From positions 278,904 through 342,903 of the forward strand of contig JAJVDF010000498.1 of NCBI GenBank assembly GCA_022410635.1: a DNA stretch of 64,000 nucleotides, given 5' to 3'. Of this stretch, positions 1 through 64,000 are shown in pieces. The notes under the pieces are model-generated. The model was not told the DNA's origin. It did not search any database and was given only the letters and a program-made list of their open reading frames with translations. A program made the position numbers and the translations under genes. Origin of the DNA: Tretioscincus oriximinensis (Eukaryota; Chordata; Lepidosauria; Squamata; Gymnophthalmidae). Position 1 is the stretch's first letter, and the number at the start of each line of letters is the position of its first letter.

Positions 1-450
1 GAGTTAATATAAATACTAAATATAAATGCGAATTCTTAGCAATTCATAGAAGCTTCCGTTTCTGTTAGTCAAGGTTTTATGACAAACTATAATCCATTAT
101 GCTTCTAAAACCTTCATGGATTCTACTGTCAATTTCATGTTCCATACATGGTCCTGACCAAGTTGCTCTGGTACAGACTATATGGTATACAGATGAGAAA
201 ACAATTTTCAAGAATTCAAGAAGAAATACATTTTTTCCAGCATATTCACTAATAAGAATCAGTTACCCAAAACAATGCTCAGAAGTAAGCAGAAGGCTTC
301 TCCAGGCTACTGGTTTCTTTGCCTGGCTCAGGTACTAAGCTGGTCAAAGGCAAATTAAAGGCAAATCGCACAAAACTATATGTTCACTCTCTCATACAAC
401 TGGGCAGCTATGTAACTTAGCAGAAGGACAGAAATGTGGTTGTTTAGCCT
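1..450. other. AT-rich DNA, nothing recognised
   Basis: I see no family-specific motif, no coding pattern and no clear repeat in this stretch. The short open frames have no recognisable protein signature. Confidence 0.4.
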
Positions 451-629
451 GACCAGATGGCCCATTTTGGGTGTGTGAGTGGTGGAAACCTGGTTTTGGG
501 GTGTCTCCCGAATTTTGCTGAGGATTTTTTTTTTCAAAAAAAGTTTTTTTTCATTTTTTTTGCCTCAGCAAAAACTGGGAGGCATCCCCAAACTGGGTTT
601 CCACTCCCCCCAAAAGGGGTCATCTGGTC
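451..629. repeat. Foldback MITE, long imperfect inverted repeat
   Basis: The left arm (451-523) and right arm (563-629) are imperfect reverse complements around a T-rich loop. Both arms begin with GACCAGATG when read inward and reach CTGAGG at the loop. The whole element folds on itself, as expected of a non-autonomous DNA transposon. The family is unidentified and I see no clear target duplication. Confidence 0.7.
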
Positions 630-1499
630 TACTTAGTGCTCCTGGGCACAACATTCTTAGAGGTGCAACATTTCAAAATTAAAAAAAGTGGTAAATCTTA
701 AACAAAACTTAGCACACACACACACTCATAGAACATTTCCCAATGTTTGAGCATTCTATACAGAATACTCTCATCAGTGTAAGTATGAAAATTGGTTGCT
801 GGAACAAATAGAAGGTTCCTGAATGTTGCAGAACTCGTGCCTGGTCTCAAATATTTAGAAGCAAAAAATGAAACTTTTATGACACAAAAATCACTCCATG
901 GAAATGCATTTGTTCAATACACAATAGCAAATCTATTAACTTTACCTTGTGGTAAGATCTATCATAATTCTGCAAGTGCTTTATGCAAGTTTTTTGTTTG
1001 TGGCCACATAGTGCCTATATTAAATTAAGTCATAATTCTATTATTCGGCTTGGTGCATGAAAGGATCATAGGCTTCTATTCTAAAAGGAACAATACCTTG
1101 TCACATTCTAGATAGAAGAAGGCCTTTCTAATTTAGCCTGTCCTGATAACAAAGGAAACAACCCAGATGAAACTTAGCATACAAAACAAGAAGAAAGCCC
1201 CACAGTTAACTCTTTTTTATACATATATATATATATCCCCCTCTGAATAATTTTACTTTTCTATATTCCCTTTGACCCAGTGCTCAATCTTATCAGGAAG
1301 ATACCAGGTATACATTTTCAAAGTTTTATCTTATTTCCTTTTTAAGTGGGCACGATTATGCTCATCTTCAAACCACTTGGAATTCAGCAAGTCATTTATA
1401 TGAGTGAACAGCCCAGGTGAGCACATCAGTCAGTGTTATTCTATACTATTAAGCTCAAATATGCTGGCAGATCATGATGTCATTTTGCATGTGGTCTAC
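630..1499. other. AT-rich DNA, nothing recognised
   Basis: Contains only a short CA run near 713-725 and a short AT run near 1221-1235. No gene or dispersed repeat is recognisable. Confidence 0.4.
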
Positions 1500-2298
1500 C
1501 GCCCCATCTGTGCAGTTGCGGAAGGAGAGCAATAGCCCTTCTGCCAGTGAAAGTGGGGTTATGTAAGGCCAGCGCTGCTAGGTGTGCCCTCGCCCAATCC
1601 TAGTCAAGGATGTCGAGTCCCAGCTGGAGCTTGGAAGAGCTCCAGCACAGGACAATGCTGTAACTGCCACCACACGAATGGTGGTGGCGCCAATCATGGG
1701 AGGCATAAGTGGAACTACCACCTGTATCTGCCTTCTCCTTAACTATCCCTCTGCCTCCCAACCACCACCCCTGCCAGTCCAGGATGGGGGGAGTGCAGGG
1801 ACAGATGGTGAGGGTGATTGTGGTAGCAGTGCTGCCTCTGCCACCTGTGCCTGCCTCCCCTGCTGTCCGTGAGTAGGCCCAATCCCCATGCATCATTATT
1901 GGGAGCACCTCAGGCCTACTCTGGGATGGATGGGAAGGCAGGGACAAGTGACAGAGGTGTTTGTGGCAGGCGCGTCATCCCTACTGCGAGCCCCTGCCTC
2001 CACCCTCCATTCTGGAGTAGGCCCGAGGCTGCGACCTCCATTACTGAAAGACACCCGAAAGACTTTGGGTGCTCCTAGTAATGGAGCCCGGGGATAAGGC
2101 CTACTCCTTCCCTCTTTCCCTACCTCACTCCACCCATCCTTCCCTGGCCACTCTTTACCAGTGCTGCCCCCTTTCCCGATGGAATGGCTCCTCCTTCATT
2201 TCCCCTTGTCTGTTGGGAGAATGGGCGGCACCAGTAGCACCATGTTGGGGTAAATGGAAGTGGAGTTATGCATGTAGGTAGATTATTACCCAGATATG
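1500..2298. other. GC-rich patch of repeat-like DNA
   Basis: Base composition changes sharply here from AT-rich to GC-rich. The patch has small hairpins (GCTGGAGCT against AGCTCCAGC near 1621-1645), and the phrase GAGTAGGCCC recurs (near 1871 and 2015). It has open frames on both strands but none resembles a known protein. The segment 2155-2260 is related to the foldback element at 50325-50676, so at least part of the patch is transposon-derived. Confidence 0.45.
2155..2260. repeat. Fragment related to the 50.3 kb foldback element
   Basis: The stretch around GGCTCCTCCTTCAT and GAATGGGCGGCACC matches the reverse complement of 50455-50520 with few differences. It is a partial second copy of that long inverted-repeat element. 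Confidence 0.6.
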
Positions 2299-2500
2299 AG
2301 GTAGGTAGGAAGTCAGAAAGAAGAAAACAATAAAAGGAGGAGCAGAGAAGAAGAAAAGAAGGACGAGCAGAAAGAAAAAGAAGAGTAAAGAAGCAAAAGG
2401 AGGGGAGGTAGAGGGGATGGGAGGAAATAAGAAAAGACGAAAGGAACAAGAAAAGAGGAGAAGAAGTAGTAGAAGAAGAAAAGATAAAAAGAAAAAGTAA
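2299..2500. repeat. About 200-bp polypurine (GA-rich) tract
   Basis: The plus strand is almost entirely A and G for about 200 bases, built of degenerate GAA/GGA units. It could be an expanded, decayed SINE tail, because the SINEs in this window end in TTC repeats. No SINE body is visible next to it. Confidence 0.8.
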
Positions 2501-2836
2501 GCGCACTGCCTTAGGGAGAACACTAGAGCCCACTGTATCTTTAAGGCATTGGGCTTAATTCCACTAGTTTTTAAATAATTCAGGGGAGAGTCTTTGAATC
2601 TAGAATCATTTTTGTTGATCAAATGTAGTATTTTAATCATGGTGCATTACTTGATACTGTTTACCTGTATATTTTATTTTAATTGTAAGACATTGATATT
2701 GTCTGATAACTAATTAATAAGTTAAAATTTTATATTGTTCAGTACTCAAAATAAGTGCCCACCATCTTTCCTTGGAAAAAAGGGAATTAATTAGAAGTTT
2801 CAATTTTTCTTGTAAATTTTACAATGATGCTGTTCT

Positions 2837-2974
2837 AGTGTTACCAGATAAAATCCAGGATAGAGCTATGGCTCTTTAATNGCAGTAAAAAAGTGATTTT
2901 CGCCACATATGGCAGGCATTAGAAGCTGTACCTTGTGAAAAATCCTACTTGTATCCTGGGTTTTATATGGTATC
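2837..2974. repeat. Small MITE, GTTACCAGATAAAA-type ends
   Basis: The left end reads GTTACCAGATAAAATCCAGG. The right end is its approximate reverse complement (CCTGGGTTTTATATGGTA). The same end pattern recurs at 10419-10566, and more weakly at 29756 and 33220. This is a small dispersed inverted-repeat family of unknown superfamily. Confidence 0.6.
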
Positions 2975-3308
2975 TTTATGTTGCTCTGACATACTGTAAT
3001 TTTAATTTGATTTCAGTCCTGAAGAACTGGATTAAACATGAACCAAATTCTCCCCCCCGCCCCACCTATTTTACCTTTGTTTTAAGTTCTTTTATATTTA
3101 ATTGAATCCAACTGAAGTGGCATCAGGCTGCTTGTTTTATTCTTTTGTGGGAAATTTTATTACTATATACTCAGCCACTGAAGATGACCATTATTTGCTG
3201 TTGGTTAAAACATGTTTGGCTGAATGCACACAGACAACTTCATGACCCAGCTGATATTTGTCTGGATCCCATGTGGATATTCTTTTATATTTTTACATCC
3301 TTTTGACT

Positions 3309-3580
3309 GTACCATCTCTCTAGGTGGCAAAGTGGGTGTGAATCTGGGATAAGGTGTTCTCCAGGGCAGTCCCCGGACTATAGAATAGTCTCTCCCTTGA
3401 GACGTAACTATCAACATCTTCGTGAAGATTCAGATGCACCAATTTTACCTGGCCTATGCCTGAAAAACTGCTCTCCTGGTCTTTGGATATTGTTATTTTA
3501 ATATGTATTTGGTTTTTATTGTTAACTGCCCTGAGACCTTCAGGTACAGAGTGATATAGAAATGTAAATAAGTAAATAAA
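3309..3580 (+). mobile_element. L2-clade LINE, 3' end fragment
   Basis: This matches the end of the larger L2 at 19851-23260. The decayed end of the coding region (GGAATAGTCTCCCCCTTGAG-like) is followed by a short 3' UTR with the CCTGAGACCTTCAGGTA signature. It ends in AAATAAGTAAATAAA. It is a 5'-truncated copy, typical of target-primed reverse transcription. Confidence 0.85.
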
Positions 3581-4535
3581 CAATCTCTGATATATTTTCC
3601 AGAGGGTTGGATTTTAGAAATGTGAAACACAACTTTCTGTTCTGCAATATTGGCAACTTTTTGTCACTCTTTTGAGACCTTTGTTGTCTTGTTCGGGATT
3701 TTTTCTCTGGTTTTCATTTTTGGTTGGGATTTTTTTGCTCTCAAAACCAGGTCTACCCACCCCCAACCCCGAGTATAGTCCAGGACTGAGGGTGGGTTAT
3801 GTTTCAGAACAGTACCAATGATGACTTTATGAATAAAGTCAGATGGAAGTGACACAATAAATAATCTAGGAACATTAGGTGGCAGTGTAGCACTTCCATT
3901 TCAAATAATTTCACAAAAATCACATNAACGTGTTTTTGCAAGAGCTCAAGTCAATTCCAGATGTACACGCAGGCCTCAAGGCCATATTGAATTCTGCAAT
4001 TCACTTTTCATTGCTGGGGATGTCTCATTAGGAGATTAACTGTTTAAAATGCAGTGCTAATGTGAAAGTTTTAATTGGGAAATCCTACGCATGTTAAATT
4101 AATCTTAAGTACTTTTATCTAGAATGCCTGCTTCCTTTCTATGATACTTTATATTTCCAAATGCCTTGCATTCTTTTACATGTATTCGAATGAAAGTATA
4201 AACAGATCACCACTGGTTTTTAATGCTGGAGTGTATTGAAGAGCTTGGAAAAAAGTATGTCTGTGTTTTGTGAGCTTTGTTGAATAGTATACAAATATAG
4301 GTCTAGAAATATTTTCAGTACTGGCATATGTATTCTCTAGCTACTTTTATCTAAGTGTTTTATCATGGTAATAGTTGATTTCCTTGATTAAAAAGGATAT
4401 TTGAGCACTAAAACTGACATTGCAGTTCAGTTAACACTTTTTTTAAAGCTAAAATTAATTGTATAATCTGAATGGTTATACAATGACTTGATCTGTAAGG
4501 GATTCAAAGAATCCCTGGTCTGGATCCAGAAAAAA
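3581..4535. other. AT-rich DNA, nothing recognised
   Basis: No recognisable gene or dispersed family. Short pyrimidine-rich runs near 3664-3730 give spurious open frames. Confidence 0.4.
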
Positions 4536-4632
4536 TTAACAAGGGGATCTTGTAGCATTTTAGAGACTAATAAGAAATGGGATAGGCAGCATGACCTTTC
4601 GTAGAAAAGTCTACTTCTTCAGATGCAGGGAC
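4536..4632 (-). mobile_element. Penelope-like/hammerhead-bearing repeat, copy 1
   Basis: Read on the minus strand, the fragment starts with CTGAAGAAGTAGA, a short complementary stem, and GAAA. It then runs through the shared TTAGTCTCTAAAATGCTACAAG segment. The same order of blocks recurs at six other loci in the window. Assignment to Penelope-like elements is inferred from the ribozyme-like core, the inverted pairing in other copies and the 12-bp target duplication at 31.1 kb. Confidence 0.6.
4595..4622 (-). ncRNA. Hammerhead-ribozyme-like core (decayed)
   Basis: On the minus strand the order is CUGAAGA, then A, then stem GUAGA / loop CUUU / stem UCUAC, then GAAA. This fits the hammerhead plan of CUGANGA, helix II and GAAA. 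Two departures weaken it. There is one extra A between the core and helix II, and the expected NUH cleavage triplet after helix III is not intact. It is probably inactive as it stands. Confidence 0.4.
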
Positions 4633-5888
4633 ACAACTGTAAAGCACAGACTATATGTAGCAAATGTTCATTGGTCAGTAAGGAAATGGGTTTAATGTTT
4701 GTCTGCATCTTACCTATATGGTACCTTGAAGGCTACAAATCTCAGTTCTGTGAGTTTGAACACTCTTAAAATCCACTTAAATATATTCAAGAGGAAATCT
4801 AATTCAAACTTATTTGAAAATTCCTTGAACAAATGATTGATGTAAGAGCGTGCAATCCTTTTTATTGTTCCTCTTTAGACTGTGGCCTAATTATTCCTAT
4901 CAGGAAAAACTAAAAGTCAATCAGAGTTGGCTGCTATTACCACATGGATATCAAATGAACCCAAATGCACTACTAATACATACACCTGATGTTTTTGATG
5001 CACAATGCCCTAGTCTACAATGAAGTGGCTTTTAACTTTCTGGATATGCGACTCCATGATGTACAATACCTCCATCTAATTTATTCATCTGCATTAAATG
5101 CATCGCTACCTCATGGTAGCAATTATGTATATCGTGACAAATCAATCATATGCATGTTCACCATATGTTGAACAAAATTAAATCTTTTGCCAGTACTAAT
5201 TATGGATGTGCCCTATTTCTTAAACACCAAAATGTGGTCCAATTACTTTATCTCTTTCTAGGCAGTTCAAAACTAGGAGACACTTCATTATCTATATCAC
5301 AAGCATTCTAGGATCACCAATGATATGTTTGCATCCACTTGATCTTTTTCATTATTTTTTTACTTTAATATTCAAGTATATAAATTACTTTGCATGTAGG
5401 AAGGATTTGTTGATGTAGGTATTAAGGAACTTCTGCATAGAACAGTAACATTTCATTTTAATCTAAATTTAAGCACTTCAATGTACAAACGATTATCTTA
5501 GATCCTGTCAGAATCAGGCTAAAAGTAATGGGGCCAGATGACTGAATAAATAAATATGTAAATTTTATAAGGTTGCTTTTTTGCCTAATGTAGTATAATA
5601 AATTATTTTGATTTTTGATGATATTTTGCGCAAATAAAGTAATTTATTATGGCTTTCTTCTCTGAATACTTTTGTGATACCTTGAATAAGGCTGGTTTAA
5701 TTTGGCAGAGAATGAAATTTATACTTACATTCAAAGAATGAGATTTTATGTATTGTTTTAAGAGCAGCAAAAGAAATAAATAGTCCTTGGAATTTTCAGC
5801 ATTTACTGGTTCAACATTGGGCATCCCTGATTTACCTTATTATCAAGATTTCAGTAGAAATTATTTAAGTTGTATGCAGACACAGGTT
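4633..5888. other. AT-rich DNA, nothing recognised
   Basis: No coding signature, repeat family or RNA gene recognised. Confidence 0.4.
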
Positions 5889-6495
5889 CAGTATTTCAGA
5901 TTTTCTGTTATTGTGGTTTTTTAAGCTTAAAGAGGAGACTTCTAAGGTTACAGGAAGCGCTACATGTAAGGCTCTCATATGACATTTGCTGTTTGTTGCA
6001 TGGGATCAACATACAGGGATCAGGGGTGAGAGTCCCAAGCCTAGTCCCCCCAAAAATCTTAGCAGCTTGAAGATGGGCGCAAAGCTACCCTCCTGTATGA
6101 CAGATCTATGGGTGTAAGGTCATCACAATGTGCTCTTTCCCATTCTCTTCACAAGTGCTGAGGTAGAACACTTTTTTCAGAGGATTTGTCTAATCCTTGG
6201 CTTGAAAAGAGAATGGGAAAGAGTACGCCTTGATCACTACACATAGAGGATCTCCCAAGAAAGAGGAGAAAACTGAGCTGATCCTCAAGCTTTTGCTGTA
6301 ACCCAGGACAGGACAATGAGGCTTCGGTGGGCTGAGCTTCAGGATTCATGCCTCTGTTTTCCTGTGTTTGTGCTTGTAAGAGACAGCAAATGTTGCATGA
6401 GAGCCTTATGTATGGATAAACAGTGTTCCCTCTAAAATCAAAATGTTTCCTTGTTAAGCTTAAAAACCTGCAATAGCAGAAAATCCGAAATATTG
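5889..6495. repeat. About 600-bp element with long inverted ends
   Basis: About 125 bp at the left (from 5889) is an imperfect reverse complement of about 125 bp at the right (to 6495). Both ends read inward as CA(G/A)TATTTC(A/G)GATTTTC, and both contain AAGGCTCTCAT and CATTTGCTGT blocks. A second, perfect 17-bp inverted repeat lies inside (6133-6149 with 6207-6223). The structure is that of a non-autonomous foldback DNA transposon. I could not find a convincing target duplication. Confidence 0.65.
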
Positions 6496-6990
6496 AAATG
6501 TGTCAATCTTATTGGTTACTTTTTTGACAGTGCTCCTGAAGGGAAACTATTTATCTGGAACCTACAATATCACTTTCATCTTAATGAAATTTGATTTACT
6601 GGGGATTAAAGTGGTTGGCACCAAAGTGGTTCTTTCAAGTGGAGAGTTGCTTCCACTTCTCATGGTAGCAATTCCAAAAGTCAATGTGCTCAGAACTAAT
6701 TTTGAAGTTATTTTTAGATCATGATTTAACCAGAATGATCTTGTGACCACCCATTTTTATTGCATGACAAACTTCTTAAGTGTGTGAATTGTAAGTTAGG
6801 GAGGTGTATTTTTTTAAAAAAAGGAGATTAAATCTCTCAATTTCTTTGCTGTGTAATGTGTCTAAAGTCCTTTCTGAACTAGGTAGTACGGTCTCTCCAC
6901 ACTGAATGGTGCTATGGAATAGGATAGTGATGTTGGATACAATCAAACATGCATAAACGGGTATTTCCTTGGACAGGTTTTCCATTCTAT
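6496..6990. other. AT-rich DNA, nothing recognised
   Basis: No recognisable element or gene. Confidence 0.35.
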
Positions 6991-7362
6991 ACTACTTTGG
7001 TTATACCACACTTAGAATACCATGTTCAATTCTGGGCACCCCATTTTTAAAAGGACATTGATAAAATGGAGCAAGTTCAAAAGGAGCGAATCCATGGATC
7101 AAACGGAAAGTAAACTTGCCTCTAAAGTGCAGGAAATAGAACATGCGGATTGGGCCATAGATTAGATATCAGGGGAAAAAATACTGTTTCTGACAGTAAA
7201 GGTGTTAAACCAGTGGAATAGTTTGGAATAGGAAGTCATGAATTCTTTTTCACTGGAAGTCTCCAAAGGTTGGACAGCCTTCTGTCTGGGATGGGTTAGT
7301 GAATCTTGTGTTGACCTGGAGGTGGACCCCATTGCAGCCCCTTCCAATCTATGATTCTATGA
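6991..7362 (+). mobile_element. CR1-clade LINE, 3' end
   Basis: A decayed CR1 C-terminus is followed by the conserved tail: CACTGGAAGTCTCCAAAGG, CTGTCTGGGATGGGTTAGTG, CCCCTTCCAATC. It ends in the diagnostic octamer-type repeat (CTATGATTCTATGA). CR1 copies typically end in this repeat instead of poly(A). The copy is strongly 5'-truncated. Confidence 0.9.
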
Positions 7363-7964
7363 TAAGTGGAGGTGAGGTAACCATATAGTTTTGCTTGTGC
7401 TGACTATCAACATTCAGAATATCATAACTTTTAAGATGTCCCTTTCTTTAATCTGGGTTAGACAGGAATCTCCATAATAAAAAAAAGGTAGGGTTTCTTA
7501 CTGATCGGCCAATCAGTGGAAGGGATTCTTGAAGTAAGGGAAGGTTGCCTGACATGAATGCAACGTTTCAGTGTGACAAAATAAGAACAGATTTTCAGTT
7601 GTAATTGCTTGGAAGACTTCTTTGTTCCTAAAGTAACACTTGTTCCTAAAGAGATAATTCTAAAAATCTGAGTCTGATCACACCCAATATATCAGACCAT
7701 AGACAGCATGCATCCATGGACAAATATCTGGTACCATTTTTGCTGAACATCTGGAAGCAGCACCAGATGTGTGTCATTTCTGGGCAATTATCCATGAACA
7801 CCTTGGTTGGCAACTTCAAAAATGCTCTTATTGCAGATCTGTAGTAGCCCAACCCAATATGGTGTGAGATAAACTATATTTAAGGTACAAGTAATCCGAA
7901 TAAATTATTTTCCTTCTGTGTAACAGAAATGTATGATAAATAAATGAAAGTATCTTGATGTAAA
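7363..7964. other. AT-rich DNA, nothing recognised
   Basis: No recognisable element or gene. Confidence 0.35.
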
Positions 7965-8131
7965 TCCAGCAAGGGGGAGTTGCAGGAATTGATAAGAAAA
8001 TGATAGGTAGCATGAGTTAACTTGTCTACAAAAGCTCATGCCGTCTACCTTTTTCTTGTTAGACTCTAAAGTGCTATAGGTTTAACTTGTTGGAGGTTTC
8101 TGGACCCAGACCAACATGGCTATTCTCTTGA
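7965..8131. mobile_element. Penelope-like/hammerhead-bearing repeat, copy 2 (inverted pair)
   Basis: A minus-orientation fragment (TCCAGCAAGG, about 7965-8018) is followed directly by a plus-orientation fragment. The plus fragment runs CTTGTCTACAAAAGCTCATG, TTAGACTCTAAAGTGCTA, CAGACCAACATGGCTATTCT. The inverted head-to-head arrangement also occurs at 9.6 and 31.1 kb. The GAAA of the ribozyme-like core is mutated to AAAA. Confidence 0.6.
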
Positions 8132-9610
8132 TATATTGATGTAGTTTTTCTATTCCTAATTATGCTTTAATTTTCAGATGACATGTTTCGTTTCAAAAAA
8201 GCCACTCCACCTAGAATAATAATGTTATAATCTCATAATTTTTAAGAATACATATTTTATACATGTATTTTAAGAATACATACATACATGAAAGATTTGA
8301 TCTTTTGCTATTTAACAGGACACTAAGCAAATATTAGAACAGTATCTTTCTCTATTTTGAGCCACTTAAATTTTGCCTCCTGGTCTATTTAAGCCTAAAG
8401 AAACACATTTACTGTAGTACCATTAAGTGGCTTTATCAATGAATGTTGAATTTTAAAACTTTTTAAAATAAGTAGTAATGAGCTGATTTTTTGTAACGCA
8501 AATGCATAATACAGGTGTTGGTAATAATGATCATCCGTTCTCATTACACTTTTGCACCTTATTATGTTGCTATGTCATCCTGTGCTTTTAAAAAAGGAAA
8601 GCCCCGAACCATTCTGTAACGTTTCCCCCCATCTTTCTTACAATAACAACTATACCTTCCGAATCCCATTAAAACCTAAGAAGGAATTACTCCTTAAGGA
8701 GTACAAGTGGGCATATATGCATGAAATAGAAGATATGATTTAATATATTTTACTTCTAGAAGTTAAATTTGCCACTTGCCTGGATGCAGCTTTGGGAATT
8801 TTTCTTAATGAAGAAGGTTTTTGGATTTCAAATTAGTCTACCATTCAAAATCCCATCTGTAAATGTTATTTCTCAAAATTTCAACTCTCTAGGCATTGAC
8901 TTTACTTTCTTATTGTCTTCATGTTTTGAGTTTAACCTTATATAATTATTTTAATCAATGGGGCCCTAAAGTACTTTTAAATGAGGCAGCCCTTTTTCAG
9001 CGTTCATTTGTATTGAGTGAAATTAACTGCACTTGAACAACTTTTAAAAACTATGCCTCGAGAGTTTCCAACTATTAAATATTTTTCTATTATGAGGACT
9101 CAGAATTGTTCACTGCAGAGAATAAAGTACCACTTTTGCATACATTACACAAACATTTTTATGCTTCACAAAACCACAATAAATTTTCTTGCTGATTACT
9201 TGTGTAATCTAAGGATATCCTGCTGTTTTATCAAGAGTCTTATTAATTTCATTTAAGTATTAAAATTAGCACCTGAGGAGAACAGTTTTGTGATTTCCTA
9301 ACTTTTATAATAATTAGTAATAACTTACCTCATTTACCATGTAACACTCTGATTTTTATCTCTCAATCAGTTAATTATTAATTTATGATGGGGAAAAAGC
9401 CATTTTTAGAGCTTCCAAAATAGGATATTTAGTAAGAGCTGCTGGGTAGAAATTTGTTGTTTGTTCAGCTGAGTCTGAACATTTTTGACCCTATGGATCT
9501 TTGTTCTCCACAGCCAAGAAATATCTCTCCAGATTCATGTTTTTTTTCCTTCCATGAGATCTATTCATCTCATCCTCTGCTATTCCCTTGGTAAACTTCA
9601 AAGAAATTTT
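8132..9610. other. AT-rich DNA, nothing recognised
   Basis: Long AT-rich stretch without a recognisable family. The open frames at 8552-8743 and 9017-9256 have no recognisable motif. Confidence 0.4.
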
Positions 9611-9806
9611 TGTGTTAGTCTGGGTTTAGAAAATCTAGCAAAGGGGTCCTATGACACCTTAGAGGCAAAGAAGAAAAAAGCAGGCTGCATTTACTTTCAT
9701 AGCACTATTTCCAGCATATGAAATGGTAGACTGTCTACGAAAGCTCCTGTCTACCTTTTTCTAAGTAGCTAAGGTGTATGAGATTTTCTGAACTCAGACT
9801 AACAGG
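9611..9806. mobile_element. Penelope-like/hammerhead-bearing repeat, copy 3 (inverted pair)
   Basis: The left half is in minus orientation. Its terminal block TGTGTTAGTCTGGG is the reverse complement of the family's CAGACTAACACGG end. The right half is in plus orientation, with GTAGACTGTCTACGAAAGC and a final CAGACTAACAGG. The element is therefore bounded at both sides by the same terminus, pointing outward. Confidence 0.65.
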
Positions 9807-9870
9807 ATAACGGGAAGCACTGAATTGAGTGGAAATTCATCAGCCTCTCCAGGACTTTTGCCCAGATTAG

Positions 9871-9957
9871 CATTTGAAGAAGTAGACTTGTCTATGAAAG
9901 TTCATGCTGCCTATCTTTTTTCTTGCTAGTCTCTATAATACTAGAAGAGCTCCTTGC
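9871..9957 (+). mobile_element. Penelope-like/hammerhead-bearing repeat, copy 4
   Basis: A single plus-orientation fragment: TTGAAGAAGTAGACTTGTCT then ATGAAAG, followed by TTCTTGCTAGTCTCTATAA. The core is TUGAAGA (first C lost), and helix II survives as a 5-bp stem. It lies about 65 bp after copy 3. Confidence 0.6.
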
Positions 9958-10418
9958 TATATTCCATTTTACTTTTATTTCTGATCATTTCTAGTATCAG
10001 CAGTGTACCCTGGCTTCTCATTACATAGCAAAAGTATTTGAGCTTCAGTTTCAATATTTATCCTTCCAATTGGACAGACAGGTTGGTTTTCTTTAGTATC
10101 AACTGATTTGATATCCTTCTAGTTCAAAAGTCTTATCCAGCATCACGAATAGTCTACCTTATCATCCAAATCATATCGCCATACAGTATTATTTCAAGGT
10201 GATCTCCCTGCTTTCTAATGCACTATTCAGGTTTGCATTACTTTCCTCCCAAGGAGAAAACATGATTTAATTTCATGATTGCAGTCATTGTCTGCAGTGA
10301 TCTTTGAGCCCAAGAAAATTATATTATATCTGACACTGCTTCAATTTATTCCCTCTCTTTTGTCTAGAAGTGATGGGAATGGTTGCAATGATGCTTTCAA
10401 AGACTGAGCTTCAAATAT
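9958..10418. other. AT-rich DNA, nothing recognised
   Basis: No recognisable element or gene. Confidence 0.35.
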
Positions 10419-10566
10419 AGGGTTCTCATCTAAAATCCAGAGTAGAACTTTGCATCTTTAGTGGGTATGAAAAAGGGATTTTCTCCTGAGATTCTGTAGC
10501 TATTAGACCATCTCTTGTGTAACTATTAAAAGCTCAAAGCTCTATGATGATTTTAGGTGGGACCCT
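10419..10566. repeat. Small MITE, AGGGTTCTCATCTAAAAT-type ends
   Basis: The left end AGGGTTCTCATCTAAAATCC pairs with the right end ATGATTTTAGGTGGGACCCT. This is the same family as 2837-2974. Confidence 0.6.
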
Positions 10567-10699
10567 AGCTTCAAGACATTTGGTTTTTTACTACCAAAGG
10601 GTAGAGATTATAATTCACAAACAAAACATGAGTCAACAATTTGAAGCAGTTGCAAAAAAGGAAAACGCAGTCCTGGGTTGTATTAAATTAGCATAGAAT

Positions 10700-11182
10700 C
10701 ACGGTCAAGTGAAGTAACTATTCCTGTCTACAGTACTGTGGTCAGATGACACATAAGAAACTTTATTCAGTTTTGGGCACTCCAATTTAAAATGGACATT
10801 GATAAAATAAAGCAAGTTCAATAGGTTACAAGGATGGTGATTGGTCTGGAAACCATGACGTATAAGAAATGGTTAAAGGATCTAGGGATGTTTAGTCTGC
10901 AATAGAGAAAACTGAGGGGAGACCTGATTGCTGTCTGCAAATATCCGAACGGCTGTCAGCTTTGTTCTTATTGGCACCTGGAAGGATTAGAAACAACATT
11001 CTGACAGTAAGATTGATAAACAAATGGAAAAGGTTACCACAGGAGGTGGTGAGTTCTCCTTCACTGGAAGTCTTCAAACAGAGGCTTGACACTAATCTGT
11101 CTGGGATGGTTTAGTGAATACTGCATTGAGTAATATTTCTTTGAGCCCAATGACCTAAAAGGCATTCCAACTTTATGATTCA
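10700..11182 (+). mobile_element. CR1-clade LINE, 3' end
   Basis: The segment begins in the decayed C-terminal coding part and passes through GGAGGTGGTGAGTTCTCC and CTGTCTGGGATGGTTTAG. It ends near CCAACTTTATGATTC, the degenerate CR1 terminal repeat. It is a longer truncated copy of the type at 6991-7362, in the same orientation. Confidence 0.88.
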
Positions 11183-11637
11183 AATTTGTTATCTTGATTG
11201 TATTACTTCTACTGTTGTGATATTCTCTGACTAGTAAACTTATAAACTTTATATTGTGCCTTTCTGATCTGTTACAGCAGACGTCAGTAATCTTATGTGG
11301 CAATCAGATGTCTAACTGATTTTTACAGCAGGTTGCAAAAACGAATGGGATCAGGGTTTAACTGAACATTACCAATTCTGAAATCAAATCTGTTGGGTGG
11401 AGAAATGAATAGAAATTAGCAAGTGAAGATTCTAAATGTGATTTCTAAATCCATTTTATATTTTACATTTCCATGGGATTGGTATAATGAATTAGAATGT
11501 GTATCAATGTGCATAATCTATAGACGTATGAAGAAGATTCAAGCAGAAAATTAACATACTTAGATATTGGGAAATGCAACAAATGCTTTCCAGATAACTT
11601 TTCATATTTGTCTGGAGACTATTGAAAAAAACTACTA
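11183..11637. other. AT-rich DNA, nothing recognised
   Basis: No recognisable element or gene. Confidence 0.35.
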
Positions 11638-12125
11638 TTGAGTCCTGTTTGTGAGTCTCTATCATATATGCAGCTAAGCATGAATCATTCAGGGACAGGC
11701 CTGCTGCTTGGAGTTACAACTGAAAAAGTTATGACCAGTAAACTAATACAAGTTCCAAAATCTGAAAGCCTGGAGCAGTGGGGCTGGCCACTGTGTTTGT
11801 GGGGTTCGGCGAACACTCAGAGATTAAAATCAATTATAAAATCTCTTTTCATAGAGGAGCTGCCAACAAATGAAAAAGCTCCAGGCAGCTTTCTTAATTG
11901 GCAAAAAGGGTTGCCAATCCCTGAACCAATGGGAGGGCTGCCTAGGAGGGGCTACAGTCTCTTTCTCAGTTTCCATAGAGATGCCATTTTGTATTGACTT
12001 TTAACTTGCAGACTGAGAGAGAGACCGGTAAGTGCCTGAATGTGCCTCCTTCGTGCCGCTTTCCTAACTTTGCTGAGGCTGGAGGAGCCTGCCCCCCCTC
12101 CTCAAACTGCACCAGGCACTGCTGG
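11638..12125 (+). other. Unidentified segment with a 119-codon open frame
   Basis: The frame at 11638-11997 is long for this AT-rich region, but the translation matches no family I know. Downstream, composition rises to GC-rich. There are a CCAAT-like sequence (near 11922), an acceptor-like TTTTAACTTGCAG (near 11999-12011) and a good donor-like GGTAAGTG (near 12027). These could be an old LTR or promoter fragment, or chance. I do not call a gene. Confidence 0.25.
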
Positions 12126-12885
12126 CCTGGGGAAGCCTTCTGCTTATTTCCCAGTATTGTTTTTTGTAACTGAATCTTATTACTAGTGAATATATTCCTG
12201 GTATGAAAATGGTAAATAGAGAGGTTTTGTAGGTCTTAATTTGAAGTTGAATATAATGTTTTGTAGGGAGTCCAGATTAAGGATATGACAGCAAGCCATA
12301 GATCCAAATTCCTACCAAAAGGCCTTTTTGTCCTGGAACTTATTCTGGATTATATCTCAAAAGAGGTACAGGCTAAAGAAAGTCCAAATTCGATCTTGTT
12401 TAAGCTGCATCAAGAATGTGAATAGCAGATTCCTGTTCTGAAATATAGTCCAGAATAAGGTGCAGTACTCTTTCTTCTTTAAGATAACAGATCTCTTAAA
12501 AGTTTTTTTTTAATTCCACATTGTGGAAAAGGACGGTGTTTGACTCTTGGAGGCAGGCTGCACACTGGAAAACTCCCAATACTGGTGCCATTTGCTGCTC
12601 CAAGATAGTCACTTGTGCACCTCCCTATTCTAGTGGCAGTTGAGAGGGGAGGTAGATGGAATCAGTCCTTTACAAAGCAATGATGCTGGCATGTGGCTGC
12701 TACATTTCTTAGGTCCTCAATGGATGTCTTATTTGGCCCAAGTGGGTGCAGTTAGTCTGCATTATGAGCAATGAGCAAATAGATCAGGTCTTTTTGAGTA
12801 TAAAACAAAGGATGTCCATCTACTTCTTGGCATAGCTTCATGAACAAAGATTTATGAAGTGGGAGAGCAGTTGTCCAGGTCTGCA
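12126..12885. other. No firm feature; possible LINE 3' flank
   Basis: The part from about 12540 lies downstream, in minus-strand terms, of the zinc-finger remnant at 12886. It may be the 3' part of the same LINE, but it has no recognisable motif of its own. Confidence 0.3.
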
Positions 12886-13145
12886 GCAGGCTGACTGATG
12901 GCTAACGAGGCCAATGTAGGATAAGCAAGTCCAGCTGCATCAACTACAGAGGACAATCTTATCTGGATGTGGTGCAATGGTTATAGCCTGGTTCTTGCAC
13001 TGTTGTCTATTGTCCTCAAGGGTAGCCTTGCATGTTCCTTTGAAGGAGGAGAGAGCCTTGTAAGTGGTATATCTTCAGCCCCCATGATTAGTAGATAGAG
13101 CAGGCTGCTGACAGAGGTTGATATGGCAGACATCAAATAGTTTCC
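12886..13145 (-). pseudogene. LINE C-terminal remnant with C2HC zinc-finger-like motif
   Basis: The minus-strand translation gives a run beginning KLFDVCHINLC. It continues through TYKALSSFKGTCKATLEDNR and QQCKNQAITIAPHPDKIVLC to a finger-like CS*CSWTCLSYIGLVSHQSAC. The spacing C-x2-C ... H-x4-C and the IGL-x2-H core resemble the zinc-finger tail of some jockey-like non-LTR retrotransposons. Two in-frame stops are visible; one (TGA, 12940-12942) sits inside the first C-x2-C. A related remnant lies at 26676-26785. The exact LINE clade is not established. Confidence 0.45.
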
Positions 13146-14386
13146 TTAGAGAGTCTTTCTATCTCTTCTACAGTGCCCTTCTGTCATGATGGCCAGTGGT
13201 AGATTCACCATGAAGTGCAGTCTTGGATAGGCGATGATCATCATCTTAGAAATATATCCTGCCCTGATTAAAACACACATATGTGAATTGACATGTTTTT
13301 TTTTGTGGGGGGAATAAAGATTTGTATGAATACTTCTTATAAGGCAAACATGGCAACAAAAATAACGAAGCAAGTTTAGCAAAACCCTACACTTGATGCA
13401 ATGTCTTAATAAGAAAGCTACATTAATAAATTATTTAACATGAGAAAGATCAATCCATGCAGATTTTATTGAATTTGTAACAAGATCAAAAATATGCCCT
13501 AAATCATTGTTATGGTAATTATTCTCAACGGGATCTGTCTTTGGATTTAAATGTAACTTTAAAGGCTCCAAAGAAGTGGAGTAATTACTTTTAACTGCTA
13601 TGATTAAAAATATATATAATTCTCCTGCTTTATAAAACAAGACTACTTCGCCCCGTTACATAACGAGTGATATATAAATAATTCCAAAGATACCCTACTG
13701 GCTTTTTCAGTGTGNCTTTCTAGTGCTTAGCATAATTAGCCTACCTGAGGTAATTACACATTAAGAGTGCTAGGAAATAAAAGTCTTTCTAACAGCAAAA
13801 ATCATCAGGCAACAGAATTACTTGCTACAGTAGTTTTAAAATTAGACTACAGTGCAATTCTAATATTTAGCATGTGACAATTGGCCTTTACATAAGGGCA
13901 GCTGCCTATTGTTACAGCCAAACTCCTGTCAGCCTTCACAGACCATAATTATTGCTACCTACGGGAATTCCAGAAAGAATTTATCCCTATCTCTGTGTAT
14001 TCTTATGGAGATGAAATTGTTCTATTTCAACCGTTTGGCTAGTTCAAAGGTTGCCAAATATGTGAGAACGGAGCACTATTCTGGATTATATCCCTGGGCA
14101 GGGCCATGCCATCCACATGCTGGTTAAGCTTGTGCTACGCATAGTGATAAGAGTTCATGTGCTAGTAAGATTGCTATTTGCATGAGGTATTGTCATGCCT
14201 ATCACAGGTGTAGATGAGTAACCTTCCTCTGAGGAGGAGGAGGAGACACAGGTCCAACCACAGACAAAAGCTCTGCCAGTGACACAGGTTCTGCCAGAGA
14301 ATTTTCTGTGAGCGATCCTGCAGTGGCAAAGGATTTGCAGAAGGCACAGACGATTGTAAAATAAAGGAAGGAAAAAGCTAATATTA
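13146..14386. other. AT-rich DNA, nothing recognised
   Basis: No recognisable element, apart from possible further decay of the LINE remnant up to about 13215. Confidence 0.35.
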
Positions 14387-14996
14387 GGCTGTGTCCAGAC
14401 AGAATCAATAATTTGCTTCAAAGTCAAATTTCTGTTACATTTACCTCACCAGGTTATTATATAAATCGGTAGACTGCAGATTTAAAGCTGATTATCTGGA
14501 TTTCCGGGAAACCCAGTGTTAAATCCGAATATAATGCTGTTGCAGAAAGACTTTGATGTGAGGATAGTTTTGTCGAGGGTGAGAATTAAAGTGACATGAT
14601 ATTGAACAGCAAACTATCCAGTAGCATTTGGGAGGCAGGATTACCTGACTTCCACTTGAGAAACAGAAAACAAAATGGGTGACAGGAGACTGTTTTTCGT
14701 ACATGTAAAATCCGGCATGTCAGGAGGTGACAGAATGACAAAACTGCTATTTTCATTCTGTTTATTCTGGTATTTCCTGATGATCTGCTTTATTGTTTTC
14801 CTGGTTTTAATGTGCTCCTTTCCCGTTAACCGTTTTGTGTGTTGGCTGTTAAGAGGATGTCCACATAGTCCAGCCCTTTCACCATAACCCTATGTAGCAG
14901 TTTGATAGCTGGTGTCCCCACTAAACCAATAATCTGAATAATAGGCTTTAAAACCCACAATCTGTGGCAAATATAACAGAAACTCAATTTTCAACA
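14387..14996. repeat. Harbinger-like MITE, family F, near full length
   Basis: The left end reads GGCTGTGTCCAGACAGAATC directly after TTA. The right part (14890-14996) carries the inverted TGTGGCAAATATAACAGAAA segment also seen near the left end. Related pieces occur at 37490, 39845, 48335, 50750 and 61940. The GGC start and the TTA/TAA flank suggest PIF/Harbinger. The right terminus is degraded. Confidence 0.55.
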
Positions 14997-15895
14997 GGAC
15001 AGTGGACAAATGGCAATGTAGAGAGTTACGATACATCACCGAAGACAATGCTCTCATCTTTTTGTATAGCATAATTCAGTGTTTGCTTTGCAAGTGTTTC
15101 TAATCAACTTCTGCAATGGATCAAACAGTCTAATGCAAGTGTGTGTTGCTAAATCTAAAAAGGATCAAGCAAATTTACTTTTATTAATGCCAAGAGAGCC
15201 TTAACTTTATTTCTGGTGATTCAGGATTGCACCTTTGTGTGCTAGCTGTTTTAGACTCTGCACAAACTATATTTGACAAGAGGGCTCGCCCAGACTTCAC
15301 CTATTCCACCCAAGCCCTGCCTTTTCTTTCATTTCCAGCATGAGATTTGCCCATGCCTCACCCAGACTCTGTCCATGACTCCTTGAGAGCAAAGTTCTGA
15401 GCACTCTCATTGGTCAGCAGTGCTCAGAATGTTGGACTTGTTGGTTTTAATAATAGTAGAGATTATTATCACCCCTACACAGACACTTTCACTTCCAGAA
15501 AATGCTATTCAATTTATTTTAGTGGGGTGACAGAGTTTTTTGCATTTCCTTTTTAGAAATTGAAAAGTGCATTTCTATATTTGTAAAAGTGAAAAATGCA
15601 ATTGATAGTGATGTTTGCAACTCCATGTTGCTCTAAGAGGTGCTGAGGATTTCATTTGCCAATATCAGTTCATCAAGAATAAGAAGGCAGAAGCAACTTG
15701 CACCTCCTTTCAGCACCAAAAGTGCTGTCACTGAAGGTGGAATTAACACTCTTAAAGAATTCTGCTGCAGCAGATGGACTGAATAAAATTTCAGGCTTCT
15801 AAATATTCAGATTATGGAGTCACTGGTACAGAATTTACTGGTGAGTAAATACGTATTTATGAAAAGTTATAAAGTTACTATTTATTATTTACATT
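14997..15895. other. No gene; short perfect inverted repeat
   Basis: Mostly unrecognised DNA. An 11-bp perfect inverted repeat, TTCTGAGCACT / AGTGCTCAGAA, lies at 15395-15405 and 15419-15429 with a 13-nt loop. Confidence 0.4.
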
Positions 15896-16074
15896 TAGAA
15901 TCATTGAACCACACAGTTGGAAGAGGCCTCAAGAGTTATTGGGTCCAACCCCCTACTCAATGCAGGATTCACTTAACCATCCCGGATAGATGGCTGTCCA
16001 ACCTCTGATTGAAGACTCCCACAGAAGAAGAACTCACAATCTTATGTAGCAATCATTTCCACCTTTACTGTCAA
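15896..16074 (-). mobile_element. CR1-clade LINE, 3' end
   Basis: Starts with TAGAATCATTGAACC and GTTGGAAGAGGCCTCAAGAG, the reverse complement of a CR1 terminus. It continues through GATGGCTGTCCAACCTCTG to the region before CTTTACTGTCA. Short 5'-truncated copy. Confidence 0.88.
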
Positions 16075-16600
16075 ATTTTATTGTTTTGCTACTTTATTTA
16101 TTTATTTCCTGTTTTCAAAGTCTTATTAAGCACTTTAAGGTAGAAAAGTACAGGGAAAATTAAGCTAAAAGTTCATTGGAGTCTATAAGCTCAGAGATAT
16201 TGTAAGATCTTTTATAAATTTAGGCTGCTTCCACAGAGGAGAAATTTACCTCTGTGGGAGTGACCTGAAAGCTGCTCCACCACACTGAATTGGGGGCTGT
16301 CACCACTCATTGCACAGAAATGGCCCATTAATCTGTGATTTCTGATTACAGGGGAAGGGTGATTCAGCAGTGGAGCCCTCCAATGAGCTACTCCCACTGC
16401 TGTGTGTAGTGCATGGCTTGGAGGACTTCTGCAGCTGGGATGAGAACTCCATGTGATGTTGTGGAAGACCAAATGCTTAGCCATCAATTTAGCGGCAGAA
16501 CTCTCTGTGAATAGGTTGCTGGCACCACCGTGCAATGAAGAAGGTAGGTGCAGGCAGGTGGGCGAAGTACAGTATGATGAAAGAATTATATTTTAAAATA
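16075..16600. other. No gene; possible Harbinger-like fragment
   Basis: TTAGGCTGCTTCCACAGAGG at 16220 looks like the TTA plus GGCTG end of the Harbinger-like repeats. A matching right end is not clear. The open frame at 16212-16535 (minus) has no recognisable motif. Confidence 0.3.
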
Positions 16601-16678
16601 TACTGCTCAAAACAATTAAGATAACACTTTAATATAACAGTGTATGTTAAAGTGTTCCCTTAATTGTTCTGAGCAGTA
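16601..16678. repeat. 78-bp palindromic MITE with TA duplication
   Basis: TACTGCTCAAAACAATTAAG at the left pairs with CTTAATTGTTCTGAGCAGTA at the right. The pairing continues through TAACACTTTAA to the centre. TA flanks both sides (16599-16600 and 16679-16680), as expected for a Tc1/mariner-type non-autonomous element. Confidence 0.7.
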
Positions 16679-17037
16679 TATATTTTAATGTTTTTTGTTA
16701 TATGCTGTACAGTGGGACCAGGGACAAAGCCTGGAATACAAATATTATATAAAATGTTTTGTTTGGTGACAAACAATACAAACATTGAAACAGGATTCAC
16801 TCCCCACAATTAGTTGACTAATTCACACAGAAAACCTGTCCATCAATTCTTTTCTAATTTCTGGGAAAAAAATTATTTCGCTAAATTAAACCAACTGAAT
16901 TTAAAAACAAAAACAAAAAAATTCAAAACTTATATGTTTTATCTTTATTTGAAATTTGCTTCTTCAAGTGTTTTAATTTGGAGAAAGGAATAACTTTCCC
17001 AGAAATTAGAATAGGATGGAAACTTGAGGCTTAAACA

Positions 17038-17155
17038 GAAGAACCTAAGAGGAACCTGCTGAATAAGGCCATAGCCCACCTTGGTCAGCATTCTGTCTCA
17101 CACAGAGGCCCACCAATTGCAACTGGCCAATCTCAAGCAGAAGACAGCAAAATCT
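17038..17155 (-). mobile_element. CR1-clade (L3-like) LINE, 3' end
   Basis: Reads AGAAGAACCTAAGAGG, then GGTCAGCATTCTGTCTCACA and CAGAGGCCCACCAATTGC. This is the reverse complement of the second CR1-type terminus in the window, which ends in TTCTTATGTTCTTATG-like repeats (compare 27433-27455). Confidence 0.82.
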
Positions 17156-17339
17156 GGAGTTAAGGGCCACATTGGTTGGGTAATCTGTTTTTGGAGTGTC
17201 CTCTTGCTGATCCGCCTTTTTTTAAAAATTGGGCCCGAATTTAGTGCAAATCCATTAATTACAAAAAATAATACAGATAGGCCTGATTCCCATGTTCTAT
17301 TCCCTACACTTCGGTGACCATTTTAACTTCTGTCTCCCC

Positions 17340-18190
17340 CATGGAACCACACATGTTCAGCATTCCACACACTGTAAAAGTTTTTGCTGCGGAGTAAATA
17401 GCCACTGCATATTATCCGCTTTAGCAACATCCATTTTGTAAAGTCCGAAAGAAAAACTGCCTCAGAGCTTTAGTACGGAAATTGTAACATGTTCATTGGC
17501 TCTTTTCTAGTAGAGAATGCCTGGAAATTGTATGCAGGCCAGCAAATAATCTAGGGGCTTGTAGTCAAACAGATAAAAAAGGGGGGTTGTTTGGCATTAG
17601 ACACTAATCGAGAAATGATACCAACAGTTACTCACTGCAAGCAAACAAACTTGCCACAATGTAAATGAACATATATGAACAAATGGTGCACGTGTTCTAT
17701 TAATGTTCAGGTATTCACATTCTACATATATACAACAGTAGATACAAAGATTTACAACAATATATTATATACTCATATACGAAAAAACAGAAATATTGGG
17801 CTATCTCGTTCCCGGATAAAACTGTGATTTCACCCTATGGCTTCTTCTGGCCCTTTACATATCTTTGCCACAGTCTTTCCAACCAAATGCACAGAGATTC
17901 AAATATGCATATAGATGTAGATCTTTAAGGATTCCCAAGACCAAACAGAAGAGGAGCTCAAATTTCAAACCTCTGCTATGTGAATATTTGCACATTAATA
18001 GGATATATGCACCATTTTGGGGTTCATTTACATTGTGGCAAGTTTGTTTGTTTGCTTGCAGTGAGCAATTGTTGGTATCATTTCTCAGTTAGGGGCATGT
18101 AGGCAGGCAAGCACAGTAATGATTTCTGGAGGATGTGATGTCACAAGAATTTCCAGTTTGTGTCAAGGACAGAGAGGAAANTGTGTGGAA
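17340..18190 (+). repeat. Dispersed repeat family G, split by an insertion
   Basis: 17490-17563 (CATTGGCTC, GCCTGGAAATTGTATG, GGGGCTTGTAG) and 18093-18180 (GGCAAGCACAGTAATGATTT) together match one continuous segment at 45040-45200. A related reverse copy is at 57060-57410. Here the copy is interrupted by the element at 17601-18090. The flanks TAGGGGCTTGTAG and TAGGGGCATGTAG near the junctions differ by one base. The superfamily is unknown. Confidence 0.55.
17601..18090. repeat. About 490-bp element with about 100-bp inverted ends
   Basis: The left end (GAGAAATGATACCAACAGTT, then CACTGCAAGCAAACAAACTT) is the close reverse complement of the right end at about 17990-18090. The right arm carries one extra TTTG unit. 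The centre is unrelated AT-rich DNA. It is a non-autonomous DNA transposon nested in repeat family G. Confidence 0.7.
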
Positions 18191-18494
18191 AATTGAAGGT
18201 AAATGGGGACACACTTGTAAATGTGTTGCCTTGCTTATTTTAAAAAATGTATTTAAAACTTGTATTGGGGAGCAGCCATATTTAGTTTTGCGCAAAACTA
18301 GAACCCAGCAACAACAACACAACTTTTAAAAACCACTGGTGTGAGGCAGTGTTTGCACAGATGCCCTTGGACTACAGACAAATTGTAACCAGAGCACAGT
18401 TAATCAGGATTAGCAAAAATGAACCTGTGTCACTTTTGAGGGAGAACTCCATTCCGATGTTGTGTGGCTTTGCGAAGGATGCATCATGAACTTT

Positions 18495-18803
18495 GCGGTA
18501 CAGATAGCTCAGTCGCTAAGGAATTCGTCTCTCGCCTAGGAGATGGGGTTTCGAAGTCCTGTGTTGGACGTGGGGAGGGGTGAGCACCTTCCACTAGATT
18601 GTAGCTCTAGCCAACCCAGCTTTTTGGAAGCAAGAATTGCAAGAAATTGCAGCTGACTGCAAGTAGAAACATGGGAAACACCATAGCCTGGTGGGGAAGA
18701 TAAAATGTGAACCTTTGGGCAAAATACCCTTGTAAGCAGCTTTGAGTCCCTTTGAAAGGTGAGAAAAAGCGGGATATAAGAACCCAGTTTTTCTTCTTCT
18801 TCC
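18495..18803 (+). mobile_element. tRNA-derived SINE with L2-like tail
   Basis: The head has pol III boxes of a tRNA: TAGCTCAGTCGCTAAGG (A-box region, 18505) and GGTTTCGAAGTCC (B-box region, 18547). The middle is shared with copies at 43192-43491 and 54501-54803. The tail (GCTTTGAGTCCCTTTGAAAG, CGGGATATAAGAACCCAG) resembles L2 3' ends, suggesting mobilisation by L2. It ends in TTC repeats. Confidence 0.85.
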
Positions 18804-19017
18804 GTTAGCCTATAACTCTAGCCAACCCAGCTATTCCGAATCAAGAATTGCAAGAAATTGCAGCTGACTGCAAGTAGATACATGGGAAACACCACAGCCT
18901 GGTGGGGAAGATTGAATGTAAGCCTTCGGGCAAAAATACCCTTGTAAGCTGCTTTGAGTCCCTTTGAAAGGTAAGAAAAGCGGGGTATAAGAACCCAGTT
19001 CTTCTTCTTCTTCTTCT
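18804..19017 (+). mobile_element. Headless SINE copy fused to the preceding SINE
   Basis: A second copy of the body and tail of the same SINE, lacking the tRNA head. It starts at CCGTTAGCC directly after the TTC tail of the first copy and ends in its own TTC run. The period is about 210 bp. Confidence 0.8.
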
Positions 19018-19774
19018 ACATACCCCCAATGCAAATCACACATCTTTCCCTCCCATTTTTCCCCTTGTGAAAACACAGCCACTTAAATGTGTTTCTCCTC
19101 TTATACAGCATGATCCTTGCTTGATTATTTCAGTTTAAGTTCTTGAGCAATGCAGAAGTATCAAATAATATGCATATCAAAGTAGTGTTCTTGCAAATGA
19201 GGAATTATGTTGACAGAAAGACCTTGTGGCTTAGAGATGATTGGATGTGATTCTAAAACTGAACTTTACATACTGAAGCATCTGTGTTGTTTATCTCCCT
19301 GCACTGGCCTTGATACTCCATGCAACATAAGGCACTTATAGTTTTTTTCTTCTTCAAATAATATTATTCCTAGATAGTTTATTATTCACTTAGAAATCTA
19401 TCGCTGATCACTTGACATCCTAAAATAGTGAACATAATTCTGAATAGTTCCAAATGTCATTGTGAAATGCTGCATTATTAATATACATTTTTTATTAATT
19501 AATATTATTAATATTATCAATATTATTAATGTTAACATTAATGTAGATAGAGTATACTATTTATTAGAGATTAGCATAATCTCGCAGCTTTCTGTTCCTC
19601 TCTCTTTTTAATTGTTCTATTAATTTTTAAAACAAAATAATACTCCCAAAATTAACCGTTTACCCTATAATCACACAAGAGTTGTATTTTGACATCCCGT
19701 CTTTTAAATATAAATAATCATTATATCTATTGATCAAAATAATAATTGGATCCCATATTGTTTCTCTACTAACT
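19018..19774. other. AT-rich DNA, nothing recognised
   Basis: Includes an ATTATTA-rich low-complexity stretch at about 19482-19560. No gene. Confidence 0.4.
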
Positions 19775-19850
19775 GACATTACTAACTGCTGCCCCGAGAC
19801 CTTCGGGTATGGGGCGGGGTACAAATGTAAATAAATAAATAAATAAATAA
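19775..19850 (+). mobile_element. L2 LINE terminal fragment
   Basis: CCCCGAGACCTTCGGGTATG, GGGCGGGGTACAAATG and an (AAAT)n tail: a very short L2 3' end. It directly precedes the larger L2 that follows. Confidence 0.75.
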
Positions 19851-20375
19851 CTGAGCTGCTGAGCCTGAGGAGACACCCCAAGAGCCCTGCCAGGAGTGTG
19901 GGACTTTTCCACCTGCCCAGGGTGAGAAACTGGGCTGCCCACCTCCTGATGGACTAATCCTCCACCAAGGTGCCACCATACGATATCGGGCTCCGGAATA
20001 TCTGTGCGTATGTGTTGTGTGGTTGTGTGCATGTGTCTGTGAGAGAGTGCTTTTTATATACATTTTTAATATTGTGTTTTAAAACTGTTTTTAAAGTGCT
20101 TCTGTAATTTAATACTGTTTTAAGATATTTATCTTTTTTTTTCCCCCACTGGGAATAATGTGTTACCAAGGACAGGTATTAGGAGGGGGAGAACAGGTAC
20201 AGGGGGCTGTCATACATGTGGTGATGGGCAGGGGAGATATGGCGTTGGGAGGCAGAAGAGACGGATCACCAGAAGGGGTGACAGATGCGTCAAGGCTGTC
20301 ATCCCTTCTGTTCTGCCTCCCAATCAGCAGAATTTGGGGATACCTGTCAACTGGCCCACTGCTCTGGTGGTGCTG

Positions 20376-20940
20376 CTGTTAAATGCCAGGTCAGTCCAGA
20401 ATAAAACATCTATCATTCATGATTTAATCTTGGATGAAGGGACTGACCTGGCATGTATTACTGAGACCTGGGTGGACGAACTTGGTGGGCCTAATCTTAC
20501 CCAGCTCTGTCCCCCAGGTTATTCAGTGTAGCACTGTTCTATACCAGTGGGAAGGAGAGGGGGTGTTGCTGTGGTCCACAAATCATCCATCTCTCTCACC
20601 AGGCAGCCAAATCGCTCTGTTTCTGAATTTGAGCGATCGTTCCTGTTGTTGGGCAATAAAAATAGAATAGGAATGCTGCTGGTGTACCGGTCACCCCGCT
20701 GCCCAGCAGCATCCCTAGCTGAGTTGGCAGAGGTGGTCTCTGATGTGGTGTTGGAGGCTCCTAGCACTGTGGTGCTGGGGGACTTCAACATCCATGCGGA
20801 GGCTATCCTCACCGGTCTTACTCAGTTCTTCATGGACTCCACGGCAACCATGGGGCTATCTCAATGTGTTACTGGCCCAACTCAGAGAAGGACATATTCT
20901 TGATCTGGTTTTTTCCACAGAATGAACTGGTGATGCTCCA
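20376..20940 (+). pseudogene. L2 endonuclease domain (broken)
   Basis: The APE-type endonuclease is recognised by LLLNARSVQNKTSIIHDL, DLACITETWV, then GGVAVVHKSS, VYRSPRCPA, VVLGDFNIHAE and LDLVFST in order. In active elements this domain nicks target DNA to prime reverse transcription. There is an in-frame stop TAG at 20529-20531, where family members read through. A frameshift near 20890 moves the LDLVFST block into another frame. No functional protein can be made. Confidence 0.8.
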
Positions 20941-21564
20941 TTGATAGGAGGGTTGGCAGTAAGCCCGTTGCCATGGATGGATCATTCCCTGGTGAGATTT
21001 GGATTTACAGTGACTGCTTCCCCCTGCAAGGATGAGAGACCCATTCAGATGGTCCACCCTTGAAGACTTATGGAATCTGAGCGATTCCTGAATGCTCTGG
21101 GGGATCTCCTGGTTGGCATGGATGGCGTTCCTGTCGAGGCTTTGGTCTCTCTCTGGAATCGGGAGTTGACCTGAGCTATCGACCCAATAACTCAGCATAT
21201 CTGTGGAGTCCGTAGAGCACCCTGGTATTCTGGGGAGTTAAGGATGATGAAACAGAAAGGCCGACGGCTGGAGCGCAGGTGGCGCAAATCCCAGCAAGAG
21301 TCTGATTGAACACGGGTTAGAGCACATTATCGTGTCTACCAGGTGGCAGCAAAAAGGAATTATTTCTTTGTTATCATTGCGTACTTAAGTAGCCATCCAG
21401 CAGAGATCTTTCGAGTGGTGAATGGCCTGATAAGATATAGCCTAGGATAGCAAGGGCAAAGGCCATCCAATAGCTGCTGTGACNAATTTGCAAGGCACTT
21501 TGAGAACAAAGTCACTCAGATTCATGAGAGATTAGATACCACACTTGTAAGTAGCCCAGAGGAC

Positions 21565-23128
21565 GTGTCCAGAGAACCATCTGGTTCAGTTATCTTGGAT
21601 CAGTTTCAATTATTGCGGCCTGATGATGTGGACAAGCTGTTTGTTGGGGTTCGGCCAACGTCATGCTCTCTGGATTCTTGCCCCTCCTGGCTGATAAAAG
21701 CAAGTCAGCAGCGTATGACCAGGTGGTTCCAGGGAGTAGTGAACGCTTCCTTGAGGGATGCAATGATCCCGCCGGGTCTTAAAGAGGCGGTGGTGCGTCC
21801 TATCCTTAAAAAGCCTTCCCTGGACCCAGAAGAGTTAAACAACAACTGCCTGACGGCCAACATATCCTTCCTGGGCAAAGTACTGGAGAGGGCTGTGGCT
21901 TTTCAGCTGCAGGCATGCTTGGAAGAAGCGAATTATCTAGACCCATTTCAATCTGGCTTCATGGCACAAAAACCGCCTTGGTCGCCCTGGCTGATGACCT
22001 ACTCCGGGAGAGGGATGGGGGCAATGCGACCCTGTTGTTTCTCCTGGACCTCTCAGCAGCTTTTGATACCATTAACCATGGTATCCTCTTGGAGAGACTA
22101 AGGAGTTTAGCAGTTGGTGGCACTGCATTGCAGTGGTTCCGCTCCTATCTCCAAGGTCGCTTCCAGAGAGTGTTGGTGGGGGAGTCTTACTCGACACCAT
22201 GGGAGCTCACTTGTGGGGTTCCTCAGGGGTCGATCTCTCCCCCATGCTGTTCAACATCTATATGAAGCCGCTGGGAAAGGTCATCAGGAGATTTGGAGTA
22301 AAGTGCCATCAAAATGCAGATGACACTCAGCTCTATCTCTCTGTTCCATCTGAATCAGGAGAGGTGGTTGAAGTGCTTGACAGGTTCCTGGAGGCAGTGA
22401 TGGGCTGGATGGGGGCCAATAAATTGAAACTGAATCCAGACAAGATGGAGGTGCTGTGTGGTGGGGCATCCTGAGTTCGTGAAGTGGGAAGGCGCCCTGT
22501 CCTTGGTAGGGTAGAATTACCCTATAAGGGACGGGTGCGAAATCTTGGGGTGTTTTTGGAGGCAGTGGCCAGGAGTGCCTACTTCCAGTTACGTCTGGTT
22601 CGCCAGTTACATCCACTTCTGAGCAGGGATGATCTAGCCACAGTAATCCATGCTCTGGTAACTTCCAGATTGGACTACTGTAATGCGCTCTATATGGGGT
22701 TGCCCTTTAAAAAGGTTTAGAAGCTGCAGCTGGTGCAGAATGCAGCAGCTAGACTGCTGGCCGGAACAGCTGGCCGGACATACATCACACTGGTCTTGAA
22801 AGAGCTGCATTGGTTGCCCATCCGCTACTGAGTCCAATTCAAGGTGCTGACTTTAACTTATAAAGCCCTAAATAACTTGGCCCCCAAATATCTAAAGGAA
22901 CGCCTTCTCCCATACCAACCTGCTTGTCCCTTAAGATCTGCAGGAGAGGCCCTCCTGGTTGTACCACCCCTTTCAACAGCCAGTGGAGTGGNAACCCNGG
23001 GNAGGGCCTTCTCAGTNGTTNCCCCTCGTCTTTGGAATAGTCTCCCCCTTGAGGTGCATCTGTTATCATCGTTGTATTCTTTTAGAAGGTCCTTGAAGAC
23101 GCACCTCTTTTACCTGGCCTTTGGCTGA
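21565..23128 (+). pseudogene. L2 reverse transcriptase and C-terminal region (broken)
   Basis: The order of motifs is conserved: LKEAVVRPILKKPSLDPEEL, FLGKVLERAV, TALVALADDLLRE, LDLSAAFDTINH (motif A), [12 protein letters not shown] (here TCGVPQGS), [10 protein letters not shown], then NADDTQLYL. The catalytic YADD box has become NADD at about 22315-22326. Frameshifts lie near 21960 and 22230. From about 22230 one frame runs through TSRLDYCNALYMGLP, LVQNAAARLLAG and LKELHWLPIRY to PRLWNSLPLEV, with stops at 22472, 22718 and about 22828. It is a decayed L2 polyprotein. Confidence 0.85.
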
Positions 23129-23260
23129 AGAAATGTCATCTCTATCCCTACTTTTAAATATTGTTTTATACTGTTTTAATTTTGTAGTGGTGTTTTACTG
23201 TTTTGGCCACCTTGAGACCTTCGGGTATAGGGAGGGGTATAAGTATAAATAAATAAATAA

Positions 23261-24898
23261 TTCATGTTTCCTGTTTTATGGCTTTATGTTGTATTTCTGC
23301 CTGCTTTTCTAGGCCATTTTTTCACTATGACAAATGCTTATTATAAAAGCTTGAATACCCAGCAGCTTCATGAAGCTGGCAGTAGCAGCAGAAGCCCAAA
23401 TGTGAAAAAAAGTGAAACAGAGCTGTTATGGTGAAGGCAGCAGGGCCTGCTGGGAATTGTAGTTCAAGTAGCGGGCAGCCTTCTGCCCTGTGTGGGGCTC
23501 TGCCCTGCAAATTACAGTTTCCTCCTGCAGCTACCCTTCGGAAGGAGCCAGTCTTTACGCAGTGCCACCCACAGGAAACCTTTTTCTGCTTACAGGAAGG
23601 TGGTCAGGAGACCTATGTATACCATTATATTTTAGCCATTTCCTGGTTGACTGCATGAGCACCCCAATACATACCTCTATGCAGTTTCTTGGCAAAGACA
23701 CAGAAATGGTTTGCCTTAGCCTGCTTCTAGGAAAAACCTGGGAATTAAACGTTGGATAAAAGGGAAAGCAATAATATTTCAAAGTAAAATATATTAGCAA
23801 AGACAAAGAACAAATAAGGGAAATCTTTGCTTTAATTTAAGTGTCAGACATTCTTTGAAATAATGAGCCACAATTAATCTTTCAATTTTTTGGCAATGTT
23901 AAAGAATTGGGGGGGGGGGGGGGACATCATTACTGGATTGAAAGAGAAGAAGCTTCCAAAAATATGGTACCTCTCTATAAAGCCCAGAATCTAAAATGTT
24001 CATAGCTTTTACAGCGATTTGATTTAAATTTCAATGGAAATATGTGTCCTAGGGCAAAGAATCTGGATAAAAATTACAAAGTCACTTAACGTTTTATATT
24101 ACCCAATTTGATTCCATCTGAGCAGACGGGAATAGCAAAATTGAATAATTACTCCTGTAAACTACAGAGACAGGAAGCCCGTCACAAGTACGGAGAATTA
24201 CTACCACCTAAACTTATTTTTTTAACTGTTCAAAATAACAGCCATTCCTTGCAGTCTGTCTAAAAAAATTATTAATACCAAATACAGAGTACAGATCAGT
24301 AGCAGGTCTCTGCCGTAGCTGGAAAATATACACCTTGAAATACAAGTTCATTATCCAATTCCGTTATTTTTGCTGTAGTGTTTATTAGCTTTATAAGCAA
24401 CTACAGCAGGCTTTCAGCATGACACTCAGTTCAGAAGCATTAAATATGTTACCATCTGTTGTAAACTAATGAACACGATGTAATTTTATGTGTTTTGAAA
24501 TGACACATTTGAAGGGTTTGTTTACACATTTGCATTAATTGTATGTAGGGTCTTGCAAAAGGCACATCTTCAAGATTTTTCAAGATAAGATGTTTATAAT
24601 CTACAAGATTAATTTCCTCAGTGATTTCTCCACAACATTTGTTTCTTCTTACTCCTTTGAGTTGCATGTTAAGACTATTTTGTGGTTATTTAAAAAATAG
24701 GTCCCTTCTTCATCAGGCTTTAATAAATTCCAGAATATCACCTTCCACATGCTCATGTAGACTATTGCAAACCTCAGATAGGGCCTGCCACAATGAGTAC
24801 TAGCATCCAGATGGCTGTTTCCTATGTGTGGGGGACAGTCTAGATGACCATCTACCTTGAAGAGTTATTTATGAGCATGAAAAAGAATGTAAATATAA
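23261..24898. other. No gene recognised; 15-base G run
   Basis: Mostly unrecognised AT-rich DNA, with a moderately GC-rich part at 23360-23620. An uninterrupted run of 15 G lies at 23909-23923. Confidence 0.4.
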
Positions 24899-25868
24899 TA
24901 GAACATAAAAACGTAAGAGGAACTCTGCTGAATGGGGTCAGGGCCCATCTAGTCTTGCATTCTTCCTCACCTGTGGGAATCAGTAATATAGCATATATTA
25001 ATTGGCAATATATAGATTAATATTAAAATGAACTTGGATTGACCCCTGTGAGCCAAAGCAGGCCTGTAGGGAAATTTTGGAAAAAAATCTCTGGTCAACC
25101 CAGCCCAGGAGCAAACAGGAGAGGCCAAATCCTCTCTTCCTGCCCTAAAGGCATATCTTATTCATGAAATCTTGCCAGACTGAATAGATTGATTGGCACC
25201 CATTGTGGCAAAGGCACTATCTTTGTTTAACCAGGCTGTGCACCTGGGCTGAAACCATCAGCCTGATAGTGGCCTGGAGATAAACCATTTAGGACCATTA
25301 AGACTACTTCTCCTGAGGGTGAGTCACTGGGATCCAGTAATTAGAATAATGGCAAAGGCTAACAATGGCTATAGAGGGTCCACCCTGTTTACCAACATCA
25401 TACCATATTTGGCATTTCCTGACCAGGCTGCACCTCCTTGGGGAGGAAAGAACTACATCACACAGGTGTCACAACCTGGGTCCACCCTGACCCACATGGG
25501 GTGTACCTACCCCTTTTTTGACATCATAATCTTTGATACATGCCTTCTGATTTGGGTCAAAAAAGATTGAACACGAGGGCATTCTGGAGGACTCTATGAC
25601 CCGTGGACCTCCTGAAATTGCTTCTTGATCCAAGTCTTGTTGCCCGTGTGATTCCTGTTACACGTGTCTGACTACTCCGGACCAAGCTGCCTTTGATCTC
25701 CGTAAGGCATCTAATAATGTGGAAAGCGAACCCCCGTTGCTCACCCCTTGGTTCATAAATTGCACCTGGGCAGTCTCAAGAAGAAGCAAGCAAAATCCTC
25801 ACTTGTTCTCAGCAAACCTGGCTATCTCACTATTTACTCCATCATCCAGAATACCCATGCAGTCTGTC
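24899..25868 (-). mobile_element. CR1-clade (L3-like) LINE, split and internally deleted
   Basis: 24899-24971 is the reverse complement of the terminus (GAACATAAAAACGTAAGAGG, CATCTAGTCTTGCATTCT). The next expected block, ATTGCACCTGGGCAGTCTC, appears only at 25758, after a 768-bp insertion. Beyond it, TCAGCAAACCTGGCTATCTC at 25822 comes from the reverse transcriptase region (compare 35883), so the sequence between has been deleted. Confidence 0.75.
24972..25739 (+). mobile_element. LTR-like insertion inside CR1
   Basis: This block interrupts a CR1 tail and is flanked by a perfect 6-bp direct repeat, CTCACC (24966-24971 and 25740-25745). It starts with TG and is more GC-balanced than its surroundings. 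Near its end is a polyadenylation-like CTAATAATGTGG. It looks like a solo LTR of an old endogenous retrovirus, but its last bases are not the usual CA. The open frame at 25319-25570 within it has no recognisable domain. Confidence 0.45.
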
Positions 25869-26675
25869 ATGGTTTATCTCAATAGGGTTTATCTTAACAG
25901 TAGCACAATCCTAAGTACATTTTCTTGGAAACAGGTTCCTCTGGTTTTTTGGATAAAATATCAGTTACAATTGCTAGCTAATTATGCAATAGTACAGTCC
26001 CTAGAACTCCCCCCCCCCAAAAAAAAAGAACAAAAAAACCCTTGTGTGGTAAGCATAAAACTGCTTACATGCATCATCTTTAAATAAGGCTGGCAAGTGG
26101 TGACCCAAGCCAAACAGAATTTTCTAAGTTCTAACATGTTTTATTTTAGACATTTCCAGTCAACAAGACTGCAACTTCTGTTTAGATTGGAAGAGATTAT
26201 TTATCTGCAGGCATTTTGCAGAGCTGTGGGCAGCTTTACAGGAACCTTGGCAGCCAGCCACCATGATTTGTGAGATGTCAGCCATTAGACAAATTCCCCT
26301 TTCAATGGGCTTGGTATGAATCATTGTATAAGATGGCAAAGCCAAATGATATGTGGTATCCAGCAAATGCTTATTTCCTTAGCATATAACGTTGCCATCG
26401 CATAACTCCCCTGGCCCACATAGAGGCTTATCAGCAATACTGAGAGAATCCTTGTAGGCCTTTTTTAAGGACTTGAACCACATGCTTTTAATTTTGCAGT
26501 CAGACTTTAAAAGAGGAGACAAAGATTAACAAGATCAACAATTAAATCAATCATTGGAGATTTAAACTAGACCATTATATTAAATCTTTTATGTATTGAC
26601 AGCTGTATGGGGAACTGGCCACTGGTTACCATGATAGAGGGGCTCTAAAGAAGAAGCATAAGGACTGCCACAATA
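25869..26675. other. No gene; C/A homopolymer pair
   Basis: Contains a run of C followed by a run of A near 26010-26028. Otherwise unrecognised. Confidence 0.4.
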
Positions 26676-26785
26676 TGTCTTGAGAACAAAAGACAGCAGG
26701 AACAGGATATGACCTTTCCCTGCAATTGATGTGGCCGGAGCTACTTATCCCACATTGGCCTTATTATGTACCAGTGAGCCTGCTN
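26676..26785 (+). pseudogene. Second LINE remnant with zinc-finger-like motif
   Basis: Translates as CLENKRQQEQDMTFPCN*CG then RSYLSHIGLIMYQ*AC. It aligns with the minus-strand remnant at 12886-13145 (NRQQC..., CS*CSWTCLSYIGLVSHQSAC). The TGA at 26727-26729 sits at the same residue of the C-x2-C as the stop in the other copy. A further TGA lies just before the last AC. Confidence 0.45.
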
Positions 26786-26877
26786 CTCGTTTATTTAAGA
26801 CATTTTCATTCTACTTTTCCTTTGAAGAGTGAGTGAGTCAAAGCAGCATGCATNGTCACTTCAAAGACGTCTATTGT

Positions 26878-27455
26878 TGATGAAAATGGAGATGGGACAG
26901 CACCTCCCTTATGAAGTCAGGCTGCAACGTCTGGGCTTCTTCAGCCTCAAAAGGCGACATTTGAGAGGTGATCTGATTGAAATGTACAAAATCATGCATG
27001 GGATGGACAGGTTGAATAGAGAAAAAATGTTTTCTCTATCACATAACTCAAGGACCAGAGGGCACTCCTTAAAACTGTTGGGTAGAATAGTGAGAACAGA
27101 CAAAGGAAAGTATTTTTTCACCCAGAGGGTCATCGGCCTGTGGAATTTACTTCCTGAAGAAGTCGTGGTAGCTAACAGCTTGGATAGTTTCAAGACAGGA
27201 CTAGACAGGTTTATGGACACCAAGGGTATGAATGGGTACTAGGATGGATGTCTGGATGTTGCCTCCGGGATGGAGCAACAGGAAGGACTCTTGAAATACC
27301 ATTTGCAGGGAGTCATGAACAGGTGCATATTTTGCTTTCCTCTGTTCGGACTGCCCAGGTGCATCTGGTGGGCCTCTGTGTGACACAGAATGCTGGACTT
27401 GATGGGCTGTGGCCTGATCCAGTATGGCTCTTCTTATGTTCTTTTGTTCTTATGT
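26878..27455 (+). mobile_element. CR1-clade (L3-like) LINE, 3' end
   Basis: The coding remnant reads [55 protein letters not shown] and LDSFKTGLDRFMD, the typical CR1 C-terminus. The 3' UTR has GCCTCTGTGTGACACAGAAT and GGACTTGATGGGCTGTGGCC. It ends in TTCTTATGTTC-type repeats at 27455. About 120 codons of the coding part remain open, so this copy is younger than the others. Confidence 0.88.
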
Positions 27456-27589
27456 GAGCTCCTTCTAGGATGCTCATAGGTGTCCTTTGAAGATAGCGAT
27501 ACACTAATGCCAAGGATATTAAGCATAAATATTCAGAACTGTTATTGTGGGTTTCTTATTATTAAAACTGCTTTGCGTTCCTTGACTAA

Positions 27590-27983
27590 GGCTGTGTGCA
27601 CACGATGTTTTTCTATATCATTTATAGCACAGTCAGGCACACATGCTAAGCACTTTTCAGTAAACACCATTTTTCCTGGAATAAACTATTGCTCAGATAT
27701 TCAAGCATCATTCTGGAGAACCTCTGTAATCTTGCAACCATATATGTGTGCTTAAATTAGACGTGAGATGTTTAAACAACCAAGAACGTGGCATTTGTTT
27801 CGATTGGCTGTTGTGAGTACAAAAAAAAATTATTGGACGGTACTGCAACGAGATCAATGAGTGATGTTATGGAACTGGAGTATTGGTCAGGGAATAGACA
27901 TGTTTGGTGTGCACGGACAGCTTGTTGCTATATTCTGGATTATAGCACTGTAGCGGTTTTTAAGTTGTCATGTGCACCTAGCC
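27590..27983. repeat. PIF/Harbinger-type MITE, copy 1
   Basis: Begins GGCTGTGTGCACACGATG and ends CATGTGCACCTAGCC, imperfect inverted ends, flanked on both sides by TAA (27587-27589 and 27984-27986). TAA/TWA target duplications are typical of PIF/Harbinger. A homologous copy with the same flank is at 59863-60224. It has no transposase. Confidence 0.75.
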
Positions 27984-27986
27984 TAA

Positions 27987-29755
27987 GAACGTGAGTGTGG
28001 GTGCTCACTTCTCTGCTAATTATTTCTACATAGCACGTGTGTCACCCAGAGTTATTCATATTCTTACTTTATCATTAAAGTGGAAATCCTTTTCAGGATT
28101 CACGATACATCCAGACTGCACCTTCTCTTTCTCGTGTATTTGCCTGAAGATACCCTGAGGCTTCCTACATGCCTACAGCTCCCCAAATGCCCTCTTTGTC
28201 ATTGCCTGCTCTCCCAATCCCCAACCCCCCATTACTAGGCAGTGAATACAAAAAGAACAAAACCTAAAAACATGTGTTTAAAAATCACTGAGGTTTCAGG
28301 CTTTGACGGGGGAGTTAATGGAAAATACTGTGTTTTCTTTTATAAATTTATCAGGGAGAACAGCTTTTCTATGCCCTGCCTCACTAAAAAGAATTGCAGA
28401 GCTGGAACTCTCAGATTATCTCAGAGTTTTGTCTACACGGTACTATCGTGATGCAAAGAGCATGGAAAGCTGAATAAAAGGACTAGGAGGAAAAGTGTAA
28501 TATTGGAGCTTTCTAATGCTACCACTGCTGGTCCCCATATTAGGTGAGGCAAATCCCCCATAATCAAATCATAATAGCATGAAGAAAACTATCTGGAAGA
28601 ACTCTTCTGAATTGGAGAAGATTAGTAAGCTTGAAAAAAGATTCATGAGAAACAGTCATGTAGTATTAAGAGAACCAATGTGTGCTATGTTTATTCACAT
28701 TTATTGTCCTGTGTTATTTGCTTTTACATAGGATGCCCCATACCCTAAAATAAACAATCTCTATTTTGACTGGAAAAATTAAAATAAACAAATTGAAAAG
28801 AGTTTATGAGGAATATCTATAAGGAATTAGATATCAGAGAAAAATGCTTCTTCACCAGTGGCAGTTATGTGAGGACAGTATTTCCTTATGTTAGATGAAA
28901 GAATGCAACAGTTGGATTTTTGTTTGCTAAAGTTGCTTCGGGCACAATAACCCAGGGAAATGAAAACTGCTAGGAAGTCTTTATAAAAGGCTATAGTCCA
29001 CTCTCTGCACTCATGCAGATTCCCTTGCCTGCATTTAAGGTGGGAACACATTTTTCCTTAGAATGAATGAAAAAGAAGAAAAGAAAAGTAAACTGCAGAA
29101 AAAAGAAAAGGAAAAAATATGCAGTAGAGTGGTTTGTATTTACCGTTATGTTCCCCTGACTTTTGTTCCTCTAGGACAGCTAAGGCAGTTGAGTTTCATT
29201 GTTCCCCGAGAAGCTCATGAATATTTCAGTTCCAAATGGCTGAATGTTGTTTTTATTAGCCTATTTAAATAGCAGAGCCAGTATGTTTTCCTGCATGTGG
29301 CTGAAAAGAGGAATATTTGTGGCATGCGGCAATAAACAAAAAAGAAATACATAGTGTGTGGCTCTATAAAAATGTAACAAATGAATGCTTTTTAGAGTCC
29401 ACACAGTAATGCATCACATCTCAGGCTTGACTTAATGCATCATTTATTTTAAAAGCCACAGTTTCAAACAAATACATACTTCTTGGGATTGAAAACCTTT
29501 CGACTAGCCTGTTCTCTCCACCACAAAGATACCAGTCAGTGAGTAATGGCAATCCTGATATTGTCATCTAATCTTATTTTACATTTCCCCCCTCTTAAAG
29601 TGTCCCTTATCTGTTTTCCTTCCTCAACTATTCTGCCTTGTGCTTTTGATCAAGATCTCTGACACTGTTGGGGGGGTCACATATGTGATGACATGTAGCA
29701 TAGATTAGCTTTGGAAATAGAGGACTATTATGGATGCCCAGTTTGGGAGGCATAT
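27987..29755. other. AT-rich DNA, nothing recognised
   Basis: No gene. Open frames such as 28242-28451 and 29063-29272 show no family signature. Confidence 0.4.
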
Positions 29756-29789
29756 AGGGTTACCAGAAAGAAGCAGGACAGGAGCACTG

Positions 29790-29821
<32 letters not shown>

Positions 29822-29843
29822 TGTATGTATGTATGTATGTATG

Positions 29844-29877
<34 letters not shown>

Positions 29878-30195
29878 TGTATGTATGTATGTATGTATTT
29901 ATATACGTACTTATTTATTTATTTATAATAAATATAAATTGGGAAAGGGAAACCTCAAAGGAAGAGTTAAAGAAGAGCATCCATGTATTCCATGGTAATG
30001 CTAGACACACATCAAGGGGGGGAACTATATCATAGTCTGGGGGCCATGGGTTCCCACTCCTTTTGATGCAGAAAGAGGGGGTACAACCAGATGTGTCAAA
30101 GAGGAAATATTAGCAAGTGCTGTTGTCCTTACAAGCTGCTTCTGCTGAAATTTCCTCTTTGACAGATTCGTTAAAGATGCTAAAGTCTTGTAATG
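29756..30195. repeat. Diverged MITE of the GTTACCAGA family, with inserted microsatellite
   Basis: AGGGTTACCAGAAAGAAGC at 29756 looks like a left end of the family at 2837 and 10419. 30087-30195 carries internal blocks (TGTCAAAGAGGAAATATTAG and TGAAATTTCCTCTTTGACAG) that are partly inverted relative to each other. The (TATG)n array lies between. The boundaries are uncertain. Confidence 0.35.
29789..29898. repeat. (TATG)n microsatellite, about 110 bp
   Basis: Tandem TATG/GTAT units with one TATA interruption around 29846. The unit length of four makes Met-Tyr-Val-Cys repeats in every forward frame, which explains two spurious open frames here. Confidence 0.95.
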
Positions 30196-30480
30196 CTGCC
30201 CCCCCCCCCACTAAACAGTCAGGATTCCACATTTGCATAATAGTTCTAAACATTTTGAGACCATCAATCAGAAAATGTCCTTTCAGATGTCCCTGAAATG
30301 TCTATTCTTGCATCTTTTAGGCACGATTAAAATTCATCTATTCATCCAAGCATGCCTAGTGTGAATGAATGTCTTTTCGTACTACATCCAGTTTTTAATA
30401 ATTGTTTTACATTTTGCTGTGTTGATTTTATCTTTGTTTTGAAGTTGTTTAGTAAACCTCTTTGGGACAGTGTAAACTTC

Positions 30481-31027
30481 TTTAGTATAGATTACCACAA
30501 GAGGTGGTGAGTACTCCTTCAGTGGAAAGCGTCAAACAGAAGCTAGACAGCCATCTATCTAGGATGGTTTAGTGAATTCTACATTGAGTAGGGGACTGGA
30601 CCCAGTATTTATTTCCTTACATTTTTATACCGCCCTATACCCAAAGGTTTCAGGGACGTTAACAATAAAAACAAAATTAATATATTAAAACAACAGTATC
30701 TGAAAGTAAGGAAGTGAGAGCAGTTTTTTGAACCAAAGGCCAGGTTAAAGAGATGCATCTTCAAGTGTTTTCTAACTGCATACAGAGATGGTGGTTGATG
30801 CACCTCAAGTGAAAGATTGCTCCATAGACTGAGGGCTGTCAATGACAATGTCCTACCCCAAGTTCCCCTGCCCCATCTCTGCCACTGAGAGTCAGGAGGG
30901 CCTTCTCTGCAGATCTTAAGGAAGGGGCAGGTTGATATGGGACAAAGCATTCCTTTATATATTTAGGGTAAAAAAATTTCAGGGCTTTATAGGTCCTGGA
31001 GATCTCTTCCAAAGCTTTGATTCTATG
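30481..31027 (+). mobile_element. CR1-clade LINE 3' end, interrupted by L2
   Basis: 30481-30605 has the CR1 tail (GAGGTGGTGAGTACTCCTTC, CTAGGATGGTTTAGTGAATT). The missing end (CTGGAGATCTCTTCC then TTTGATTCTATG) resumes at about 30992-31027. The two parts join in the expected CR1 order, so the material between is a later insertion. Confidence 0.8.
30606..30991 (-). mobile_element. L2-clade LINE 3' fragment nested in CR1
   Basis: On the minus strand it ends GGGCGGTATAAAAATGTAAG then GAAATAAA. Its decayed C-terminus reads ALSLWSNLSLEVHQPPSLYA and LKMHLFNLAFG, as in the larger L2 copies. Confidence 0.85.
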
Positions 31028-31139
31028 TTTTTTCTATAAATCAGGATGTTGTATATAAATATTTTAAATAAATAAATAAAATTCAAAAGCAGTAGCTAAT
31101 TCACCATAGGCTCTTTCTGCACTGGCCTTATTCTGGATA

Positions 31140-31351
31140 GTCCAGCAAAGGAGCTAGCAGCACTTTGAGACTAACTTGAGAAAAGTGGTTGGCATAAGCT
31201 TTCGTAGACAGGTCTACTTCTTCAGATGCATCTGAAGAAGTAGACCTGTCTACGAAAGCTTATGCCAACCACTTTTCTCAAGTTAGTCTCAAAGTGCTGC
31301 TAGCTCCTTTGCTGGACTTTCTGCTAGACTAACACGGCTATTTCTCTGAAA
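31140..31351. mobile_element. Penelope-like/hammerhead-bearing repeat, copy 5, with 12-bp target duplication
   Basis: 31139-31318 is a perfect palindrome, two 90-base arms with no spacer. Each arm is one unit of the family. A plus-orientation terminus (CTAGACTAACACGGCTATTT) follows to 31351. The insertion is bounded by the perfect direct repeat TTATTCTGGATA at 31128-31139 and 31352-31363. A 12-bp duplication does not fit common cut-and-paste transposons. It fits target-primed retroelements, including Penelope-like elements. Confidence 0.7.
31232..31259 (+). ncRNA. Hammerhead-ribozyme-like core (best copy)
   Basis: CUGAAGA, one A, stem GUAGAC / loop CU / stem GUCUAC, then GAAA and a GC-UUAU-GC mini-helix III ending near 31266. 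Core residues CUGANGA and GAAA are intact. The base expected to be U before the cleavage position is C here, so cleavage is doubtful. The mirror copy lies at 31198-31225 on the minus strand. Confidence 0.4.
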
Positions 31352-31453
31352 TTATTCTGGATAATAATGGTGCAGACTATGTCAAGTCTTACCAAGTACT
31401 TCTTGTAGNCTACAGTAATATGTGGATGGTAGGCCCAGTGCAGAAAAGACGCA

Positions 31454-33219
31454 GCACCTTTAGTTCAGCCTGGAGCTGTTTAGTCTATGGAGTGATTCCA
31501 AATCCAAAAACCCAGCATCAAAGGTTGCTTCCTAGGGAGCACATCTTTAGATAGTGGTGGAATCAGATGGTGACAAGACCCAGTAGCTGGAGATGGATAG
31601 GGAGTGCTCTACCAGTCCAGAGATAACCTCATTGCTTTTGGAATTCCTTCTAAGCAAGCAGAATCTAATTACTTATTGATGGATTACCTAGTTTGTTATA
31701 TTGACCTTAATTCTGTTTGATTCAGAGAATTTAGTCCACTTTTATCTTGCACTGGGGATGGAGGAGTTTAACAAAACTAGCATGCCAGCCACAGGAATCT
31801 CAAATAAATATCCACCTGTTGTTAAAAAGTCCTCTGGGATTTTCTGCACTTTTCCACCAAATGTCATCTGTTTGAAGAAAAAGAAGCAAAGTAATAATAA
31901 AAATGCAGCATATTTGTTGCATAGATCAACAACAAAACTGTGCAGGCTTTAATATGTGAATGCAAAAGTTAATTTTTCAGAGGGAGAAAAAGCCTTAAGC
32001 CATAGATAGAATGAAAAGGGAGGGGAGAAAGGAGTGTTCTTGGAATATTGTTACTGGCAATCAAATCAGATGCTTTTGAAGGGTGCCCAGCCATGTGCAC
32101 TGGAAGGAACATTGTTCTTTCCTCATTTCCTTGGCTGGCACAATCTGCAGCTTGCTGATTTGCAGATAATTAAGGATTGCATGATGAAGGCAACAGGCAT
32201 ATTATTTGATAGAAAGGCTGAGATGAAGGTGCCAGCTAAGTCGAGAAGATTCTGTAATTTGATGTGACTGCTGTCAGGAACATAGACTCGCTGAAATTTG
32301 ATCTACTGGCTACTACTGGAGTAGCTGCTGAAGTGAAAAATGTACATGCCGGGCTTAGATGGGTTTACTGAGATCTCTGGATGTATTCATATATCGCTCC
32401 AAGGCTCAGAAATACAGTTTTAACCTTCTGAGTGCCAGAGCTGACAATTTATATTTGATGAAAGATGTGAGCTTACAACAGCTTTATCTGTTTTGGAAGT
32501 TGGGTTCTTTTAAAAAGAGGCAACAAAGAGATCTGCCAGAGAACCACTCTTTCTACCTATGGTTTTTTGACTGATCAATATTCTTCTCACTGTCAGAGAG
32601 CAAAGATAAACAATAGCCATCTGTAGATGAAAGAGGGAGCTGTGTGTGTGTGTGTGTGTGGGAGGTTTGCAAGGTTTTCTGTCCCTTTCTTTTTCTTTCT
32701 ACTCTGTCCCTCCCTCACTCTTTATTAGTTTGGGGCATATGTATTAAATAGCAGTACAGTGGTGTAAGATCATAAAGGCTTATTTAAAATAATAGCAAAA
32801 AGTCTGAGTATGTGATTATTTCAGTAAAATGTTATCTAGTAAATATGCTTTAGTCTTTGATTTCAAGGTCTTTGTATGTATTTAAGTGTCAAGTAAATGA
32901 ATTGAATAAATTGCCAACACACTGAGGTCATTACGAACCATGGTGTGATACTTATCTCTTTCATCAATAAACTGCAAATTATTTATTAACATGCAGTAAA
33001 AACATTTAAGTATAAACAACCGTCCCTTTTAGAAAATATGGCCCTTCAGTAGTTGACTCAAACTCTGAGACATTAAAACAGGTGTTTTTTTTATATAAAA
33101 AATAGCCTTTGTCATATTTCCACATGATGTAGCTCTTCCCTTACACTGAAGTCTGTTTGCTTTGATTGCAAATGCTTACCACTGATTGGTCAGCCACCCG
33201 TATGCAAGTTTGTTATTAT
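31454..33219. other. No gene; (GT)10 run
   Basis: A dinucleotide GT run lies at 32641-32660. The flanks of the 31.1 kb palindrome (CTTTCTGCACTGGCC near 31113, GGCCCAGTGCAGAAAAG near 31434) form a short inverted pair, so that insertion lies inside an older small MITE. The rest is unrecognised. Confidence 0.4.
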
Positions 33220-33405
33220 AGGGTTGCCATAAAAAAGCCAGGATAGAGCAATGCAACTTCAATATATTTGGAGAAAGAGCATTATAAACTACATCTGCTA
33301 GAATTTCCTCTGTTACAAATCCTTTAAAGCTGCAAAAATGTTGAGATAAAGATATGCTTATTTGTGATTTTCTAAGTAGCATAGGATGGTTGCAGTCTGG
33401 TTACC
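33220..33405. repeat. Diverged MITE of the GTTACCAGA family
   Basis: The left end AGGGTTGCCATAAAAAAGCC pairs loosely with TGGTTACC near 33400. Internal GAATTTCCTCTGTTACAAAT matches the block seen at about 30150. Weakly conserved. Confidence 0.35.
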
Positions 33406-33860
33406 AAATAATGGAGTCCATAAGTTCGTTATTTTTAAACACTTATACTTTACTGATTCTAGTAGGGTAGGGTTACTGAGATATAAAACAATAACATCTT
33501 TACTAAATGCTACATGTTTCTGCCTCTCTTTGTTCAAGCAAAAGAGCAAGTTGCCAACTGCAAGTTGCAAAAAAGGATGGAAAGCAAACAAGATACATTT
33601 ACCCAGTTCTCTTTTTCTGCTGTTCTGTGACAAGCACTTGCAAAAACACAACAAATGATCTAGCCTGATTTTTATGGCAACTCTGTGTTATTTTCTTATA
33701 TACGAGGAAGAGAAACCTAGGTGACTGGGGCTTCCAACTCCAACTCTCCCAGGGATGCCCCTTTAAGTATATTTGTTCATATCCAAAGTGGTTTCCATTA
33801 AACAAATGAATATGAACATGCAATGTTTATCTACTGTTTTTTCACATGTTTAATTAGTCA
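33406..33860. other. AT-rich DNA, nothing recognised
   Basis: No recognisable element or gene. Confidence 0.35.
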
Positions 33861-33965
33861 GGCTGCATCCCCATGAACAATCTTTGCCACCATGGTAGTT
33901 ACATGAGATTGAATCTGCCCCACGTTCAGCGATTCACCCAGTAAAAAGCCCCAATGAGAGGGAAA
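33861..33965. repeat. Harbinger-like fragment, GGCTGCATCCCCATGAA end
   Basis: GGCTGCATCCCCATGAACAA followed by CTGCCCCACG and TCAGCGATTC matches the left end of the element at 37858-38313. Its right end is not found. Confidence 0.5.
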
Positions 33966-34107
33966 ATCCCCTCTAAACATGATTTCTGAATATATTTTCC
34001 TAAACACATGTAGGTTATCTCACTCTCTAGAAAGAAACGCCAAGCAACAAGGCTCTCTTGAAAAACACAAGCAGCAGGTAGATTAGCCCCCCTTTCCTCT
34101 GTAGAAC

Positions 34108-34474
34108 TGTTAACACAAAATATGCATATGTAAGAACAGAGAGATACAGAGCTGAGGAAAGCTGTTTAGACCAGATTCCCAAGGAGGCGAAGAACAGAAT
34201 AGGAGATAAGAAAGTGTTACTTTTACCTAGCAAGAGAGTGTGACTTGCTTTCAAGACATGCAAACTTCTGCCCATTTGTGTAACAATCAAAAATTATGCA
34301 CGACCGTCTCTTTTGTTGCTTTTGAAGAATGTATAAAAAGATGACTTGATTCTGAGTTCGGGGGCGCAGTTGGCAGAATTATTCCCTGCGCCCACAGGCA
34401 TGCCTGAAATAAACCTTTGCTAACATATATCACAGCTCGTCTTGGAGTCTTCTCTTGTGTCCCAAAGAACCCCA
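34108..34474 (+). mobile_element. Candidate solo LTR of an endogenous retrovirus
   Basis: A TATA box (TATAAAA, 34332-34338) is followed about 75 bases later by a polyadenylation signal (AATAAA, 34408-34413). A U5-like stretch then ends CCCAAAGAACCCCA. It starts with TG near 34108 and ends with CA at 34474. The flanks GAAC and TAAC match at three of four bases. The spacing of promoter and poly(A) signal is that of a compact gammaretrovirus-like LTR. No internal viral genes are adjacent, so it would be a recombined solo LTR. Confidence 0.5.
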
Positions 34475-34970
34475 TAACGCCATTGGCCCTTTTTTCCTCA
34501 TAGCTCCTTTTTCTCTATCTTCATTTCAGGCTAGTATATAAATTCACTAAAATGCCTTCCAGGAGATTTGGTAAAATGAATATGTTAGATATTGCCAGAC
34601 TTTGTGAATAAACTTAAAATTTCATTGAGTCTTGGAACCATATGGCATTAGCAATTTTGGGAATTGTAGTTAGACTTGTAATATAATGGGAATATAAGGC
34701 AATGTAACATGAATAGAATATTTCCATACCATAGGCTATGCTTGAACATGAGGCTCCTTTGGCCATCCTCACATGACGTGTCAAAAACTGAAAATGGAGT
34801 TAAATTCTGAAATGATCTCAAACGTTAAAATCCACGTGAAACACATAAGACGACTGACCAAGAAGTAAACAATGAGCATGCTCAGTATGTGATTCTGTAT
34901 TGCCTTGTCTGCATTGTCTAGTGTCTTCTTGCAGTATCCTGCTAATCCCATTAAGGATTGTGCACACAGG
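34475..34970. other. AT-rich DNA, nothing recognised
   Basis: No recognisable element or gene. Confidence 0.35.
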
Positions 34971-35248
34971 ATAAGAACATAAGAAGAGCCCTATTGGATG
35001 AGGCCACAGCCCATCTGGTCCAGCATTCTGTTTCACACAGAGGCCCACCAGATGCACCTGGGCAGTCCGAACAGAGGAAAGCAAAATATGCACCTGTTTA
35101 TGATTCTCTGCAAATGGTATTTCAGGAGTCCTGCCTGTTGCTCCATCCCGGAGGCAACATCCAGACATCCATCCTAGTACCCATTTTTACCCTCGGTCCA
35201 TAAAACTGTCTAGTCCTGTCTTGAAACTATCCAAGCTGTTGGCTACCA

Positions 35249-36460
35249 CTAACTCTTCAGTAAGTAAATTCCACAGGCCGATGACCCTCTGGGTGAAAAA
35301 ACACCTCTTGTGATATGTGATAGAGAAAACATTTTTCCTTTATTCACCCTGTCGATCCCATGCNTGATTTTGTACACTTCAATCAGATCACCTCTCAAAC
35401 GTCGCCTTTCGAGGCTGAAGAGACTCAGACGTTGCAGCCTGACTTCATAAGGGAGGTGCTCCAGACCCTTGGTCATTTTTGTTGCCCTTTTCTGCACCCT
35501 CTTGAGATGTGGTGACCAGAATTGAACACAGTATTCCAATGTGACCTCACCACAGATTTATAAAGAGGCAAAACAACATTTACTGACTTGTTTTCGATTC
35601 CTTTCCTAATAATCCCCAATATGGAATTTGCTTTTTTTGCTGCTGCTGCACACTGGGTTGACATTTTCATTGAATTGTCCACCAGCACCCCACAATCCTT
35701 TTCTTGCTCGGTCACAGAAAGCTTAGTTCCCATCAGGTGGTAGGAGTAGTTGGGGTTCTTTGCCCCAATGTGCATGACCTTGCACTTGCTTAAATTGAAG
35801 TGCATTTGCCACTTTGATGCCCACTCGCCCAATTTCAATAAATCACTCTGGAGTTTTCACTACCCTGAATAGTTTAGTATCGTCAGCAAACTTGGCTACT
35901 TCACTATTCACCTCAGCATCCAGATAATTTATAAATAAAGGGTGCTTCAAAAAATGTATACACAAANTTAACTTCCATAGAAAATTTATTTACTGTTCTA
36001 CAAAGTTAAATTTCAGGATTACCTTTTATTTACATTGGACTTTAAACTTTCTAATTTCCTGAAATTTAACTTTGTAGAACAGTAGAACAGTAAATAAATT
36101 TTCTATGGAAGTCCACAGTGTGTATACATTTTTTTGAAGCACCCTGTATATTGAAAAGCAAGGCTCCCAGTAGAGACCCCTGGGGTACCCCACTTCTTAC
36201 CTTTTTTCACTCAGAAAACTGTACATTTAATACTACCCTCTGTTTTCTATCTTTTAGCCAGTTTCCAATCCCGGACAAAGTCTGTTCTCTTATAGCATGA
36301 GTGTGGAGCTTTTTTAGAAGCCTTTGATGAGGAACCTTATCAAAAGCCTTTTGAAAATCTAGATAGACAATATCAACTGGATCCCCTTTATCTACATGTT
36401 TCTTAACACTCTCAAAGAATTCTAGCAAGTTAGTAAGGCATGATATACCTTTGCAGGATG
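35249..36460 (-). pseudogene. CR1 reverse transcriptase and C-terminus (broken)
   Basis: Minus-strand order of blocks: LLEFFESVKKHVDKGDPVDI, VYLDFQKAFDKVPHQRLLKK (motif A), GVPQGSLLGALLFNI (motif B), the MITE insertion, then AKFADDTKLF (catalytic box). These are followed by [67 protein letters not shown] and [10 protein letters not shown]. The catalytic DD is kept, but the frame is broken by stops, a frameshift at the MITE site and the MITE itself. Confidence 0.85.
35938..36146. repeat. Mariner-type palindromic MITE, 209 bp
   Basis: The ends (A/C)AGGGTGCTTCAAAAAA and ATGTATACAC are inverted at both termini. The arms extend inward through TTCTATGGAAGT, AATTTATTTACTGTTCTAC and AAAGTTAAATTTCAGG. 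TA is duplicated at 35936-35937 and 36147-36148. It has the ends and TA target of the Tc1/mariner group but no transposase. One arm carries an extra AGAACAGT unit. Confidence 0.88.
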
Positions 36461-36465
36461 GCTTC

Positions 36466-37489
36466 TTGCTTCTGTGTCCGCAGGAATGGCCATTTCAGAA
36501 AACATCAGCAAAGGGGCAAAACACCATTTTCCAGGGTGCATTGCAAAATGTTCCTGGATCTTTGTGAAACTCTGTTACCATGTGGAGCAGTTATCATGAT
36601 GATCCAACCATCTTGGTAGAAAAACGTCACACGGATGAAGACTTTGTTCTATATAAAATCAGTGCTTAATTATAAAAATGTTGTACATCATCCACATGGC
36701 GATAAGATTATTAGAGAGCACTTTAAAAGATTCTTGGAAATCATAAATTTCAGGAGTGGTGTTGGCAGGTAGTCTCCACAAAAACGGTGTCGTTTTTAAA
36801 ATTTAGCAGTTTCTTACTTCTTTGCTAAGCCACTTTCCTAAAAATTCATCAGAGGAGTTCATTTTCTCACAGTACTCTTCAAGTCCGAACTAATTCGCAA
36901 GGAAGTTCAGTGCAAGGGAGTTATTAAGCTTTTGTTTAACTTCTAACACAGGGTAGAATGCTGCTACTTATGTTCAGCTTGCGTATAAATTTGCAAAAAT
37001 AGCATGAAATATCCCACTCAGCCAAAGATAATGATACACCATGCAGCAATGTTAAGGAACTTGGGAATTTCCAGAATTCAGGGATGACACAGTTCCAGTT
37101 TTTCTTTTTCTATATTAAAAATTTAGCAGGATTCTTCTAAATTCATATTTGTTCTAGACCTGGAATTATCAATGTTTCAGGGTACAAATCTTATTGGCTG
37201 TTTTTTACCTGTTTGGCATGATGGGTTATCTGCATTGTGGATAGCCAATCCTGTCCCAGCTTTAGAGGCTGAAAACTTTTGAAGCTGCCAGCTGGAATAT
37301 TTTAAGTCAGGAATACATGCATCTGGGTATTCATGCTCCTGGGCATCCAGTGAAACAATGTTGTGCTTGGTGTACCAGATTATGACCCTCACTGTTTGCA
37401 CATGGCATGTGGTTGGTATGATTTCTGAACAAAAAGAGCAGAATTCCCTCTTCCCAAATATCATTGTGTAGTTTGCTGTCAATATCAGA
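36466..37489. other. No gene recognised
   Basis: The part from about 37150 may be the body of the Harbinger-like family F fragment that follows. The rest is unrecognised. Confidence 0.35.
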
Positions 37490-37735
37490 TTCATTCACCT
37501 CTCACTCTTCCAGATTCTCCCCAGAACTACCCACACAGCAGAGCCTTTTTGCAATAATTCTATATTCAACTAATGGTTGTCTCGGCACACTGATAATGCA
37601 GATAATTGACAGATTACTGGTTTTATAGCCAATTTATATAACATGTTGAGACACATGCAACACAAATTTGACTTGCAAGTGGATTATTGATCCTCTCTGG
37701 ACACATCCCTGGTGTGGACAGCATCCAGACACATT
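37490..37735 (+). repeat. Harbinger-like family F fragment
   Basis: CACCTCTCACTCTTCC and CCACACAGCAGAGCC match 48420-48470. ATGCAACACAAATTTGACTT and ATTGATCCTCTCTGGACACA match the terminal part of the family (14387, 40530, 62360). Confidence 0.5.
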
Positions 37736-37857
37736 TTTTCAAACTTATTATAGCACTTCAATGACTGATTTGATATAACTCTTTTTGTTTATTCCTTTGT
37801 GGATGCACTTTTCCCTCAGCTGTTTAATGAACTCTCGTGGTCCTTTTTAATCTATAA

Positions 37858-38313
37858 GGCTACATCCCCATGAAGTATTTTTACTGCTATGTTAGAAATA
37901 CCATGGATAATCTGCCCCATGTACTCACACAACTTCAGCAATCCACTTCCGTTGCCAAGGATTTTACAGATAGTACCTCTTCTCTGACTTAATTGTGGAC
38001 TTCTCTGTTCCCTTGTTAAAAAGCCCTTGTATGGCATACACAACTGGAAGTAGGCAGAAGCAGTGAGAACTTGGTGAAAACTCCAGACATAACATGCTCT
38101 TGGTTTATTCCTGAAGCTCAGACATAAGTGGGGGAGGGGAGAGAGCCTACCAGTAGCCTGCACATGTAAGGTGCTGAGAGTTCTCCATCCTATAAGTCAG
38201 CTTCTCGCTGTAGTAACACTGAGTTTTACAAGCACATGTGGAGTAGAATCACAATTGGCATTTGTCCAGAATAAAGGAAATGTAGCAACAAAGCAGCCTT
38301 TGGGGATGCAGCC
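37858..38313. repeat. Harbinger-like MITE, 456 bp
   Basis: GGCTACATCCCCATGAAG at the left pairs with CTTTGGGGATGCAGCC at the right. It is flanked by TAA (left) and GAA (right), two of three bases matching. A related left end lies at 33861. No coding region. Confidence 0.6.
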
Positions 38314-38815
38314 GAATGCTCTGGATGGCAGTATGATTGCTGCATAGGATTTCAAGTAAAAAAAGTGCCACAATAATTGTGCTACAGCCTGACAGAAAAT
38401 AAAGTGCTATTCTATAGAGGGCTATAATGGGAAACTAGTGTTTAAAATGTCAACAGGCTACATTCAACCAGAGTATTCTAGAAGACAGTAGATTCCATTA
38501 CCCAGTTCTCCTGCTTGCTTTGCCAGACGATTCCCTCGACCCCCCGTCTTTCTCTCCTGATTCCATTGCCCCGTTCTCCTGCTTGCCCTGCCAGCTGATT
38601 CCCCAACCTCATTGTCAAAGTTCTCTTAGTGCAAATTTCAAAAGAGAGCTGCGACGATGCAAAATCACCATGTACTGTGCAGCAGAAAGTGGTGATGTGC
38701 ATTTTGATCGACACGGGAGCTCTTCGGAGACCGTTTTTATGGTAACACTATGCAAACGGTCAGCTCCCGCTTCGCATTGGGACGTGTGTTAAGCCAAATG
38801 CATCTGCAGCCTTAG
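38314..38815. other. Possible MITE, unidentified
   Basis: 38640-38790 contains inverted pieces (GAGACCGTTT with AAACGGTC; CGGGAGCTC with CAGCTCCCG). The segment ends in GCATCTGCAGCC followed by TTA, resembling a Harbinger-like end. The left boundary is unclear. Confidence 0.3.
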
Positions 38816-39844
38816 AACCCCACAATGTAATAAATTATGAACTGTCTTACTTATATTATCATCTAAATTTAAGAATATGATCATTTATAAACATTTGGTA
38901 AACTTTCTGAAGAGTACAAGAATTCTATAAGGATGACTTGCAATTTTCTAGAATTACATTTGAGCTGTGGTCATATTCCACTTGTCAACCATTGGTAAAG
39001 AAGACTAGACCTTTGAAGATGCTATGTTACCTGAATGCAATAAAATTAAGCATTTCAAAGATGGAAATTATTTTGAAGGTCTTAACGACAAAACTTCCAA
39101 GCAATTTGCCTCATTGAAATCATCATTGTAACCATAAGATTTAACTAGAGAGCTCATTAAAAAAATTGCTTAATTGCTGTTGTTAGTTGTTTCAGTGAAG
39201 TGATTGATGCTCTACAAGTCCTCAGGACATCAGCAAGGTATGAAAGTATGATAATTTAAATAACAAGAATCTTTACCAGATGCAGCCAGCAAAATCTGCC
39301 TTTTTTAATTCTGACAGCTGCTGTACCACGAAGATTAAAATATTGATGTCTATATACATTGCATGCAGTAGGTTTAGCATTGCTTTAAAGCTTCTATATA
39401 TACATGTTCAAACTGCTTTTATGGTGTCATTTAGGATTAAATTGCATTGAGTTTGAGAGGTTTAATCGCTTTTGACTAATCCTCATACTAAAGTTTGGGA
39501 GTTGCAAGATTTTGACTTTAAGGCTGATTTGAATTTACCTGATTTAATCCACTTTAGTTGAAGTGGATTAGTTTGGTCTGCCTTAGGCTATTTGCACAGG
39601 CTATTTTAGGCCCTAAAACAATATAGTAGAACAAGTAAGTGATGTCTGGATGCAGCCTAAATCTGTGTAAGAAGAATATTGTAGTTTCCTATAACACTTA
39701 TGATGAAGACAATTGATCACTACTGTGGGTGGATAATTTATTTGTTTCCTGGCCTTCATCCATTCACATAACACTTGTTACACCAGGATTTATTGATGCT
39801 TCAGGTTACTGATTTACTTGTTTAAAATTTGCCTTCTTCATACC
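38816..39844. other. AT-rich DNA, nothing recognised
   Basis: GTCTGGATGCAGCCTAA at about 39643-39659 looks like a Harbinger-like right end with TAA flank, but no partner was found. The rest is unrecognised. Confidence 0.35.
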
Positions 39845-40572
39845 TTTATAATATATTCTGAATTTTGTCATTTTGTCACTGCCTAATAAGTGAGATTTTC
39901 CATGCATGTAATACCCTGGGCCCATACAGATGAACTGTTTAAATCCAGTATTTATTTTAAATCCAGAATAATCCAATCTGTTCTCACATTTCTGGATTAC
40001 CACACAAAGAGCTGACATATCCATTGGGAATTGTATTCCCATTGCATTGCGCGCTGGAGAACTCATGTGCAGTTTCCCAATTGGCTGCTCTTTCCCCTCC
40101 CCTTGTACATAACTTGCCTGGAGTCTCTGATGAGTCTGCATATCTTATCTCAAATCTTGTCTGAATTCACATCTCTTCCTGCTTCTTCCCGCATGCACAT
40201 GTAATACAAAACCTTTTTTTTTATGGGGACAAGAGAAGCTTACTCTGGGATCAATATGTAAGTATTGTCAGGAAAACCTGGGGTAACGGGTCTTTTTAGT
40301 GAATGGATTACGAAACCTGTTTGAGCATATGTGGTGGATTCTCCTTGATTTAACTATCGTAATGGTAGAAATATTTTGTCTAAATAGAGCCACTCTCCTG
40401 TCAACCATTTTGCTTGCTAATTATCAAGAAGTACAGCTGTTGTCTTAGAATACTGATACTCTGGGTGCATTAGTTCTAAACCCAAATTGTTCTCAGGTTT
40501 TATAAAATCCAGTGTGGCAACTGCAATACAAATTGGACTTGCATGTGGGCTATTGATTCTGTCTGAATACAA
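39845..40572 (+). repeat. Harbinger-like family F, long diverged copy
   Basis: 39845-39910 (TATTCTGAATTTTGTCATTT, GTGAGATTTTCC) matches 62037-62090. 40505-40572 (TGTGGCAACTGCAATACAAA, TTGGACTTGC, ATTGATTCTGTCTG) matches the family's terminal segment. The middle is poorly conserved. Confidence 0.45.
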
Positions 40573-41339
40573 GCCTGGAGATTTCATGGTTTCCTCAATT
40601 GCCATTACTCTGTTTTGTTACTCTGGATTTGTTTTGTTCTGTACAATTTTCTTTTCTGGTCCCAAGTACATGACAAGCCATGTTGTGTTTCTCTGTATGG
40701 ACTTCCAAATGCTATCTAGTGTTAGATGTGACTTAGAATCGTGACTTCTGACACTGAGGAAACAGGATATTTTATTAACAGGCTGTTCACTAGCCTTATA
40801 TATATATAAATATTCTTTTCATAGCTCATGTTTCTCACTTGCTCATATGCCTGCCAATCATTTTTCCCTTTTTTATTAGTTCCATGACAGCAAAATAGAT
40901 CTTTAATTTTTCATTCTGAAAAAAATGGAAGAGATAAAATTATTCACATACTCAGCACATATCAAACCTAGGGGGTGTTCAACTTCAACAAGTGACTTTG
41001 TACTAGTCAAACTATCTAGTTCAATCTGAATTGGTTCATAATTGAATTGGTTCAGCACATTTCTATTTCTTTTACTATGCACAGCTTCATCAATGAAAGT
41101 GTAACAAATGTTTCTGTAGACATCAAGCTATTTTTGAATGTTTATTATTATTCTTTCTTTGTTCTTTTTACAGTACCGGACATAAATATTTACATAGTTT
41201 CTTCTTGATATTGGGAGTGCCAATTGTTTTGAAAAATCTGTTTAATATTAGTAATACTATGACACATAATTCTAAGTTTGCATGTTTAAATATTTCTTTC
41301 CACAAGCAAGTTTTTTCAGAAGATGAACTGAAGAGTAGT
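40573..41339. other. AT-rich DNA, nothing recognised
   Basis: No recognisable element or gene. Confidence 0.35.
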
Positions 41340-41545
41340 TATCAGAAGAAGAAGGAGGAGGAGGAGAAAGAGGAAGAGGAAGAAAAGAAGAAGAGGAAGT
41401 AGAGGAAGAACTGGGTTTTGTACCCCACCCAGAAGTGGCTTACTTAACCATCTGTTTTTTCTTTGCAACAGACATCAAGAGAGAGGTAACCAGATAAAAG
41501 TCTGATACTTTAACTACAAGATCAGACTGACTCCCAGTCTACCGT
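41340..41545 (-). mobile_element. CORE-SINE/MIR-like, deleted, with expanded GA tail
   Basis: On the minus strand the head (AGTCTGATCTTGTAGTTAAA) is that of the SINE at 52051-52280, and the body ends in GGGTACAAAACCCAGTTCTT. The tail has expanded into a 70-bp pure-purine run on the plus strand (41340-41411). That run encodes a spurious glutamate/lysine-rich open frame. Confidence 0.6.
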
Positions 41546-42799
41546 GGTCTATCTCTGTCATATCTGTTTCAGAATTTATACTTCCCTGTGCTGTTTTTGG
41601 AGGCCTTTGTTGTTGTTGTTTTGTTATTTCTGAAAATAGGTAAACACAAACATTCTGAAAAGAGCTTTACTTCCCCAGTCCCCTTAATTACCGGAGATAT
41701 CAGAATTTATTGTTAATTCCAATAGATACAGGGCAAGATTCTGGTGATCTCTGTGAAGTGGCAGGGCTGATATTATTTTCCATCAATTCTCATTGCCTAA
41801 TATTCTTGGAAGCCTTCTTGTTGCCTCACCTGAATCCTGGCCTGTGGCTTTTCAATAAATAAAAAATAACATGATCTTTATATACAGCCTTTGCAGTTTT
41901 TCTTTCTAATTTGACATGTGTCATTGACCTAGGCACTGCAGACGAAAGGTAAGCATTGAGCAATTTGGTTTAATTTAGTGCATTTTATTCACATCACTAG
42001 GAAACACCATCTGGTGTTAAAACTAGCCAAGTTAGTCAACCATCACTTTTAAATGAGTTCCACCTGCATGAAAGCATAATGGAACAATTGCTCTCTGTAT
42101 GGTGTGTTTGTGTGTGTCTTTCTGAAAAGATGCCTGAAGATCTGATCATTCATTTCTGATGCTACATTTTTCTCTGTGTGTTCTTAATGAGTTATTTGAA
42201 CTTTAGCCTTTTGCACAAAACTTTATTTTACAATTAATTGTATCAAACATATGACGTGATGAAGCAATTCCTTTATGAAATAAAATGATTATTCTTTCCA
42301 AAACAATGAATCAATAAGAAACTACTGCATAATTAAGGTTGCAGTAAACATGGTCAAGCATTTAAAGTATATATGACTATAGTCACATCCAATGTTTAAA
42401 TTAGCTTGAGATAGTCCCCAGTTCATAGGGGTCACATCAAAAAAATNCCCTTCTAAATTTCTTCAACCCTATCTATCTTTATTTTAATTTTAAAGTTGGT
42501 TTTCTAGCCATATATGATACCCTATCTGATCCCTCCCTCATCCCTCTCCCCATAGTCATTTTAGTAAGTTCTTCATTTGTTTTTCTCATTTGATTCTTAA
42601 CTCTACTGCCTTATTAGAAACCTTTTGGGAATAGCTGAACCTCTCGGAATTTCTTCCAGACCATAGTACCAAATTTGTAAGACTTGATTCCTTCTTCTCA
42701 GTCCTGTCCTGCTGTTCCATTGTTATTACTCCATTAATTGCTTTTTCCCACAGATCACAAGATCAAATTTTCACAGTAAATTATTCACATATTAGCTGT
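41546..42799. other. AT-rich DNA, nothing recognised
   Basis: No recognisable element or gene. Confidence 0.4.
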
Positions 42800-43145
42800 T
42801 AAGCCCACAAAGTGGGCTGAGTTTCTTGCAGGCCTCCATCATCTCGGATCTGGTAGTTGTGGACTCTGGCAGCTTAGACTGGGCAGCAGGTGTCTCCTGC
42901 GACTCACCCCAGACTTTGTTGTGGCCTTGTCATAGACCCCTGGGCCTTGAACTGGGCTGGCCCAGGCAGTGCCAGCCTCCAGCAGCTCGGCCTGAGAAAC
43001 ATAAGCCTCTGGTTGCTTGGTGGTGGCCTCTGGCATCTCGCTTTAGGAGGTTCCCCCACATGGATCAGAGTGAATGCATGGCAGTGTCAAGGGGGACAGG
43101 TTTATAATCCCCCATTGTGGTGACTGGCCAATAGTATCCCTTAGA
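42800..43145. other. GC-rich patch, unidentified
   Basis: GC-rich against AT-rich flanks, starting with a small hairpin (AGCCCACAAAGTGGGCT near 42801). It has overlapping open frames on both strands, including 42826-43107, but no recognised protein. Short phrases recur (CTCTGGCA near 42866 and 43027). It could be a decayed minisatellite or part of a repeat. Confidence 0.35.
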
Positions 43146-43191
43146 AGTGATGGAAATTAATTGTGTTCAGTCATCTCATGTAGAAGATGAA

Positions 43192-43491
43192 GAAGAAGAA
43201 CTGGGTTCTTATACCCCACTTTTCTCACCTTTCAAAGGGACTCAAAGCAGCTTACAAGGGTATTTTTGCCCGAAGGCTTACATTCTATCTTCCCCATCAG
43301 GCTCTGGTGGTTCCCCACGTATCTACTTGCAGTCAGTTGCAATTTCTTGCAATTCATGCTTTCGAATAGCTGGGCTGGCTAGAGCTACAGGCTAGTGGAA
43401 GGTGCTCACCCCTCCCCACGTCCCACATAGGGCTTCAAAACCCATCTCCCAGCTGAGAGGCGAATTCCTAAGAGACTGAGCTATCCGTGCC
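43192..43491 (-). mobile_element. tRNA-derived SINE, intact, 13-bp target duplication
   Basis: Same family as 18495-18803 and 54501-54803, in reverse. Perfect direct repeats TGTAGAAGATGAA flank it (43179-43191 and 43492-43504). The duplication length and the L2-like tail indicate insertion by LINE machinery. The head carries the A and B box regions (CTCAGTCTCTTAGGAATTCG and TTTTGAAGCCC on the minus strand). Confidence 0.92.
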
Positions 43492-43504
43492 TGTAGAAGA
43501 TGAA

Positions 43505-44470
43505 TTTATTAAAAAAAATGATAATATTTTTATTTTCATAGACACACACTTTTATAGAAAGAAAAAGAAAAACCCAAAATAATGATACATTCAAACAAAT
43601 CAAACATAAAAACAAACCCAAATATCCTCACAGGTTAAACCTCCAGCATTTTAATCTACCCATCTTTCTCCTTTATGTAAACCATCTTTCTCCTTTATTA
43701 ATAATAACAGATCCCTTCTTAATAACCTCTGCCATTTTGTTCAACCCACTCCCAGTCTCTTACAATTATCCATATAGCTCTATGTTGCTTTACTAGATCA
43801 AAATTTAATTGTTCTAATATATCCTGTAATAATGCCATTTATTAGCTCCCCCATTCACCCTGTGATTTCCACCCAGCAACGATCACATACTGCATGGCCA
43901 TTAATGAATTAATCAATATTCATCATCTGGTATAACATTGGTATTGTCAAACTTAAATAATATACAATATTCCTCTGACTAGTTTATCCTATATCCTAAT
44001 GTTATGCTTATTTGCTCCCTAATAAAGTTCCATTTTTTACATCCCTACACTCTCACAATGGATGAATGTAAATACCTCTTACCATAAAACAACATCAACA
44101 ACTTGAACTGAAACCTGTGATCAGAATAGGTTTTCTAAGCTCCTTCTGCATGTAACTAGTATCCTTAAATGTTAGTTGAACATTACTCACTTTATTAATT
44201 AACACTCATATCCATTCCCCATCTTCTCTCTAAACTGTTTATTACCTCCATCTTGCGACTTGCATTAATATTATAAATTCTTCCTGCAGTTCCTTTTCTT
44301 TAATTAATCAAATCTTTTATAACTTGTGACACTGTTAATTGGACAACACAGTTTATTACTATACAGATTTCCAATTACAAATAATCTGGTGTTCTGCTGC
44401 ATAGACTAAATAATACATCAAACAGTTTAAACGTAATTAAAAATTATTCTTGATCAATCATACAAAAAAA
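43505..44470 (-). mobile_element. Possible L1-like ORF2 C-terminus and 3' region
   Basis: The minus-strand translation in pieces gives TFIREQISITLGYRIN, YCILFKFDNTNVIPDDEY, MQYVIVAGWKSQGEWGS and IWIIVRDWEWVEQNGRG. The pattern of a hydrophobic helix, a WK box and later W-x2-W resembles the end of L1 ORF2. Stops and frameshifts are frequent. The 3' boundary abuts the SINE. Low confidence, since no catalytic motif is present. Confidence 0.4.
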
Positions 44471-44620
44471 TCCAAACAATCTGTTTTAGTTGCCTGACCA
44501 TTTTATTTATTTCTCATTGAAGTTGTACCCAAAACCTATTGTGATAGATGCCAGCATGATAGTGGTGGAAGTTTTGCTGTCCTTGTTTATCTTTATAGGC
44601 ATAAGGTGCCATCTGTACAT

Positions 44621-44757
44621 TGTTTATGTATTTAATTTATTTATTTATATTTGTCCCCCCCCCCCCCCATATCCAAAGGTCTCAGGGTGGCCAACAGTAA
44701 AACATCAAGAAAAAACTAAAAAATTAAAAACAGTATAAAAGTGGGGACAGAAATGCC
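44621..44757 (-). mobile_element. L2-clade LINE 3' fragment
   Basis: The minus strand has GTTGGCCACCCTGAGACCTT and a run of 14 C on the plus strand (44655-44668) in place of the usual GGCGGG segment. It ends in AAATAAATAAATT. Confidence 0.75.
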
Positions 44758-44829
44758 ATTAATTTAGTTTAATTTCTTTCATTATCTCAGATGAACACTA
44801 TGTCAATATTATTGCTCTGATATTTGGAA

Positions 44830-45405
44830 TGTCCCAGTACTGAAACTATTTTTATTCTTTTGATCATGGAAGAAGACTATCTGAGGGAGTACACCAACCT
44901 TCCAGAATGGACAGAGACACGATCCCCACTCCTATATACTGCGCTTTGGAGGCAATTTTATTTTCTTTGCCCGATGAAAATACGCATGTCCAGTGTTCCG
45001 TGTGCTCCAAAGGTCTTTGCTGCTCAGTATGCAAATTGTAAAATGCTCATTGGCTCTTGCCTAATATGGATTGCCTGGGAATTGTATGTAGGCTCACAAA
45101 GAATGCTGGAGCTTGTAGTAAGGCAAGCACAGCAATGATTTCTGGGGCTTGTGATGTCATGAGAAGTGACAGAATGTGCCAAAAGACAGAGAAAGAACTG
45201 CAAGGAAGACTGAAGGTAATTCCTTCTAGAATTATCATGCACCATTCTTCCACAGTTCATCCAATAATTTCTTCATCTCTGACTTTATTCGTGAAAGGGG
45301 GGACAGGCTAGTTGTAGCTATCCCATTTCTCGGTATCATTTTTGCAGTGCCCAGATCCATGGAATGGTGCAATTCTCCATGATTCTGGATGGACAGAGAC
45401 ACCCT
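44830..45405 (+). repeat. Dispersed repeat family G, uninterrupted copy
   Basis: 45040-45200 (CATTGGCTCTTGCC, GCCTGGGAATTGTATG, GGCAAGCACAGCAATGATTT) matches the split copy at 17340-18190. Near the ends, CAGAATGGACAGAGACAC (44908) and CTGGATGGACAGAGACAC (45383) are direct repeats. The open frame at 44824-45138 has no known domain. The superfamily is unknown. Confidence 0.5.
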
Positions 45406-46002
45406 CGCTAGAATGTATTATGATGCAGTTTTCATAGATGCATAAGATCAGTGGGGGATCCTGAAGAAGCTGGTTGAGTCCCCTAAGAAATGTGAACAGA
45501 AATCTTATGAGAAGCCCAAATTTGATTGAGAGAAATTTACAGGCTGCCCAACACAGGCGACACAAGGTGGAGAAAGTAAAGAAGAATGGGATGAGAAAAA
45601 GTACCCGGTCATCAAACTGAGGCTAGAGAGACTGAAAAATATAGAAAAAGAAAGGTAAAGTGAACAAGCACTATATTAAATGGAGGTGATCATGCTAAAA
45701 TTGAATTGCCTATTAAACACTAAAGCAGACTAATTTGTTGTGGTGTGACATCAATATTTTAGTTGTTCATTCAATTCAGTGATTTGTTAAATGCTTTGCA
45801 TATAAAATTCTGGATTATAGTTAAAATGGTCAATTTAAGAACAAGTTTTTCCCCTCAATAAAGCTAAAGAAAAGAACTTATATATGTAGGAGGATATTGG
45901 AAATCAATGTTGTTGTTTTAAAGTTTCTCTGAGGGTTTTAAGACAAGATTTTTGTTACTCTGTTGTCCATTCTGAAAACCTGACACATTTCTTATTTTAT
46001 TA
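45406..46002. other. No gene recognised
   Basis: Purine-rich DNA at 45540-45660, otherwise unrecognised. Confidence 0.35.
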
Positions 46003-46145
46003 TTATTTAGGAATTTGTATCCCACTCTTCACCTTAAATCCCAGAGTGGGCAACAGAAAATTAAAAGCAACACACAGACAAAACACATTTGAGATTTTCG
46101 TACTCGAGACCTCCTAACCAAGGAGGTGAATGATCCAGTTATTTT
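46003..46145 (-). mobile_element. L2-tailed SINE or L2 fragment
   Basis: The minus strand ends GTGGGATACAAATTCCTAAA, like L2-type tails. The segment GGAGGTCTCGAGTACGAAAA at about 46097-46116 has a B-box-like GGTCTCGAGTACG. It may be a reduced tRNA-derived SINE. Confidence 0.4.
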
Positions 46146-46276
46146 TAAAATAACAAATGATGGGAGCAGAAATGTGTATAGCAGTAATGATACATCAGTT
46201 CCTTTCTCTTCACTTTTGTAAAATATTTGTCAATATTATTTTACAGGTGTTCCTTCAAACATTTTAGGGTAAAGAG

Positions 46277-47116
46277 ATTATCCTCACTAATATACTGAGT
46301 ATATATTCATCTTTCCTTGGAGATAAATTATGATAATCAGCAGGGCTGGGAGTTGGGAGCAGCTATTCAAGGCTGTGAATGCCAACCAGGGCAGGGGTCC
46401 AAAATCAGCCCCACGGGGCTGCAAAGTCCATGTGGCAGCAGGAAGAGGGAGGGGATATCACTCCCCTTCATCCTAGCAGGAATGCAATGCCTTCTGTTAT
46501 TTCTCCTGCTCTGTAGAAGGCTATGGGGGTGAGTGGGTGTATTCGGTCTCAAGTGGGCTCCAGCACTAGGGGCCACCTGCTGCTGCTCCTTTAAGGCTGG
46601 GAGGGGGTCTAAAAGATCTGAGAATCCCCTGCTTTTCGACTGGCTCAGCAGCTGCCTGCCTCAGCCAAGAGGCTTGACTTTTAAAAGTCAAGCCTCAAAA
46701 TTGTCAGGAGCTCTCGCTCCCCCTTCCCTGATGCCGACTTATGTTCTGTGAATTTGAATGCCTCAATTGCCCTTCCTGCTGGAAAACAATAAGTCGGTGG
46801 CTCTTTGTTGGGAAACCACGGAACCGTGCCTAAAATGGGCAGTGGCAGCAAGCGTCGAGCACAGAGGGAGACATTCATCTCAAAGTACGCGCGCCTTGGA
46901 CAAAAGAGTAAATAGGAGGGGCATTGTGGCCCTAAGTAGGTCGCCGGTGCCCCACCCATGATCGCCAGAAGTCACGCCTCGCCTTGTCGCCCTTCCGGGG
47001 GAACAAGTTGATGGTGTGAAACTCAGAGCGTCGCTCCCTCACCCGCTGCCGCCGGGGGGTGAACTCCAGTAAGCAAATTTATCCTCATTGTCTAATATAC
47101 TGAGTATGTCTTCATC
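46277..47116. other. GC/CpG-rich block between direct repeats
   Basis: The flanking repeats (46277-46311 and 47078-47116) share TTATCCTCA, TAATATACTGAGTAT and TTCATC in order. Between them lies about 770 bp of GC-rich DNA, with the last 280 bp rich in CpG. A perfect 28-bp palindrome (GAGGCTTGACTTTT and its complement) lies at 46669-46696. It could be a young insertion. It could also be a CpG island, but no transcript features were found. Confidence 0.5.
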
Positions 47117-47195
47117 AGGGCATCCAATTATCATACTGACAAACAATCACAATACAATCATCAGCTACTTTTCAGTGATGAATGGATGAGATTTG

Positions 47196-47600
47196 AAAAC
47201 CTCCTGTGCCAATTGTGATGCCTAACCTTAGTTTGGAGGTAGACTCAGATGAAGAGGTAATGGTTGACGCTGAGACAGAAGTAGAAGTGGAGCAAGACAT
47301 AGCTTTGGAAGTAGCTGAGCTAGAAGTGCCAGCTAGCCAGGAGCCTGACAGTGAGGAAGATACAAGCCGACACAAGCTGGTTATGAAGCACCAGTGTGAT
47401 AAGGAACTCCTCCCTTGATCAAAGAAGCTTAAAGAAAAAGGCAGCTGGAAGGCACCCCTACCCAACAGGAAAGAACAATTACGGCAAGTACTTAAGGAGT
47501 GAACATGCACTGCTGGAGACAAACTTGTTATTTTCTCAGTGTTATCTAGCTTGTGAATGCCTGACCTTGGCTTATGTTTTCTGACTTTGACATTGTGTTT
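47196..47600 (+). other. Unclassified repeat-like segment with acidic open frame
   Basis: The frame at 47206-47418 encodes a 70-residue acidic stretch (LEVDSDEEVMVDAETEVEV, SQEPDSEEDTS). Downstream DNA has the short phrases CTGACCTTGGC and CTGACTTTGAC. This recalls the ends of some reptile LTR elements, but I cannot place it. It is not supported as a host exon. Confidence 0.3.
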
Positions 47601-48334
47601 GCCCTCAGATATTGTTGCAACTCAGAGTGTATGATTTTCAGCTACTTGAATAATGTGTCACTGTTTCTGAGACATGCCCAATTCTGTCAGTTCATAGAAC
47701 TACTGTTTGCTCTTTGTGGCTTCTTTTGCATCTTCTGCTATGTCTGCGTTTGCCAGCAGTTATCTGGGCTGCCTGCCTGCATCCATGACACCAATTTTAA
47801 AATTTCTCTGTGTGCCAGCAACAAAAGATTTTTATACAATTTAGTAAAATCTACCTTTCTTCAAATTGATTATGTTTGTTTCCTAAGGCTGCAACTACTT
47901 TGAATGAGATATGAGTTAAGGACTCCAATGTTGTATTTTAGATCATCCTCAATTTAACTACAGTGCCAAAGAATGGTGGAAGAGAATTTCAGTAAAGATT
48001 CTATTGATTGGCCAAGGGGGACAACCATCCTTTAAGCAAGGGTGCTTGGGACTATTCTGTCCAGAGAATGGGGAAGAGCTTAGAAAATGAGGTCCAAATT
48101 ATTATACCCCCAAAGCCTTAATAATATAAATAAAAAAGACATTCTATCCTTCTTGAAGACATCTTTTTCCTCTAAAAATACCAAGATTGTATCCATACAA
48201 TACATGTTTATTCCAGAACTTCCTGATAACCAAACATATTGCTTTCCTCGTTTTAATATACCTCGTTCATTTTTTGACAATATATTCCAGGCTTTGGCAT
48301 TCTGTCAGCTCCTGAGAAGTGAGGCTTTCAGATC
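47601..48334. other. AT-rich DNA, nothing recognised
   Basis: Open frames at 47574-47903 and 48087-48338 show no family signature. Confidence 0.35.
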
Positions 48335-48530
48335 ATGAGACTCCTGTCTGCCATTTTGTTTCCTGGTTGTGAAAAGAAAATACAGTACTATCTCCTCCCA
48401 AACCAATATTCAGGTTCCTTTGCCTCTCACTCTTGTAATTTCTCATCAGAACTATCCACACAACACCATCTGTCAGTTTGTATAACCCTGTTAGATTGAC
48501 CCTGTCTGGACACAGCCATGGTTTGCCAGC
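48335..48530 (+). repeat. Harbinger-like family F fragment
   Basis: GAGACTCCTGTCTGCCATTT is the complement of the block at 14670-14690. CCTCTCACTCTTGTAATTTC and CCACACAACACCATC follow, and the fragment ends GACCCTGTCTGGACACAGCC, the family's terminus. Confidence 0.55.
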
Positions 48531-49507
48531 TTTCTCATAATAACAGTAGAACACTTCAGTTTGAGGGAGAAGGACAAAATTTGCCTTTGAGGATTGTAAC
48601 TGAAAGGTTCAATCAAACTTGTGAATGTTAATTTAAACCTTGATTTAGAGATAAAGAGAACCTAGTAAAAAAAAAGAGCAACATAATGGCATTACAGAAT
48701 GGGAAATGAATGTTAAATGACTGAGAAAATTTGACTGACAAACATGTGGAGCATTAATAAAAGACAAATGAATCTAAACTAAGATGTATTATCTTAGGGA
48801 AAAGGCAAAGATAGAACAAAGAGCCAATGGCCCTTACACTGTGTACACAGCACACGTCATCATTCAAACTCCATGTGGACCATATTAAAGTTGGGGTGAG
48901 CATCGATCACTTGCAAAAGCAAATGTTAATTAACTGCTTCTTTAGTTTGGGGAATTCTCTCTCTTCCAGCTGAATACACATCCATTGCTATGAATCTTCT
49001 TGAATATTTTAATTTATGTCATCATATGAAAAAAATATCCNGCATTGGCCTGATATTGAAACAACAACAATAATTATATTGCCTTTCCTCCCCCACAAAA
49101 AATGAGTGAAAAAATATATGCCAAAACAAATCAAAAGTTATTTATCAGAAATAATAACCACATATTGTAGGGGTGTAAGGACCACATTGCATCACTCAGG
49201 ATGAGCCACAAAATACACCCTGCCACACTCACATAGCCATCTAGCAGCCCCCAAGTCTGCTTACTTGGCACAGCACACATGTAAAAGGGCTCATTTTGGT
49301 TCATGCCAAGAACCGGAGAAAATCTCTTTAATTGTCACATCATAGCAGATGCGGTCAGAGACATTTGAAGACTAAGGAGGACAGGAGAGGTCCATTTCAC
49401 CCTTTAACCACATCCTTCGTACAGGGTAATGGTCTCTCCCATACACCTGATGCCATAAACTCAAAAGAATACAGATACCACTTATATAGTTTTTTTTNNA
49501 AAAAATG
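48531..49507. other. AT-rich DNA, nothing recognised
   Basis: No recognisable element or gene. Confidence 0.4.
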
Positions 49508-49684
49508 TCCAGCAAAGGGGCTAATAGCACTTAGAGACTAACAGGAGAAATTGGTGGCATAAGCTTTTGTAGACCCATCTACTTCTTCAGAGGATGAGGG
49601 ACTAATGTCCATGCCAGGTATTTATAGAAAACTGTGTATGGGAAATGACAAATGCTACTGGACTAACACAGCTGTTTCTCTGAA
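49508..49684. mobile_element. Penelope-like/hammerhead-bearing repeat, copy 6
   Basis: A minus-orientation unit (TCCAGCAAAGGGGCTAATAG through CATCTACTTCTTCAG) is followed, after about 75 bp, by a plus-orientation terminus (CTGGACTAACACAGCTGTTT). The stem survives, but the GAAA is AAAA. Confidence 0.6.
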
Positions 49685-50324
49685 TTTTTTTTTAATGGAT
49701 AACCATTCAAATAATACTGCCAGGATTGAAGTAGCTGTGTAGGCTATTCAAGGAATCTCTCCTCATGACATATTAAAGACATATTTTCAAATCATGTTAT
49801 TTTTAAAGAAAGGTTTAACTTTGGTTTATGTGAGAAAATTAAACTACCTATGTTTAATTCCATCCATTTGATATAGTGTCTAAAAGGGTCTTTGCATTTA
49901 TATCTGTCCATATGTAGACCTATTTCCGCATAACTGAACCAAATGCTGTTCAAATTCTGCTGATTGAGTTTTTTGATATAGTTCTGAGGTCATTGTTGGA
50001 TTCTGTTACATTATAAGTGGAAATCTAAGGCTGACAATAGGGAAAATAATAAAAAAGACAGAAAATACCATCTAAATAGTCATCGGATCAAAAGACACAA
50101 CATTTTTTTCTTGTTCCTGTTTCAAGATTGGAAAATATTTATTACTGTACATTTGTTTGTCTGCCCCCTTTCATCCAAGTCTTATCTAAAGTTATAATAA
50201 AACCAATATTAAAACAATAAAATATTTTTATTAAAATAGTGATAGANAATATCATCAGTGGCAGATGTTTTTTAAAAGCATATGGTGGACTTTTTCATCT
50301 TTTTGTCATATCCCTATCATCCCC
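49685..50324. other. AT-rich DNA, nothing recognised
   Basis: No recognisable element or gene. Confidence 0.35.
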
Positions 50325-50676
50325 AGCCACTGAGCACTCTGCAGGGAGTTTGCTGACAGCACGCATACATTTGGCGATACCCACCTTCAGTACTTGCTTT
50401 GTTTTGGCATGGGAGTCTCCATGTTAGGGGAACTCCTCCTTCCTTTCCCCCATCATGGCTCTATCGGTGCCGCCCATTCTCCCATCAGCCAAGGGGAATG
50501 AAGGAGGAGCCATTCCATTGGCTGCTGGGAGAGTGGGCAGCACCAATATCCCCATGTTGGGGGAAAGGAAGGCGGAGTTTCCCTAACGTGGCGACTCCCA
50601 TGTTGAAATGGAGCGAGTACTGAAGGTGGGAATTGCTGAATTAACTGTATGCGCACCATCTGGAGCGCTCAGCGGC
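50325..50676. repeat. 352-bp GC-rich foldback element
   Basis: The left arm (about 50325-50482) and right arm (about 50522-50676) are imperfect reverse complements over their whole length. Examples are CCCACCTTCAGTACTTGC with GCGAGTACTGAAGGTGGG, and CTCCTTCCTTTCCCCC with GGGGGAAAGGAAGGCGGAG. A 40-bp loop separates them. A partial relative is at 2155-2260. It is a non-autonomous foldback transposon of unknown superfamily. Confidence 0.75.
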
Positions 50677-50749
50677 CGGCGCTAATCCCTAGTTGGTTTT
50701 CAACAGTTGGTTTTCTCAATAAACCACTTTTCTGTGTAATTGAATTAAA

Positions 50750-50849
50750 AACTGTGATCTGTTGATTTATGTAACAATCCAGTGAGGCAAATATAACAAC
50801 AAAAAAAGGATTTTCAATAAAATTATTGACTCTTTCTGGATGCAGCCTC
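50750..50849 (+). repeat. Harbinger-like family F terminus
   Basis: GTGAGGCAAATATAACAAC and TTATTGACTCTTTCTGGATG then CAGCC: the right end of the family only. Confidence 0.5.
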
Positions 50850-52050
50850 AGTTCTAGACCGTTATCCTAAAACTGAGTGTTGAAAATGTTATTACTTTAT
50901 TTTATGAGCAAAAATTTGTTTCCCATTAGCTCGTAAAGTCAGAGGTTGTGTATACTAATCTTTGTTTGTGTAGCCAAATCTGCTGCTTTACCACACAACT
51001 TATTTCTAAAGCCTATTATTAAAAGTGTATTTCATGCACGTTTATAATTGTTGATATCTGTTCAATAAATCTAGGCCTTGTCACAATGTTATACTGAAAT
51101 GGCTTTTGAAATTCTCAGTTGAACAGCAGAAGTTACAACAGACTTCTTAAAAGGCAAAGGAAAGACACGTCAGTGCTTCTGCAAAATACAGAAAAGGAGA
51201 GAGAATTAAGAAATACATCTCTGGGAAAGACTTTCATGACAGCAACAAGCTCTAGTTGAGCATATATATATATTTGATCTTACTCTCAATGTCATACCGA
51301 GAGGCCTATAAGCATGCTTGGTGCTTTCATTTCATCTCTTCCTTTAACTGAACACATCTATCAAGAGTGTGAAATCAGCACACTGTTATCAGAGCCCTAA
51401 TCTCAGTTGAGAGGGAGAAAGCCATTTTGTAAACCAGCTAGTGGCATTCCGAGCTCTGCTGCAGTTTCAAGCAACTGCAGTAACATAAAAGGGATAAATA
51501 TATTTGGACAGAAATGATCACCGAGTTCTTTAATTCATTAATCTAATCATCCATAATTTAAAATTGTAGGGAAAAGATCAATGAATTTCAAATGACATAT
51601 ACACATTGTAAGACTCTGTTTATACATACCATTGATGTTGATATTATCAGCATTTTCTCTCTGTAACCTCCCCACGCTTAGAACTAATACTGCCCTGTTG
51701 ATAGACCTTCATCTCACATTTATGGGTTATTTATCAGTATTTCAGTCATGATTCATGTCGTGATGGTGCAAATATAACAGTAAACTGTGAATGCATACAA
51801 AGTCTGGAAAATGAAGCTTGTATACTCTTTCCTCAATCCTAAAGAAAACTAATATTTGAATGGATTTTGACTATTATCAGTTAATTTATAATTATTTTTC
51901 TGTAATGCTTTGGAATTATTAATTATAATTCTAGCTGTGGATACCTCACCACATGGCATATTAAGTAGAAATTAAGTATCTTAATTAATACACAAATAAT
52001 CTGTAGGTTGATTTCTGTGAGAGTTTTTGAATACTATAATAAAAAAGAAG
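50850..52050. other. AT-rich DNA, nothing recognised
   Basis: No recognisable element or gene. Confidence 0.4.
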
Positions 52051-52280
52051 AGTTGTTTTAATATACCCACTTTTTCTTGATTCGAAGGGACTCAAAGCAG
52101 TTTACGTAACCTACTGTTCTTCTTTTCAAAGATGGGTCTTCTCTCAGAGCTGGGTCAGTTAGTGTTCCAAAGAACTATGAATAACCCAGGATCATCCAAG
52201 CGACTTCATGAAGGAGCGCAGAATTAAACCAGAACACTTCCAGTTAAGGTTCTGACACTCTAACTACAAGACCAGACTAT
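52051..52280 (-). mobile_element. CORE-SINE/MIR-like element
   Basis: The minus-strand head GTCTGGTCTTGTAGTTAGAG is tRNA-like and followed by a degenerate B box. The centre has the decayed CORE block (GGATGATCCTGGGTTATTCA, the relative of TGACCTTGGGCCAGTCAC). The tail (AACTGCTTTGAGTCCCTTCG) is L2-like. Confidence 0.75.
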
Positions 52281-52288
52281 CAATAGGC

Positions 52289-53090
52289 CCTGGTCACACA
52301 AATGATTTTAAAATAGGGGTGGGCAAACTTGGGTGGTGGGGCATTTTCTGTCCATGCCTCCTTTCCAAGGCTATGTGAGGACTGAATGGCCTGCTCCTTC
52401 CCAAGCTTCACCCCCTTCCTAAGTCCCATCCCTGACCAACAAGAGGAAAATTTCCCTTCCCCACATTGCTCCCATCACCATTCTGCAACAGGGAGCAATG
52501 GGTTTTGTCTCACTCAGGGATGTCTCACAGAGGGCTCAATTGAAGCCCTGCCAAAGCTGTCACTCGTACCTCCTTCTGCTGGAAACATCTCTGAGTGAGG
52601 TGAAACTCAAGTGGCTGAAGCATAGCTCCCCATGCAGCCCTTCACTTGCAGTCAACTGGAGCAGGAGGAAGACGCTACCTCTTGCTCTAGTCAGCTATGA
52701 GCATAGGTCTGTGAGGGAGGGGAACATTTGTCTGCTTGTGTTTCACCCCACATGGTGAAGGTGGGTGCAGAAAGCAGCGGCTTGGTGGCAGCACCAGGGT
52801 TGCTTTCCTGATGGCTTAAAGCAAACTTTAAAGCAAGAGATGGGGAGAAAAAGTTACCTTGCTGCCTTTGAGGGGAGGTGGCTTCTGAGGCAGCTCCAGG
52901 GGGTCCTTGGGGGTCACACACAAGATCTTGGTAGGCTGGAAGTGGCCGCTGGGTTGCAGTTTTCTCACCCCTATTTTAAACCATCGTCAGTCCTGAAGAA
53001 CTAGACTAAAACAGAAAAACAAAACAAAAAAGCAAAACTTTTTTTCTGGTTCAGGACTGAAGATGGTTTAAAAGTACATGTGTGACCAGG
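52289..53090. repeat. Foldback MITE split by a hAT element
   Basis: CCTGGTCACACAAATGATTT at 52289 pairs with TACATGTGTGACCAGG ending at 53090. The inner pair is CCATCGTCAGTCCTGAAGAA (52981) with TTCAGGACTGAAGATGG (53050). Removing 52314-52973 plus one copy of the duplicated target leaves a palindrome of about 134 bp. Confidence 0.75.
52314..52973. mobile_element. hAT-type non-autonomous element, 660 bp
   Basis: The ends TAGGGGTGGGCAAACT and AGTTTTCTCACCCCTA are imperfect inverted repeats of the (C/T)AGGGGTG hAT type. They are flanked by an 8-bp duplication, TTTTAAAA (52306-52313) and TTTTAAAC (52974-52981), with 7 of 8 bases matching. The interior is GC-richer, with no recognisable transposase. 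Confidence 0.75.
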
Positions 53091-54500
53091 ACTACAGAAG
53101 CATTATTATATGGATACAGCCAAGGAAACAGGATAGCACCACATTGTAAACAATTTTCTGAGTATGGTTGAAAGTTATTTTGTAGTTACTGACACAAATC
53201 AGAAGTTTTCCTAGCCAGTTTTCATTTCCTTCACTTCTGGAATATTCTCATATGCTCCGGAGTTCAATCTGGAACCAGTACTTTCAGATATAACAGCAAT
53301 ATCCATATGGATATGTTAGAAGTCAATTCCCATTGCTTGTCCACTGAAGATGAGTTCACAGTTGTATCGGAAAACTCATCTTTGCAGTATCTGTTTTAAT
53401 CTTGAAATTTAGGAAGTCCATTTCTGTAAAATGAAGATTATGCTTTGAAGCTAAGCTCAACTCCTGATGGTTGCACAAATCAATCAATAGTTTTCCTTTG
53501 AGAAATGATGAAGAAGTGATTTGTGATTGCTTTAAGTGGGGCATGTTGGGGATATGGCCACTCTCTCTAACTTTCCTTATTTGTTGTTTTTGTTGTTGTT
53601 TTGTTAAAAGTGACATTGTGATCAAGCTCTTAGAGATGTGCTCCATGGGAGTCTATATGTTAAATTGAACTTGTGAATTCATGATCAAAATTCTATTAAC
53701 TTCAGACTCCCAAAGTCTTTAGGGAACAGTTCATGGTTGATGTAAATACAGGCTGACGGATGAAATTAAATTTTAGTAATTGGAAAAGGAGGTTGAACTG
53801 TGTGGATTGAGGACATCATTACCTTTTGGTTGATGAAAGAAGAGAAACACTTTGAATTTTAAAAACAAAATGATTATCTGAAGTCTGACTATCTAGAATG
53901 TGGTCAACATGTACTTAGTCAGATATACTCAGATGAAATCATCTTAGTATTTCAATTTAAGCATTCTTAAATTACTGAGCTACCTATAATTTTTCTTGTT
54001 ATGGTTTTTACAAAAAGACCAATAATCTCTAGTATTTTACCAAAAATAATATTTGAACTAAGTTTTGGAAACCTTGCAGTTCTAAGAACAAAGATTTTGC
54101 CAACTTTCCTTTACAGCAAAAATACAATATTATGCCTGTATTTGAAAAAGAAAATAAACCTGACACTATTCCAATGAAATGCCAGTGAAATGCTGGTGTA
54201 CACTATAATTCCCTGTTCTGAATTCAGTACAATATTGGATTATATGATTTATTTAAGATAAACTGACCAACAATAAGGAAACTGGATTTTATATCTAACA
54301 TTTCACTTATTAACATATTATTTGAATCTCCTATAAAAATATTAATAGTGATTCCCCCCTCCCTACAAGGTTGGTTCTTGGCATTCTGATTTAAATACAA
54401 TAATAACTTATAAAACACACTATTGAAGAATATGTTTGTAGTAGCACTGCCTCCTTGAATTTGAATCCATATTTATAAGTACAACAAGGGAAATGTATTA
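53091..54500. other. AT-rich DNA, nothing recognised
   Basis: No recognisable element or gene. Confidence 0.4.
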
Positions 54501-54803
54501 GGCACGGATAGCTCAGTCACTTAGGAATTCGTCTCTCGTCTGGGAGATGTGGTTTCGAAGCCCTATGTGGGATGTGGAGAGGGATGAACACCTTCCGCTA
54601 GCCTGTAGCTTTAGCCAACCCAGCTATTCGAAAGCATGAATTGCAAGAAATTGCAACTGACTGCAAGTAGATACATGGGAACCACCAGAGCCTGGTGGGG
54701 AAGATAGAATGTGAGCCTTCGGGCAAAATACCCTTGTAAGCCGCTTTGAGTCCCTTTGAAAGGTGAGAAAAGTGGGGTATAAGAACCCAGTTCTTCTTCT
54801 TCA
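54501..54803 (+). mobile_element. tRNA-derived SINE with L2-like tail
   Basis: Full-length copy: A-box region TAGCTCAGTCACTTAGG, B-box region GGTTTCGAAGCCC, shared body, L2-like tail GCTTTGAGTCCCTTTGAAAG and TTC end. No clear target duplication. It is the plus-strand partner of 43192-43491. Confidence 0.9.
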
Positions 54804-56040
54804 TAGTCTGGATCAGAATTTCTAGAAAAGGGAGTATTTTAGTGCCTTAGAAACGAAAACAAAAAAGATTGGCAGCACAAGTTTTCTTTGCTATCCTACC
54901 ATGACATCAAGGCTTCTTCCACATGTAATGGCATGACTGCAGCAATCATAGTTCTCTAAAAGATCCACATTTCAGATTTTCCTTTGAGTTCTTCTGTTCC
55001 AATTTTATGACAGAGCAATGCTCCCTCCCTCTTGCTTTCATGGCATAAAACACCCTGGATTTTCCTATTGAAAAAGCAAGCAAAAAACAGTTTTTTAAAT
55101 TAAAAACCTCTAGTACTAGGGCACTGAACAGCAGGATTTTTTCTTGTTCTCTTAAAAAATCCTACAAGTATTTCTTTAGTGCAGATGGCTGTGAGGGGAG
55201 GTGAGAAATTGGAGAAGAGATAGCAGCAAGCAGCCATTTCTAAAACCATGCATTACTCTAGGACTAAGGGTGAAAAGTTGGGGAAGAGAAAACAGCCAAT
55301 GATAGGAGAGAAACAGCATTTCCTTGACAGGTTTTCCTTTCCATTTCACTACCAATCCAGGGAAAAGAAAAGAAAACATCTGGACCCACAACAACAAGAA
55401 CTTAAGTGCTTTATTCCATGAGAGTGAGACATAAGGCAACAAACAGTTGTGTGGATGCACCCCAAGTCCATTTTTTCAGATGCAAAGGAAAAACTCTGGA
55501 ATTCCTTATGTGAATGTTTCTTCCAAGCTAAAATAAGGAAACAGATCAAGGGTAAGAGATATATCTGTTAAGTGCTTTAAACAGCAAAGTAGCAGAGTCA
55601 AGCAGTTTTGCCAACAGGAACAAACACACACAAACAATGCAGAGATTCTTTTCACAAAGGAAGTCTTTTCTTTATTCTTCAGTTACAGCAACACACATCT
55701 GGTGTGCTTTGACTCTCACACATCTCATGATTGTCTCATGACTACAAGCTCATGATAATATTCACCTGTGGGTCATGAGAACCTTTCTCAGGTTCTTAAC
55801 TGAGATATATGTTATACATTTTAAATCTCAAACCTTAACAAGATAACCTCTTATTGTACTGAATCATCTGCCTGTGGAAGATGCAATGTGGCCAACCTTA
55901 AGTGACAGCCAGAGATTGAATAGAGTTTGAATACTCTCTTGTACTTGCTCTTGGTGGAGTGGAACTAGTAGGAAGAGAAATAAATGTGTCTGGATGATAC
56001 TATGACCAGTTAGACATCTTTATGATGAAACTTGGCCAAT
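54804..56040. other. No gene; possible Harbinger-like element
   Basis: AAGGCTTCTTCCACATGTAA (54910) and TTGTGTGGATGCACCCC (55447) could be the ends of a Harbinger-like MITE of about 550 bp, but the match is loose. The rest is unrecognised. Confidence 0.3.
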
Positions 56041-56396
56041 ATGAGAAAATACCAATGAAGGAAAGGCTCTGTGTGTTGTGGAAGATACTAGGCATTTCCT
56101 CCTGGAATGTTCCTTATATGCCAAACTCAGGGAGAGGTACCTAGCCCCCCTACTAGGTAAATGGCAATCAATGGACAATAAGATTTTACTCTATAGGATG
56201 CTACANGGTGTTGATAAAACTATTACAACCCAAGTGGCTATATTTATAATTAAAGCCATGTTTTAGTAATTGAATAGGTTATTAATAGCTTTGGCTCATA
56301 GCCTCTTGTTTGGCCTGTTTGCTGGTTGGCATTAACTTGTTTTAACTGTGATGTGGTTTAAAGACTTATCATTAAACATATTTGATTTGATTTGAT
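56041..56396 (+). pseudogene. Non-LTR retrotransposon C-terminus
   Basis: The frame at 56078-56266 reads EDTRHFLLECSLYAKLRERY, LAPLLGKW, then TITTQVAIFIIKAMF. The H-x4-C with a preceding cysteine-rich context (LCVLWKIL upstream in another frame) is typical of the C-terminal zinc-knuckle region of non-LTR retrotransposons. The tail ends in ATTTGATTTGATTTGAT (to 56396), a LINE-like simple repeat end. The clade is uncertain. Confidence 0.5.
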
Positions 56397-57059
56397 ACTG
56401 GATCCAGTATGTTGACGTTCAGGTGGAGGTGTGATGATGTGAGGAAGAGTAAACTTCAACCACTATAAAAACCCAGTAAGTCATCTAGATAGTTCAGGGA
56501 ATTATACATATTTAAAGAAGACTATTAAATACTAGTGTGCAAGCAGACATATATATATGATCTTGGTTAGCGAAGTTGCCAGAAGCATATTATCTCTTGT
56601 GTCACATCTATGAATAGAAGGACGAATCTTGTAATAAACCTTCCAGCCTTTTATCAGCAAAGTAAGTGGTAAAACTTTACTTTCAGCATAGAATACAGCA
56701 TAGGGCTTTCCCCCCCATCAAAGCAAGAGGTAGGGAGGGGATTCCCTTGATTGAAGACTTATTTCGAAGCCTTCCAATTATGAAAGTCAATATATCTAGA
56801 ATTTAAAGAGATTCTAAATCTCTTTTAAAATCAGGGAAGTAGAATATATGTAGAATTTACACCTCAGTGTTGGCATGACTGTCTCATGGGGCTGACTATC
56901 TACATATGTGGAATACCTGCCAGGAGATCCACTTATTCTGGAGATGGATTTTTCAAGAAATTAATATCATATTAAATATTAATATCCCCAAATCCAACTG
57001 TATTTTGATCAGGAATTGAATAAAAACTCTGAATCTTCATTTTGATATTGTGTATGTTT
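56397..57059. other. AT-rich DNA, nothing recognised
   Basis: No recognisable element or gene. Confidence 0.35.
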
Positions 57060-57410
57060 TGAAGCAAAGCATCAGGGATGGACACAAAGCATAAAAAATA
57101 TATTGCAATTGAACTAAAAATAGAGAAAAGAATATGGGCAAATCCCCATGGCAGGGTGTGCCATGCTTTTTTAAAAAATGTGTTTAGCACTCACATCATC
57201 TTACCTTGCCTTCCAGGCCGCTGCATCTTTTTTCCTAGCATCTTTTCTCCATTGAATGATGAGTCCCATAAGGCATTGCTGTGCTTTCCTAACTATAATC
57301 CCTAGCATTCTCTGCAATCGTGCCTACTATTCCCAAGCATTCTCTGCAAGCCGAGAGCCAATGGGGACATTAATCTCACCCTGAAGTTTTGCGAGATTAA
57401 TGTCCCCATG
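57060..57410 (-). repeat. Dispersed repeat family G, reverse copy, with perfect hairpin
   Basis: CATTGCTGTGCTTTCCTAAC and AGCATTCTCTGC, then GAGAGCCAATG, match the reverse complement of 45055-45140. At its right edge a 17-bp perfect inverted repeat (57361-57377 with 57393-57409, ATGGGGACATTAATCTC) encloses a 15-nt loop. Confidence 0.5.
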
Positions 57411-58445
57411 CAAGTCTTTATTTGGATGTTAGAAAATGTCCAATGCTGAAATATTTGTGTCTTCATGAGTCCACATCCAAAGCACAGTATATCATGTGAA
57501 GTGATTGGGCCTAGAACGTAGTATCTATAACACAGGCTAGGGTACTGATACAATTTAATATACACTGTTTTCTAATTTTTCATGCAGACAGTATTTTTAC
57601 ATTCATATATGTTTCTCTCTTATCAGGTTAGCAAACCTAAACTAAACTCATAAAACAGATTTTTTTTTGTTTCGTAATTGTCATAACTTCTCTGGGGTTG
57701 CGGAATGTTCGTGGCAATTTTTTAATTACAACAATCCCATGCTTGTCTGCCAGATGGTAAAATTCCAGTACTTGAAAGGTCCAATAAGTCAACTTGATAT
57801 TTCAGAGATCTATGAATATTTAAACAAGACCGTCAAAAGCTAGTGTGCAAGTGATGGCAATTCAATTTCAGCCTGTGCTATCCTGACATGAATATGATTT
57901 CTTAATCTGATTCTTAATCTCTGTTTCTTAATCTGATTCTTAAGAAGTAACTAAACTGATGATATAATGATGTTGAAGAAAGAGGTCTAGTAGCCTTTAA
58001 GGAAACTCATTCCTCATCTTTAAGAGCATCCTTATCTTTAAAAGCATCAGTATCCCATTTGGTGACAAAGTATTGTTTGTTCAGTTGTAGACATGATTTG
58101 CAGTAGCAAGAGGTATATGTCAAACCTCCATCATATTATATTTTCTCTAGGTTTTAATATTGCCCAGCTTGCTTAAAACAGATGTTTGCTGCTATAGCTA
58201 ATCTGGATAAAGCAAATGAAGACTTACTAATGCAGACTTAGCATTGTAAGGGAATGAAAAGTTTTTATCTCTGAGATGAGGGTGGATTAGGTTATTTATT
58301 ACTTTACCAAAATGGAGTGTGGTTTTTTTTAAAGGGAAAACAGTAATATCAAAGCTGGTGATATAAGTCCAGTTTAAAACATATTTCTTTTAATCTGTTC
58401 AAATCACATGGATCTCTCAGAACCTCAGATCATTGTATTCCTTAT
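57411..58445. other. AT-rich DNA, nothing recognised
   Basis: No recognisable element or gene. Confidence 0.4.
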
Positions 58446-58706
58446 ATATTTATTTATTATTTATTTGTACTTGTATCCCGCCCTATACCTGAAGGTCTTA
58501 GGGCGGCCAACCATAGGGCGGTGCCCATAGCTTTTGTTGCTTTCTCCACAACAGACACCCTGTGGAGTAGGTAGGGCTGAGAGAGTTCAAAGAACTGTGA
58601 CTGGCCCAAGGTCACCCAGCTGGCTTTTGTGGAGGAGTGGGGAATCGAACTGGGAGGCTACCAGGTACGAGTCCAACACTCAACCACTGCACCAAACTGG
58701 CATGGC
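58446..58706 (-). mobile_element. CORE-SINE/MIR-like element, full length
   Basis: On the minus strand: tRNA head TTTGGTGCAGTGGTTGAGTG, B box AGTTCGATTCCCC, and the CORE block CAGCTGGGTGACCTTGGGCC followed by AGTCACAGTTC. The L2-type tail is GGCCGCCCTAAGACCTTCAG, then GGCGGGATACAAGTAC and AAATAAATAA. The CORE segment is the shared hallmark of MIR-like SINEs of vertebrates. Confidence 0.9.
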
Positions 58707-58840
58707 ACATTGTAGTAGGAATTCACACAGAGGTGTGATCATGGCATAACACAGTTTCTTTCTTGTCCACAGATACAACTTTTCATATAAAGAATGCTTG
58801 GGATATTTTAATTATTGCTAAGCACATCTTCATACCAGCC

Positions 58841-59106
58841 AGAGTAATTTTAAGACAGGATTAGACAAGTTCATGGAAGCCAAGGGTATAAATAGCTACT
58901 AGGATGGATGCCTTGATATGGCTTCTGAGATGGACCTACTGGCAGAATTCATAAAATAACATTTGCAGGGAGTCAAGAACAAGCAAAATTTTTGCCTTCT
59001 TCTATTTGAGACTGCCCAGGTGCAATTGGTGGGCCACTGTGAGAGACAGAATGCTGGACTAGATGGTCTCTAGCCTGATTTAGCAGGGCTCTCCTTATGT
59101 TCTTAA
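58841..59106 (+). mobile_element. CR1-clade (L3-like) LINE, 3' end
   Basis: TTTTAAGACAGGATTAGACA, then AGGATGGATGCCTTG, GACTGCCCAGGTGCAATTGG, GAATGCTGGACTAGATGG and CTCTCCTTATGTTCTTA. Same terminus as 26878-27455. Confidence 0.85.
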
Positions 59107-59862
59107 TATTTAATAGATGTGGGAGGATTATATTTATATGAATCTAATACAGATTCCTGTTATTAAGGCTATAGCCTGAGATATGATGGTCTGAATTTTC
59201 ACTGGTGCTATACACCTTAACTTGAAATTTATTGATTAGTTTATGTTTCTCTGTACTTTTTATTATTTTTATTTGAATACTATTGACCAGCAGATATTTA
59301 ATGGCCAGAAAGAGAAAGTCTGAAGTGTCACCATTCAGAAAGCATTTTATTTGAGACAATTAATGGTAATGATACTGCTGTTAGCAGTATAAAATCTTTG
59401 ATTGCTTATTTGTATACATCTCTTCTCACTGGCCATAGTACGTTTCAAATTACAAAATCAGTGAATCACTTTATGTCCGTTCAGCATTATAAAATTCCCA
59501 CTCCAAGGTGCTTATGTTTTAACAAAGCCCATAAGATCAGAACTAATATTTTCATTAGGCAACAAAATCAGAAAATGATAATGCTGTTTAAAACACATAC
59601 GTTATTATTGAATTGTTAATTAGCAATTGTTGATAGATCACACAGACTAGTTGAAAGACTGTAGATAACCTCCAGCTTGTGTAATAGCTTTGCTTCTAAG
59701 GGGTATAAAGGATCATTAATTTATCCACTCATGTGGTTGAGGAAGACACATCCCATTACTCATGTTTTTGGCCAAAGAAGACACTTTTCTTTGCTACCAG
59801 CNTCTGCAATGTTTTTAATTGATTCAAATTTCTATGCATTTGGATTTTTTATTGTTGTCTAA
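59107..59862. other. AT-rich DNA, nothing recognised
   Basis: No recognisable element or gene. Confidence 0.35.
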
Positions 59863-60224
59863 GGCTACGTGCACATGATGTTTTTCTACTTCATTCGGAG
59901 CGCAATCAGGATGTCTTGGGCACAAGTGCTAAGAGTTTTTTCAGTAGTCAACCCAAAANAAATGCCTTTTCTCCCAGAATAAACTATTGCTCAGATATTT
60001 GGGCATTGTTTGGGAGAACCTCTGTATTCTTGCAACTGTATGCATGTGCACAGATTAGATGCAAGATGATAAAGCAATCGATAACACAACAGTTGTTTCT
60101 ATTGGCTGTTGTGAGTAAAAAAATATATCTTGGGCTGGAATTATACATGTTTGGTGTGCACGGACACGTGGTTGCTATATTAAGGATTAAAGCATTGTTT
60201 TTAAATCATGGTGTTCACCTTGCC
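59863..60224. repeat. PIF/Harbinger-type MITE, copy 2
   Basis: Starts GGCTACGTGCACATGATG and ends GTGTTCACCTTGCC. It is flanked by TAA on both sides (59860-59862 and 60225-60227). It shares AATAAACTATTGCTCAGATA, ATTGGCTGTTGTGAGTA and TGTTTGGTGTGCACGGACA with copy 1 at 27590. Confidence 0.75.
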
Positions 60225-61820
60225 TAAATGTAAATAATAAAATAAGTCATTAGACTTGCCCACAATCATAAAAGAGATTAAAGCAGTGATCACACCTAAC
60301 TTTTAACCCAATTCTGAGTGAGATAACCTAACTGCAAAGTGGTGAGCTGTTTTCTTTCAACATTCTCTTTCAGAAAACCCACTCTCATGTCCCTGACATG
60401 GTCTGGTTTATGTATTATGTATTGACTACTATAGTTGTTATTATTATATATTAATTATGTATTATATGATTTCTGTGCATTGGAGCAGAAGGAAAGAAAG
60501 TCAATAAGTCAGGGCCATATTTGGGCAAAATATAGCTACCGGTAATAGTAAGAAGATAATAATATTTTGTATTGGTTTTATTATTATAAAACCCAAAGTA
60601 GCTGAAGGAAGAGGGGGAATAAAATAAATAAATAAAATAAATAAATAAGCAAATAAATTACACCCCATCGGCAAAAATGCAGCCAAAATACAGGCCTGAA
60701 GTTATAGACGGGAAAAATGTTTGCAACCCAAAAGAATTTAGTTTTATGGTATCTCTTTCCTTTTTGAAAGTCATTTTTTAAAAAATAAAAATAGTAGTAA
60801 TTTTTTAAAAAAAAAATCCAAATAAGGTGGAATAAGTAAGTAATGTCCAGGTGCAGACTCTGAAAAACCTAAAGCTGTGATCCTATTTCAATTCCTCAAA
60901 GACTAGGTCCGGGATTTGTCTCAACATAGATATGCAAAGGATTGTGCTGTTTAGCACTTAGCAACATCCTGACAAACACATTTAATTTATGTTTACAAGC
61001 ATTTGCTGTTGTTACTGAGGAGGGAGTTATAAAGTTATAGCTCCGATTACAGTCAACCTAGAGTATGATTAACATGCAGGCATCCATTTGTTAATGATCG
61101 ATTGGCATATTCATCCCAGGGAAAATTGAATCAATGAAATAAACAATCTATAAGCTTAAGTTCTCCATGTATAATTGAAGACTGATTTATGTCTGGACTA
61201 GGTTCTGTGGGCAGTATTTAACAAAACTTAAATCAATATAAAGTCCTTCCATTTCTATAGCTTAAAGTTCAGCCATGACTTATTTAAATTACAATTACTA
61301 GGTGATTAACATACTATAAACTGAAAGACTATGATGATAAACGCTGACCAAAGTGAACAATACTAAAATATCCTGTGTTTATACTGGGAGAAGCATCACT
61401 TTTCTTTCTCTTGGTAAAGCAATAATTTTCTTGATGAGTCTTCAAAAAAAGAGAAATCATTTCTAAAGAGTGAATATGTGTAGTACTTGATTTTTACTTC
61501 TAACTTCTTTTTTTTCCTTAAGTGTACAAGCTTATTTCACTGACTTCTTAAAATAAACAAATAAAAGAAAATAATTGGGGATGAGCCACTAGATGTAGTG
61601 ATGTTGATGAAGTGCACATATGTTAATGGGCTGTAATGGCTGTTACAACTATGTGTCAGCTTTCTTTTCTCCAACTTTTTCTACTCTTCTTATTGATAAA
61701 AGGATTATCTCAGGTTTATGACCTACTTTTTCAAAGTCACTTTTGCCATGTCAGCTGAAGCAAATATTGATGCTCACTCAGAAATCCTGACCCTTTTTGA
61801 ACACTTCTATTTTATATTTT
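60225..61820. other. No gene; AAATA low-complexity run
   Basis: An (AAATA/AAAT)n run lies at 60617-60660, possibly an L2 tail. Otherwise unrecognised AT-rich DNA. Confidence 0.4.
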
Positions 61821-61909
61821 CTAGCAAGGGGTCTTGTAGTACCTTAGAGATTAACAATAAAAAATTGGTAGTGTGAACTTTTGTAGACTAAGTCTACTTC
61901 TTTTGATAC
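61821..61909 (-). mobile_element. Penelope-like/hammerhead-bearing repeat, copy 7
   Basis: The minus-orientation unit ends CAAGGGGTCTTGTAGTACCT. Its stem is GTAGACTTAGTCTAC with AAAA in place of GAAA. A single unit without an inverted partner. Confidence 0.6.
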
Positions 61910-61939
61910 AAGCAGTTTCTGTATTTGGGCAAGAATCTT

Positions 61940-62384
61940 GGTCTGCATTCATACAGCACTGACTTATTCTGGTTTATATTGAAATCTGGTTTAATGGTTT
62001 GCAGGTTTTAATTTGCCCCACTCAATATATTTACAGTATATTCTGAATTTTGTTGCACAGTCAGCTCCTGACAAATGAGATTTTCCTTACATATGAGACA
62101 TTCTTCAATCAGCATTTTTTTGTATTTTGCTTGTCAAGATGAAGTAAAATAATCCCTCCTGCCAAATGGATAGTTAGTTGTCAATTTCAGAATTTTTTAT
62201 CTTTTACCCTTATAATTTCAAAATTATCCACAGATCAGACCCTTTCCTCAATACCTTATACAGTGGTTTGACAGCTCCCTCCCTGATAAAACAGTGACCT
62301 TGTTAATTGGTTCTAAAACCTAGAATCTATGGATTTATATTACAACCCGCTGTGACAAATGCAACAGAAATTAGACTTGCAAGT
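61940..62384 (+). repeat. Harbinger-like family F, interrupted by L2
   Basis: GTCTGCATTCATACAGC near the start, TATTCTGAATTTTGTTGCAC (62039) and TGTGACAAATGCAACAGAAA (62350) match the family in order. It stops at TTAGACTTGCAAGT (62384), exactly where the L2 tail begins. The remaining 30 or so bases of the family end are expected beyond the L2, outside the window. Confidence 0.55.
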
Positions 62385-62566
62385 ATTTATTTTATTAATT
62401 TATTTATATTTTATTTTATTTATTTAAAGATTTTTACCCCGCCCTTCCCCCCGAAGGTGTCCAGGGCGGCTTACAAAAGTTAAAAATTCAGGTCATCATG
62501 ACCTTCACAACATTAAAACCATAAAAGAAACACAAGAATTTAAAATGTCGTCCTCTGATGGGGGAG

Positions 62567-63229
62567 CTAACCCGAAAAGGCCCGGGTGAAGAAACAGGTC
62601 TTTACCAGGCGCCGAAAAGATTGTAAAAATGGCGCCTGGCGTGCTTCCGGGGGGAGGCCGTTCCATAATATCGGGGCCACCACTGAGAAAGCTCTTCCCC
62701 GCGCCCCCGCCCCTCTTATCCTAGAGCAGGAGGGGACAACTAGAAGGCCCTCTCCTTCTGATCGCAGAGACCGGGCAGGACTATATGGGAAAAGGCGTTC
62801 CCTCAAGTATTCAGGACCCAAACCGTTTAGGGCTTTATACGTCAGTATAAGCACCTTGAATTGGGCTCGGTAGCGAATAGGTAGCCAGTGCAGTTCTTTG
62901 AGGACCTGCGTGATGGACGTCCGGCCAGACACACCCGACAGCAGACGAGCTGCTGCATTCTGCACTAGCTCCAGCCTCCGAACCGTCTTCAAGGGAAGCC
63001 CCACGTAGAGTGCATTGCAGTAGTCTAATCTGGAGGTTACCAGAGCATGAAGAACCGTGGCCAAAGACCCCCTGTCCAGGAACGGCCGCAACTGGCGGAC
63101 CAGTCGTAAGTAGGAAAATGCCGTTCTAGCTGTCGCTGCCACCTGACCTTCCAGTGACAGTGACGAGTCAAGAAGGACACCCAGATCACACACCTGTTCC
63201 TTCTGGGAGTCTATCAAGTTTCTGGACAT
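62567..63229 (-). pseudogene. L2 C-terminal region, frameshifted from the reverse transcriptase
   Basis: A 220-codon open stretch with VCDLGVLLDSSLSLEGQVAA, LVTSRLDYCNALYVGLPLKT, LVQNAAARLLSGVSGR, LKELHWLPIRYRAQFKVLIL, TYKALNGLGPEYLRERL and RAFSVVAPILWNGLPPEARQ. This is the domain that follows the polymerase in L2. It lies in a different frame from the reverse transcriptase upstream, and the shift falls at about 63200-63230. Otherwise it is free of stops. Confidence 0.88.
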
Positions 63230-64000
63230 GGGATCCCTTAACCAATAGCACTTCCGTCTTGTCAGGGTTCAGCCTCAATTTGTTAGATCCCATCCAGCCC
63301 TTGACCGCCTCCAGGCAGCGGTCCAGCACCGCCACCGCCTCACCTGATTCCGATGGCATGGNGAGATAGAGCTGGGTGTCATCAGCATATTGATGGCACC
63401 CCACTCCAAACCGCCTGATGACCTCACCCAGCGGCTTCATGTAGATGTTAAAGAGCATGGGAGACAGGATCGAACCCTGAGGCACTCCACACGAGAGCAC
63501 CCAGGGTGTTGATACGCAGTCCCCCNTTGCTATCTTCTGGAGTCGTCCCCGGAGGTAGGAAGAGAACCACTGCAGGACAGTACCTCCCAGTCCCAGCCCC
63601 CGAAGACGCTCCAGAAGGATACCATGGTCGATGGTATCAAAAGCCGCTGAGAGATCCAGGAGTATCAACAGGGACCCAGTGCCTCTGTCTCTCTCCTGGA
63701 GTAGGTCATCCATCAGGGCGACCAAGGCTGTCTCGGTGCCGAACCCCCCCCTGAAGCCGGATTGACAAGGATCTAGATAATCAGCTTCTTCCAAGNGAGC
63801 CTGCAGCTGGGCGGCCACCACCCTCTCCAAGACCTTGCCCAGGTATGGTATATTNGCCACCGGGCGGTAGTTATTTAGGACCTCCGGATCCAGGGAAGCC
63901 CTCTTGAGGAGGGGGCGAATCAGCGCCTCTTTCAAAGCCACCGGGACCTCCCCCTCCCGCAAGGAGGCGTTGACAATTCCCTGGATCCAACCGGCCAGAC
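63186..64000 (-). pseudogene. L2 reverse transcriptase, partial, catalytic motifs intact
   Basis: Open from the right edge. Counting residues from 63962: [20 protein letters not shown] at 10-29, YRPV at 32, LGKVLERVV at 41, LDLSAAFDT (motif A) at 102-110, GVPQGS (motif B) at 159-164, [11 protein letters not shown] at 170-180, YADDTQLYL (catalytic box) at 192-200 and LNPDKTEVLL at 231-240. The motifs needed for polymerase activity are present. The frame ends at 63186 because of the frameshift, so the polyprotein is broken. Three ambiguous bases give unknown residues. Confidence 0.9.

Follow-up and report, generated by a model that had tools for sequence, protein, structure and literature searches.

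Short dispersed repeats in a squamate genome: probable pseudo-LTR insertions of a Penelope-like retrotransposon with a hammerhead-type fold

The scattered repeat units in the window (the whole 64-kb stretch of DNA that was analysed) very probably arose as insertions of the pseudo-LTR (pLTR) of a Penelope-like retrotransposon and carry a hammerhead-type fold, a judgement that applies to origin and fold jointly. On sequence evidence, this element appears to be abundant in the host squamate genome and apparently was recently active. A hammerhead in a Penelope pLTR is a known feature; what is new here is a host element with unusually clear anatomy. The Penelope origin explains both a perfect 180-bp palindrome and the presence of short dispersed repeats whose source would otherwise be obscure.

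The repeat family and its parent element

The repeat family is real. Using a profile iterated on the window, we identified 11 units at eight loci (E 9.8e-23 to 1.8e-6; Table 1). The preliminary description had recognized this family at seven loci, overlooking that at 54.9 kb, and was silent on the head-to-head inverted pairs at 8.0, 9.7 and 31.2 kb. It had also taken CUGAAGA and GC-UUAU-GC to be common to all seven loci. Among the window units, exact CUGAAGA is retained only at 4.6 kb, at 31.2 kb (both arms) and at 49.6 kb; the core reads UUGAAGA at 9.87 kb and CAAAAGA at 61.9 kb, and is gone at 8.0 and 9.7 kb. Exact GC-UUAU-GC is confined to the units at 31.2 and 49.6 kb.

Table 1. Repeat units and associated features in the window
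Feature	Position	Strand	Basis or remark
pLTR unit with tail, plus upstream pLTR part to ~4712	4506-4628	(-)	nhmmer; profile unit 4626-4537
Head-to-head pair of 5'-truncated units	7963-8135 (outer limits approximate)	8029-7965(-) and 8010-8127(+, with tail)	profile/nhmmer; (+) profile match 8015-8093
Old head-to-head pair, tail remnants on both units	9603-9801	9715-9603(-) and 9712-9801(+)	profile/nhmmer; profile matches 9705-9636(-), 9714-9783(+)
Solo unit without tail, starting at AGCAT	9869-9959	(+)	profile unit 9870-9957; nhmmer
Left target-site duplication TTATTCTGGATA, 12 bp	31128-31139	.	exact direct repeat with 31352-31363
Left arm, inverted pLTR unit without tail	31140-31228	(-)	89/89 bases complementary to right arm; profile match 31229-31140
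Right arm, pLTR unit with 34-nt tail (31318-31351)	31228-31351	(+)	first base in palindrome centre; profile match 31228-31317
Hammerhead block	31228-31265	(+)	sequence and pairing
Helix I 5' strand, GCAU	31228-31231	(+)
CUGAAGA	31232-31238	(+)
Extra A	31239	(+)
Helix II	31240-31245 with 31248-31253	(+)
GAAA	31254-31257	(+)
GCUU	31258-31261	(+)	predicted cut after 31261
Helix I 3' strand, AUGC	31262-31265	(+)
Right target-site duplication TTATTCTGGATA	31352-31363	.	exact copy of 31128-31139
Tailless solo unit and upstream pLTR containing TATAAATA	49504-49660	(-)	profile unit 49592-49508
Decayed unit, hammerhead core lost	54804-54888	(-)	nhmmer E 3e-8; profile unit 54891-54826
Tailless solo unit whose core has decayed to CAAAAGA	61819-61911	(-)	profile unit 61909-61820; nhmmer

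For the parent element, the window's own 1.54-Gb genome was searched for the endonuclease. The search gave 70,434 first-look candidates, a figure that is no genome-wide copy number, of which 144 were scored and the best 30 of these loci fetched. The repeat unit was present downstream of the GIY-YIG endonuclease, on the same strand, in 30/30 fetched loci, at a distance of 180-228 nt in 29 of them and 440 nt in L048; an inverted unit was also present upstream in 14/30. A long open frame in locus L073 contained both RVT_1 (1.2e-10) and GIY-YIG (5.5e-6), each above the curated cut-off. In locus L044, the order was pLTR-EN-RT, closed at the opposite end by a pLTR that is inverted and tailed (units around the ORF pieces: pLTR(-) at 4608 and inverted pLTR(+) at 6350); its target duplication spans 15 bp, one of them mismatched. 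The features of a Penelope-like element found here are a single ORF with reverse transcriptase (RT) and GIY-YIG, direct and inverted pLTRs, an optional tail and a target duplication. The linkage in all 30 fetched loci, the L073 domains and the L044 element bear out the Penelope origin suspected in the preliminary description, and supply the RT and GIY-YIG ORF joined to the repeat that it had proposed looking for.

Relatives were detected in Phrynocephalus, turtles and others; among the five scanned, two contained RVT_1 and GIY-YIG and three contained GIY-YIG. No direct 5' pLTR leading into the ORF was seen among the copies, the longest open frame had no unit at or upstream of its start over 1.35 kb, and a search by sequence gave no PDB relatives at E 0.01. 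Exact-pattern scans of viral and bacterial collections yielded no match, and a search for exonised peptides yielded no candidate. Relatives of the unit itself may exist in turtles and mammals; they do not enter the evidence given here.

The 31.2-kb copy is a 212-bp element composed of two head-to-head pLTRs, which form a perfect palindrome with 90-nt arms, zero spacer and its centre after 31228, and of a 34-nt tail on one arm. The right arm is identical at 124/124 bases to units of the Penelope loci L049, L050, L054, L063 and L070. This identity bears on a highly improbable alternative, in which the short units would be retrozymes (circular-RNA elements, small and non-autonomous, with hammerheads) that share only the motif with Penelope. 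The size is near 125-212 nt, the hammerhead is type-I-like, and retrozymes of ~170-400 nt are described as coexisting with Penelope elements (PMC7229834). Yet retrozymes are described as tandem copies, while the unit pairs less than 60 nt apart, in the window and 27 loci, were head-to-head in 9/9 cases. Based on this arrangement and on the identity to units at Penelope loci, the retrozyme reading was rejected.

The upstream pLTR part of the 4.6-kb copy is common to loci L006, L009, L012, L022, L027 and L039, and the 49.5-kb copy shows 82% identity to L052 (2353-2514) over 162 columns. The 8.0-kb pair is flanked by an 8-bp direct repeat, TTGATGTA, at 7955-7962 and 8136-8143; no target duplication was found at the 9.7-kb pair.

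A descriptor of the motif (CTGANGA, 0-1 base, a stem of at least 5 bp, GAAA and a short hairpin) matched three positions in the whole window, all within the repeat family; 60 whole-window dinucleotide shuffles gave 0.07 matches on average and never more than 1. These three matches count as one event because all belong to one family. An ordinary SINE- or MITE-like palindromic repeat, resembling a hammerhead by chance, would agree with the perfect palindrome, the short length, the many copies and a covariation no greater than that of shuffles (see below), but its origin part is refuted by the linkage to a GIY-YIG frame at 30/30 fetched loci, and the tail and two 3' ends fit the Penelope anatomy described in PMC3846280. 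This linkage, together with the rate of 0.07 per shuffled window, led us to reject chance resemblance, which we consider the least probable of the readings.

The probable hammerhead-type fold

The pLTR very probably carries, with the same joint confidence as the Penelope origin, a minimal type-I-like hammerhead consisting of helix I, CUGAAGA, helix II, GAAA, AGCU and the triplet CUU/CUC. Helix I has 4-6 bp, and the self-complementary AGCU stands in place of helix III. The order of hammerhead parts given in the preliminary description is supported, with a correction to the mini-hairpin that it placed after GAAA as helix III: the AUGC that follows GAAAGCUU makes a better 3' strand for helix I than a side of that hairpin. 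Because AUGC is taken as helix I (GCAU/AUGC), an NUH triplet, said earlier not to be clear, is present. Directly after GAAAG, it is CUU at 31.2 and 49.6 kb and GUC at 4.6 kb. The young element has CUU, and 50/61 units carry CTC (30), TTC (9), CTT (6) or GTC (5). Two candidate readings were dropped: GC-UUAU-GC as helix III, since the same bases make helix I and the NUH triplet (covariation does not separate the two readings), and a CA/UG triplet with CpG decay, hence a dead hammerhead, which rested on the wrong helix III.

With respect to pairing, 80.7% of cells in helices I and II were paired, compared with 16-49% when the helices were slid; the rival 2-bp mini-hairpin was also 90% paired. Both helices were contained in the MFE of short segments of L052 (block matching 31228-31265) and L034, together with one isolated pair within the core. 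The complete hammerhead fold was not the MFE in any of the five window copies folded (91-140-nt fragments), and RNAalifold predicted no consensus pairs. A helix III is lacking apart from AGCU, which could conceivably pair between two molecules but is absent from the predicted dimer: the two-molecule MFE was an extended duplex rather than a dimer joined via AGCU. Cervera and De la Pena in 2014 and Lunse et al. in 2017 reportedly described minimal Penelope hammerheads as acting as dimers.

The hammerhead covariance-model search suggested in the preliminary description was negative, with no match to the Rfam hammerhead families even at E 10. Its remark on little covariation in the stem proved correct, covariation being no greater than in shuffles (5 pairs changed on both sides vs a shuffled mean of 3.7), as did that on one extra A before helix II: the young element has this A after A9, and so does the consensus built from 46 aligned copies. 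The (+) hammerhead of Chrysanthemum chlorotic mottle viroid likewise has an additional A separating A9 from helix II, although there in a viroid RNA. Weak activity has been described for a viroid hammerhead whose core contains one nucleotide too many.

These features bear on the possibility, which we put somewhat short of even, that the units are Penelope pLTRs whose hammerhead is a cleavage-dead relic, serving only as a protein-binding or RT-start structure. The extra A after A9, the lack of a monomer helix III, of an Rfam match and of covariation beyond shuffles are all consistent with a relic, as is the description of Anolis Poseidon hammerhead mutants that still insert in vitro (PMC11167929). 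In contrast, the young element has the CUGANGA and GAAA core, the triplet and the two helices in exact form, as the complete 38-nt block, in 26/30 fetched endonuclease loci, an argument weakened because the copies are young and alike anyway; helix I and the triplet also hold in most older copies. CTGANGA and GAAA are both kept in only 18/61 mostly older units, as expected of decayed copies. Hammerhead cleavage in cells may be given a roughly even chance. The relic explanation agrees with the preferred one on origin and differs in function alone.

Insertion ends and a possible leader mechanism

The 26 exact blocks end at two points on the 3' side: 11/26 have the tail, and the 15/26 without it end at CTTTGCTGGAC or at most 4 bases short of its end. 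The clustering of 5' ends was measured on copies picked by whole-unit similarity, a sample outside which further-truncated copies fall. Exact direct repeats of at least 8 bp flank only 4/39 elements, compared with 4% of random flank pairs; target duplications were not recovered for most old copies in this comparison, the boundaries of which missed the 31.2-kb duplication too. The junction GATGCATC recurs at 31.2 kb and in L072. A TATA was observed in the upstream pLTR of the 49.5-kb copy (TATAAATA), and the spacing from TATA to AGCAT is 31 and 32 nt in the two pLTRs of L044 and 29 nt in two copies of the other subfamily.

Given a TATA box ~31 nt upstream of AGCAT, solo units could be reverse-transcribed 5' leaders, a model that we hold tentatively. 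Transcription would start at (C)AGCAT, ~31 nt past the TATA box, and the RT of the element would begin at the tail, inside the transcript and 112 nt past the point where helix II starts, and copy a short leader back to the transcript 5' end. Two such cDNAs, one per cut strand, would join via the few complementary bases of GATGCATC. The hammerhead cut is predicted ~37 nt from the transcript start, probably aided by a second RNA or by the protein of the element, and insertion seems to use uncut RNA.

A fuller and rather unlikely version of this model places the hammerhead at the extreme 5' end of the transcript, such that transcription, directed by the TATA box, would open with the 5' strand of helix I as its initial 4-6 nucleotides. 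Because of this position, a cut after GCUU would remove the cap with a ~37-nt leader and switch the RNA from messenger to another role. Uncut, capped leaders would be the templates of new insertions, each copied as far back as the start; the insertions would therefore be tiny, with the start site as their first position, and the cDNA ends on the two cut strands, being complementary, would join into perfect palindromes. If true, a single mechanism would explain the solo units and the head-to-head pairs, as well as the tail and the recurring junction GATGCATC. Both the role and the activity of Penelope hammerheads have been termed still a mystery (PMC7761336). In this young, abundant family, the putative promoter, hammerhead, RT start and insertion ends lie within ~150 bases, and because they share this short stretch, the order of events may be readable from genomic copies and testable.

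Comparison with known systems

According to reviews, minimal Penelope hammerheads lack a stable helix III and are sited in pLTRs. The present fold resembles them in its practically absent helix III (AGCU) and its pLTR location, and differs, compared by description, in the extra A after A9. By its description in PMC11167929, Poseidon of Anolis carolinensis (PAc; Penelope/Poseidon clade) shares with the present element a squamate host, an ORF with RT and GIY-YIG, a hammerhead with stem I and stem II only, and an optional tail between two RT start points. The PAc ORF begins at stem II, and its RT start lies 111-118 bp into the ORF, compared with the putative 112 nt after the start of stem II here. 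Unlike in PAc, all three frames from stem II hit a stop before the end of the tail. PAc prefers 5'-ATT-3', and the 31.2-kb duplication begins TTATTC. In the Anolis system, both target strands are cut and extended, and the hammerhead, dispensable for insertion, requires protein for its cleavage in vitro (PMC11167929).

The inverted head-to-head pLTRs resemble those of Pen2a/Pen3a of the rotifer Adineta vaga, which are described with a 31-bp tail on one pLTR, 8-10-bp target duplications and palindromes at the pLTR 5' end (PMC3846280); the word hammerhead does not occur in that paper. Here, unlike in Pen2a/Pen3a as described there, the perfect palindrome is made of a pair of pLTRs with no ORF.

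Repeat units in the window and across the genome

An iterated profile run over the whole window identified 11 repeat units at eight loci, confirming that the family suspected in the preliminary description is real; at three loci (8.0, 9.7 and 31.2 kb), two units lay head to head. The CUGAAGA motif, described as shared, was exact at 4.6, 31.2 and 49.6 kb, but not in the other window units. A loose hammerhead descriptor matched three window positions, every one in a unit of this family, and on 60 shuffles of the window gave a mean of 0.07 and a maximum of one match.

The two copies at 31.2 kb meet at 31228/31229 in a perfect palindrome with 90-nt arms and no spacer; the runner-up zero-spacer palindrome in the window has arms of only 14 nt. 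The right copy carries 34 extra bases with the 3′ end CTCTGAAA, the distance from the start of helix II being 112 nt to this tailed end and 78 nt to the untailed end. Its 124-nt tailed unit matches those at five of the 30 fetched endonuclease loci (next section) in every base, and thirteen further loci have units one or two bases different from it, so the insertion is recent. Within it, GTTAGTCT and AGACTAAC (31282–31333) form a possible 8-bp stem ahead of the predicted reverse transcriptase (RT) start, present in the MFE fold of the unit. PAc, the Poseidon element of Anolis carolinensis, has an AC-rich stem loop to which this stem may correspond.

Features of the window, with other repeats
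Feature	Position	Strand	Remarks
31.2-kb insertion	31140–31351		TTATTCTGGATA on either side
LINE-type RT piece	62567–63268		best relatives in Anolis, Pogona, Rhineura
Broken LINE-like frame	20124–23128	+	endonuclease and RT traces
Broken LINE-like frame	62567–63754	−	homologues RT-related
SINE-like repeat family	18497–18767, 43310–43443, 54501–54771
Fold-back element, inverted repeat	50369–50641		two 127-nt arms with 81% complementarity, separated by 19 nt
Long TATG tandem repeat	29790–29912

The two broken LINE-like frames are mutually inverted. The relatives of the LINE-type RT piece mark the window as squamate-like.

A search of the 1.54-Gb assembly containing the window with the 4.6-kb unit gave 2451 first-look candidates, 40 of them scored, and 41 matches; 40 places, including the window copy itself, were fetched. 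Across the window and 27 of these loci, neighbouring units less than 60 nt apart were head to head in nine of nine pairs; at 60–400 nt, two pairs were same-strand and two head-to-head. Eight of 34 scored monomers reached well upstream; 19 of the remaining 26 retained 0–5 bases before C3 (the C of the CUGANGA core), including seven with five bases (AGCAT or near), in a sample picked by whole-unit similarity, from which copies truncated further in are absent. A TATA-like sequence lies in the upstream part of the pseudo-LTR (pLTR), 29–32 nt 5′ of AGCAT.

Linkage of the unit to a Penelope reading frame

L044, a larger stretch of the same genome, has RT and GIY-YIG reading-frame pieces bounded by two pLTRs, one on the same strand and the other inverted and tailed. 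Its target duplication spans 15 bp with one mismatch, and three additional bases adjoin the tailed end. The final ~28 residues of this frame extend into a SINE-like insert, as indicated by their matches to SINE-like repeats at three places in the window. Part of the window SINE-like family is also found inside L044. The decayed L044 pieces had no Pfam match; among five homologues scanned, two matched RVT_1 and GIY-YIG, and three GIY-YIG. In an alignment of eight, IG-T and K-V--HF were among the invariant residues.

A genome search with the L044 piece gave 70,434 first-look candidates and 144 scored places, namely L044 itself and 143 at 83–87% identity. The best 30 of the 144 were fetched, and all 30 had a unit downstream on the same strand, at 180–228 nt in 29 and at 440 nt in L048 (L044 again). 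An inverted unit also lay upstream in 14 of the 30, and the exact 38-nt hammerhead block was found in 26. The longest open frame listed was 905 aa, with RVT_1 and GIY-YIG within the 733-aa part scanned. The suspected Penelope origin was thus confirmed by the units at these 30 loci and by the domains of the long frame. No direct 5′ pLTR continuing into the ORF was seen. Opposite-strand endonuclease match pairs ~0.1–1.6 kb apart (G000 C819, C113, C13, C491 and C224, elsewhere in the genome) are consistent with head-to-head elements.

The predicted hammerhead fold

C3 is preceded by GCAU (by CAGCAU in the other subfamily), which can pair with the AUGC/AUGCUG that immediately follows GAAAGCUU or GAAAGCUC. 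The predicted pairing is helix I and puts the NUH cleavage triplet at the right place. Among 61 units whose 5′ part is intact, drawn from 39 loci and the window, this triplet was CTC in 30, TTC in nine, CTT in six and GTC in five. Both the mini-hairpin previously taken for helix III and the reported lack of a clear NUH triplet are corrected by this arrangement.

From 64 candidate segments, 47 were gap-free in the alignment, and 46 remained after removal of one duplicate. In these, 80.7% of the cells of helices I and II were paired, compared with 16–49% when slid. Covariation did not exceed that of shuffles, in line with the little stem covariation noted before, and RNAalifold predicted zero consensus pairs for the hammerhead segments. 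The MFE folds of the 48-nt L052 (the young element) and 53-nt L034 segments contained helices I and II plus one isolated core pair; the complete hammerhead fold was not the MFE in 91–140-nt fragments of five window copies. Helix III is reduced to AGCU alone, which could pair between two molecules; the two-molecule MFE of the L052 and L034 segments was an extended duplex, not an AGCU-joined dimer.

The extra A described before helix II was indeed present, after A9 (the last A of CUGANGA), and none of the Rfam hammerhead models matched; both count against activity. A viroid hammerhead has an extra A at the same place. Weak activity is described for a viroid hammerhead with one more nucleotide in its core. 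Penelope hammerheads are described in reviews as minimal, without helix III and possibly active as dimers (PMC6155905, PMC7761336).

Insertion model and comparison with known Penelope systems

The linkage of unit and ORF, the two 3′ ends and the orientation were observed directly, as were duplicated target sites in the two elements that are best preserved. In the model proposed, transcription would start at AGCAT, RT would start internally on the transcript and copy up to its 5′ end, and the two cDNA ends would then join. The junction CTTCAGATGCATCTGAAG, found at 31.2 kb and in L072 (a further fetched locus), can be understood as an overlap of complementary ends. Because the insertions extend past the cleavage point to the presumed start of transcription upstream, they suggest uncut RNA as the template, in agreement with Anolis Poseidon, for which in vitro cleavage is reported to require protein and insertion not to require cleavage (PMC11167929).

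The repeat is of Penelope type, with putative hammerhead catalysis. In Anolis Poseidon, RT is reported to start 111–118 bp into the ORF, which begins at hammerhead stem II, with the optional tail between two RT start points and both DNA strands cut and extended (PMC11167929). Rotifer Penelope copies are described with head-to-head inverted pLTRs, one with a 31-bp tail, and target duplications of 8–10 bp (PMC3846280). The 31.2-kb locus has the same anatomy as these two systems, minus the ORF, and it was this comparison that, in our analysis, fixed the class as Penelope.
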